This document shows, one piece after another, positions 1 through 64,000 of a stretch of DNA of 64,000 nt (position 1 is its first letter; the number at the start of each line of letters is the position of its first letter). The translations under genes and the position numbers were made by a program. The notes under the pieces are model-generated. The model was not told the DNA's origin, did no database searches, and was given only the letters and a program-made list of their open reading frames with translations. Source of the DNA: Owenia fusiformis (taxonomy: Eukaryota; Annelida; Polychaeta; Sabellida; Oweniidae); NCBI GenBank assembly GCA_903813345.2, contig CAIIXF020000004.1:2377525-2441524 (forward strand). Reading direction: 5' to 3'.

Positions 1-1193
1 AACATTATATTCCAGAGATTAGTTATTACACATCGTTTTGATTTCATCCAGCGTTTTATTTCATAACATCGTTGTATCATGATTAATCGATCGATTCACA
101 TGTACATACAGCAGAAAAAGCAATTTAAAATTGAACAAATAACATTATAATATCAATAGCAGTACAAATGAAATAAGCATTACATTACTGCAATATCAAT
201 AGGCTCATATGAATGTTTAGTTGAACATTTTTATAAAAATTTGCATGTGAACGTGTAATATTATGAGCCTCTCGGGATAATGTCCCTCCTCCTAATGACA
301 TTATTTTTTCTTATATCTCTATACTAAACTGGGCGACTAAACGAAGGAAAGACTAATCCTACAGGGCGATAATTCAACACGTTCAGGTACACGTTTTCTT
401 AAATACCTGTATATAACATCGAGGACTATTATAGATAGCAGATTACCAAGAACATAATCTATTGAGGCTAGAACTTCAAATCTCTACTGGCGGGCCCAAA
501 AACTTGTATGGCCTCAATTAGTTGGCTTTTGTGGGTATTACTTGGCTGTTTGGGTTTTTTAGGCCAAATTGTCAAGAAATGGGCCTCAAATTTTAAAATT
601 TGGGCCCAACTTTTTGATTTAGTGGCCCAACGATCTTTTTCACCCCTTGTAAGCTTCTGGATCCGCCAGTCTATCCCATTGGTTTGTGTGCAAATATTGA
701 CTTATTTTATCAAATTGATATGAGTTTTGTCGTACTATTAAACGACTTACATGGCAAAAGATTCAATATAATTTGAGTTGTTAGCAATAACTTTACGTCT
801 GATGTTTTTATGGAACCCACTTTTACCGCCATCTATCTTTAGTCCTCATAGTATCTAGCAGTTTTAGATCATCTAGTCACAGAGACGGTTATTTAAGAGT
901 ACTAAATGATACACAATTGTGAGTTTCCATAGACTACAGGTTAAAATAATATGAGTTTAAAACTTTAATATGAACATCCTTTCTCCAATCATCATATGAA
1001 AATACATATTTTAATTGTCACAACAAGTTTTTTTCATTTTCACGGTAAATGAATCTAAATTCAAAGTTTCATCCCATTATGTATTGAACTAATTTAATTA
1101 ACAGTTTACTTTGGGTTTTACATATATCTTTAGATACACAGATATGTCTAACATTTTTGTTACACAGTATTACTATAAATTTTACATACAACT
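1..1193. other. Intergenic, no gene recognised
   Basis: AT-rich sequence with only short chance open frames and no splice-linked coding pattern. I see no RNA gene or clear transposon end here. Confidence 0.6.
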
Positions 1194-1625
1194 CTATAAA
1201 GTCTGTTGACCCGCAGGTCACATTCGAATTATACACCAGGTTATGGACCAAAAATAACCAAGATCAAAGCAACTGGTACATGTTGTACTAGATCTGCTCT
1301 CTATAAGGCTATGTTCAACCCTGATTTGGCATTTATCTATAAAGTCTGTTGACCTGCAGGTCACATTCGAATTATACACCAGGTTATGGACCAAAAATAA
1401 CCAAGATCAAAGCAACTGGTACATGTTTTACTAGATCTGCTCTCTATAAGGCTATGTTCAACCCTGATTTGGCATTTATCTATAAAGTCTGTTGACCTGC
1501 AGGTCACGACATTCGAATTATAGACCAGGTTATGGACCAAAAATAGCCAAGATCAAAGTAACAGGTACATGTTGTACTAGATCTGCTCTCTATAAGGCTA
1601 TGTTCAACCCTGATTTGGCATTTAT
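1194..1625. repeat. 143-bp tandem repeat, three copies
   Basis: Three nearly identical units begin with CTATAAAGTCTGTTGACC at 1194, 1337 and 1480, an exact 143-bp period. Each contains the palindrome GACCTGCAGGTC (GACCCGCAGGTC in the first). The third unit differs by a small insertion and several substitutions. No coding exon is visible next to it. Confidence 0.9.
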
Positions 1626-3386
1626 TAAATCTTTACCTGATCAAAGTCAATGAATTTTCAATAATATGATGCCCCCACATTTTATGATAGAGTCCACAAC
1701 TGAAGAATAAGTAGTACACTGCAGTTACTATTACATAGTTTTTCATTTTTCTTTGATATACATGTAAAGATTTTCCTTTCTACACATGAGTCCCAAAAGT
1801 AAAATCAAGAGTTCAAAAATGTTGAAAATTAAGCACTTAACATGCACACACTTCTGCATACTACAAAGCAGTTGTTTACTGAGCATTATAGTAAAACATA
1901 TTTCCTCCATGAGTTCACCACTACATGTACACAATTTTGAGAATAAACATTAAGCGATTAAGTACTTTCAATCCTTACAAGTTGTAGTAAATATATTAAT
2001 GACCAAAATACCTTAATATAAATTAGTCAGTATGATTATTGAACATTTAATAAAGTTAATAACATCTAGAATATAATTTTTTAGTTGAATATGAGTTTAC
2101 ATCCACTGTTTTCATATGCAGTATGTGTTGTTTTTTAAATGTGTGTATAATTGGTATCCATTTTGGCACAATCATAACTTTAATTCATACAAACAATTGT
2201 CTACATTTAAATAAAACATGACTTGCTACTAAATATTACTTGATAATTATGGTTTTAACCATTCTTCAGTTAATACCAATAATATCTATACTAGATGGCC
2301 AGGTGTCAATCTTAAACAAAAGTAAATTATTTGTTAGCAATAACTAGTTGCAGAAACTCACCAACATAACTCTAACTATGACATTAATGATCCATTTGAT
2401 ACAAATGTACATAATGTGCATTTAGCATGCCAAGTAATGCCTGGGTCACATTTGCTCCGATTGAGTGTTTTGCTCAATATTGTATTCAATTTTGAACAAA
2501 ATACTCAATCGTCCGGAGCCGTAGTGAAAATCGGAGCAAATGTGACCAAGGCATTACTGATGTAGATTCTCAGAGTAGTCGGTTTACATTTAAGCCATAT
2601 TGTATTTACTACATTTACCAAAATGAACATTACATGTTGTTAAATGGCAAAAACTGGCAAAATTAAAAGTGCTCTGAACCATGGGGTAAAGGCCAGAGTA
2701 ATAAAAGGTGCCTAGTGTTGTTACATTTTCATTGAAGTTTGAAATATAAATGGATGGTATTGACTAATAAATGACCAAGGCCCTCTGCTGTCTGCCAATT
2801 TCTATATGCTTTTACAAAAATATTGAGGGGCTTTAATTTTTCTTTAAATTAATTTTGCAAAAAACATTGACATGATAATGCAACAAGCAAAATAATTGTA
2901 TAAATATATTAACTATCAGTCTAGCAAACTGCATCAAGAAAAACTTGATTCAACTTTAGATGAAGTTTCTTCAATGAATGGTGTTCATTTGCCACTGCCG
3001 CAAACATTTTAAAAATTATATTTTACTTCAAATCGACATGGTTGTCATAGCTACACCATTCAATTTAGGTCATTGAGAATTTTTAATTAATATCAAATAT
3101 TGACTAAATAATGCTGTCCAGTCCACTGTAAAATTCAAAATTCGGCTTCTTCATGTAAACATAACTCATTTGTCAACTCCAAAAATTCAATTTTCTACAA
3201 TTTCTATACATTTTTGTGGTTAATTAAGTTTCAGTATCATTTGGTCATGATTTGATCATAACAGTCATATCAGAATATCTGATGGTTCATAATTCAAATC
3301 TTACAGTGAAACTTCCAGGACTAGACGTTTAACAAAGGCATAACTGTTGAACATTAATCAACTAAAAATATTCTAACCCTCTCATG
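1626..3386. other. Intergenic or 3' flank of the GDPD gene
   Basis: No gene recognised. It lies downstream of the stop codon of the minus-strand GDPD gene and may hold part of its 3' UTR. Apart from the short palindromic element at 2433-2558 I see nothing in it. Confidence 0.5.
2433..2558. mobile_element. Short palindromic (foldback) element
   Basis: AGTAATGCC followed by GGTCACATTTGCTCCGAT on the left mirrors ATCGGAGCAAATGTGACC and GGCATTACT on the right, and the CTCAATC/GATTGAG motifs inside also pair. The whole 126 bp can fold into one hairpin with an AT-rich loop. It has no coding capacity. Probably a MITE. Confidence 0.65.
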
Positions 3387-3905
3387 CCTTTGTCCATATG
3401 TCTGGCTAACAAGTTACTGCTATGGAGTAAGACTTAGCCATTGACTTTTTGCCTTGCTTTACAAGTTCTTGTCACGTGGTAGGATTAACCTGTTTTTGTC
3501 TGGCTTAATAATTTCCTGTTATGTGGTAGGATTAAGCCTTTGACTGTTTGCCTTGCTTAACAAGTTTCTATTATGTGGTAGGATTAAGCCTTTGACTGTT
3601 TGCCTTGCTTAACAAGTTTCTATTATGTGGTAGGATTAAGCCTTTGACTGTTTGCCTTGCTTAACAAGTTTCTATTATGTGGTAGGATTAAGTCATTGAC
3701 TGTATGTCAGGCTTAATAATTTCCAGTTATAAGGTAGGATTAAGCCTTTGACTGTTTGTCATGCTTATTAGGTTCCTATTATGTGGTAGGACTAACGTAA
3801 GCCTTTGACTATGTGTCTGGCTCAGCAATTTAATGCTATGGAGTAGGACTAAGCCTTTGACTGTGTGTCTTGCTTTACAAGTTCTTGTTGTGGAGTTGGA
3901 CTTAG
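3387..3905 (-). repeat. 52-bp tandem repeat made from the GDPD stop-codon region
   Basis: About ten units with a 52-bp period (for example GTAGG at 3526, 3578 and 3630-3631). On the minus strand the unit is homologous to the last 17 codons of the GDPD gene plus its stop: the terminal coding stretch at about 3849-3905 reads CTTAGTCCAACTCCACAACA and ends in AGTCAAAGG, and the downstream units read CTTAATCCTACCACATAATA and end the same way. The coding tail is therefore itself a repeat unit and the rest of the array lies in the 3' UTR. Confidence 0.85.
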
Positions 3906-6900
3906 CTCTGGCAGCTCATCTTCATCCATTTCAATTGTAATTCCATTACTCGAGTGAACACTAACTCGTATACTACCATTGACACTCCCATTCATTGTAC
4001 TATTATCGCCCACACTTAATTGCGAGCGCAAACTCTGAGAACCATTCAAAGAACCCATTTCAAACTTGGGTGGATTTTGAATTTGGTCTATATCCATTGT
4101 TTCTACATCGACACCATCTATTATCAATTTTTGTTTCATTTGGCGAGTTTTGGGATTTTTTTGTGTAAGCCTCGTTCTCATTGTTGGTGCTTTGAGCTCC
4201 ATGCGTCGCTGAAGTTCGCTGTTCTTCCTACGTGCATGATACATGAAGATCGCAACTATGATTACTAAAGATGCTACGTCAATGATGATCCACATTATCA
4301 TGTAGTGCTGTGGCTCCTGAAAATAATCATTATTAATTATTAGGGGTGAGACGAGTCGAAAAAATCCGATTCGAGTCGAATCCGATTCGAGTCAGAAAAT
4401 GACAATTCGAGTTTCGAATCCGTTTCGAGTCAGATAAAGTGCGAACAACATCGCTTTTGACTGTTCGTATTTTTAATGCGTCAATGGTGGAAAGCCGGAA
4501 ATATACTGTACTCCGGGTAAATTTCGACGCTATAAAATTTCGCGATTTTTCAAAATTGCAATTTCGCAGCTATTTAATTTCGTGGATTTGAGTTGATGAC
4601 ATTTCGAATTTTTTCCGATTACCGTGAATCAATGCGTATCTGACTATTTTAGCCCGTTCAGAATCCGATAATGTTTGTATTTCCCACGTTTAGGGCATTT
4701 ATTTAAATATTCTTGAATGGCCTTTTCAACTTCAATTTGTCGGATATCATTGTCGCAACAGTTCTTGCCTTTGTTGGCCTAATAAGCCTATTCAAAATGT
4801 TAGACATTTTAGGCCTTTTTGAATTATCGCCCAACAACACTTAACGTAACGTAACGAACACCGAACGAAACATATCAAAAGTCTCAGGTCAAATCCCTGC
4901 GGATTTAAAAGACAAATTTCGCGACGATAAATGTTCGCGATTTTACTACATTCGCGAACAAAGCGAAATTAAATCGCACGCGAACAATACCCGGAGTACA
5001 GTAAACAAACACAATTCGTCGTAAGTTTATTCTGATTTTATTACATATATTCGTTCATTTATGTGTACATACAATATAATAATTTAATACAAGCATATCC
5101 AAGTCATTGAAACTTATATATTCAACGCAATATCGAGTAAAAACATGCATATTGACAGTATTTTTCTGAATTTTTTTATTTTTTCGAATTTTTTTCTCAA
5201 CTCGAATATGATTCGATTCATCAACTTCGACTCGATTCGACTCGAAGCCCCAAACCCGCGAGTCCTCGACTCATCGGGTTGTCGTCTCACCCCTATTAAT
5301 TATGATATTACGATTTCATTTATAGATCGCAACTTAAAGATGCTACGTCAATGATGATCCACAATATCATATAGTGTTGTGGCTCCTGAAAATAATCATT
5401 ATTAATTATGATATTAATACGATTTCATTTATAGTCGAGTTACCCTAATCAATAGTTAATCATGTTTAATAGTAAATAAAGATCGAAATGCTATACACAT
5501 CATTAAGTTGCTCTTGCTCAAAAGAAATGTTTAAACATTAGGAAAACATATGTACTCTACTATGTGAACCAGCAAATAGATATACGTATATATGAAAGAA
5601 ATGAAGCTATTGAACAAGAATCCTTGAAAAAATGATGTAATTTTTTTTTATTTATATATACCATCATCCATATAGGGCCATCCATGTTGACAAAGTCATG
5701 ACACATATCAGATGTAAGAGATGACACTCCCACACACCAATAGAGGGAAAATAGCCACCTTCTATTTATTATGTACACATTCGTGCTGATGTTGTTCGCT
5801 CTGTACATTCTGAAATTAAAAATTTATTAAGAACATTGACTAATTTAATTGTATCATATACTGTACTCCCACTTATATTTGACCCTCTTATATTTTGTGT
5901 TTTTGGCATTTTGAAATAATGCTGCTATAAGATTTTGCTAATTTTCAGTTTTTTGAAATTTTCGCGGATTTGTCATACAAGATCACTCTTTCGACTTCGA
6001 ACTGTTGGAATTTGATGGCTACTATATTTTGCGAATTTTCCAAATCTCGCGAAAAGCGGGAAATATAGTAGCGCGCGCAAATTACCAGGAGTACAGTAAA
6101 TCCTTTCTATTTAGTGCAGATCGAGAGATAAATAGAATGATACCTACTTTATGCCTCAATGCATCAGAAAACATAATTATTTTACAAATTTAATTGATAT
6201 AAGCAAGCATCATGAATTAAAATTTGCACTTACCTAATTGTATTATTGTTAGTAATTGTTTTGTATGAATCCACTTCCATTTCTGATAAAAATATTTGAT
6301 TGAATGGTTCAGTAATTTTCTGTTTCTTTACAAAAATACAAAAAGAGAAATCAAATGTAAATTACTGAATATATACCTCAGATCATCTAAGCTAACATCG
6401 GCACTCTCAACGTTGACCATGTCTAGGTTGTTTCTCTTCATGTAGGATACAGGCATAGCTCCACCTTGTACTCTTACAAAGCCTGTACTATTTAATAGGC
6501 TATTATTCTGCCAGTTATCTCCATTGAGTAACATCCATACCTGAAATAAAACAGTTGTAATTCCACTTAAAATGATTATTATTATAGTAAATACTATCTA
6601 CATGTGCATTTTCACAAGTAATATTTCATAGAAGCTGAAGAGCTAGAGGAATATTACCTTGAACTGTCACGGGTATTCACCAAAAATTAAATTAAATATA
6701 ATATATATCCATTTTATAGTCAAGTTCACTATTCTAAACATCATCAATTCATGTTTTGACATAAATCTATATATTTACACACTCAGGATAAAAACTCTAT
6801 TTATGTGTAATGATAATAATCTTGATCTACAGTGAATGAATGAAAAAAAATTGAAAATTCCTTGTGGGAGCAGTTAATATTAGTCACCAGGTCCGTAGCC

Positions 6901-9900
6901 AGGAGGGATTCGCAGGGTTCAGGCAAAACTTTCAAAATCAAGCAGGTTTTTTACCATTTTGAGCACTGCTCAAGTGATTTTAGCCAGAAAACTGAACACC
7001 CCTTGGCAAATCCTTGATACGGGCATGGTCACCAACCAATTTCGTTTGATAAGCAAGGCCAATAAATATCATCTGTTATCCCATGGTTGCAAGGATATAG
7101 ATCGAATATCACATGAAGATATATTTGATATGTGGATGAAGATATCATATTTTAGCAAAAAATTCACAAACCATCGAATATCACTTTTAAACTATCGAAT
7201 ATCACGTCTTAGAAAGTGATATTCGATGGTTTGAAAAGTGATATTCGATGGTTTGAAAAGTGATATTCGATGGTTTCGAATTTTTTCAAAGAAAATTTCT
7301 TTTTACTTTTTTTAATTATTTTTTAAAATATTTCCAAAAAATTCAAAATTTCAAAAAAAAAATTCAACATTTTTACAAATTTTTCTCAAATTATATTTTT
7401 CAACTTTTTTCGCTGATGATGATTTTCCATGGGATAAACGGACAATCCTATGGTTTTTCAAAAATATCAATTATATCCACTCATGGATACAAATATCTTC
7501 ACTCATTCGCTGCGCTCACTCATGAAGATATCAATATCCACTCATGGATATAAATGATATTTTTTCAAAACCATAGGATATTCCTATATTCTTTCATGAC
7601 TTGTGACCCAATTTTGACCAATTATAACATACAGCTATCAATACATATCTCCAGGATCAACAAACTGAGTGAATTGAATTAAGTTAACAGAGAACAACAA
7701 ACAAACAAAAACATTATGCAAGAGGTTAACATTGAAATAAAGTAGTACAATAGTCTTACATCATGCCATTGAGTACTTCCTATGGACTAGCATATCATCT
7801 TTCAGTGTTTTCCGCAGTTTATTTCATAAATACTTTTTTCAAATGAGCACAAATCTAACAAAAATCTCATTTCTGATCAATGTTGGACACAATATGCCAA
7901 TTTTGCAGGACTCGTTTTTTCATGAGGCTCTAATTGAGTTTTCAGTTTTGTGCATTAAAAAAAAAAAGTTTTGTGCATTAGCCTATTTTCAAAATGTTAG
8001 GTGGGTGCAGTTCCCACCTGATTTAATGCTGGGAAATAACTGTACTGCTTCCTCCTCTAGTTGAGGAAATAGGAAATACTTAATAGACATATAGGTAGAT
8101 GGGTACACCAGTGGCTTAATGATAGACTATTTTTAGTACTAAGATAAAATTAATATAAAACATTTACATCATCAATATACTTAATCTGCTGCAGCCACCA
8201 CACCTTAAATTTACGACCACAAATATTTTTACAAAGACAGTTTATCATGCAAAATAGGTAAAGAACAAGTGCATGTAAAGGCTTCTCTAGTATCCAACTA
8301 AAATTGGTTACTCAAACTGATTAATGATAAACAGTCGTAAGCTGATTTTCGCAGGTCATCTGTAAACTAAAGTATGTGTCTTCAACAAGTAAATTTAAAG
8401 ATACCTTTGAGAAAGTATAAAGCAACTTACCAGTAATAGCCCATACACTAAAGTAACTTACCAATTTGGGTTGAATGCCACTCTCTAATATTGCATGCAA
8501 TGTCATGTTCATAAAGTAACTTACCATTTGGGTTGAATGCCACTCTCTAATATTGCATGCACTATTAGGTTTATAAAGTAACTTACCAATTTGGGTTGAA
8601 TGCCACTCTCAAATATTGCATGCAATGTCATGTTCATAAAGTAGCTTACCAATTTGGGTTGAATGCCACTCTCTAATACTGCATGCAATGTCATGTTTAT
8701 AAAGTAACTTACCAATTTGGGTTGAATGCCACTCTCTAATATTGCATGCAATGTCATGTTCATAAAGTAACTTACCAATTTGGGTTGAATGCCATTCTCT
8801 AATATTGCATGCACTATCATGTTTATAAAGTAACTTACCAATTTGGGTTGAATGCCACTCTCTAATATTGCATGCACTATCATGTTAATAAAGTAACTTA
8901 CCAATTTGGGTTGAATGCCACTCTCTAATATTGCATGCAATGTCATGTTTATAAAGTAACTTACCAATTTTGGTTAAATGCCACTCTCTAATATTGAATG
9001 CAATGTCATGTTTATAAAGTAACTTACCAATTTTGGTTGAATGCCACTCTCTTATATTGCATGCACTATCATGTTAATAAAGTAACTTACCAATTTGGGT
9101 TGAATGCCACTCTCTTTTATTGCATGCAATGTCATGTTCATAAAGTAGCTTACCAATTTGGGTTGAATGCCACTCTCTAATATTGCATGCAATGTCATGT
9201 TTATAAAGTAACTTACCAATTTTGGTTAAATGCCACTCTCTAATATTGAATGCAATGTCATGTTCATAACGTAACTTACCAATTTGGGTTGAATGCCACT
9301 CTCTAATACTGCATGCACTGTCATGTTTATAAAGTAGCTTACCAGTTTGGGTTAAATGCCACTCTCTAATATTGAATGCAATGTCATGTTCATAACGTAA
9401 CTTACCAATTTGGGTTGAATGCCACTCTCTAATACTGCATGCACTGTCATGTTTATAAAATAACTTACCAATTTGGGTTGAATGCCACTCTCTAATATTG
9501 CATGCACTGTCATGTTTATAAAGTAACTTACCAATTTGGGTTGAATGCCACTCTCTTATATTGCATGCACTGTCATGTTTATAAAGTAGCTTACCAGTTT
9601 GGGTTGAATGCCACTCTCTTATATTGCATGCACTGTCATGTTTATAAAGTAACTTACCAATTTGGGTTGAATGCCACTCTCTTATATTGCATGCACTGTC
9701 ATGTTTATAAAGTAGCTTACCAGTTTGGGTTGAATGCCACTCTCTAATATTGCATGCACTATCATGTTTATAAAGTAACTTACCAATTTGGGTTGAATGC
9801 CTCTCTCTAATATTGCATGCACTGTCATGTTTATAAAGTAACTTACCAATTTGGGTTGAATGCCACTCTCTAATATTGCATGCACTGTCATGTTTATAAA

Positions 9901-12900
9901 GTAACTTATCAATTTTGGTTGAATGCCACTGTCTAATATTGCATGCACTGTCATGTTTATAAAGTAACTTACCAATTTGGGTTGAATGCCACTCTCTAAT
10001 ATTGCATGCACTGTCATGTTTATAAAGTAACTTACCAATTTGGGTTGAATGCCACTCTCTAATATTGCATGCACTATCATGTTTATAAAGTAACTTACCA
10101 ATTTGGGTTGAATGCCACTCTCTAATATTGCATGCAATGTCATGTTTATAACGTAACTTACCAATTTTGGTTAAATGTCACTCTCTAATATTGAATGCAA
10201 TGTCATGTTTATAAAGTAGCTTACCAGTTTGGGTTGAATGCCATTGTCTAATATTGCATGCACTGTCATGTTTATAAAGTAACTTACCAATTTGAGTTGA
10301 ATGCCACTCTCTAATATTGTATGCACTATCATGTTTATAAAGTAACTTACCAATTTGGGTTGAATGCCACTCTCTAATATTGTATGCACTATCATGTTTA
10401 TAAAGTAACTTACCAGTTTGGGTTGAATGCCACTGTCTAATATTGCATGCACTGTTATGTTTATAAAGTAACTTACCATTATGGGTTGAATGCCACTCTC
10501 TAATATTGTATGCACTATCATGTTTATAAAGTAACTTACCAATTTGGGTTGAATGCCACTCTCTAATATTGCATGCACTGTCATGTTTATAAAGTAACTT
10601 ACCAGTTTGGGTTGAATGCAACTCTCTAATATTGCATGCACTGTCATGTTTATAAAGTAACTTACCAATTTGGGTTGAATGCCACTCTCTAATATTGTAT
10701 GCACTATCATGTTTATAAAGTAACTTACCAGTTTGGGTTGAATGCAACTCTCTAATATTGCATGCACTGTCATGTTTATAAAGTAACTTACCAATTTGGG
10801 TTGAATGCCACTCTCTAATATTGTATGCACTATCATGTTTATAAAGTAACTTACCAATTTTGGTTGAATGCCACTCTCTAATATTGTATGCACTATCATG
10901 TTTATAAAGTAACTTACCAATTTGGGTTGAATGCCACTCTCTAATATTGCATGCACTGTTATGTTTATAAAGTAACTTACCATTATGGGTTGAATGCCAC
11001 TCTCTAATATTGTATGCACTATCATGTTTATAAAGTAACTTACCAGTTTGGGTTGAATGCCATTCTCTAATATTGCATGCACTGTCATGTTTATAAAGTA
11101 ACTTACCAGTTTGGGTTGAATGCCATTCTCTAATATTGCATGCACTATCATGTTTATAAAGTAACTTACCAGTTTGGGTTGAATGCCATTCTCTAATATT
11201 GCATGCACTGTCATGTTTATAAAGTAACTTACCAATTTGGGTTGAATGCCACTCTCTAATATTGTATGCACTATCATGTTTATAAAGTAACTTACCAGTT
11301 TGGGTTGAATGCCACTGTCTAATATTGCATGCACTGTTATGTTTATAAAGTAACTTACCATTATGGGTTGAATGCCACTCTCTAATATTGTATGCACTAT
11401 CATGTTTATAAAGTAACTTACCAATTTGGGTTGAATGCCACTCTCTAATATTGCATGCACTATCATGTTTATAAAGTAACTTACCAATTTGGGTTGAATG
11501 CCACTCTCTAATATTGCATGCACTGTCATGCTTATAAAGTAACTTACCAGTTTGGGTCGAATGCCACTCTCTAATATTGCATGCACTCTCATGTTTATAA
11601 AGTAACTTATCAATTTTGGTTGAATGCCACTCTCCAATACTGCATGCACTGTCATGCTTATAAAGTAACTTAACAATTTTGGTTAAATGCCACTGTCTAA
11701 TATTGCATGCACTATCATGTTTATAAAGTAACTTACCAGTTTGGGTTGAATGCCACTCTCCAATACTGCATGCACTGTCATGCTTATAAAGTAACTTACC
11801 AATTTGGGTTGAATGCCACTCTCTGATATTACATGCACTGTCATGTTTATAAAGTAACTTACCAGTTTGGGTTGAATGCCACTCTCTAATATTGCATGCA
11901 CTGTCATGCTTATAAAGTAACTTACCAGTTTGGGTCGAATGCCACTCTCTAATATTGCATGCACTCTCATGTTTATAAAGTAACTTATCAATTTTGGTTA
12001 AATGCCACTCTCCAATACTGCATGCACTGTCATGCTTATAAAGTAACTTAACAATTTTGGTTAAATGCCACTGTCTAATATTGCATGCACTATCATGTTT
12101 ATAAAGTAACTTACCAATTTGGGTTAAATGCAACTCTCTAATATTGCATGCACTATCATGTTTATAAAGTAACTTACCAGTTTGGGTCGAATGCCACTCT
12201 CTAATATTGCATGCACTATCATGTTTATAAAGTAACTTACCAATTTGGGTTAAATGCAACTCTCTAATATTGCATGCACTATCATGTTTATAAAGTAACT
12301 TACCAATTTGGGTTGAATGCCACTCTCTGATATTACATGCACTGTCATGTTTATAAAGTAACTTACCAGTTTGGGTTGAATGCCACTCTCTGATATTACA
12401 TGCACTGTCATGTTTATAAAGTAACTTACCAATTTGGGTTGAATGCCACTCTCTAATATTGCATGCACTATCATGTTTATAAAGTAACTTACCAATTTGG
12501 GTTGAATGCCACTCTCTAATATTGCATGCACTATCATGTTTATAAAGTAACTTACCAATTTGGGTTGAATGCCACTCTCTAATATTGCATGCACTATCAT
12601 GTTTATAAAGTAACTTACCAATTTGGGTTGAATGCCACTCTCTGATATTACATGCACTGTCATGTTTATAAAGTAACTTACCAGTTTGGGTTGAATGCTA
12701 CTCTCTAATATTGCATGCACTATCATGTTTATAAAATAACTTACCAATTTGGGTTGAATGCCACTCTCTAATATTGCATGCACTCTCATGTTTATAAAGT
12801 AACTTACCAATTTGGGTTGAATGCTACTCTCTAATATTGCATGCACTATCATGTTTATAAAGTAACTTACCAGTTTGGGTTGAATGCCACTGTCTAATAT

Positions 12901-15900
12901 TGCATGCACTGTTATGTTTATAAAGTAACTTACCATTATGGGTTGAATGCCACTCTCTAATATTGCATGCACTATCATGTTTATAAAGTAACTTACCAGT
13001 TTGGGTTGAATGCCACTGTCTAATATTGCATGCACTGTTATGTTTATAAAGTAACTTACCATTATGGGTTGAATGCCACTCTCTAATATTGCATGCACTA
13101 TCATGTTTATAAAGTAACTTACCAATTTGGGTTGAATGCCACTGTCTAATATTGCATGCACTGTCAAGTTTATAAAGTAACTTACCAGTTTGGGTTGAAT
13201 GCAACTCTCTAATATTGCATGCACTATCATGTTTATAAAGTAACTTACCAATTTGGGTTGAATGCCACTGTCTAATATTGTATGCACTATCATGTTTATA
13301 AAGTAACTTACCAGTTTGGGTTGAATGCAACTCTCTAATATTGCATGCACTGTCAAGTTTATAAAGTAACTTACCAGTTTGGGTTGAATGCAACTCTCTA
13401 ATATTGCATGCACTATCATGTTTATAAAGTAACTTACCAATTTGGGTTAAATGCAACTCTCTAATATTGCATGCACTATCATGTTTATAAAGTAACTTAC
13501 CAATTTGGGTTGAATGCCACTCTCTAATATTGCATGCACTGTCATGTTGAGGGCCTGGTCATAGTGTGGTGAATCACTACCCACTTTCAGATCAAACATT
13601 ACGGTTTTACTATACTGAAAAATAAACCTTCGTGTTAGTAAATGAAATGATGACCAGTGTTTTCCTAGGATTATTTTCTGATATATCTGAACAAAATTTA
13701 AATCTTTATAATACTGACAGTTTCCAAAATATGCCAATTTGTCATGTTTTTTTCTTATATACTTGTGTGGGTGCAAATGGGGTTACCAGGAGGGTGCAAG
13801 TCTATAAAATCTCAAGTGAGTACAGCGTTTACTTGCTTAATGCCCAAATTTGAATTGCTTAAAGCTCATATAAATTCAATAAAAGATGTTCAGAATTGGG
13901 AAAGATAAATACTGTTAATTCAATCATTTTGACATAATAGTTTAAATTGTTCACCTCTGATAAAAAATTGTGTCAGTGCCTTAAAGGGATATTCCTTGCC
14001 AGATCATCTCTCTCCTAATATGGCAGCTATAACCACATATATACTTGACATGTTTAGAAAAACACAGAACTATGTTTTGATATAGTCAATATTGATCACA
14101 TAAAAATGTAGCGCTCAATTCCAGTAGGCTGCCATCTTTTAAGATTTAACTCAGGAAGTGATGTCATCGACTCTCAACTTTCCATATAACATTAGGTAAG
14201 GAGTTACAAAACCAGCTGAATATTCTCTTTCAATTTTGCCTTTGATTTAATACTTCTAATAGTCTCTACTTTTATTCTAAGCTGACAAGCTCTGAAAATA
14301 TTTTTGCACACAAAGTAAGGACCACTTGTCTAGAAGTGATTTTGTGCTACTTTCCTATACTGTTATAGGCAAGGTTATGAAAGTTGAGAGTCGATGACAT
14401 CACTTCCTGAGTGAACTCTTAAAAAATGGCAGCTTACTGGATATGAGCACTACATTTTTAAATGATCCATATTGACTATATTACATTTTCCATGATTTGC
14501 TCAATATGGAAAGTACATATTGAATATAGCTAACATATCAGCATAGAAATGGTCTGGCCAGGAATATCGCTTTAAGATTGGCCTTAAAATTAAATATGGC
14601 ACTCTGATATATCTCGTATAAGATGCCATTACAAGTTGCATAGAAACTCACATTTTTGGCTACTTCTAAGTACTGCTTAAATGTTGGAATGGTTTGACTT
14701 GAGTAGACTGCTTTCTGACCTTCATCTAGACTAGAGACACTGCCAAAGGGGTCTCGCTGAAATAATATGCAACCATTTTTAGACTTATTTATTTATTAGT
14801 AGTTAAATGATTTATTACAGTTTTTGTATCAAGGTTAACTTTTTATCACACAAAAATGTCCTATCTAATATTTATCCATGAATATACCTCTCGCAAATTT
14901 TTAGTGACAATTCTCCAGCCAAATAAGGACTTGTTTCATATTGTTTTCACAATCTTTCAAAGTATTAACAAATATTGATTTATAGTAATGCTAAATATTA
15001 TTCAGCTCTCGTTTGTATATTATACAGGGTGGGCCAAAAAAACAATTCCCAAGTTTAAAGATGAAGAATTCACATGATATATGTTAAACCATGCCATATA
15101 TTATATATAATTTTAAAGATAAATCATTTCCTAATAAAATTACACAATCTAATTGAAAAACATTTGGAGTGGAGGTTAAAATTGACACCAGGGGTGCCAT
15201 GAGTGACCAAAAAACGAAAATTCTCAAAGGACGATTCTCGGTTTGGAGAACAGTCTCCTGAGCTAATAATTTTTTCATGAAAAATATAGAAATATTACCC
15301 AAATTAAACTAGGAATATTCAAAAGAGGACATTTAAATCTACAAGATGTAAAAATAACAAATTGGTCTGAAGCAGGGATAACGCTCAATAAAACCGATCC
15401 AATAAAATACAAGTCTCGATTTGGGGAAAGAAGTTCATCAGTGTACTGCGCTAATATTTTTTTGCGAAAAATCTAGAAATATTACCCAAATTAAAGTATG
15501 ACTATTCAAAAGAAGACATTCAAATCTATATTATGTAAAAAAATCAAATTTGTCTGAAGCAGGGATAATGCTCATTTAGATTGATGAACTTCGTTCTCCA
15601 AACCGAGAATCGTCCTTTCTCTCCGTATTGCAGTCACAGTTGCACTCAATATGCTTTACTGAATCATCATGAATTTATTTAAGAGTAAAACACAATTCAT
15701 AATTTATTAAAAATAAATAAGAATTATTGCTGAATTTTGCACTATACTTGTATAAATGTACCTCTTTTGAAGGTGCCAAAGTTCAAATTTCCCTCCATTT
15801 TCCATAATTTGGAAATCCGCAGTGAATAATTTTTTTATCGCTCATGACACCCCTGGTGTCAATTTTAGCCTCTAGCTCCACAAGAAAACAATGGCTTTTC

Positions 15901-18900
15901 AATCAGATAGCGTCATATTGTTAGGAAATGATCTTTAAAATGACATACAATACATGGCATGGTTAAACGTTATATCATATATAAGGTGCAACGAAGCCCA
16001 TAGTGTTATCATGATGTGCTCATTGTATGATTCTTTAACTATGTTTGTACCTACTGTTAGGTCATTTATGCAGCCAATTTTATGGTGGAATATCAGTAAG
16101 AAAAGTCCTATTCTCAACAAACAATGTATCCTAATGTTCAAACTGCAAACACGTTGCTACCCATTTGATATTTGTGCTTTATGCCCTCTGTGCAGCAAAG
16201 AAAATGACACCATGGAACATTTCTTATTGCGTTGTGACGCACTTTCTCATGAGCGACATACACTTACCATGCTTTTAGAAAGTGAAGAGTGCCATACAAT
16301 TGATGAAAAGTTGAGCTTCATTTTTGGTATAAATCATTTGAGTTTGGACCAGGAGAGCCTTGATTCTCTCTGTTCTGTTTCGATTAACATTCACTCTATG
16401 CATAGAGCCAGGGAGACAATGTTAAGGCATTTTAACTTTTTGTACCTGTAGCTTTTATATTACTCTTTTCTTTTACCTTATAGCATTGTATACCATGTAA
16501 CTGTCTAAATGAATAGACGCAAATAAAGAATACATACATACCTACATCACATGATATCCATCCTTAAACTTGGGTATTGTTTTTTTGGCCCACCCTGTAC
16601 ATTCAATATATCTGCAATGGTTACTCACTATATCACATGATAATGAAAAACAAAAGTGCAATGTACCTTTAAGTACCAAGACCCAGCATTTAACTTTTCA
16701 ATGTCAGACATATTAAAGGACCAGGCAGGGTTTCCACTCCATTCTGGGTAAAGTTCTTCTATATTGGTAGTACGCCGAAATGTCTGGTCATGTAGAAGAA
16801 ATGGCGTACCATCAAAACTGAAAAACATGAAAAGGAAAGACAATACAGTAAAACATGTTTTAGTGGAATTTGGAGTATTCCACATTAAAGGTTCTATTGT
16901 AGTAAACCTTAAGAAAAGTATCGCATCAAGCCCAGGGTGCAACTTAATTCCAGCAGCTCAGAGTCAATAACTTTTCATATTGGCCTGTTTATTTTTCATC
17001 ATGTATGGGGAAGAAATGAGGCACCTGGTCCACATTTCAACAATTTTTACAATTTTTAATTTGGATTTTTAAAACCTTATATATTGTCAAAACACAACAT
17101 ACCTAAATTGAACATCAGATTCTAAACCTAATATGTCATATTTTGCTGCCGTCTCCATGGCGACTAGAGTATTCTCAGGTGCAAGCTAGAACACATCATA
17201 AATAGATTTAATTATCATATAACTGACAATTTACTAATAGGCAACAGTTTTTCATAAAAAAAAAATTACAAACCGTTAACATGTAAGTGTCACCGTCTGA
17301 TACAATCTGTCACAATATTGCCCCACATAAAAAGGTTACATAAAAAGGTTACATAAAAAGGTTACAATATGAATCGCATTTAATAATTAAACATTAACAG
17401 CAATTGTGATAGGGACAGTGAAAAAAGGGCCAGTAACTAAAAATGATCTTACATTGGCCTAAAATAAAAATTTAAGAGATTTACATTGCTTCCCCAAGAA
17501 TACATCCCCAAAATGCAATCTGATTTTTGACGCCGTTTCGGTGCCAAATTTTGGTACAGTTTCGGCACCAAATGGACTGAGTAGTCCGGTAGCAAATTTT
17601 GGTGGCGAAAGGTTTCGGTGCCGGAACGGTGCAGGAACAGCACCAAATTTTTTCGATGACGAAATGGCGCCAAATTATATTGGCCTTGTACTCTCCTCAT
17701 TTATGTTACTTACAGCAGATGCTCCACGATGGGCCATGACACCAGGCTTAGGGGGTAGGAGTTGCCTATGTAGTACACATGGGGACTGGACTAGTAATGG
17801 ACTTATGTATATCTATGTTACTTACAGCAGATGCTCCTGCATGGGCCATGACACCAGGCTTAGGGGGTAGGAGTTGCCTATGTAGTACACATGGGGACTG
17901 GACTAGTAATGGACTTATGTATATCTATGTTACTTACAGCAGATGCTCCTGCATGGGCCATGACACCAGGCTTAGGGGGTAGGAGTTGCCTATGTAGTAC
18001 ACATGGAGATTGGACTAGTAATGGACTTATGTATATCTATGTTACTTACAGCAGATGCTCCGCGATGGGCCATGACACCAGGCTTAGGGGGTAGGAGTTG
18101 CCTATGTAGTACACATGGGGACTGGACTAGTAATGGACTTATGTATATCTATGTTACTTACAGCAGATGCTCCTGCATGGGCCATGACACCAGGCTTAGG
18201 GGGTAGGAGTTGCCTATGTAGTACACATGGGGATTGGACTAGTAATGGACTTATGTATATAATCAGCATAAGTCCTATGTACACAACCATCCAGATAACT
18301 TGCCAAACTACAATACAGAATAAACATACAGAGAAAACTGTATAAAGTGTTAGTAGAACAATTTTATGAGTACCAAGACCAACCAAATTAATGTTAAGTG
18401 GAACAATTTTTAGAGGTACCAAAGGTGTTTCACTTAGACAGGTTTAACTGTACATACTAAAATGAAATAGAGATCCAACACACGTAACGTGAATTATGAC
18501 TTAATTCTGCCTCTATAGGTGACCTTGTGATACACTTTATTTGGGCAGGAACTAGGCATATAACATGGCAAAGATACATAACTGATGTATAGCATACCTT
18601 TATTCATGTGGTAACATTCTTTTGATGATGTCACGCATCTATGAATAATCAGAATGGTTGGAAATGGAAAATCGTATTACAAGGTCAACATGCCGGAAGT
18701 AAAAGAGGAAAAAGTAAGTTGTAGGATTTCATTCATGTATAATCAATGTCGTTTTTACTATCCACTTTTTTCTAAAATAATCTCAATAAACCAATATAGT
18801 GAATGCCAGGATCGTCCTCAAACTTTCAAAGTTACCTTTTTTATTTAAGAAAACCCAGTGTGACGCTATGAGCCAAGTTAAACAAGTCATGGCTGCAACA

Positions 18901-21738
18901 CATCCTAGCTGTAGAAATGGCCAAAACATCTGCAAAATATGAATACAGTAAAACCTGTGTATAGTGAACATTTTTTTGCCAAAGAAAAATGTTCACTATT
19001 GGTAGGTGTTCACTACAGCAAGGATTTGATTTCGCGGCATTTTGCCATATTATATTTAAGAGACCAGTTATTAAACGAGCCTAAATAATAGAGGAGGGAA
19101 TAACTGATTTAATTTGTATTTTATACCTATGATAACCCATGACACTTGCAACAATTGCAATTTTTGTTTTTTTTGTTGTGTTATACAAACTTACTTATTT
19201 TAGACTGCCTGAATGGTTCATCCTTTTATTGTCAAATTTTAATCTCTTCATAATTCTTTAAATAGTGGAATTCTTAACACATTTGAGTCAGTTAAAGGAT
19301 TGAATTAATTAAACTACAAGATGGAGTCAGTTAAGAATGATGTTATAATTTTAACCTTATCTGGTTTTTAAAATGATGGAGATGAGAAAAAGATTTAGTT
19401 GGGACTTGGCAGATAGAGATAGAGGTAATAATAGTTAACCAGATTATCTCCAATTAAAGCAATCAATGCTTCTAGACACTGCTAAACACATATCCTGCCT
19501 TACAAAAACAAAGCTTACTAAGAATTATAATTAGTCACACCTGTTTCAATACAAGAGATCAACATCTAAAATTGACCTTTTAATAATTATTTTTGACAGG
19601 TAATATAAACATTAACTGCTTAACTCTGATAAGGCAGTTGCAGAAAATCCGCAAGAAATCTTATGTATCAGATTCAATGTTCACTAGAGACAGGATAATT
19701 CAATTAAATTTGCCAAGATTTAATGTTCACTGTTCACAGTAGGTAGGTGTTCACTATAGGATTTACTTTAACATGGGAGTCAATGGGGGAAAAAAGTTTT
19801 GCCGAAAAAAAATGTTCACTGTTGAAAGGTGTTCACTAGAGAGATGTGTTCACTAACTCAGGTTTTACTGTAATGATGTAGCAATTGTATATGATAAGTT
19901 CAAGTTACAAATCCAATTACTAAATTCCATTGAAAAATGTAAAGCATCTTAAGTTTAATTTTTGAAAACCGTAAAAAAAAATCTGCTCTCCGGAAATGAA
20001 TAACATGGCTTTAAATTGTGACATATTAGAGAGGTATAGCACAATGTGTTTTGCCAAAGGACGATTCTCGGTTTGGAGAATAGACTCCTGTGCTAATAAT
20101 TTTTTTCATGAAATATATAGAAATATGACCCAAATTAAACTATGAATATTCAAAAGAGGACATTTAAATCTACAAGATGTAAAAATAACAAATTGGTCTG
20201 AAGCAGGGATAATGCTCAATTAGACAGATTCAATAAAATACAAGTCTCGATTTGGGGAAAGAAGTTCATCAGTGTAGTGCGCCAATATTTTTTTGCGAAA
20301 AATCTAGAAATATTACCCAAATTAAATCATGACTATTTAAAAGAAGACATTCAAATCTATATTATGTAAAAAAAATCAAATTTGTCCGAAGCAGGGATAA
20401 TGCTCATTTAGATTGATGAACTTCGTTCTCCAGACCGAGAATCATCCTTCATCTAGAATCTGAAACATATTCACCAGATTTATGCGTCTTAGTTCAATTA
20501 AAACGAGGTACAGAAATGTTTATAACCCATTGTGCAAAATCTCTGTATTGAAAGTTCTAATAGGAGTTACGTACCAGGAAACTGAGTTGAAGTATGGTCC
20601 ACTGAGGTTTCCACATGAACTCTAATATGATGACAGTTACTAGGCAACAAATGAATATAGCAACTGTCATTGCCTTGTGGCAATGGTGCATATAAACCTG
20701 CTGGTTTGTCGCTATGTGACATAACGCCAACAGCTGAAATACATAGAGAAGAATATGATTCCCATATCAATGTGTTTAATTTGGAATAGAAATACTACAT
20801 ACAGGTTTGAGTACATTCTTTTATAGCAAAATTATATGGATTCAACATCGATGACATCAATAGATGGCAGTATTTAATGACAAGAATCATATTGACAACT
20901 TACCATGACAAGCACCACATACGAAAAAGTGGCGATGACAAAACCCATCACAATGCTGTACCATGGAATCCATGACCCTAGCTGTTGATAAATAAACCTA
21001 AAATGCATTTTAACAAAATTACAAAATGAATGGAAATACTAACAGGCATATTTTATGTTAGAACATTTGTGAGATGATGAGGATCTGTTTCTGTATGAGC
21101 AAAAGTACAACTAGAATATGTTTTTTTCCATCTGTTTTTATAACACTTGTGTTTACATACTACAGTATAGGTTGTATACAATGATCATTTATTGGTGTAC
21201 ATGTTTCATTAGCAGCCAGTCAAAGTAGAATGACTACTGGGCACATGTACTTACTGAATGCCCTGTATCCACAAAATTAACTAACACGTAAATTATATCA
21301 TGTATTTAATTGAATGATCAGTACTTACCAATTAAAATCATTGAAGCCGTTGCGTGCAATCAGCCAATAGTAGAAAATAAACACCATAAACAGGAATGTT
21401 GCGACAAACAGTATGAACCAAGCCAGGTCATGCTGAAACCAGAAAACAGTATTTAAATAATAATAATCTCAAGTATCAGGAGTAAGTACAGTGCAAATGT
21501 TGTCCATATGCAACCATGTCAGGAATCGTCAATTATATTCTGATTGTATGTACAGTGTATTAAGTACAGGGATATGAATGTGCTTGCATCAATTCGGGCT
21601 CATAATCATTGAAATACGTACCCTGTGAGTATGGTTGGTCGACTGCTTATATCTATGCCATCTGCCACCAAACAGTCCAGTGATGCATAACATGCAGTAG
21701 TTACGCTCATAGTGCTGGAGTCGAGTGTGACTAACCAT
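3849..21738 (-). CDS. GDPD5/GDE2-like six-pass glycerophosphodiester phosphodiesterase (13 exons)
   Basis: Members of this family cleave glycerophosphodiesters or GPI anchors at the cell surface. Exons in transcript order: 21738-21622, 21432-21329, 20997-20904, 20733-20575, 18929-18836, 18307-18162, 17185-17103, 16817-16667, 14756-14652, 13614-13501, 6540-6377, 5809-5662, 4316-3849. All junctions are GT-AG and the phases chain to 648 aa. An in-frame TAA lies 21 bp upstream of the ATG. It opens MVSHTRLQHYERNYC, typical of GDE2/GDE3. Hydrophobic segments lie near residues 43-63, 88-108, 127-147, 162-184, 191-212 and 502-520, with the GDPD domain between the fifth and sixth. Catalytic residues: H233, E242, E260 and D262 in GLESDV, H275 in LLHD. 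The usual HRG is HAG (A234) in the exon as chained. Exons 6, 10 and 13 are tied to tandem arrays or duplications, so the donors actually used need RNA evidence. Identity is from remembered family sequence; paralogue assignment (GDPD2/4/5) is unsure. Confidence 0.9.
4341..5295. mobile_element. hAT-like non-autonomous transposon in the last GDPD intron
   Basis: The ends are perfect 14-bp inverted repeats, TAGGGGTGAGACGA at 4341 and its complement ending at 5295. It is flanked by an 8-bp target duplication TTAATTAT at 4333-4340 and 5296-5303, the hAT signature. The 955-bp interior is rich in CGAGTCGAA-type palindromic motifs and has no transposase. It sits 25 bp upstream of the last coding exon in transcript sense. 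Confidence 0.85.
5320..5385 (-). pseudogene. Duplicated 5' end of the last GDPD exon (decoy exon)
   Basis: On the minus strand, CAG at the acceptor is followed by EPQHYMILWIIIDVASL, a near copy of the real last exon start (EPQHYMIMWIIIDVASL at 4316), then a stop after SCDL. The acceptor and about 50 bp of upstream intron were copied too. The copy precedes the real exon in the transcript, so using it would delete the final membrane segment's remainder and the cytoplasmic tail. Confidence 0.8.
7060..7590. repeat. Inverted-repeat-rich foldback block in GDPD intron 11
   Basis: Units of GTGATATTCGATGGTTT occur three times at 7218-7277 and as reverse complements at 7165-7205. TATCCCATGG/CCATGGGATA and CATGAAGATAT-type motifs recur in both orientations. 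It looks like a decayed foldback element. Boundaries are approximate. Confidence 0.5.
8448..13545 (-). repeat. 63-bp exon-donor tandem array, about 81 copies
   Basis: Each unit, read on the transcribed strand, is GTAAGTTACTTTATAAACAT followed by ATGACAGTGCATGCAATATT, then AGAGAGTGGCATTCAACCCA and AATTG. The last part is the 3' end of GDPD exon 10 (codons NMTVHAILESGIQPKL) and the start is its 5' splice site. Donors recur from 13500 to 8461, 5039 bp apart, which is 80 periods of 63 with one 1-bp deletion near 8525. The unit is 21 codons, so several frames stay open for hundreds of residues; these are not separate genes. Reading through the first donor meets a TAA at 13447-13449 after one extra unit. 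Most copies keep TTG|GTAAG; a few have lost the GT (for example near 9907 and 11670). Confidence 0.97.
13981..14575. mobile_element. TTAA-flanked foldback element
   Basis: TTAA at 13981 and 14572 flanks inverted ends AGGGATATTCCTTGCCAGA and TCTGGCCAGGAATATCGCT. Inner arms also pair: AGGAAGTGATGTCATCGACT near 14154 with AGTCGATGACATCACTTCCT near 14391. There is no transposase. TTAA targets are characteristic of piggyBac-type elements, so this is a plausible piggyBac-related MITE. Confidence 0.75.
15237..15617. mobile_element. AGGACGATTCTCGG inverted-repeat element, copy 1
   Basis: About 380 bp bounded by AAGGACGATTCTCGGTTTGG and its complement CCGAGAATCGTCCTT. A second, very similar copy lies at 20057-20449. 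The interior contains two diverged half-repeats (GGACATTTAAATCTACAAGA and AGACATTCAAATCTATATTA). No open reading frame. A MITE-like family not recognised by name. Confidence 0.75.
15985..16540 (+). pseudogene. LINE ORF2 C-terminal fragment
   Basis: An open frame of 165 codons at 15954-16451 contains CPLCSKENDTMEHFLLRC, the Cys-x2-Cys...His...Cys motif found after the reverse transcriptase domain in many non-LTR retrotransposons. It is followed by a 3' region ending AATAAAGAATACATACATAC. The reverse transcriptase itself is absent, consistent with 5' truncation on insertion. The first residues of the open frame belong to the host element. Confidence 0.7.
17700..18262 (-). repeat. 112-bp exon-donor tandem array, five copies
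   Basis: Five units with an exact 112-bp period; the 5' splice site GCTGTAAGTAACATAG recurs with its donor G at 18161, 18049, 17937, 17825 and 17713. Each unit carries the 3' half of GDPD exon 6 (SPLLVQSPCVLHRQLLPPKP and on to GASA). Because 112 is not a multiple of three, reading past the first donor gives a stop within the next unit. Copies differ at the HRG codon: Ala, Arg, Ala, Ala, Arg in transcript order. Confidence 0.95.
18944..19872. mobile_element. Pogo/Tigger-like non-autonomous element
   Basis: Inverted ends TACAGTAAAACCTGTGT at 18944 and the complement of TACAGTAAAACCTGAGT ending at 19872, with repeated GTTCACTA motifs just inside both ends. The terminal TA and CAGTAAAACC ends resemble pogo/Tigger elements. 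No transposase is visible in the 0.9-kb interior. Confidence 0.65.
20057..20449. mobile_element. AGGACGATTCTCGG inverted-repeat element, copy 2
   Basis: Same family as 15237-15617, in the same orientation and similar over its whole length, with ends AAGGACGATTCTCGGTTTGG and CCGAGAATCATCCTT. It lies in GDPD intron 4. Confidence 0.75.
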
Positions 21739-23232
21739 AACTACAGAATCTTTATGATGTTAGATATTGAAGGACTAATAAGTCAAGAATGTTCCTCTTT
21801 AAAAACAGATAAAGGCAACACAAGGTGATATCTACAGGAAGGCCTCCCGTTGTCATCGAATTTTCCAAAATGTCAATGCTATTACCTTTCTGTGGTGGTG
21901 TGGTTCAGATATTTATAGCATATAAACTGAGAAAGTTTCAGTTGAAGCACATGTAACTGTAAAAAAGAAATAGTTTCGAAAGTTTGTGCCTTTACTACAT
22001 GTAAGTCTACAGTTTTGTATCACGATTGAACATTCAACTTGGATATGTGAAGAAGCCAGCAAATACACTGTAAGTTCTACTCATCTTCCCAATATATCAG
22101 GTTATTTCTTCAGCCATTATAAAACAAGGTGGGCAGGAAAAGTAGTATACGGATCACAACCAGGAAGTTTTTGAACCTGAAAAATGTTAGAAAAAATGTC
22201 ATTCAATTTCAGAAATATTTTTTTACTTTTACATTGTGGTGCGATGAAAATGAGGAATCGTTCGCACATTTTATGTTCCAGGGTGAAGAACTATTAAATT
22301 TTCTTGGTATTTTACGTTGAAATGTGTTAAAGTAGCTTAGTACAGGACAACTAAAGTAATTTACAAAACAAAAATAAACGAACCTGGCTTTTACAGCTTA
22401 TATGGCGACTCATTTATATCGATATTTTCGTATCAATTTATACTATCGTTAATGCTTCCTCTTTATCTTGCACTTTATGTAAATTAGTACCAGAAATACC
22501 TATTACAATTATTAAGTCTAATAAAACATTGTTTATGTTATAATTGTATTGAATTATAAGATCAAGGTATAAATTACGTCATTTGTTTACACCCTGCTTT
22601 CGTATTTTACTTCTACGACACTTCAAAAGATCTCCACTTTGTTCAGAGTTTTTCAGCTGTAATACGACATCATCTGTCAACTGGACATGCATTGATACTG
22701 TCGGTAAGACTTGGTTTATCAATTACAATTACGATTTGCCCATAAGAATGAAGAGAACTATTATAAAATGTTCTGATAAAACCCCAAAAATTTTAAAAAT
22801 GGTGGGTGATAATTGGCCTAGATTCACAATCTTAATTTTCATTTAGGCTACTTTTCCTTCCTTCGGCATTTTAAATTGTTAATTTTGGATCCGCAGAATT
22901 AGTCTTATCGTGTCAGAATAGTTTACAAACAACATTATAATAATAAACGCCCAGTGATACAATGTGATGAACTACAGGTGTAGATCTACATGTAGTTCAT
23001 TCATCACCCCATATTCTTATGATTCATAAAATTGTTTATTCTTAATCATTAGATCATGACTTTATTCATTCTGCATGGGATGATGAAATGTGAGTAGACT
23101 TCTGTGAAAATTAATGTGCAGTCTCATATTTTTTTCAGTTTTCTCATAAGGTGGTCTCAGAATTGAGTGGAACCTTTTGGCACCAATAAGATCTTAGACA
23201 AGAAAATATAAGACAGTGAACAACTTAATTTG
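21739..23232. promoter_or_regulatory. Shared upstream region between two divergent genes
   Basis: About 1.5 kb between the start codons of the minus-strand GDPD gene and the plus-strand MVP-like gene, so it must contain both promoters. A possible 5' UTR intron of the plus-strand gene has a donor TCGGTAAGAC near 22704 and an acceptor TTTTTTTCAG near 23139. I see no clear TATA box or other named element. The head-to-head layout is seen; co-regulation is inference. Confidence 0.4.
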
Positions 23233-26200
23233 ATGTCTTTTGGTAGAGATATTGACTTCAAGATGCATAAAGTATTCATCGGCTGGGAGACATTGGACAT
23301 GAATGAACAGGCAAGTGTTTTTACGACTACATGAACACTACTTGTATGTACATGTACATGTAAAATGGGAATAGATTATGGGCTTTCTCTTTTGGAAGCC
23401 AATGAATAGATGTACAATGTACATCCTGCAGGATTTACAGTTTGTACTTGCTCTTTGATAAAATGTATTGTCAATGAGCTTATTAAAATCATGGGCTTTC
23501 AATTAGAGAAAGCCCATACTAAAAGTGAATGAGAATACATGTACATGTATAAAACAATGTGAATGGTACTTTATGGTATGTGTACATTGTACAAGTCTTT
23601 TTAAATGCACTTCAGGCTAATAATTTTAGTATTACACTATTTCAGGCTGTCGTCTATAATAACGATGGAGAAGGTCGTGTTGAAGAAGGTCCAAAACGGG
23701 TAAAAACAGTTAATTAATTACTTTTGTATATCTAGCCTATAATGTACGTGATGAAATTATGATATTTTAAACAATACATACACTGTAACATAGATTAAAT
23801 CTACATGTACATAATAAAAATACCACATCTGCTGCCTCAGTACCTTTAGTAAAAACACATGGTTAGGGATTCTGTTACCTTTTTGAGGGATAGCAATAAT
23901 TTGCATAATATAAACACCTGCATATAATGAAGACAAAAATTCTGCATAATTGTGATCATAACTTGATTGCATTTTTCATTTCAGTTGTTTTTATTTCGAG
24001 AAAAGTTTGTTCCATTGTCAAGATACACTGCTGACCAAAACCACTACCTTCAGGTTAAGTACAGGAATGGCACAATAGAACATATTCGTGGGTAAGTCCC
24101 TTACCTCTTGAATCCCAGGTTCAAAAATCGGTTGAAGAGAATTGCTCATTTTAGTAAAATTAGATGGCAAAGATCATCTCTAGACATTTTAAGACAATTT
24201 TTGTGTAAATTGGATGAAAATTGTTCAAATAAGAGCAATTCTAGTGAGTTTTCTTGTCACACTGGGTAGTCAAGGGTTTAAGGTCACTGTCACTTAATAT
24301 TTTACACACTGTAGTCTTTGGAACCCCTTCAACAATCACATTTTATTTGATGAACAAACTACAATGTGCAAGCAGCTGAAGTTAATCAGCACCAAGAAGT
24401 TTGAATTGGGCACATTATCAACTATTCAGCTGCGGTCTCATGAGGAAAAATCTTACCCTACATAAGACTTACATATCTGTATGACAGATCTATGAAAAAA
24501 TTATAAAGTTTTCCTTTCAATAGAAAATGCTACTTTATCAAAAATGTATATTATCTAGTACATCTCTTATGACCACCCTGTATATAATTCTCCTCTGTCT
24601 TATTTTCAGTCCATGCCTTATATACAAGAATCCACTTGAGCATGACAGTATTAAACTAGAGAACAACATCTCACTTGATGCTAATGAAGTTCTTGTGATA
24701 TACCAGAGAGATGAGACTACAGGCGCTGTAAGGAGATATCTACAACATGGACCTACAATGTTCATACCCCAAGCGAATGAATGGTGAGTATGGTACATTA
24801 CCATTGTTAGCTATTGAAGTCATGGTACCATTTACACTCCCGGCCTTCATAAGTCTTCAAACTAAAATTTTCAGTTGCCAATCTTATGGAGAGGGGTGTA
24901 TTTATGAATAATGAAATAGACAAAACTTAAATGTGATCAGTTACTTATTCAAAAAAAACTTCAAATCTATGTCACCACTTCAACGTGACTATAGTGTTAT
25001 TATTTATAACTCAAGATAAATATTTATAGAAATACACAGCTTTATTGATCACTCCTTAAGAATCCAACTTTATCTATTACATCCGGGCAATTAGGCCTTG
25101 AGTAAGGCTGGTAGCTTAAAACCTTTGACATGACATGCATTACTATGGAAACACATTACACGACAGCGACCTTAAGGTAGGCATTAAAGAATGTGTGCTT
25201 AATTCAATGGTCTCAAATGGAATTAACCCGAAGGGCGAAGACCCTGAATTTTTATGTAATCACTAGAAGCAATGGCATATTGTTATATAAGTCTCCAACT
25301 TTTTTGTGGATGGTGTTAGGCTTCTGTAAGAAATAGCAGGTGGTGACATTTTGCATGTTAATGCCTTGTTCTCTGACATTATCATTACTCTTTTGATTTC
25401 AGGCTTCACAAATTCTGCTGGCATGGTGTTGACCCTAACAATAAAACAAGACTTCTACCTCACTCTAATACTTTCTCAAAGTTAAAAGTCATACCCGATC
25501 AATTCTATTATAATGTAAGTACTGTTACTGTTTCTCAAAGTTAAAGGTCATGCTCAATCAATTCTATTAAATTGTAAACACTCTAAAACTTTCATAAAGT
25601 TAAAGGTACTAAATCCATCAAAACATTTGCGTTCCAACAAGAGACACCCATGGTAAGCTACATGTAAGTATGAGGAAAAAAGACAGTTCAACTTGATTTT
25701 CTTTACAGATTCATTAAAAGTTCATTAAAACAAAAACAAGTTTTAAGTTCCCACTGGGAGAGTTCGAATAGAGTTTTGGCCTTCCATAAAAAATAAATGT
25801 CACATTTTCTCTGTTCAGGAAAATTATTGAAATTGTTAGATTTCAAAATCAAATGTTCCAAACCATTCTGAATAACTTCCTTTCCATGAGTTGTGTTATT
25901 GCTTATAAGTTGACATTTGCATTTGAGTTGACTCTTATTTGTTTAATTGTAAGGTTGACGAAGTGAGAACAGCTGATGATGCCCTTATTAGGGTGAAACT
26001 CATGATATTCTATGAGCTGACAGATATTGAACAAATGGTGAGGATTTTATTTTTATCCCAATACTTAGAGTTCCACTTGTTTGTGGTTTTATTTCAAAAA
26101 AGTTATATTTTCAACATTAATATTTTCTTTGGAAAATGTTAATATCCCAAACATCATATTGGATAATCTCTTTATATCATTGGTTCACAAATATAAAGTA

Positions 26201-29200
26201 TCTATTTTAAATATTGTTGTACTTTAATATTAAGTTAAGTTTTTCATTGCATGCATTAGATTTTGTACTTCTACTGTCTTTATTTTTATTTTTTAGCTTA
26301 ACTCAACACAAGATCCTATTGCAGACTTTGTAAAGTAAGTAATATTTATACCATTTTAAATTGTACAATATCTACTGTATGTACATGTATCTGTGTGTTT
26401 ATGGAAGAAAACAACTTTAAATACTTGTATATGTTATTGAATCCCTCAAGTTTTTTTGGAAAAATGACTTTAATTAGATTTCTTGGAGTAATTGTTTGGC
26501 AAAGCTATGAGAAAAATTAATCATGACAGTTTCAAGGTATCACTCTCATGCTTCAACAAGAGGAGTATTTGTTGGTAGTTCTTGGCCATGGATTGAAAAT
26601 TAGATTACTTTAGATTATTAAATGCAATGAACGTCTTTCCAACATTATGTCCTTTAATTTTCGCCTTTTGCATTGTTCCACAGCTGGATGACTCAAACTG
26701 CAGTTAGTATCATCCAAGATGGTGCCCAAAATTCTTTCATTTTCGCTAAACCAAGGATTTCAGCTAAACTAAGTTGAATCTGGATTCCAAATGTTTCGCC
26801 GTGTAAACTAATAAAGTTATAATTGTAGACAGTCACAAGAAAACTTTCAAGAACCCCCGATATTGGAGAAATTTAAAGAAAACAGCCTCACTTACAATGA
26901 CTCTAACTGAACTTGATGATGTGTCATTCCTACCATCATCAAGTTCAGTTAGAGTCATTTGTGAGTGAGGCCATTTCTCCAATATCACAGGTTTTTGAAA
27001 GTTTCCTTGTGACTGTTTACAATTATAACCTTATTAGTTTACATTGCGAAACATTTGGAATACATGAGATTCAACTTAGTTTAGCTGGAATCATTGGTTT
27101 TTAAAAAATGAAAGAATTTTCACCACCATCTTGAATGATACTACAGTAACTGCAGTTCGAATCATCCAGGTGTGGAACAGTTTTTTGGGGATACATATTC
27201 TTTATAATATGAACCTGAATTCCTTATTTGAAATGATGTTTTCTTTTCAGTTGTGTATGTGCAGATGTCATTGCATTTTCTTCAAAATTGACGTAAGTTC
27301 AGTCAGTATTTAATCATAAATCTCGCTTTCTATTTCTTGATACCTTTTTCACATAGTTGTCCCATGAATGTTCACCTCTCTGGTTTCAAGTCACAGAATG
27401 TACGTTTTCCTCATATGTTATGAATTTTCAATGAATAAACTTTAAATACTAATAAAAATATCTCTCAGAAAGAAAATAGCTTTTTTTTGTTGTTTTCATG
27501 TCACCAGAAGTGGAAGGGACTGTATATCTTTAGTCTCACACTTTTTTGTGGACGCGGTTTGGTGGTTTGTGACAATAACAAATGGCAGGTTGTGACATTT
27601 CATGTTATTGCCTTGTTTAATTATTCTCATGGTATTTCATTGTTTAAATCGACTCTATGCATATTTAGCTAACTTGATCCTTCATTTGACACCAAAAACA
27701 GCTCCAAGCTCATTTCATCCGTTTTTCTTCAAAAATATGCATAGTGCCTGTTTAAGTAATGAGTAATTTTCATTGTTTTAACTTCATGACTTTCATTGTT
27801 TTAGTTACATGGAATTCATAGAACTCTCAGGCGAACTTAACAATCTCACCAACTACCCACAGCTAAAAGCAAGGTCAAAGGCCATCGGCTATGAAATCTC
27901 CAAGGTCGTATTCAGAGGTTACTATGCCAGTGAGAAACTTCAGAAGTTGCATGATAACGCAATTGCTGCCAGAACTAAGCTAAAAATGGCTGTAAGTATT
28001 GTTTATTTAAGGAATAAAGACTGGGAAGACTGGCCACTACAGTACAGTATACCTGTATATGATCAAAAATGTTATTCTGTTCATTGTTAAAAGACCGACA
28101 TTGTGTATCGATTGAGGTCTTTGGCCATGGGCAGAATAACATTTGTGGTCATATATTTGACATAAATGATAGAATCAAGGTCTTTGTAAACGATTCTAAT
28201 ATGATAAACACCTTAAAGGAACATTTGCATTCACGAAACTTAGTGATCAAAGACCAAAATATAGACCATATCCTTTGACCTTGACATGCAAAGTTTTAGT
28301 GGTACAGTATGTATACAATTATAACATTAAATTACGGAAAATGAATGTGTTTACAATGCCTAGTGCATTATGCAACTTGTGGGGAATTTGTTTTTATTCT
28401 GAATTTGAAAGAGAATCAAGAAACCTGAGTATTGAAGTGATCGCTTGATTTTAATTCAAAAGGAAACTTACATTGTAGATATATGACTACCCCTGTATCT
28501 ATTTTATCTATCTCACGATTGGCCTCATCGTCCATAGATAAATTGAAAAGGGATGTTATTTCTTATAGTTTGAAAGGGAGGAACAGGAGCAGTTACTAAC
28601 AGATATGAAGTTAAATGCTGACACTGAGAGAATCTCAACTGAACAAAAGATGGAGCTGGAATCTATCAACCACATACATGAAATGGAAAGGTACAATAAC
28701 AGTATAGCATATTTATAATACTTTTGTTGCTGGTTTGGTTCATCTTTCATTCTCTCAGTGTATTTTATAATTTTGGTGACACCATTATCAAAAAGAATGA
28801 AGTTTAATAAGGATGTAGTGAAGTCCTCGAGAAATATTTGATATCTAGGATATGTTCATGTTATTATGAACTGAATTTATTTGCTACTTCAAATAAAAAA
28901 ATCTTATTTTTGTCTCCCAGAAAGGAACAAGAGCATAGTCTGGGAATTGAGATGAAACAATTCCAAGGAGAGATGTCAAGATTGGAACAAGACCAAAAGG
29001 CAACCATACAGGTAGACTATCATATTTTTGAAATTTTCAAAAATGCTTCTTGGCACTCAGATCTAGAGCAACTTTTATTAGTTTCTTAGCATGCTGAGAG
29101 CAAGGTTTACTTTCTTTCCCATGTACACTTCATGTAATTACAAACTTCTAAGAGCTGTAAACTGTTAAACTCTAAGAGCTTCAAACAATTAAACTGTATT

Positions 29201-29684
29201 GTTGTTATTTATGAAATCTTATTAAGGATAATATTGACAATAATGAGCACCCTGACTGTAGCAAATAGTTTTTTTAAAAATGTTCTCCCTCGCTACAACC
29301 AATGAGAAATCAATCACGCCTACTGATAAACAATATGTTATAAGACAGAGTCTACAAACATAAAAGTTGACCTCTGTTTAATCAATTCTTGTTACTGTTT
29401 TGTGACTTGCATTATTTAGGCATTTATCATTGTAGTTTATAACACATGGCTTAAATTTTTTGTCATTGCAACAAGGGGGTTACATCTTTGAACCTTAACA
29501 TAATTGTATGTATTGATTCCAGATGAAGGGGGAAATGAACAAACAAAAAGTAGAGCATTATACTAATCTGAAAACAATGGGGGTTGATCTAACAGAGTTT
29601 GTTAAACAACAAGCTGCAAGACCTCAGAAACTTATACATGTCTCAGCAGAGAATAATGCAGCTAATTTACATTTGCATCAGTAG
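23233..29684 (+). CDS. MVP-shoulder/SPFH-like coiled-coil protein, function unknown (12 exons)
   Basis: Exons: 23233-23310, 23646-23699, 23985-24091, 24610-24783, 25403-25514, 25954-26037, 26297-26334, 27251-27292, 27805-27991, 28569-28690, 28921-29011, 29523-29684. They chain to 416 aa; an in-frame TAA lies 24 bp before the ATG. Intron 1 has a GC donor (CAG|GCAAGT); the others are GT-AG. There is no signal peptide or membrane segment. The N-terminal third has vault-repeat-like phrases (AVVYNNDGEGRVEEGPKR, LQHGPTMFIPQANEWL). Residues about 176-292 (VDEVRTADDALIRVKLMIFY to KVVFRGYYASEKLQKLHDNA) resemble the shoulder domain of major vault protein, a relative of SPFH/band-7 domains. Residues about 293-365 are a charged coiled coil. 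It is half the length of major vault protein and lacks the full repeat series and cap helix, so it is not MVP itself. The stop codon lies in the first units of a tandem array. Confidence 0.85.
25471..25609 (+). repeat. 59-bp duplication of an exon end and donor, about 2.5 copies
   Basis: The end of exon 5 of the MVP-like gene (CTTTCTCAAAGTTAAAAGTC ... TAT AAT|GTAAGT at 25514) is repeated 59 bp later at 25530-25578 (TTTCTCAAAGTTAAAGGTCA ... AAATT|GTAAAC) and partly again at 25589-25609. The second copy keeps a weaker GT donor. Confidence 0.9.
26674..27180. mobile_element. Full-length palindromic foldback element in an intron
   Basis: The left arm (TTGTTCCACAGCTGGATGA at 26674) pairs along its length with the right arm ending TCATCCAGGTGTGGAACAG at 27180; the centre pairs TGACTCTAACTGAACTTGAT with ATCAAGTTCAGTTAGAGTCA. 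The whole 507 bp forms one long hairpin with few mismatches. It lies between exons 7 and 8 of the MVP-like gene and has no coding capacity. Confidence 0.85.
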
Positions 29685-30415
29685 CTAATTTACATTTGCA
29701 TCAGTAGCTAATTTACATCTACATCAGTAGCTAATCTCCATCTACATCCATAGAGAATGCAGTTAATTTACATCTACATCAAAGGAAACTGCAGCTAATT
29801 TACATCTACATCAATATAAACTGGAGGTAATTTACTTCTTCATCCGTAGCTAATTTCCATCTACATCCATAGAGAATGCAGTTAATTTACATCTACATCA
29901 AAGGAAACTGCAGCTAATTTACATCTACATCAATATAGACTGGAGGTAATTTACTTCTTCATCCGTAGCTAATTTACATCTACATCCATAGAGACTGCAG
30001 CTAATTTACATCTACATCAAAGGAAACTGCAGCTAGTTTACATCTACATCAATATAGACTGGAGGTAATTTACATCTACATCAATATAGACTGGAGGTAA
30101 TTTACATTTGCATCAGTAAAGATTGCAGCTATTTTACATATACATCAGTAAAGACTGTAGCTAATTTACATCTACATCAATAAAGACTGCAGCTAATTTA
30201 CATTTGCATAAGTAAAGATTGCAGCTATTTTACATATACATCAGTAAAGACTGTAGCTAATTTACATCTACATCAATAAAGACTGCAGCTAATTTACATT
30301 TGCATTAGTAGAGACTGCAGCTAATTTACATTTGCATAAGTAAAGATTGCAGCTATTTTACATATACATCAGTAAAGACTGTAGCTTATTTACATCTACA
30401 GCAGTAAGTACAATG
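29655..30415 (+). repeat. 32-bp tandem array starting in the last codons of the MVP-like gene
   Basis: More than twenty degenerate 32-bp units of the form GCAGCTAATTTACATCTACA TCAATAGAGACT. The first unit supplies the final codons AANLHLHQ and the TAG stop at 29682-29684; later units vary at TTTGCAT/CTACAT and in the linker. The rest of the array occupies the presumed 3' UTR. Confidence 0.9.
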
Positions 30416-30670
30416 CAGATAACTTACATATCTAGTTAAACCTGCATAGCAAAGTACCTCTCTAGTCTGAACACTTCTCAATGTGAACACTTTCTAATGT
30501 TTCTAGTTGTTACCTCCCATTGACTCACATACTTCAAAAACTTTCAAATATGAAGACCTCTTAATCCAAACACTTTTGGCTGGTCCCAATGGCGTTTGGA
30601 TTAGACAAATTTTACAGTAAAGACTGTACAGCTTATTTTAATCTACTCATATCAGCAAAGAGGAATTGGA

Positions 30671-30950
30671 GTTCAGTTGCAATGACTGTGCTTGTATACA
30701 TGTATACTGTGCTTTCCTAACAATGAAATCACAATGGTGCAGCACATCAAATGTAACACATAAACGCCGTTTTAATTATTCAAGGTACCTCCTAAAATGT
30801 TGCACTTCATATACATTTGAGTTCAGTTGCAATTACTGTGCTCGTGCTCTCCTAACAATGAAGTCACAATAGTGCAGCACACAAAATGTAACACATAAAC
30901 GCCATTTTAATTATTCAAGATGCTTCATGTTGCACTTCAAATACATTTGC
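30671..30950. repeat. Two-copy tandem duplication, about 160 bp
   Basis: GTTCAGTTGCAATGACTGTG at 30671 and GTTCAGTTGCAATTACTGTG at 30831 begin two copies that share GTAACACATAAACGCC and the following TTTTAATTATTCAAG. The second copy is shorter through small deletions. Not attached to a coding exon that I can see. Confidence 0.85.
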
Positions 30951-31739
30951 AGCTGGTTTGCATCTTGAGAGATTAAACCAATGCTGCTGTTCTACATCCA
31001 GCTTACATACACATGCATCTTGGATATGTACAAGAACAAAACAATAGTTTACATTTTTGAATGTATTACTATGAAGCTGACTACAGGGTAAATCATGTAA
31101 TTTTTTACATTGATATGTTAGAGTCCAGTATTACAAACCTGATGTTTATTGCATATTCAAATATACATTTGTGATATTTTGTGCATTTCAATGCATACAA
31201 GATATGTGCAGTTACTAACTGTTTATTCTAGTACTTCAGTTAAGGCTAGCTGTTTTTCAGCTTACCTGTTTGATGATATATTTTGTGTGTAATGTGTATT
31301 TCTCAATCTTATTATATTGATACCATTATGATATTAAATAGTTATATATTGATATACATTGTGGCATCGTCTACAGGGTGTCAAATAAATATGCCCCTCC
31401 CCTTTAGCTTGAACATCCACATAATGTTGCATAGTTTTTGTCTGCATGATATCTGAAATTTCTTCAGCACATCAAATGTAGGCTTAAGGGAGCAACTCCC
31501 TTAGTTTCAAATGACTAGCTCAACTAAGGTACATGTACAAAATTTCGTACTTTTGAAATTACGGGGGGGGGAGAATATAATTATATGACAATATTATATG
31601 ATTATATATAAATGATTATATATAAATTGAAAGATGCCATTTTCATATTATTATAATAAAACAAATAATGTGTCCAATACCTGTGATATTCAATGTCGTT
31701 TTTTATTCTCAGAGATTTTTAATTAATTATACAGGAATG

Positions 31740-32214
31740 TACCAGGTGTCCCAAAAGGCTCAGCCGCTTTTTGACAACTATTCTCTTAGCGATAGAACAT
31801 AGGACTTGAACATTTTTATTGAGTAACTATAAGGTATCATTATCAAGTGCAATCGTGAGATATCACAGCCTTCTCTCAGTTTCCTTCTTGAACATTCTTG
31901 GGCATGGCAGAGATGGTCTGAGTTTCAGATTGAGCCATTGCTATAAATATGAATGAGATCATTAGTTAATTACGTGAATATTGTCAAATCAAGAACACCA
32001 TTCCAAGATATCCAATATCAATGGAAAAGTCACTTATTTCAGTCTGAAAGAAGCTTTTCTTCCAAGCAGAAAATGTACTACGTTATTCTTCCAACGAATA
32101 GCCACATTGCATGACATAATGCATATCGGATGAAGTACCCTAAGCCTACTTTCTAGGAAATTTCGTTGATTCTATTGCTGAGAAAATGCAGTTCATTTAT
32201 TGGGACACCCAATA
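31740..32214. mobile_element. TIR element, mariner-like ends
   Basis: Ends TACCAGGTGTCCCAAAAG and the complement of TATTGGGTGTCCCAATAA, bounded by TA, with the next 40 bp also partly complementary (TTCTCTTAGCGATAGAA against TTCTATTGCTGAGAA). No transposase. Probably a non-autonomous Tc1/mariner relative. Confidence 0.6.
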
Positions 32215-32304
32215 TTTACAACATATACTTTAAGTGATGATTTACATGTTGGTTACTTTTTCGGTACCGATATTTAATACGATTTATATTATTTGTGTTA
32301 ATTG

Positions 32305-33301
32305 TACAGGGTGACCGGAAAAAAAGGAGACCACTGAAATAGGCAATATCTCCTAAACTAGACTAGTGACATCAATGAAATTTTGCATACATCATGACAG
32401 TCCTATGGAATTATGTTCCTGAAAGTGTCAATACAACCAGTCAACTGGTTCAGGAGCTATGATCATTTACATAACATGCTCCAAATAGGCGCAATTGAGA
32501 CCAACGCAGAACTGGATACATATGGCAAATACCCTTACATATTCAGACCTTGTTATGGCATTACATTTAGCATTTATTGCCTTCTTTAGGTCAGCAATTG
32601 TCTCAGGATTGTTTTGGTACACATTGTCTTTCAAATTGCCCCACAAAAAGAAATCAGGTGGATTCAAGTTTGAGGTGTATGGAGACGAAAGTTATCTGAC
32701 CTATGGCTTCTGACTCAGTGGTCCCACTCAGTTACAGTATCATCCTAAGGAGGTTTTGGGCAGCCCTTGGTTTCCATATGGGATTTAATTGTGCCATATA
32801 GTGGTTTTAGTAACATGGCACTATGCCCAATACCTAAAGAGACTCTTAAGATTGGGTAAATCAGCACTTTGGCAACAGGATGATGAACCACATGTCAGAT
32901 AACCCTTCATTGCCATACAGCCTAGACTTGAATCCTGCTGATTTCTTTTTGTATGGATATTTGAAAGATAATCTATACCAAAACAATCCTCAGACTATTG
33001 TTGACCTAAAGAAGGCAATTACTGCTATATGTAATGCCATAATAATGCCATAGAGGGCAGAACATGTAAGGGTAGTTTGCCATATGAATCCAACTCTGCG
33101 TTGGTCTCAATTGTGCCTATTTGGAGCATGTTATGTAAATGATCATAGCTCCTGAACCAGTTGAATGCTTGTATTGAAACCTTCAGTAACAAATTTCCAT
33201 ATAACTGTTCCAGTGTATGCAAAATTTCATTGATGTCACTTGTCTAGTTTAGGAGAAATTGATTACTTCAATGGTCTCCTTTTTTTTCCGGTCACCCTGT
33301 A
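32305..33301. mobile_element. Palindromic mariner-derived element with two inverted transposase remnants
   Basis: TA-bounded inverted ends TACAGGGTGACCGGAAAAAA at 32305 and its complement ending at 33301. The left arm encodes, on the minus strand (32467-32667), NPPDFFLWGNLKDNVYQNNP; the right arm encodes, on the plus strand (about 32920-33130), NPADFFLYGYLKDNLYQNNP. Both match the C-terminal DxxFFLWGxLKDxVY region of mariner/IS630 transposases. So each arm carries a copy of the same 3' transposase piece in opposite orientation. Confidence 0.8.
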
Positions 33302-34234
33302 CAATCGTTTTACCATACAAATAAACCAAAATATATACTGTAATACATACATGTATTTAATTTAATTTGTAAATAAATATTTAATCATTATCAACAAAAG
33401 GGTCTTAACTTAGACTTAGCTTATTATGGGTGTGTACGTGTAATAAAGTTTGATAAACTGCGTCATTTAAAGGTAACAAATATTAACACGCAAACCACGT
33501 TTTTAAAATACAACAAAACATTGGAATCAATCCAGTGCCATATCTAGGCAAGGAGTAGACAAGGCCCTTTAATAATCCAATAAAAAACTGTTGGACAAGA
33601 TGGCAGATAATGGAGTTAAATTTGGCCAATTTATTTAAAAATATGAGCCTATTGTTCAACCAATTTTTTTTAATTCTGTTTCCTCCAAGAATGAAGACTG
33701 TAACAATGTCGAGCACTGAACCTTAAATGGCTGCCTCTAATCCACTCTCCCATCCATTCAAAACACACAAACTTGTTCAAAATTGACTGTGACTTAACCA
33801 ATGCTATTTAGGACAGTATTTAAACCAGAAAGCATATGCCACAGCGTAAAATACTATTACATTAACATAACGGCTATAGGTATAGTGGAACTACGCTAGG
33901 TATCGTACTGCAGATAGCACCTCGCAATTAATCTTATACAACTAGCTTATCTAAGCTTGGAATTGAAGTCATGTATAATGTTCTTACGTTTGCATATAAG
34001 TACACATACACTGAAATAAAATTAGTTTTTTGAAAATCTTAAATACTGTTATGGTAATTTTAGATACAACTGTTATTTGTTGCAAGGGCACAGCGATCAA
34101 GGTGACTTTTTATTTACCGCGGTTGTGCATAGTTGAGTACTATCACATTGATTATGATAAGTGACTATCCGAGGACGAACAGCTCATCTTAAGGTGGGGA
34201 AGTGTAACGATCGTGATCGCGGTAAACTTGTAAA
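33302..34234. other. Upstream region of the glutamate receptor gene
   Basis: No gene recognised. It must contain the promoter of the plus-strand receptor gene starting at 34235. I see no clear core promoter element. Confidence 0.4.
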
Positions 34235-37200
34235 ATGAACGCGAATACGATGTTAGTGGCTGGAATACTCATAGTATGCATCTTACAGATTCATACAGGT
34301 AAGAGTGATATACATATTGTTATTATATTCGATCTAGAATGATGTTAAATTGATGCAAATGTCTGCCAATGTCGTTCAATAAGTAATCTAGGCATCAGGC
34401 ATTTTCCGCGTCACTATTGGAATAATCTAATTGCCTATTCAGCCTAGATAATGGAACTCTATCATATCTGAATATCTATACGCTAAAGTGACATTAGAAA
34501 TATATTCTGAGTGTATATGTATACTACTGCTGAATGCCAAGGAATGTTACCTTTTCAAATATTTAAATAAATGCTTGTAATTGATCTTGAATCGATATAT
34601 CAAGCCATCAAATGGAACTGGAATGCCTTAATACGTAATCATACTTTGCTGGATATTGTCTGGTGCGCGTAGAGTAGTATTCTCTGGATGCAAAATGTGT
34701 CTACATTGTAGGATCCCCCACACCTTGATGTAATTGTTAATTTATCATAATATTTAATTACATATCGTAAGAGTTATAGTCTCCAACTTTTTGTGACAGC
34801 GTCCGGCGATCGATATTCGGAGTTCGATGTCAGTAACAAATGGCAGGTGGTAGTGACATTTTGCATGTGAATGCTTTGTTTTGATAATATGAGCAATGAT
34901 GTGGTTCTCGTGTTAGCGATAGCCAACACACGGTATCATCGGATCCTCTTAGATCCCCATGATATTATCTCTAGCTGTAATAGTATGATGACCATTAGTA
35001 AACTAATAATATGGTGATCATTTTAGGCTCTGCATTAAGCTGATCATACCGAGCTCTCGAATTAATGAAGCCCCTTGTGTTAGCTACGATAGCCAACACA
35101 CGGCATCATCGGATCCTCTTAGCACCCGTGATGTGATCTCTAGCTCTAGCTCTTATGATGATAAACATTTGTAATCTAATCATATGTTAAGTATTTTATG
35201 CTCTGCATTGGGCTGACCATTAAACTAGAGGTCGCAGCGGAACTCAGTGGAAACCAATATACCGATAACCATCGCTAAAATAACCGTACCGTTACCGAAA
35301 TACCGGTAAAAATATTACTTGACCTGGGATTCTTTACTTTCCCGATTTGAACTTGAAAAGTACAGTATAAATTATGTATCTTTCGAATCGAGATGTATTT
35401 CTATTTTGGAATAAAAATGTACGGTGTCACTATTCTAACTGATATGAAGCATACCTGTATGAAGTTGTGTGGTTTTAGGTTTTAAAAATTAATCTGAAGA
35501 ATACTTAAAAGTATTTCATGTTTAAATTTCATGTGTTTTCGATTTGGAAGACATTTACCTTTCTAATTACGTTAAAGGATTTTCGAGCAGTGCTCGAGTA
35601 TTTTCGTAGTAAATCGCTTTGAAAACCTACATCAAACCTACATCATAGTTTTCGTTTCAAATCGGTTAATAGTGACACCGTACACCTATAGTGTACCACG
35701 TATATTTTGTCACTGTACATTGTCGATGATTAGGCGTGTCCTAGAAATTTCAATATCGATATTACCGGAATTACCGGCGTCAGTCTCTACGTGAAACTGA
35801 ACTTCAAAATATAGTAACGCATGTGTTATGACGTCGCAAAGCAAACGCCACATGGTATAATATTGAGAGGTCCGCTATTAGTGCCCGTAATATGACCTCT
35901 TGTTCTAAACGTTCTAGTTGTTCTAGTAATAATGGTAAACTAATTTGTGTTTTAGCTGACGCTGCAGGCGAGGAACCACTTATTGTTGCAATAGCTGAGG
36001 TAAGCACTAAATACAAGGGTAATTCTGAAGGTAAATTGTATTTTTCAACAGAAAGATATTTGGCTAATCCGTAATCGATAGCCAGTTAAAAATCGTGTTC
36101 GAAATTTTTATTTTCCTCGTTACACGACATCGAACAATGCATTGATGATTTATGTAGCTACAATAGCGTTGAGGATGTTCACCTTTAGGTATTTGATATT
36201 GTAATCGTTGTCTTCATGAAGTAAATGTGTCTCATCGTGTAGTGGCAATTAGCTAAAGTATCTTGGTTTACGTCAGATTGCGTAAACGCAAGCACTTCAT
36301 TGTATACCTGATTATCCTATAATATTCCTAAAGGATAACTGTAATATCGAAATCAATGTGTCGCGTGATCAATAAAAGTCAGAGAGTTTAGCCAATTAGT
36401 TGTCGTACACGCCATGGAATAGTTTGGTCCCTTCATTTACTATATATTGACTACTATATTCTACTGTCTCCTAGGAATAATTACGTAAATATAACAATCT
36501 CTTCACTCTGGTCACCGGTTAATAAAACCATGAGATTTGCTAAATCAGAAAATTAACCTTAGTGTTGGGGCCTTACTTACAATGATAATATTATAAATGT
36601 ATCGGAATAAGTCTGGAAGCTATCCTAACGAGATTCTATGTTCTGCAGAACACACTGCAATGAATCATCCTGTTGAAAATAAGCTTATTTGAAACCGCCA
36701 TGGTATCAATAATTATAAGGTCGCTCGTCAATATTTTTACTTTGAGATACCAGATGGCTCGACGTCAGAAGTCCATAGCAGTCATAAACTAGAAGCACAA
36801 TTATTTCACCTGCACAACCATATGTATACTGGCCCCGACTGAGTAAATGAAACAAGAAAAAATGATAGAAAATTGAGGGGGACTAGACTATATATTCCCA
36901 GTGGACCAATTTTAGTATTTTCACTCTTTGGATTAAATAGGTTTAATTGTTTTGCACTGAATAAAAATCGTGTTTTATTTCACCTGCCCCTCATAGATTG
37001 AGAATGCCGGAGACTTCAACATCGTACTTGCCTTGGTTCCGAACTAACCCAAGTTTTGCACAGTAAAAGACTTTCATCTCAAAATATCTAGTCTCAATGT
37101 TATTGATAGTACTATGTTTATTTTCATCACATTCGTCGGCTTCTGGTGTTTAACGTTTGCATAATAAATTATTTAATGCAGCAAAAACACTACCATGGTG

Positions 37201-40200
37201 AAAGACCGATGCGTTTTGTCTAATTAATTAACGAAATGGACTTGTAGCAATTTGCCTTTTAATTTGATACGGAGTACAATATTGATTGTAGATACAAGAA
37301 CCCATACTCAACACACTATACTGTTTATACTCGACCCGCGATATCCCACCCAGAAGTGTTTGTTAGACCCGATACAAGTGTGTGTTTTCGTTTGCATAGA
37401 TTTTATTTTAATATTGATCACGGCATATCGTTATTATCATGGCTTGTCTCTCCCAAACAATTCAATATGGCAAGACACACTGTTTGTCTTGTCCTATTAA
37501 AGTACAAGTACATTACTGTGATGAGCTACCTTTTTATACTTACCATGTATTTATTCTTTCTATCTAATCTGCAAAATATACAGCATACAGAGTAGCTACT
37601 AAACTGATTTGGCAAAAATACCTGTAGAGAAATGCTGATTGATATGTTTACATAGTTGTCAGGAAAAAACGTAAAATACCATATCTTATTCGATACTGTC
37701 TTAAAATGACATGGTAGCACAAACATTTATTTGGCTTTCGTATACATAGAGGTATGATCATTCACAATGGGTCGTAAATCTTGGTTACTCATGAATCTTC
37801 GTTACTCATGAATCTTGATTACTCATGAATCTTGGTTACTCATGAATCTTGGTTACTCACGAATCGTGATTACTCATGAATCTTGGTTACTCATGAATCT
37901 TCGTTACTCATGAATCTTGGTTTCTCCTAAATCTTGATTACTCATGAATCTTGGTTACTCATGAATCTTGGTTACTCACGAATCGTGATTACTCATGAAT
38001 CTTGGTAACTCATGAATCTTGATTATTCATAAATCTTGGTTACTCCTGAATCTTGATTACTCATGAATCTTGATTATTCATGAATCTTGGTTACTCATGG
38101 ATCTTAATTACTCATGAATCTTGATTATTCATGAATCTTGGTTAATCATGAATCTTGATTACTCATGAATCTTGATGTATGCATGAATCTTGATTACTCA
38201 TGAATCTTGGGTACTCATGAATCTTGATTACTCATAAATCTTGGTTACTCATGAATCTTGGGTACTCATGAATCTCGATTACTCATGAATCTTTGTTTGA
38301 AACTACACTTTGAAATATCTTCCTTTGATAAAAGCGTCATTTAATGAAAGTTACCTCTTCTCTCATGAGTGGTTTTAATCCATTAAAATATTATTTACAG
38401 GAGGCACCATTTGTCTATGTGGATTCTAAATCCAACGACACAGTCTACACTGGATTCATACCTGACTTGGTGAAGGATATCATGAAAAGAATGAAAAGAG
38501 ACTACGAATTTAAACTCGTGGATAGTGAAGAGGAGATGGTATCAGCTGTTGAAACAGGGGTATGTCATGCATTCTTTTAGAGTTTAACTCTTAAAGGTTG
38601 AGTCCTAGCCAATTTAAGCATAAGTTATTTCGTAACACCAATTCATGTTATTTGCGCATTGAAAGTTCCCAAATTCAGTCACACAACAGTGCTTAAAAAG
38701 AGGAGCATTAAATTGATCATAGACTGTCTACCTTTGATATTTAGGATGCCGACATTGCATCATTGATGACATCCCGTTTGGAAGTTGAGAAGCGAATTGA
38801 TCTATCCAAGCCCTATCTAAGCTCTGGCATTGCTATAATGATGATGAAGCCTGAGAGTAATGGCTGGAAGCGTATTGGGGACCCTGGTTATCTCATCAAT
38901 GCACTGAAGGACAACAACAACCTCCTCCTACCCTTCAGTATTGAGGTCTGGGTGCTTGTTGTTATAGCATACGTAGTCGTAAGTAATTTTTTTTATTGTG
39001 ACTTGCAAAATGAAGTCCTTTTTACGAGAAAGTGTATTTCAAATACTAGGTCCTATTTAAGCTTAGACTTTCTCGAGAAATGCGGTACCCAATTATGTTT
39101 GTATTTGCCAGGAAATACACAAGATTTCTTATTTATGTTACTTTGTTGTGAATACTGAATATCTTGACTTATACGAGAGAGTGCATTTCATTTACTAGGT
39201 CCTATTGTTTCTTAGACTTATCTCAAGAAACGCGGTACGCCATCATGTTTGCATATGCCAGGAAAAGTACGAGATTTTGGTTTTGTTTATGTCTTATTGA
39301 ACTTGTCTTACCTCTTTTCGTTTGCATATACCTCTGGTGTTTTTTCATTAGGTAAGCCTCTTCTTGTTTGTCATCAACCGATTCAATCCATACGAGGGGA
39401 GGAAACGTGCATCAAGGAACGAAGCAAATGTGGACAAGGACAATTTGAACTGCTGTGGGAGCTTCTGGATTGTCATGTCTACCTTACAATGGCAAGGTAT
39501 GGCAAAGGGAGGTTGAGATAGGATCGTTCCAAGAACATGAACATGAAACGTTTTATATCCTACCTTAACTGGGATTAACTTAGTGATTTTAATTTTGAGT
39601 ATAAAGGTATGGCAAAAGGAGGTTGAGTTAGGATCGTTTTAAGAACATGAACGTGAAACATGTTATATCCAATCTTAATTGGGATTAACTTAGTGATTTT
39701 GATTTTGAGCATAAAGGTATGGCAAAGGGAGGTTGAGTTAGGATCGTTTTAAGAACATGAACATGAAACGTGTTATATCCTTCCTTAATTGGGGTTAACT
39801 TAGTGATTTTAATTTCGAGCATAAAGATATTGAGAAAATTGATTTAATTAGCTACTTGCCAATCATCACCATGTGAGATTGAGACACTGATCCCCTGGGT
39901 CATAATTATTGTACACGCTCTTGTTCAAGTTCTTCCAAATGCAACTTAAATTGCAAAGACATTTGAGAAGTACTAAATTTCTATTTTTGCGACTTTCTGC
40001 TCTTCTACCACACTAATATTTTCTAGCAAACATTGTTAAAATATGAGGATCAAACTCCCAAAACGATGGCCTAAGATCGATTTCTGCTTTCAAGGTTATG
40101 AAAGATCACCAAAGTCGTTGGCAGGTCGATTGGTTCTGGTTGGATGGTTTGCCTTTGTGACATTTATTCTAGTTGCTTATACTGCGAATCTCGTGACATT

Positions 40201-43200
40201 GATGCAATCTCGAGGAAGTCAGGGTGACGCCCACGCATTGATGAGCCCTATTCAATCATTAGAAGACTTAGGTAACACCAAGCGTCCATATTTTGTTAAA
40301 ATGGTATATGTAAAAGCAACTCAAAAGACAAAAAAATGCATTTGCAGTTTTGTACTTAATGATAATCAAAACAAAACAAGATGTTCATATATATAAGCAA
40401 TGGGGTATGTTAGGGTATCAACTATCAGAATTATAAACATGAAGCAAATATAGAGGACAGAACTATATTCAGTTTGGATGGTTGGTAGTATTTGGATGAC
40501 TTCATTGAATTTCGTCTGCATCAACGTACCATTATAGGCAAGCAGACAGAAGTCAAGTATGGCATCATTAACGGGACCATGGCACACAAAACACTCAGGT
40601 CGTCAACAAACGAACTTCACCAGGACATGTGGAGTCGTGTACAAAACCAGGAAGGAGACTTTCCTGGCATATCCAAGTGAGTCTTGGAAATGATTGTGTC
40701 TGTTGAAAACCATGTCGGCGAAACTTAGGTTTGATGTTCGAGGATTTCAAGTTCCCTACATCAAAAACGTTGACAATATCAAAAAAGTACGACACTACGT
40801 AGCCCTGAGACTAGCATAAAATTTATGATGGTCTCAGACTAGCCTTAGATTAAAAACCCTACGCACTCCCAATGAACTACTTGTTAAAGCCACTTTACGT
40901 ATGAATTGTCAAACATTCAAATAATGACTTCCAAACGTACCGGTTTGAAGGAGGTGTTTCAATAACACTTGATTTCAAATGTCATTAAAATGTGATTTCA
41001 GAGGTTTAAGTGAAGCAATGTCAGCTTTGACAAAGACAAATGGGGAAAATGCTGTTCTCGTAGATTATCACAGGGCAAAACATGCAGCTGGTACTGATTG
41101 CAGGTAAATATATCTCAATTTGTGATACAAACGTGAGAAGAAAGGTTATTGACCAAACCTCATAATGTTTACATTCAGGTAATGAAAAGTAAGACATACA
41201 CAAACGAGGAAGCAAAAGGCAAAATTCCAATTAATTCTTATATTTTAAGAGAAGCAATTTTCAATGCACCTCTTTCCCAACTCTTTTTCATCGCCAAGAC
41301 AACCCTTTATATCACATTCCAAAACACAAATCTAGAAGTATGAGACATAACATGTCTCTACAGTGCCGTTTATCGAATTTTCTGTTTCAATCTATACATG
41401 TTCTTGGAGCCAATTAATTTTCAAAGATATCTTAATGCAAAAAAGCTATGCATTTCATTTTTTTTTAAATCATTTTATTTAGCCTAGGGTTTACAGTTTA
41501 CACTATTACATCCCCTAGGGGTCTACATATAGAATTTTGTGATGTCATGCAATAGGTTAGACAGTTTTATATGGTTATAAGAATCTCTGAGTGTCTCTTA
41601 TGAATGTCTGGACATGATTAAATAGAGTGCAGTTGTCAATGAATGAAGAATCCTTGTTTCCATGGATAATATGATTGAGAAGATTAAGTCTATTGGTTAC
41701 GGCTATGTTCCCTAATTCCCTGAAAAGAGTTGTTCTTTGGGCAACATAGAGGGGACAGTCAAGAAAATAATGAAGTGGTGTCTCTTGTGCGAAGCCACAA
41801 GCGCAATGTTTGAAGTCCATGAGGTTATAAGAGAAACGTTGATGGTTTAAAGCACTGAGACCCATTCGGATTCTCCCATGATTAATTGCAGATTTGCTGG
41901 CTTTTAATGACACCCTATGCAGACAGAGCCTGTGGGAAATATTGGGTGCGGCGCAAATGAGCGGAGGGTGCGGAGCTAACGGTCATTTTTGAATTTAAAA
42001 TTGGGATATTTCTGAAACTAAGCCGTTTTGGGACTTCAAATATACCAAGATATGTGTATTTGACACCAAATATCAATAAAATTGTGAAAATAGTAGTGCA
42101 ATTCATTTTATAGCGACGCAGTATGCCTTAAACATTTCCCAGACCTATATATTTTGAGACTATCCTTTTAATACTGCGTCCCCAGCATTCGTAAAAAATG
42201 ATGTTCAAGATACACTACCCATGCAAATTATTTTTGCATCTTGAAAGCCAGGCAGTATCTGTGTGATTTTATAAAAATTCGGAAATGTTCTTCAGATATG
42301 AGCCCCCTCTAAATATTGGGTGCGGAGGTACGTTTATGGAGCTCCTCCGCACCCAATATTTAGAGGGGGCTCATATCTGAAATCATTTCCGAATTTTTAT
42401 AAAATCACACAGATACTGCCTGGCTTCCAAGATGCAAAAATAATAAGGCACACTGCGTCGCTATAGAATGAATTGCGCTACTATTTTCACAATTGTATTG
42501 ATATTTGGTGTCAAATACACATATCTTGGTATATTTGAAGTCCCAAAACGGCTTAGTTTCAGAAATATCCCAAATTTAAATTCAAAAATGACCGTTAGCT
42601 CCGCACCCTCCACTCATTTGCTCCGCACCCAATATTTCCCACAGGCTCTGTCTGCATAGGGTGTAATGAGTAAAGTTTATTTTTGCTTTTGCAAATAGAA
42701 TGTTTAAGTTTATATTTAAATAGAGGGAGATAACCAATGTTCCTAAACTGTTGTTCAAGGTTGTTCCATATTCTAATGGCATTTGGAAGAAACGACTTGT
42801 AATTAATGTTAAGTCTGCAGAAGGGTATATTGAAAGAATTTTGGTTTCTTAAGCTATATCTGGTCTGATTTTGGGAGAGAGGGGTTAAGAGGTCAGTCAA
42901 ATAAAGCGGGGCATTTTGATTAACCATTTTAGCCAAGTTCATTCAAAATGTCATTATATTTAGTATGTCTATAGGCATGTGAACATAATATAGCAGCTTC
43001 TCTTTGGATGTTCTCTTTGGAATAAATGACAATTATTATAAAGGACGTCACCATATTCAAGTACTGATCGAACCATTGAAAAGTATAATGTTTCTAGTTC
43101 ATTTTGATTTAAGTTGTATTTAAATGAGCTCCTTTTAAGGAGGCAAAGTCTCATATTTGCTTTCTTAACAATATTGTTAATATGAAGGTGCCAGCTCATA

Positions 43201-46200
43201 TTTGATTGAATTGTAAGTCCTAAATGGGTATGGTGATCAACTGTTTGAATTACAGAGTTGTTTAACTTTATATCAGAATAATTAAATTTATTTTGTTTCA
43301 GTGAGATTATCAGAAGTTTTGACTTGGCAGCATTAAAAGTAACTTTCCATCTTTCTGCCCATTGTTCTATTTGGTCTATATCATGTTGCATTTTAACTGG
43401 GCTAAGTATAGGGTCGTTTACCACTTCAAGTAGAGAGGCATCATCAGCGAAAAGGTTTATGTCGGTATCTTTATTTTCAACAATGTCATTGATGTAAAAC
43501 AGAAATAGTAGAGGTCCGAGTATTGAGCCTTGAGGGACACCTGCTTCAATGTAGCGCCAGTCAGAATGAACACCGTTTATGACAACTCTCTGTTTGCGGT
43601 CAGAAAGATAGCTTTTCAACCATTTTAGAAGTTGACCAGAAATTCCATATGTTTCTAACTTGTAAATTAAACCAGTATGCCAAACCTTATCAAATGCCTT
43701 GGAAATATCTAAAAAGATTATCATAATTTCATTTCAATCATCCAAGCTTTTGTAAATTTTGTTAACTAAGTTTATCAGTTGATTTATTGCTGAGTCGTTT
43801 GGTTTAAAACCAGAATTTCTGGGAGTTAAGATATTGTTTATTTTACAAAAGTTATATAATACATTGAATACTAAACGTTCAAAGACTTTGGATATACAGG
43901 ACAAAAGAGAGATTGGTCTATAGTTTAATTTAGATTGTTTATCTTCTTTTTTGAAAATAGGTGAGACATGTGCCTCTTTCCATGCTGACGGAAATATACC
44001 AGTTTGTAAAGAGTTATTGAAGATACCACAAAGGCTAGGTGATAAACCAGGGGCACATTCTTTCAAAATCCGATTGGAAACATTATCTGGTCCACTTGCC
44101 TTTGATACGTTAAGATGGATCAATATATCATAAACTTGAAAATCTTCAAATTGTATAAAACTAAGGTGTGAATCAGTTTTGTATATCATGTTAGGAAGTA
44201 CAGGGTCATTTAGGTTTGAAGGAAGAATTGTTTGATCTGCAAAAAAATTATTTAATATGTTGGCCTTTTCTACTGAATCAGTAATAGTTTCATTATTTTC
44301 AATTAGAGAGGGGATGCCTTGTGAAACTTTTGGACCATACATCATCTTCAAAATTTTAAAGTACATTTTGGAAGTGGTAGTTCTATCTGCCAGTTTTAGT
44401 TTCAAGTTTTCTATGCTATTTATTTTGCTCTGAGAAAATAAGAAATTAACTTCAGTTCGCTTTCTCTTGAAATTGTAAAAGTCTGCAATATTTTTTGATT
44501 TTTTCCATTTGGAATGAAGTTTGTTCCTTTCGTTAATTTGTTGTTTAATTTGTTTGGTTATCCAAGGTTTATCTTTACTAGAAATAGTTATTATTTTCTT
44601 ATTTATGAAGCTATCAACGACCATCCAAAATAATTCATACCAGTTAGATACAACTATGTTTGTATGTTCAGTTTCAAAGTAAATTATTTCCCATGGTGCA
44701 CTTAATAGATGATCATTGAGTTTAATAAAATCTGTGTTATTATAATCAAAAATGGTACGTTGATATTTTACTGTGGCATTATGCTTAAGATTAAGTTCCC
44801 CATGAATGTAACTGTGATCTAGGTTTGCTAGTGGAGGCTCAACCCCTTCTTGTGAAACAAAAGCAGGAGAGTCAGTAATCAGTAAGTCAAGAATAGCATC
44901 ACATCGTGTAGGTTTTGTTATCAACTGAAATAAGTTAAAGCCATGAATAAGATTAACAAGCTTGTTTCCTACTTCGCTATCATTGTGTGTCGAGTCCCAT
45001 ATAGTACATGTATCATTAAAATCGCCTAACAGTATCAAACAATCTGGTTGTAAGTTGAGCACACGTGTAAGAGAAATGGTCAAATTATCAATAAAGTTGT
45101 CAACATGTTGAACATTCATACAAGGTGGCCTATAACAAGTTCCTATGATCACAGTTTTTGGTCCAATTTTGAGTTTAAGCCAAATTAATTCTAGGTCATT
45201 GTGTTCACAATTAAACAGTCTGGTAGTTGGAATTGATTCTTTAACATAAAAGGCTACACCGCCACCTGGCTTATTTTTTCTATCTTTACGAATAAGTCTT
45301 TGATAATTTTGAATGTAAATATCATCATCATCTGGTTTAATGTTATCATTGAGCCATGTTTCACTGAGAGCAATGACATCAAACTGCTTGCTGACACACA
45401 GAGTAGAAGTGATTTCATCAATTTTCTGGTGGTGGCTTTTTAGAGATTTGGTGTTAATATGACAGAAAGAAAAATTGGTTGGGAAAATCCTCATGGGTCC
45501 TGGGTTTGGGTGTATACCACCTATAATTAACAAGATGTGCAAAACTATATTAAGATATGCAATTGCTATGAATTTACAAGGCCTTGGCTGATTTGGAATT
45601 CTAAAATATTTGTTTTTAAAAGTAAATATTGATGTTCTTGTGATAAGGTGCCATGTCCCAATTGTTGCCCTATATTGAGTAATGTCAATGCTCATGGTGG
45701 TTCAAAATAGTTGGGAATGGGAACACAGACAGGAGAATCTATCCAAAGACATGTTGGATCCTGGGGATTGAAGGAATAAAGTGATTGCAAAGAACAGACA
45801 TGCACCAGAGACACTCTATACCTTTCTAACTCAAATTTTATAATTTTCAGAGTGAGACATGTTGTGAATAATAATATAATATACAAGTATGACATGTACA
45901 AGGGCCGATCAAAAAGTTTCTTACCGTTGGCTCTCAATTTTATAATAAGAGGAGTTGGAAGCTCAAACTTTATCATGAGACAGGATAGTTAGTTTGCTTG
46001 AAACTGTACAGGTTTCATATAAATTGGTTTATTGGTAGTGACACAGAGTCAATACATATTTTCAATGACTAAGCTAGGTGGAGCAGCGTTATATATAAAA
46101 TATCTGCTAAGTTGTGGTTCTGGAAATTTACTGACATCGTTTAAAACCTCTCATACGAAGGCCTTAAACATGTGTTTTTGGATCGAGTGGACAGATATAG

Positions 46201-47868
46201 GAAGTGCATTGCAACTGGGTTTGAATATTTTGAAGGAGAATGAATATTAGCAGAAAAACTATTTAAACATGATTAAACTACAGTCTGTTGACAGATGACA
46301 CTACTTAATGTTAGAAATTTTCAAAACTGCAGCTTAGCACAATTTTTTGTAAAAAACGCTGCTCCACCTAAATCAATCATTGAAAATATATATTGACTCT
46401 GTGTCACTACTAATGAACCAATTTAAATTAAACTCAGACAGTCTCAAGCAAACTTACTACCCTGTCTCGTGTAAAAGTTTGAGCATCCAACTCCTCTTAT
46501 TATAAAATCTAGAGCCAACGGTAAGAAACTTTTTGATCGGCCCTTGTATGTACATGTGTTAATCATTTATGCAATATGGTTAATATACATGGAATGCTGT
46601 TACAGAAATATAAGTGGTTGAGTTTCATTGATTAAGTAAAGGTGAAACTGTATAATATGTATCATATTTTAGATTGAGATACGTATATACGGATATGGCT
46701 AGCTATGGATACCGCTTTGGTATTAATAAAGCCAGTGATCTAGATGTTGAACTCAACAAGGCACTGTTAGAGATTCGAGAAGATGGTAGTGTATCTTTGC
46801 TACAGAAGAAATGGTTTGCTGATAAGGCTGTCTGTTCTTTGGAAAACTCCAGTGAAACGAAAGCAGAAAAAAAGTATGTATAAAAATACATGTTTTTGAA
46901 GAATAGTTACTATTTCATTCTTGATATGTTAATTTATAATAACAAATATCCATTTTCCGCATATTTAGAAATCTAGCTAATTATGCAGATATCGACGTTT
47001 CCTATGTCAACATTTCCTACATGTGAAAACGACATTGTCTCTTTGCTAGACGTTGGGGCGTTCCATACTGAAAACCCCAAACTGCCACCAAAACAAAAAA
47101 TATACCATATGAAATCTACGTTACAGGTGTTGGGCCAAAAGATGGGTAAGCTAAACTATATAATGGAGCAATGTTTCTTGTTACAGGGCGGATGAGCCAA
47201 CACCCTGTCAGGTGAAGTTCCGACCACTTTACATGGCAGACATTTTGGGTGTCGTTGTACTGTTTCTTCTCGTTCTAGTCCTTGCCTTCATTGTGATGAT
47301 CCTAGAGGTTGTCTGTTTCAGAATCAGGTCTGCTGGGGTAAGTAGAGTTTTGAATATATCCCGATTCAATATGTCATAATTGATACAATATGGGATACCC
47401 AGGCCTTGGCTCAAATCAGTAGGATTTGTTTAATATTTATTGTATAGAACATGATGTCATAGTATCCTTATACACACCATGATGAAATATTGCGGGGCTT
47501 CAGTGTTAAGTATGATATATTTTTATTTCCGAAAATTATAGTTACTTTAATTGGTTGCTTTGTTGAAGCAAAAGCTGTATACTAATACATTAAAACTTTA
47601 CTTGGGCAACTTCGTGAGCATTAATAAGTTCGAGGTCATTTGCCCATCTTTGATTTGATTGCTTTTAGATTCCCTCAAGTGTACTCAAATGTGTCGTGCC
47701 TCTAATTTAAATAATAACAATGGAATTATTGTTTTTATGAAATGAAATCAATATACTTGTCGATGAATATATTTTCAGCGCTTCGAACCTATTTCAAAGA
47801 CCCCTTGTGATGAACCGGACCTGAAGGAACTAACAGGGGAACCCGCAAGTCCAGTGGAAGAATGTTAG
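34235..47868 (+). CDS. Ionotropic glutamate receptor without amino-terminal domain (11 exons)
   Basis: Exons: 34235-34298, 35956-35999, 38401-38559, 38745-38978, 39352-39496, 40095-40271, 40538-40676, 41002-41103, 46673-46873, 47187-47337, 47779-47868. Phases chain to 501 aa; an in-frame TAA lies 12 bp before the ATG. A signal peptide (about residues 1-21) leads straight into the S1 ligand-binding lobe (EEPLIVAIAEEAPFVYV), so the usual ~400-residue N-terminal domain is absent. M1 is about 158-179 (VVVSLFLFVINRFNPYE), the pore loop about 203-215 (CCGSFWIVMSTLQWQ), M3 about 226-252 with AYTANLVTLM (canonical SYTANLAAFL), and M4 about 441-465. S2 has the acidic residue D342. The S1 segment normally reading APLTIxxxRE is DIASLMTSRLEVEKRIDLSK here, so the arginine that grips the ligand carboxylate is not at its aligned position. 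The receptor is expected to be a tetrameric cation channel; ligand unknown. Confidence 0.9.
34912..35225. repeat. Two-copy direct repeat in receptor intron 1
   Basis: GATAGCCAACACACGGTATC near 34918 and GATAGCCAACACACGGCATC near 35089 start two diverged copies of about 170 bp, both with ATCATCGGATCCTCTTAG and TGCTCTGCATT-type ends. No coding function seen. Confidence 0.8.
37785..38294. repeat. 17-bp minisatellite, about 30 copies
   Basis: Units of TTGGTTACTCATGAATC with frequent TTGATTACTCATGAATC variants and occasional 16-bp or CACGAATCG forms, running to about 107 bp upstream of receptor exon 3. It lies wholly in intron 2 and does not share sequence with the exon. Confidence 0.95.
39494..39830 (+). 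repeat. 110-bp repeat starting at a receptor donor, three copies
   Basis: The 5' splice site of receptor exon 5 (CAAG|GTATGGCAAAGGGAGG, GT at 39497) begins a 110-bp unit repeated with AAAG|GTATGGCAAAAGG at 39607 and AAAG|GTATGGCAAAGGG at 39717. A fourth partial start at about 39827 has lost the GT (AAAGATAT). Confidence 0.9.
41460..45890 (-). pseudogene. CR1/L2-like non-LTR retrotransposon (LINE), decayed
   Basis: In LINE sense: an N-terminal stretch ending GGIHPNPGP, an endonuclease domain (SETWLN, LGDFND, LDHSYIHGEL), reverse transcriptase (ISKAFDKVWH, GVPQGSILGPLLF, FADDASLL), then a C-terminal CxC...H...C segment at 41575-41913. It is broken by an in-frame TGA at 43734-43736, a frameshift near 42969, and a 753-bp palindromic element at 41911-42663. 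It lies in receptor intron 8, antisense to the gene. The 3' end is followed by a T-rich run on the plus strand at about 41459-41480. The 5' boundary is approximate. Confidence 0.85.
41911..42663. mobile_element. Palindromic element inserted in the LINE
   Basis: Ends CACCCTATGCAGACAGAGCC and the exact complement GGCTCTGTCTGCATAGGGTG, flanked by TAATGA at 41905-41910 and 42664-42669. The two arms (each about 370 bp) are near-perfect inverted copies, including GACCGTTAGCTCCGCACCC, and a further small palindrome sits at the centre (GGGTGCGGAGGTACG ... CTCCGCACCC, 42319-42354). No coding capacity. Superfamily not recognised. Confidence 0.9.
45897..46548. mobile_element. TA-flanked foldback element
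   Basis: Ends TACAAGGGCCGATCAAAAAG and the complement CTTTTTGATCGGCCCTTGTA. The arms continue to pair inward, for example GTGACACAGAGTCAATA near 46039 with TATTGACTCTGTGTCAC near 46391. A 652-bp palindromic MITE with TA termini, probably mariner-type, next to the LINE in receptor intron 8. Confidence 0.85.
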
Positions 47869-47965
47869 ATACCAGAATTTGTAGACCTATGAATCGGATC
47901 TCTTCATTCATATCATCATTTTAACCGTAAACAATTGTGACACATACACACAATCAAGGTTGATG

Positions 47966-48210
47966 AAAAAAGAAACATTTCAAGTTTTACAGAAGACTAC
48001 CACACATCAAAATAATGTTTATTAGAAAAAAGAATCATTTCAAGTTTTACAGAAGACTACCACACATCAAAATAATATTCATTAGAAAAAAGAAACATTT
48101 CAAGTTTTACAGAAGACTACCAGCATCAAAATAATGTTCATTAGAAAAAAGAAACATTTCAAGTTTTACAGAAGACTACCACACATCAAAGTAATGTTTA
48201 TTAGAAAAAA
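47966..48210 (+). repeat. 60-bp tandem repeat in the receptor 3' UTR, four copies
   Basis: Exact 60-bp period of AAAGAAACATTTCAAGTTTT followed by ACAGAAGACTACCACACATC, starting about 100 bp after the stop codon. A polyadenylation signal AATAAA follows at 48407-48412. The unit does not include coding sequence. Confidence 0.9.
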
Positions 48211-51200
48211 CTGTGTTTATTACATTGTTTATTTTATATGTGAATATGCCTAATACCTCGATGTTGCCTTGTTATTAGAAACATATATGATGATTGCCTT
48301 AATTTACATTTATTTAGATATGACATAATGTATAAATACATACCATTTTCACTAATTATATGTAGTTCATGAATCATGACGACGAGCCATGTCTGGATCA
48401 GGGATAAATAAAAGAAAAATGTGATGGCTAAAATTAAAACTAGTACGAAAATATAGAACTAGAGCATCATGTCAATGTAATTTACTATTTTTTATTTAAT
48501 GGACGATTTTTATCTGTAAACTAAGGTAATAGAAACTACAAAGAACACGATGTAATCTGTGACTTTTTGAGGAGTCATTTTTTAATTATAATATTGTGGT
48601 AAAGGATGTGTAAATTGTAAAATGTTCAGTGCGTACATGTTAATCATTGTATCATGTTAATCATTGTACCATGTTAATCATTGTTTCTATTCCAACCATA
48701 AACCTTTCTATAACGATTTATTTTTACAATTTGCAAATCTGTATTTTTCTATATTTTACCTATCTTTCACTAGACAAACAGGTTGGAATTAACACATAAT
48801 AATCAGCGATTACTTTTTTAGAATAATCATTAATAACCAGACACAGTCTGATCCTGACCTAATTATAACTTTTAAGGCTAGATACAATGGCAACAGGCAT
48901 GGCCTGGCGATAATCACTTTTTTCTTTACTGAATAACCGACCAACTGATTATCGTGATTGATTAAACTTCAAAGGGCTAATTACAAATGACACTGCTGGA
49001 ATACAATCTCTTGTCTAAATAAAATGATCAACCTGTCTGTGATAAGAAGTATAAAGGAATTTAAAATGTATCTAATATATTATACAATTAGACAGACTGG
49101 CTATTTTAATCCGTTATGAAAAGCCATTTGTCTTTTCCACAACAGGAATGTTTCTACGGAAGTTAATTTGTTTATCTTAGTGTTTAGTTAGAGGCATTGT
49201 CCCTTGACGCTTTTATGAAATAAATGAACTTTGTGATGGGCTACAATTGTATATTCTTACATTACATTATTTTCATTTTAGGTCTCTCTTATTACATGTA
49301 GTTGCATTGCAGAAGTCTAATGTTATTCTCTCCGTGTGCCGAAAGTACTTATACCCGTAGCCAAGGGGTGGGGGTGGTTCAAGGAGTGCGAGTGAACAGA
49401 ATTCGAATTGAATACAAAATAAATACGTAACATATAAATATATAAGTACATAATGTCTAGCCGCTTCTTACATTTTCTGAACTTCAAATGCGCCTTTTGA
49501 CGTGTGGTAACAAAATACAAAATAAATACTTATGTTTCTCCAGCTTGTTTTTATTTGGCAATAAAACATGCATAAAGAGATAGCAAATTGTGCACAACCC
49601 GAATCCCCTCCCCGATCGGGTCGCGTTTACTGTGTATGTAATAATGTACAAAAGTAATGTAATAAAGACAATAATGCCCCAATTAATAGTATTAGCTCGG
49701 AGCATCAACACACACGTTTGATTGAAATAATTCAAATCAAAGTTCGAAATGAATAAAGATAATGAAGGTTCTGTCTGACATTCGAGAACAAGAATTTGTC
49801 CAGTCAAAAATATTTGATCTTGATCAGATGTATTTATTGATCCTTGTATTTAAAACTACAGATGGTTCACTTAATTCTGAAGTAAACAAAAAATAATCCT
49901 ATACCCGATTACTTGGTTCCCATGATACTGCCTATAAGCTATAATACTCATTTATCAAAACAAATATTAATTAATCCGTCCGTCTGATTGCATTTTGTTC
50001 CCTGGCTCAAACTAAGCAAACCCCGATTACAGTTCTTAATTCTTCACTTGAAACAATTTAGCCAACATGATACAATATTAAATTTTATTAATTATACACA
50101 TATAAAGCCTAGTGTTATCAAAACCCATAAATGCTCACAATATAAATATAGTTTATTGTTATAACACAATAACAGATATCAGGGGCGTAGCCTACTTTCA
50201 GTCAGGGGGAATGTGATTGCCAAAAATATTTCGGTTTTAAGTCGGGGGGGGGGGGGTGTGTGATTGTGACATAAACAAGGGGGTGCGATTATGACATAAA
50301 CAAGCCAAAAATGATTTTTATATTGGATTTTACAAAAACTGGATGCAAGTTCCTTCCAAAGTGAGCTAGAAGCTTCAAATAAAAAGCATTTAAAACTCTT
50401 TGAGTCCTCTTTCTTAGGGTTTTTAATCTTTATTGGTTTTCGCAACCCCCCCCCTCCTCCTTGGCTATGCCTATGGATATTTAGAAAGTTTCAAATCAAT
50501 AACTCGGCAACCAACCACGCAAGTAACCAACCTAGCAACCAAGCAAACGACCATCCAAGCAAGCAGGAAATGAAGCAAGTAAAAAGCAAACCATGCAACT
50601 TACAAATAAAGCAAGCAAACAACTGACAAACCAACCAAGCAAGTAGCTAATTAAACTCTAATGCAAGAAACCAAGGAAGCAGCAAAGCAACAAAGAAAGA
50701 ATGTTAGCAAGTAAACGGCCAATCAAGCAATCAATCGTGCTAATAAACAAGCAAACAAACAATCTACCATCCAAGCAACTAATTAACATAATTCAATAAG
50801 ATTAAAATTTAACCTTGCGCACATTTGCTCTACGGTAATAATGAGTAATATAGAACTATCATATTAATTGCATTTATTAAACACAGAAATGAAACACATT
50901 GGAGCATACATGTAGTTAAATGATTGGGGATGGGAGGGGGTAGTGAACACACGGGATACTGAATTCTTCCTCTTAAACTTAATTTTCAGTGCTTGAATGA
51001 AGGCTTCCCTTTAACAGATTTAGGGAGTTTCACTACTAGTTTCACTGAGATTGAAGTTTTTCAATTGCCTTTGTTATAACATCTTATTTCAATACACTGG
51101 ATATTATGTAAAAGTATTGATGTGTATTTCTTATTCCCGACAATCGAATTTCATATCAAACATTTTAATTATAGTTTTACAGTGGTATCACAACGTTATT

Positions 51201-53550
51201 GCTTCTATAAATGCAACACATTTACCAGATTTTGGATTGGACTTTCTACACGATGATAAAATATTTTCTTGGTGATATTCTTTAATTACTACTAATTAGT
51301 ATAAACTATTGATTGAATTGCAGAAATCTGCTGCATTATAATTGCTAATGAAAAATCTTGAATCCTGGTAATTGAAGTTGGACAGCTAAATAAAATCTAA
51401 CATTAAATGAAATTCTAAAAATGTGTTTCGTTTATTTTTTGTTTGGTTGATAATGAATTAAAAAAAGGTATTTGAATGAAAAATTCAATTTCGCAAAAAC
51501 TCATATTCTTTAGCTGGACAAAAGCTATAGTTTGTTTATTCAGCGGATAATAATTGGAAGCACTAGACGCATAAATGGCAGACGGTTCTTAATTGCTAAT
51601 GAAAACAAAGCGATAATCAGTTGGGGGAATAATCACTTGACATAATAATCAGTTGGAATTTTTGCCATTGGCTACACATTAATAAGAATTGATTATCGTA
51701 ATAACCAGTGAAAACACTGGTTATTTTTGATTAATAAGTCTCGATAATCAGCGATAACCAGCAATAATAGTCTCGATAATAGGTTTTAACCAGATAATAA
51801 TCATTTATTCACTGATTATTTGTGATTAAAATTGCTTATATTTGGTCACTTCGCCCAGTGTTTGTATAACAATGTACTCAAGAAATATATATTTTAGTTA
51901 GAATCAATTTTAAGATTATTAATAGCGTCACCAACTCAACATTACTAGAATTATAAGAGATACTTTGATTAGTTATGATTGAGTACTCTCTCTCAAATAG
52001 CTTTTACATAATTTAATTATTAGATTGAAAAAGTAAAAAAAGAATGCATATTTTTGTTTTTATCATAATCTTTATTTGCGTCTCTGTAAATTGAAGCAAG
52101 TCCATCCATTGGTCCATGTAAATACAAGCAACGCATTCACTTTAGCAACGATACATGCGTGTATTGGGTACATGTATCTAACATGAACTGTTTTAGCATA
52201 ATATATCCACAATGTAGGTAGCTTTGTCAACATTTATGATTAAAGTTTTTGTAACATTGCCAACATTTTTCAAGATGGAGTTAGATACTAAAAATGTACA
52301 TGTGCTTTGTTATTTTCAAAGCCTACTCGATATTATATTTTATAATTTTACTATTTTATGAGCATTTTGTAGATGATTAAATCAATGGGTATTATTTGTT
52401 TAAACTTTCTTACAAAATTTTATACATATAAGTGGTTCGTTGTGTGTTGTCATTATGTTAATAAACATTTTAAAAACGCAAAGGTTAAATGAACTGATGA
52501 ATAGAAACGGTGGAACAAAAATAAAATATTTCCAATATGGCGGAAAGTGTAGGTTCTTCAATCTGTTAGCATGCCGGTGTAAAAGGGTAGACGGTCCTAT
52601 TAATTGATGGTCCTACTCTCCATTGATTTAGATGGTGAACTCTTTCCCTAATTACATGTATCTTATACACAATTAGGGCCAGTAAGGGCCTTTAAAAGGG
52701 GGACCATAATACCTGGGGACCATAATTTCTTTCACACCGGGGAATTTCTTTTCGGTTCCTTTAATATTTGACGTTCATTTATTTATAGCATTTGTGGCAA
52801 AGTTGTAGTGTATATTTACACAGCTTTGGAAAAATGGAAATCACTAACTGTATTTACAAACAAACGTGTTGTGATTGTGAAATAAATTTACTACTCTAAC
52901 TAAAAGTTCATTATTGATTTATCCCGTGAGATATGCCAATGTTAAAATTGTTTAAATCTGAGGTCCTCCGAAAACATCGGATCCATAACATTCTGGGTTA
53001 ATGTAATGATGTACTTGTATTGTACATATATGTTTCATTGTTCAATTACCTACAACTTGGTGTAATAACTTTAATAACTGTGATGATGTAAGATTGCGTA
53101 ATTTTATTCTTAAGACAACACGTATGGTAGAAATAGTGCTAGCTTTTTCCGATTTTGTCAATTGGAGCTAATGATTATATCATAATAAATCAATTATCCC
53201 AGAGACATGAAAAACACATTTTTCATGTCTCTGATTATCCTATGTACAATTTTGCTGATTTTTTTCAGTTCAGAAAACATTTCTTATATCTGTAGCTTCG
53301 AATCAGGTACTCAAAATTTAAAGACACTAGATCTACCTGATGCCAATGAAAAGTTATAGGGAAAAAACTTAACAGGGGGTCATGTTGACCCCCCCCTCGG
53401 GGCTTCTAGGGTTAATACTATAAACTTTGACAATAAATACAAGTTTTCGCTTATTTTACTGTAATCCTATTTGGATCTTATTGCGTTTTTTGCGATCCTT
53501 CACCTCAAATTGCACTTACTAGATTCCCCGGGAATCTACACTGAACGAAA
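48211..53550. other. Intergenic, no gene recognised
   Basis: AT-rich sequence between the receptor and the galactosyltransferase gene. Short chance open frames only. It contains a CAAGCAAGCAACC-type low-complexity stretch (50505-50770), a G-run (50247-50258), and two areas rich in GATAATC/ATAACCAG motifs (48800-48970 and 51590-51830) that may be relics of one palindromic repeat family. The last few hundred bases must include the COLGALT promoter. Confidence 0.5.
50505..50770. repeat. CAAGCAAGCAACC low-complexity repeat
   Basis: Degenerate tetranucleotide-like repeats of AAGC/AACC (AACCAACCACGCAAGTAACC and so on) over about 265 bp. Confidence 0.75.
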
Positions 53551-56500
53551 ATGTCTTACATTTCCTGTGATATCCGGCACAACCTCGAAGTGAAAATGAA
53601 GTGTGTACATTTAATTTATTTCTTATTTTTTCAAGTTTTATCGGTATTTACCGGGGAAAGTAAAGGGTTGCAAGAAAGGAGCGACGCATCAGCAAACAGT
53701 TTTCACCAGGAAGTGCTGAATAGGCCACCAACCATCGCTATAGTGATCCTAGTTCGAAATAAAGCGCACACTCTTCCGACTTTTTTTTCCTGTCTTGAAA
53801 AGCTTCGATATCCCACAGATCGGATATCATTATGGTAAGTTATCGCAAAAGAATGCATTTCACCATTGCTTGCAAATCCTCGAAATTCAGTGAATGTTCT
53901 GTGAATCCTCTTGGGTGTGCCACGCCCACTTTAAAATGTGGCTATGGGGTGCTCCGGGGGATGCAGCACTACCCCATATAAAGTGCTTAGAATGTCATGG
54001 TAATCATAGTTATTCTTTCTATTATTCTATTATTGAAAGAAGGGACTTAACTCTGCATAATTCAGAGCGTTGACTGTATAATTATGTATTATTTTGCATC
54101 TTACTAAAAGGCGCTGAATTGATCGTTGTTTGATTATAAGCTCATGTTTGGGCAAAGGGATGTAACGTTGACTTGTGGGGTAATGTCAACATCAGAAATG
54201 GGGTAACCTCGACACTTACTTGCTATAAATTAGAATTTCTGTTTTCCACCATGTTTGATTTCGAAAAAATAAAAATCTTGTGAGATCCAAATTCTTGTGA
54301 GAAGAAAAAACATGGCTTCTCGTTGGATCAGAAAACAGAAGAAATAGACAAGGTTTCGAAGAATAACAGAGTTACCACAAATTGAAACGGAATAGCATCT
54401 ATGTTACCTTCCCTTCCCTAGATCTGAGATAATTTATCGAGGACCCTGTAGTACTATTAAACAAAAATCGGGAAAATATAATGAAAGATTTTCATCAATT
54501 CTGGCCAAAAATACACTTTTCTGGGGTGAAAATGCAGGTGAATTCATAGATTTTGGTAAGTGGAAAATATTTTTGTTCTGTCCAACTTCCTGACCAAAAT
54601 GCCTGACATCCTAAATCAGCACCATACATTAGAAAAAGAAACCAGGTTTCCTTTAAATAAGGCATTTAAGGCATTGATATCAGTGTTGAGTTGAACTTAG
54701 GAACAGGCCATAGTGAGTTAAATGACTTCAAAAAGATTTTCATAATTTATTTTTCTGCAGTAGCAATTTGCCCCAGGTTACATTAGGCTACTTTCTAACC
54801 ATGATATCTTAAATAGTTGATATCAAATGTCTACTACAAGTGAGGGAACAAAGTACTATAACTTGCTTTAATTTGATTGATGACAACCGCAAAATTAAGT
54901 CTCCCTCAGTCAAATTTTTTAATGAATCCCCTGGCGATTCCCTCGCAGGATAAAAACATTTGAAAATACTCTACTGGAATGTCAATATTGAACTATTTTT
55001 GAAGATTTAGATCCACTGCTGGTTATTTTTTTAAAAACAAGAGCATTATTTGCTTCTTTGTAAGAACCCTCTAATATCCACATTTTACCAATGGGTAAAT
55101 CCGCCAAATTAAATAGCAACAAAAATTTCAAAATTTGCCCAATCCAGCCCAGCTATCCGCCAAATTAAAAAGCACCAAATAAAACAACTTACAGTATTAG
55201 GTATTCTAGTGTTGTTTGTACATAAATGTATTTTCCAACATTTTTTCTCATCCTTAAGTTGTGATCATTTGTAAAAATAATACTCAATAACTTAAATAGA
55301 TAAATAAGATACAAGATGCATGTGTATATATAAGTGTTTAGTATTGAAGTGTGGATCGATTGCTGTACTTCTAGTTAATTTGGCGCTATTTATTTTGGCA
55401 GATTTGCTGTTTTGAACATTTGGTGGCTACTTGGTAGAATTGCAATATTGAAATTTATCGTATGATCTGTAAAATGAAGTCCTCTAATTGGTCAGTACTT
55501 GTGCTGTACCAATCTGTATTGCTACTGAGATTGTCCCCGTTGATCATCTCTGTCGCAATACAGAAAATATATATTCTGTCTCGATACTCTGTATTTCTCG
55601 AGAAGAATATATCCTGTATTGCACTTCAAATCATTCAATAACTTATAGTATTGAAATTAAAATATGAAATATTGAATTTGGCAGCTACTTTATTTGACAG
55701 ACTTTAACAATTTGATGGATCTGCCAAATTAAAACGGCTGCCAAATTTAGTGGAAGAACAGTATTCTTTTTCTGATATTTTCAAAACCTATAGAATGAGG
55801 ATTTGTTTCAGGGTGCGCACAGATCACAATGCAGATCATTCAAGTCAGTTGTTGAAACAATGGATAAATGCAATGTCGGGACATTACCACAGTATAGATG
55901 TCACTTATGACAAACGCAAACATGAAGATGATACAGGTACTGTTATATTAATGTTATATTACCTGTTATTATATTATTAATATATTATTGTGTATTCTGA
56001 TGTATTATATGGGTATTTTACAGATAATCCAAAAATAATGTTTTTCCATGTTTAACATGTTTGCTATGTACAAATAAAAGGTTCTTGATTAAATGTTGTG
56101 CCTTTTGTCTTCACAACTGTACGATAAATACTTGAAGTTTATGGCAATTCACAAAATATATTTTTCAAACAATATGCCCCAGGTAATTTAAGTGTAAAGA
56201 CATGTTTCAAAGTTCAGGGGTTTCACTAAAATTTCTCACAACAGGCCGAATATACAACAATGAAAATCACAGGCAAAACTAATGGAAATCATAAATTTAA
56301 CCTGGAAAAGTTGAAAAGTCCCTAAAAACAACAGGCGATTTTGTGAAAATAACCTGTGAAAAATTGCCTGTTGCACGCTGCTAATGAAACCCCAGAAGTT
56401 ATATTATTATTTCTATGAGTATTCCTCTTCCTACAATAATTCTTTCTCTTCATTTTTCTTGTAGCATTTGAAGGAGAAACAGGTCCAACGCATTGGCCTA

Positions 56501-59500
56501 ATTCTAGGATAACACATGTGCTTAAATTGCGCCAGAAAGGCTTAGAATATGCAAGAAAAATTTGGGCAGATTTTGTCCTGGTGAGTTATATAATTTTATA
56601 TTTATCATTTATTTATTTAGATACAGATTTATTTCAATACAGTATATGTTTTTCTTAAAATCCATAATGTTAATGCCATACCCAGCTTGACAGAATCGAG
56701 TTGTGTATGTTGCATAATTTTGATCAAATACTCTTTTCAACATTGAATAATGATTAGTTAAAATGTATATTAAACAAACATACAGTCAGTACTTATATGT
56801 GAATCCTTAGCCTCAAATAGCTACTCCATTATATTTCAATATATACCATAGTAATAACTAAGCAACCAAAATACACAATTATGCCATAATTCATAATATA
56901 TACATGTATAGACTCAAACACTGAGACATTTTATATTTCAGTATGTAGATGTAGATAATTTCCTTGTAAATCCTGACATACTACATGATCTCATTACACA
57001 AAGAAGGTGAGTGTATTTTATTCTCTTCGCATTGAAATCAATACCCTTTGCATTCGTTTGACTTCACTTCTTAAAAGAGGGCTTCGTCTTCACTCTTTCA
57101 AACTAAAATAAACCTGTGAACTCACCGCGCCAATCAGTGTTCATCGGCCAAATTTGACCGACGTTCTATATATGGTCATTCCTTCTGACGTCATCGTTGA
57201 GCTCGGAATTAACCAATGACATGCGCAAATTTAATTAGCACGCATTTGGCGTATGTTTCTTCAAGCTCACTGACTGATGGAAGAAAGGTCAGCGCATAGG
57301 TTAGAAGTGATTTATTACACAAACTGTCACCGGTACCCGTCGTATGGGCGGGGCTACTAAACTGTAATATGGTCTCTACTAGGCAGAGTGTAGTTTAACT
57401 AGACTCTGCGCGCAGGGTATGAAATCAATATATGTAAGTCAAATAAAAGTTTTGCTATGTGTTCACTGAATGAAGTTAGAATTTGTTTAACATTTTATTT
57501 TCAGAACAATAGTTGGTCCAATGTTAAATTCAACAGTAGATTACTACAGTAACTTTTGGTGTGCTATGACAGAAAAGGTCAGTATGAAAAATCAATTTAC
57601 AACCAACTGTGTATTATTGTGATGCTTGCAACGAATGGCACATTATTATTATAATCAGCTCATGGATTGGAACCAATAAATGATTAAAGAATAGGACTCC
57701 ATTATTTGTTGCTTCTTTTAAGCACTCAAATTTTGTTTTCTGCTTAAAACGAGAGTGGTAGCCCAAGCTTAACCCTTTCACGACGATAGGCTCCATATGG
57801 AGCCCTATTATGTAATACCTTTCAGGACGATAGGCTCCTTTTGGCACCATTATTTTTATTTATATACAACAATAAAATGACAATATCTCCAGTTCTATTC
57901 ATTATTTTTACACCAAATTTTGACAAGTTGTTCTAATGTGATAATCATCACTAAAAATTATATTTCAGTGATAAAATTCAAGGTATAGATCCCGGGGCAT
58001 AGGTAATTTTCAGTTTTCCCTTAAAAACAGCTCTTACTTATCCGTCACCAGGGCCAACATTTTCCTCTTATATTCACATCGGGAAAGGGTTAAAGGGCTA
58101 ACATACACTGAACTACATATAATTTTAAATCAATCTGTAAGAGAAATAGTCATGTGCTAAATTTTTTTCACACATAGTCAAAGTAAATATTAAATGTTAA
58201 TTTTGCAAAGAGTATATGCATACTAGCTTATCATCTCAAACTTAATAGTTACCCTTTGTTCAATTTTGAAGTCTAATTTCATAATAATTTCTCTATTAAG
58301 GGTTTCTATGCTAGGACAGAAGACTACTATCCTATACTATATTGGCGTAAGCTTGGATCGTTCCCTGTTGCTATGCTACACTCAACATTCCTGATTGATC
58401 TAAGACGTGATGAGTCTACAAAAATCCAGTTCTATCCCCCACCACCAGGTTATACAGGGCCGTATGATGACATCATCATTTTTGCAATAGCTTGCCAGTA
58501 TGCAGGTACAGTAGAAATTGCAAAGCCAAACACCTCTGTAAATGGAATCACAAACTAAAGAGACAGAATGCAACACTCAAGACTTGAGTGAAATGTTTAC
58601 GCTGGTGGAAGACATTATAATAAATTTTAACTCATGATATACCAAATTAAAGATAAGTAAATTCCCTATCCACTGGTATATAATATGACATGTTTTCCTC
58701 AAGAAAATCAATATTTATTTTTGAAATACGAGTGTCCCATTTTTTTGGACCACCCTGTACATTCTACATTATAGGTGTTCCAATGCATGTACTAAATGGT
58801 AAACTATATGGTTATATGCTAAACCCTCTTGATGAATCGCAAACTATAGAGACAGAAGTAGAATGAATGCAACACTTAAGACTTGAGTTTAATGTTTACA
58901 TATACATTCTACATTATAGGTGTTCCAATGCATGTACTAAATGGTAAATTATATGGTTATATGCTAAACCCTCTTGATGAAGCGCAAACTATAGAGACAG
59001 AAGTAGAGCGAATGCAACACTTAAGACTTGAGTGTAATGTTTACATGTACATTCTACATTATAGGTGTTCCAATGCATGTACTAAATGGTAAATTATATG
59101 GTTATATGCTAAACCCTCTTGATGAAGCGCAAACTATAGAGACAGAAGTAGAATGAATGCAACACTTAAGACTTGAGTGTAATGTTTACATGTACATTCT
59201 ACATTATAGGTGTTCCAATGCATGTACTAAATGGTAAATTATATGGTTATATGCTAAACCCTCTTGATGAAGCGCAAACTATAGAGACAGAAGTAGAGCG
59301 AATGCAACACTTAAGACTTGAGTGTAATGTTTACATGTACATTCTACATTATAGGTGTTCCAATGCATGTACTAAATGGTAAATTATATGGTTATATGCT
59401 AAACCCTCTTGATGAAGCGCAAACTATAGAGACAGAAGTAGAATGAATGCAACACTTAAGACTTGAGTGTAATGTTTACATGTACATTCTACATTATAGG

Positions 59501-62500
59501 TGTTCCAATGCATGTACTAAATGGTAAATTATATGGTTATATGCTAAACCCTCTTGATGAATCGCACACTATAGAGTAGTGGTGTCAATTAACCGCTTGA
59601 GCATTAACCGGTTAACCGGGGGTTTTTACCGGTTAAAGTCGGTTAACCGGCGGGAAATTTGAACTGATAATTTCAAATGAAATTACGTTCGTCAAGCTTT
59701 ACTCTATTCTATGTAAGTAAGCGCGGGAAAGCAATGTGGCAGGAATTAAAGTTGCTGATTGGATGTTTGTAAGGGATTATTGGACCTATCACATGTATGA
59801 GTAGCTCACATGAAACTGACGCTTGAAAAACAAACAGATTAAAATGCAAAGTAAGCGCGGGAAAGCAATGTGGCAGGGATTAAAGTTGCTGATTGGATGT
59901 TTGTAAGGAGTTATAGGACTTATGACATGTATGAGTGGCTTACGTGAAACTGACACCATAAAACCAAACGGATTAGCATGCAAAATAAGCGCGGGAAATA
60001 ACAGAATTATACACGGTCAACTAACCGCCCATAAAAACACAGACCGGTCAAGGCATTATCGGCGGTTAACCGGTTAACCGGTTAATACTTGACACCTCTA
60101 CTATAGAGACAGAAGTAGAGCGAATGCAACACTTAAGACTTGAGTTTAATGTTTACATATACATTCTACATTATAGGTGTTCCAATGCATGTGCTAAATG
60201 GTAAACTATATGGTTATATGCTAAGCCCTCTTGATGAAATGCAAACTATAGAGACAGAAGTAGAGCGAATGCAGCATTTGAGACTTGAGTGTATGCTTGA
60301 GGACAATAGAGAATTACCAGAGCCTTCTAGTCATATTGAAGTAGACCTTCCTCCTAAAGACAAAGCTGGGTTTAGTCAGGTAAATTTATTTATGGAACAC
60401 CTCTTTGCTATCAATAATAACTGTAATGATCTTATTTTCAATATGACTACAGATTTCATGATTTTTATTGTTGAAATAGGCACTGTTCATCTTTATTCAT
60501 TTATGGGTCGTAAAAATCATTCACTCCAAATATGACTTCCAAATTGTTTTTCACAGTTTTAGAATTTTTTAGTTACTTTATTTTTTTGTCTGAAGCTGTA
60601 AGTATAAAGCCTAACATTGTATGGATGACATACACATTCATTGTGTATTATTTCAAATTACTTAAGTCTTAAAGGCATCAGCATATTCTAAATTTGAACC
60701 AAATCTGGCCATTACCTGTTTTTATGAAAAACTGGGCCATTTTGAATTCTAAGAATCAGATATTAACCCCTTGAACAGGTAGGCTTTAGAGAATAACACC
60801 AATGGTTAGACAGAGGCTTGGATCTGCCCCCTTTTATGATCTCTCAAATGAAAAATCATAGGAGGTTGTATTAGGTATCATTGGAAAGATTTTTCAATTC
60901 CCATTATTTAACCCATCATTCATTAGAGCTATATTTAGCCATTATTGATGAAAAATTCAATTTCTAAGAACAAAAGGGTTTATTGTTTCTAGTCAAAACT
61001 ACTGACAATTGGGTAGCTTTGACCAGCTCTAATTTTCCTCCTAGGAAAGTTTTTCCGCTAAATATGCCCAATTCAATTTTAAGAAAAGCCAGAAAGTTTC
61101 AGATCAAAAGACAAACTACAAAACGTTATCTGAAAATCCCCTCTAACTGTTTAAAGGTTAATTGTTGTTTTATGTTTGTCAGATCTACATGATAAACCTA
61201 TTGAGGAGACCTGAGAGAAGAGAGAGAATGTTAAAATCTCTGGAGGAACTCAGACTTCAGGCAAAGATCTTTGATGCCGTTGATGGAAAGTAAGTATACA
61301 TTGTGCGTATATGTGAAGTCTCAAACAGTATTCCATCTGAAAATATAGGAAGTCTACTTCCAAAATGAAACACCATTAACTCAAATCAATAAGTAAGTGA
61401 AATAACATGTAACAATTTTTTTCCTTTTTATTGCAGACAGTTGAATGATACATACCTGTTTAACCTTGGTGTAGAGATGTTGCCAGAATATAGGGATCCT
61501 TACTCAGGGAGGTCTGTATTTACAATATACAGTGTATATAATCTATAATGTTCTGAAAAAATGAGAGGGATATATGAAAAAATCCCTAAATTAGATCAAA
61601 ATATCAAAATATATGGATCGTCCCCTGTATTTGTATTAGATTTCAACTCTTCTATCTAAGAAAAAAGGGGTTATTCTCGTCTCATTTGTGAACAATTTTT
61701 TTGGACACCAGGTATGTAAAACCATTACAAAATATGAAGTGTGCTTATTAATTTAAAAGTCAATTGTGATGTCATAATATGTTGCTTGGTTACAGGTCAA
61801 TGACGCTAGGGGAGATTGGATGTTTCCTTAGTCACTATTTTATATGGGAAGAGGTATGTGAACATCACTCATAACGGCTCAGTCCCTAACTTTAGATTTG
61901 AGACAAAACTGCCCCAATTCAAAAATTGAACAGCATACATTTTGAACAGAAAGAATAATACTTGTAGATAGCCTTTAATAGAAACTTTCTTTTCTGTTTT
62001 TTTAAGAAAATCGCTTGTCTAACTGTGAATGTGCTACTTAGTAGAAGAGGTGCTACTTGTGTAAATGCATATTAGTTAACTTACAAACCTTTATACTTCC
62101 AAAAAAAGTTATTTTCAAGGTCTATGGTCTATACAGATTGTTCCGAATTGTTACTTTAATTTTGGAGTTATTTAGTGCCAGAGTTGGGCAGTGAGTCTAT
62201 TCAAAACTCACGCAAAATATTTAAGTAAAATAACATGGCTGTTTTCAGAACATACTTGATTTTGTATAGACCTCTGTTAAGTCATGGGCTTTCAACAGAC
62301 TCTCTTGAAAGCCCATGGTTAAGTTAATGCTTATCAACAGTCTACACTTTTGAAATATACACATAGATACTTGTAATGATTTATTTTAGATTGTTAAAGA
62401 AGGTTACGAGACAGTATTGGTTCTAGAAGATGATGTAAGGTTTGACCGTGGGTTCAGGCGCAGACTCGACAGTGTCATGGATGAGGTTAAAAGGTCACAG

Positions 62501-63828
62501 GTTGGAGCTGAACTCATGTAAGATAATATTTAGATTTCAAGGAAAAAAAGTACTTAAAGGTCCTCTGAAATCATTAAGATGATATTTAGATTTCAAGGAA
62601 AAAAGTACTTAAAGGTTCTCTGAACTCATGTAAGATAATATTAAGATTTGAAGGAAAAAGTACTTAAAGATGCTCTGAAATCATTAAGATAATATTTAGA
62701 TTTCAGGGAAAAAGTACTTAAAGGTCATCTAAAATCATTAAGATAATATTTAGATTTCAAGGAAAAAAGTACTTAAAGATGCTCTGAAATCATTAAGATA
62801 ATATTTAGATTTCACCGAAAAAGGTTTTTAAAGGTCCTATGAAATCATTAAAGACAATCTTCATATCTCAAATTGTATACAGTGAAGGATTTCTCAGAGC
62901 TAACTCGTATATTTGTTTGGAGCTTTTGAGACATAACTGGTCCTTTCATTATATAAGCATCATTTACTTATGAGAAATATATTGACTCACCATAAATATT
63001 ACATTTAAGTTTACACATATAAGACATTAACTAACATGTATGACAATACTAAGATATTGTCATTTCAGATATATAGGGCGAAAGGCCTTAAAATACAAAG
63101 AGGAAAGTTTCCTAGAAGAGTCTGATCAACTGGTGTGGCCTCACTACACTTACTGGACATTAGCTTATATAATAACCCAGTCAGGAGCAAAGAAACTACT
63201 TGACCAAAAACCATTGGGAAAGATGGTACCAGTGGATGAATATCTACCCATAATGTTTGATAAACATACAATGTAAGCATGCTTTTTATACATATGTATA
63301 TATGGTTTCTTTCTTAAAGAAGGGCTAGTGGGCTTTGGTGGCACCATAACACTTAAGCAGTTAGGCTATATAGAATTTCATGAATTATTATTGTGCTTTC
63401 ATGGTGTGCATTTTCGGTGACAAGAAATTTTACATGGAATCATTAACTACACTGTAGCCTGTGTAAGCATTTTTGCTGAAATGCTATTTTAACAGGCCAT
63501 TATAATTACTAATTTTTTTGTTAGGTAGGGCCTTGTATATTTTTTCTCATTCAGAATTTAAACAGCTAACTGCATCTCGGACTGTTCGCCAAAAATAAGA
63601 AATAACATTCATCTTGTTTTCAGGGATGAATGGAAATTAGCATTTGAGCCGAGGAATCTAGTCAGTCTCTCTGTGTATCCACTACTAGTCTACCCAATGA
63701 AATACACGGGAGAGCCTGGCTATATCACAGATACAGAGGACTCTGAGGTTACTTTACAAAATGCAGATCCCCCAGAGGTTAGGGAATTCACACCTCAAGG
63801 ACCTGAGATAGTGAAGGAGGAGTTGTAG
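53551..63828 (+). CDS. COLGALT: Procollagen galactosyltransferase, COLGALT-like (13 exons)
   Basis: Transfers galactose to hydroxylysine of collagen in the endoplasmic reticulum. Exons: 53551-53834, 55812-55936, 56465-56580, 56942-57006, 57505-57577, 58301-58505, 60177-60379, 61183-61289, 61437-61511, 61796-61853, 62390-62517, 63069-63272, 63624-63828. All GT-AG; phases chain to 615 aa, close to the usual ~620. A TGA lies in frame just upstream. A signal peptide begins at the second Met (MKCVHLIYFLFFQVLSVF, 53596), which may be the true start (600 aa). The first glycosyltransferase domain has VDVDN (DxD-type, residues 177-181); the second (GT25 family) starts MINLLRRPERRERML and has VLEDDVRF (450-452) and DEYLPIMFDKH. 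The C-terminus KEEL resembles a KDEL-type ER retention signal. Only the last of seven copies of the exon 7 acceptor gives an open frame, and the exon 11 donor lies in another array. Which of the COLGALT/CERCAM paralogues is unresolved. Confidence 0.93.
55080..55750. mobile_element. Possible palindromic element before COLGALT exon 2
   Basis: GCCAAATTAAA motifs at 55105 and 55151 face AATTTGGC motifs at 55377 and later, with TGCCAAATTAAAACGG again near 55723. The region seems to hold inverted CCAAATT-rich arms, ending about 60 bp before exon 2. Boundaries and class are unclear. Confidence 0.35.
57769..58093. mobile_element. TTAA-flanked short TIR element
   Basis: TTAACCCTTTCACGACG at 57769 and the complement of TTAACCCTTTCCCGATG ending at 58093. 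A second internal copy of CTTTCAGGACGATAGGCTCC follows the left end. 325 bp, no coding capacity, in COLGALT intron 5. Confidence 0.6.
58775..60176 (+). repeat. 145-bp exon-acceptor tandem array in COLGALT, six decoy copies
   Basis: Acceptor plus exon 7 start (ACATTATAG|GTGTTCCAATGCATGT) recurs with first exon base at 58775, 58920, 59065, 59210, 59355 and 59500, an exact 145-bp period, before the authentic copy at 60177. Each copy encodes VPMHVLNGKLYGYMLNPLDE. The decoys end in GAGTGTAATGTTTACAT instead of continuing to the rest of exon 7. Copies 1, 3 and 5 also carry an in-frame TGA (GTAGAATGA). A diverged fragment at 58545-58600 looks like a still older copy. The sixth copy is split by a hAT-like element. 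Confidence 0.95.
59577..60100. mobile_element. hAT-like non-autonomous element inside the acceptor array
   Basis: Flanked by an 8-bp target duplication CTATAGAG (59569-59576 and 60101-60108), with short inverted ends TAGTGGTGTCAA and TTGACACCTCTA. Subterminal regions are rich in AACCGGTTAACCGG. The interior holds two direct copies of about 135 bp beginning GTAAGCGCGGGAAAGCAATG. No transposase. Confidence 0.85.
62500..62860 (+). repeat. About 56-bp exon-donor tandem repeat, six copies
   Basis: The donor of COLGALT exon 11 (GAACTCAT|GTAAGATAATATTTAG, GT at 62518) starts units that repeat every 54-58 bp. The third unit at about 62621 keeps GAACTCAT|GTAAGATA; the others read AAATCATTAAGAT, where GT has become TT. 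So one extra usable donor remains about 113 bp downstream. Confidence 0.9.
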
Positions 63829-64000
63829 TATGAAGAGGGAGAGAGTGGATGCGGGACAGAGGGGATGCGTGAGAGGGGATGAAAGGAGAGAGGGGATGAG
63901 GGAGATGGGGGATGAGGGAGAGAGGGTACGAATGAGAGGGGGGTGGGGACAAGGGATAGAGGGGATGAGGAACGGAGCATATGAAGGAGAGAGGGGATGA
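63829..64000 (+). repeat. GA-rich minisatellite after the COLGALT stop
   Basis: Degenerate units of GAGAGAGGGGATGAGG starting within a few bases of the TAG stop codon and running to the window edge. The unit resembles the purine-rich last codons (GTGAAGGAGGAG), but that likeness may be composition only. Confidence 0.75.

Follow-up and report, generated by a model that had tools for sequence, protein, structure and literature searches.

Tandem arrays whose repeat unit includes an exon edge look to be a real phenomenon of the whole Owenia fusiformis genome, extending beyond the window (the entire 64-kb stretch of DNA analysed here) in which they were noticed. They are probably mirages, that is, minisatellites seeded by duplications that spanned exon edges, with founding segments exonic several-fold above the level given by random placement of the unit. 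The initial annotation described the pattern in four neighbouring genes and suggested that a local process could underlie it. The pattern is not confined to these genes, as the same arrangement was found in a sample of 106 stretches elsewhere in the genome.

Exon-edge arrays in the window

Exon models of the four window genes were built from open reading frames and phase-matched splice sites. The joined exon translations match the Pfam families GDPD, Band_7 (the gene termed MVP-like), Glyco_transf_25 (COLGALT) and Lig_chan (the receptor), and the models require the original exons only. TRF gave 42 rows in the window, and there are 14 merged arrays with a period of at least 30.

Nine exon-edge duplications had been claimed in this region, and all nine are present when TRF output, exon models and direct sequence comparison are combined (Table 1). 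Eight of them are arrays. The remaining one, at the acceptor of the last GDPD exon, had been listed among the arrays or duplications and is one dispersed copy, 1,069 bp away from its source. The receptor array, ascribed to the exon 5 donor, exists, but contains merely 3 exon bases. The units are indeed unrelated to each other, and position at exon edges is the common factor, as originally proposed.

Table 1. Exon-edge arrays and related features of the window
Feature	Position	Strand	Description
GDPD stop array	3399..3889	(-)	52 bp, 9.5 copies; final 41 bp of the CDS including the stop codon
GDPD last-exon acceptor, source of the copy	4266..4340	(-)	51 bp exon + 24 bp intron
GDPD last-exon acceptor, single dispersed copy	5335..5409	(-)	75 bp, 96% identical to 4266-4340
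GDPD exon 10 donor array	8449..13548	(-)	63 bp x 81; 48 bp exon tail + 15 bp intron with GTAAGT
GDPD exon 10, real exon heading the 63-bp array	13501..13614	(-)	13613 used in the statistics
GDPD exon 6 donor array	17702..18260	(-)	112 bp x 5; 99 bp exon + 13 bp intron with donor
MVP-like (Band_7) donor array	25461..25607	(+)	59 bp x 2.5; donor at 25514
MVP-like stop array	29660..30407	(+)	23/32 bp; stop codon 29682-29684
Receptor donor array	39494..39830	(+)	110 bp x 3.1; begins 3 bp inside the exon; donor at 39496
COLGALT acceptor array	58756..59576	(+)	145 bp x 5.7; acceptor + exon head, upstream of the real exon
COLGALT real exon	60177..60379	(+)	region copied into the 145-bp array is 60100-60293
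COLGALT donor array	62508..62851	(+)	55 bp x 6.2; donor at 62517; 10 exon bases

The clearest case of all is the GDPD exon 10 donor array, which spans 5.1 kb. Its consensus coincides with the exon copy at 63 of 63 columns, and 49 of the 78 scored units are distinct. The COLGALT acceptor array is the mirror case of the GDPD donor arrays. It is detached from the real exon and is made up of partial copies, 93-95% identical, of the end of the intron and the start of the exon.

When one repeat unit per array is randomised (below, the unit null), 6 of the 14 arrays fall on a modelled edge against 1.38 expected (P 0.001, period at least 30). This count does not include the MVP-like stop array, because its row with a period of at least 30 starts after the stop codon, nor the COLGALT acceptor array, because of its detachment from the real exon. 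The idea arose in the window, and thus the window cannot serve as its test.

Sample outside the window

The searched genome comprises 498 Mb in 525 contigs, of which 12 long contigs account for 477 Mb and the remaining 513 for approximately 21 Mb; the genome report gives 505.8 Mb in 12 chromosome-scale scaffolds (PMC9977687). For a stretch of the muscle myosin, the best PDB matches are scallop chains (228 bits, compared with 204 for Myosin-7). The sample consists of 106 stretches (295,309 bp, 211 exons) from three families, Myosin_head, Cpn60_TCP1 (CCT) and Kinesin, chosen regardless of repeats. TRF was run at the window settings, rows were merged by overlap, and the main counts refer to periods of at least 30. 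To be considered an edge array, an array had to extend 3 bp or more beyond an exon edge in both directions.

The 85 myosin matches yielded 72 entered rows (11 alternative Mhc exons and 2 others were left out), 67 of them in the fetched stretches. For CCT, 44 matches yielded 37 entered rows and 36 within the fetched stretches. For kinesin, 108 of 132 matches were used, after collapsing 17 copies that belong to a single array, leaving 3 matches unentered and dropping 4 that span an intron. The scored candidates were 122 of 218 for kinesin, 65 of 210 for myosin and 76 of 76 for CCT. Partial scoring might favour exons with extra copies; however, the CCT candidates were all scored, and a search preference for repeated exons cannot explain the CCT result.

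The exon models rely on homology and splice consensus. One such model (L078) proved wrong and was corrected, and this locus was removed from the edge arrays once its sequence was read. The sequence was read directly at 16 kinesin loci, 12 of which proved to be edge arrays, and also in 3 CCT cases.

Frequency of edge arrays

In the three families pooled, 21 of 57 arrays with units of at least 30 bp lie at exon edges, against 6.85 expected under the unit null (P 3.6e-7). Correspondingly, 21 of the 211 sampled conserved exons, about one in ten, carry an edge array. The same null gives 6 of 18 against 1.59 expected for CCT (P 0.002) and 12 of 25 against 3.72 for kinesin (P 4e-5), while myosin alone is non-significant (3 of 14 against 1.59, P 0.2). 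With a stricter overlap of 10 bp on each side, the pooled count outside the window is 20 of 57 against 5.58 expected. The first null that was applied barred arrays over whole exons, which the main counts allow; in 29 CCT and myosin stretches it gave 9 of 32 against 2.82 expected.

On the other hand, when entire arrays rather than single units are placed at random (the whole-array null), the excess is gone: 21 observed and 19.6 expected in the outside sample (P 0.37), 12 and 12.3 in kinesin, 6 and 4.46 in the window (P 0.25). If overlaps with whole exons are disallowed, this null yields 15.9 expected for the 21 arrays of the outside sample (P 0.049) and 2.31 for the 6 arrays of the window (P 0.018). 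In this sample, repeat units overlap exon edges more often than by chance under the unit null, and not significantly so under the whole-array null with whole-exon overlaps allowed. The original argument, that coding edges are a tiny share of the sequence, used a wrong chance model; unit length multiplied by edge density applies.

Structure of the arrays

The 27 counted edge arrays (6 in the window and 21 outside) comprise 12 donor arrays, 13 acceptor arrays, one array at a stop codon and one covering a whole exon. The position of the edge inside the unit is compatible with a uniform distribution (KS P 0.58, 25 of the 27 listed arrays) and thus does not point to a fixed spacing relative to the splice site. 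Repeat copies are more alike in edge arrays than in other arrays, with a match of 95% against 87.5% when the window is included (P 0.02), and 95% in 21 edge arrays against 88.5% in 36 other arrays outside the window (P 0.006). This greater homogeneity is easier to reconcile with arrays that are born or turned over more often than with arrays that persist longer.

Proximity to exons alone does not seem to account for the pattern. Among arrays with a period of at least 30 that do not touch exons, there is at most a weak excess within 50 bp (8 against 4.2 expected); 1 array against 2.8 expected lies at 50-100 bp, and the count at 50-200 bp is 6 against 8.1. In comparisons of locus L009 with the other fetched loci, no match extended beyond 313 bp. 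One attempt to find a second haplotype via contig C222 gave none, the 1.1-kb query matching mostly dispersed repeats.

Alternative explanations

One alternative is chance: in a minisatellite-rich genome duplications land anywhere, and those spanning exon edges are tolerated. The whole-array null, the non-significant myosin sample and an edge position within the unit that is compatible with uniform all agree with it. However, fragments of about 1.1 kb make the whole-array null very permissive, and we hold that the unit null is the physically right one. An edge can be present in an array only when the founding segment already contained it, and later copies add no new functional edge, so the unit is the right thing to randomise; the excess then appears in the pooled sample and also in CCT taken by itself. 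We therefore consider chance unlikely, although those who prefer the whole-array null will see nothing else. The claim of an excess stands or falls with the unit null, and it calls for a full annotation backed by RNA.

Another possibility is survivorship, in which arrays anchored in exons persist since deletions removing them would also strike the exon. In line with this explanation, the exon copy is under constraint and identical to the consensus of the array. However, survivorship predicts more diverged arrays, whereas the edge arrays are more homogeneous, and arrays near exons but not touching them are hardly in excess; it is rather improbable. Selection for redundant splice sites, suggested in the initial annotation, or for alternative protein ends could be read from the GT or AG dinucleotide kept in 159 of 166 extra junction-like copies (rows for the GDPD stop, L078 and L055 left out), a figure inflated by the constraint on the exon reference itself, and from open frames of up to 839 codons in the 63-bp array. 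However, GT is conserved no more strongly than other columns in the 81-copy array (73 of 78 scored copies). The unit length is divisible by three in 8 of 27 edge arrays, much as in other arrays (14 of 44), and in 4 of the 5 window donor arrays a stop is reached within 57 nt when reading continues past the donor; the frame of the fifth, GDPD exon 10, closes 51 nt on, as judged by eye. Selection for redundant splice sites thus finds no support, and selection of either kind is very unlikely. Nor does composition seem a plausible cause. Exons are GC-richer (42%) than their surroundings (about 33%), and tandem duplication favouring GC-rich DNA would favour exons; the GC coefficient is indeed positive, but small. 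Relative to their surroundings, the 31 non-edge arrays lie on average at GC percentile 53, and adjustment for GC barely moves the odds ratio for edges, from 6.2 to 5.9 (28 edge and 43 other arrays, 71 in total, window included; the edge call of L078 among them was later corrected). A GC preference was therefore rejected, and we give it hardly any credence.

Comparison with known systems

Repeats of this structure have been described in amphioxus as mirages, in the globin genes (PMC3087553) and in PGBD5, Adh and TnC (PMC3902484). The structural match means that the kind is already known, although the pattern was unfamiliar to the initial annotation. As far as the available parts of these two papers go, amphioxus mirages leave regular splicing undisturbed, differ in length between haplotypes, are somatically unstable, and have been proposed to play a role in intron gain (PMC3087553, PMC3902484). 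They are minisatellite-like tandem repeats across exon-intron boundaries, both 5' and 3', with units of about 10-160 bp, copied splice signals and intact genes alongside, as are the arrays considered here. In O. fusiformis the unit spans an exon-intron boundary in the 21 arrays outside the window and the 6 within it; boundaries of both types, 5' and 3', are involved, and AG and GT are copied.

There are also differences. Amphioxus is a cephalochordate, whereas O. fusiformis is an annelid. Unlike what the accessible parts of the amphioxus reports describe, the arrays reported here were recorded as a proportion of sampled conserved exons, reach 81 copies, were tested against chance, and also involve stop codons and one whole exon. 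The Adh mirage was reportedly first described by Canestro (2002). In a literature search, with subscription papers mostly outside its range, neither a genome-wide test of mirages nor any case of that name outside amphioxus was found. Apparently, then, what is new here is another lineage, the frequency and the test against chance.

Introner elements are also repeated sequences carrying splice sites. However, introners form a single dispersed family, whereas the units considered here are local and unrelated to one another. A further relevant case is Rogers-type intron gain by tandem duplication, as in the potato RdRp gene, where, judging by the part of the report available, an intragenic duplication copied splice signals, as here (PMC4974935). 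There a new intron arose and is used; in O. fusiformis the additional copies are located within an intron that already exists or in the 3' flank.

Possible origin and significance

If the arrays are mirages of the kind preferred here, a segment that by accident includes an exon edge would be duplicated in tandem and found a minisatellite, which would then grow and be homogenised in the same way as other minisatellites. The copy still joined to the remaining exon would continue to act as its true end, and all further copies would come to lie in the intron or the 3' flank and presumably be ignored by splicing. Arrays lying wholly within exons would be purged by selection. The exonic bias would mean that tandem duplications on exonic DNA are born or turned over at a higher rate, rather than that they survive longer. 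Exons could be prone to such events through positioned nucleosomes, exon methylation, chromatin-directed repair or an RNA-templated step, and conceivably through a process tied to transcription or splicing, as the initial annotation suggested.

A wider reading can be offered only tentatively. In this lineage, exonic DNA may act as a hotspot where tandem arrays arise by way of some exon-linked process (chromatin, methylation or RNA), which would keep seeding introns with complete splice sites, would be common to distant animal groups, and would be a lasting supply from which new introns and alternative exons could form.

Until now, mirages have been a curiosity of few amphioxus genes and a suggested route to new introns. 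With mirages in approximately a tenth of the sampled conserved exons, above the stated chance model, the mechanism becomes testable: related species, haplotypes and RNA could reveal how often mirages are born, whether their copies are ever spliced in, and what attracts them to exons.

Arrays near exons

The count of tandem arrays that overlap an exon edge by at least 3 bp on each side leaves out two near misses at kinesin exons, in stretches L082 and L087 taken elsewhere in the genome. Two further arrays lie near modelled exons in the window. A non-LTR retrotransposon is situated between exons of the receptor (Lig_chan) gene; its endonuclease domain exceeds the Pfam cut-off, the reverse-transcriptase match being weaker.

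Arrays near exons and the retrotransposon
Feature	Position	Strand	Description
Array	L082:1-451		begins 1 bp outside kinesin exon
Array	L087:312-492		begins 15 bp outside kinesin exon
17-bp x 30.6 array	37777-38297		stops ~35 bp ahead of first modelled receptor exon segment
134-bp x 2.1 array	59715-59998		flanked by COLGALT edge array and COLGALT real exon
Non-LTR retrotransposon	42969-45701	minus	endonuclease domain, reverse-transcriptase match

Repeated exons

One kinesin stretch (profile 290-327) was matched 18 times, at spacings that are multiples of 159 bp, in G000:C2:23266359-23269174 of the same genome, partly within L055. The tandem unit there is the entire kinesin exon with both splice sites, and the spacers are ~34 bp. 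The muscle myosin gene contains 12 consecutive matches (G000:C9:37986009-37994334), all to one N-terminal part of the myosin head, which are probably mutually exclusive alternative exons.
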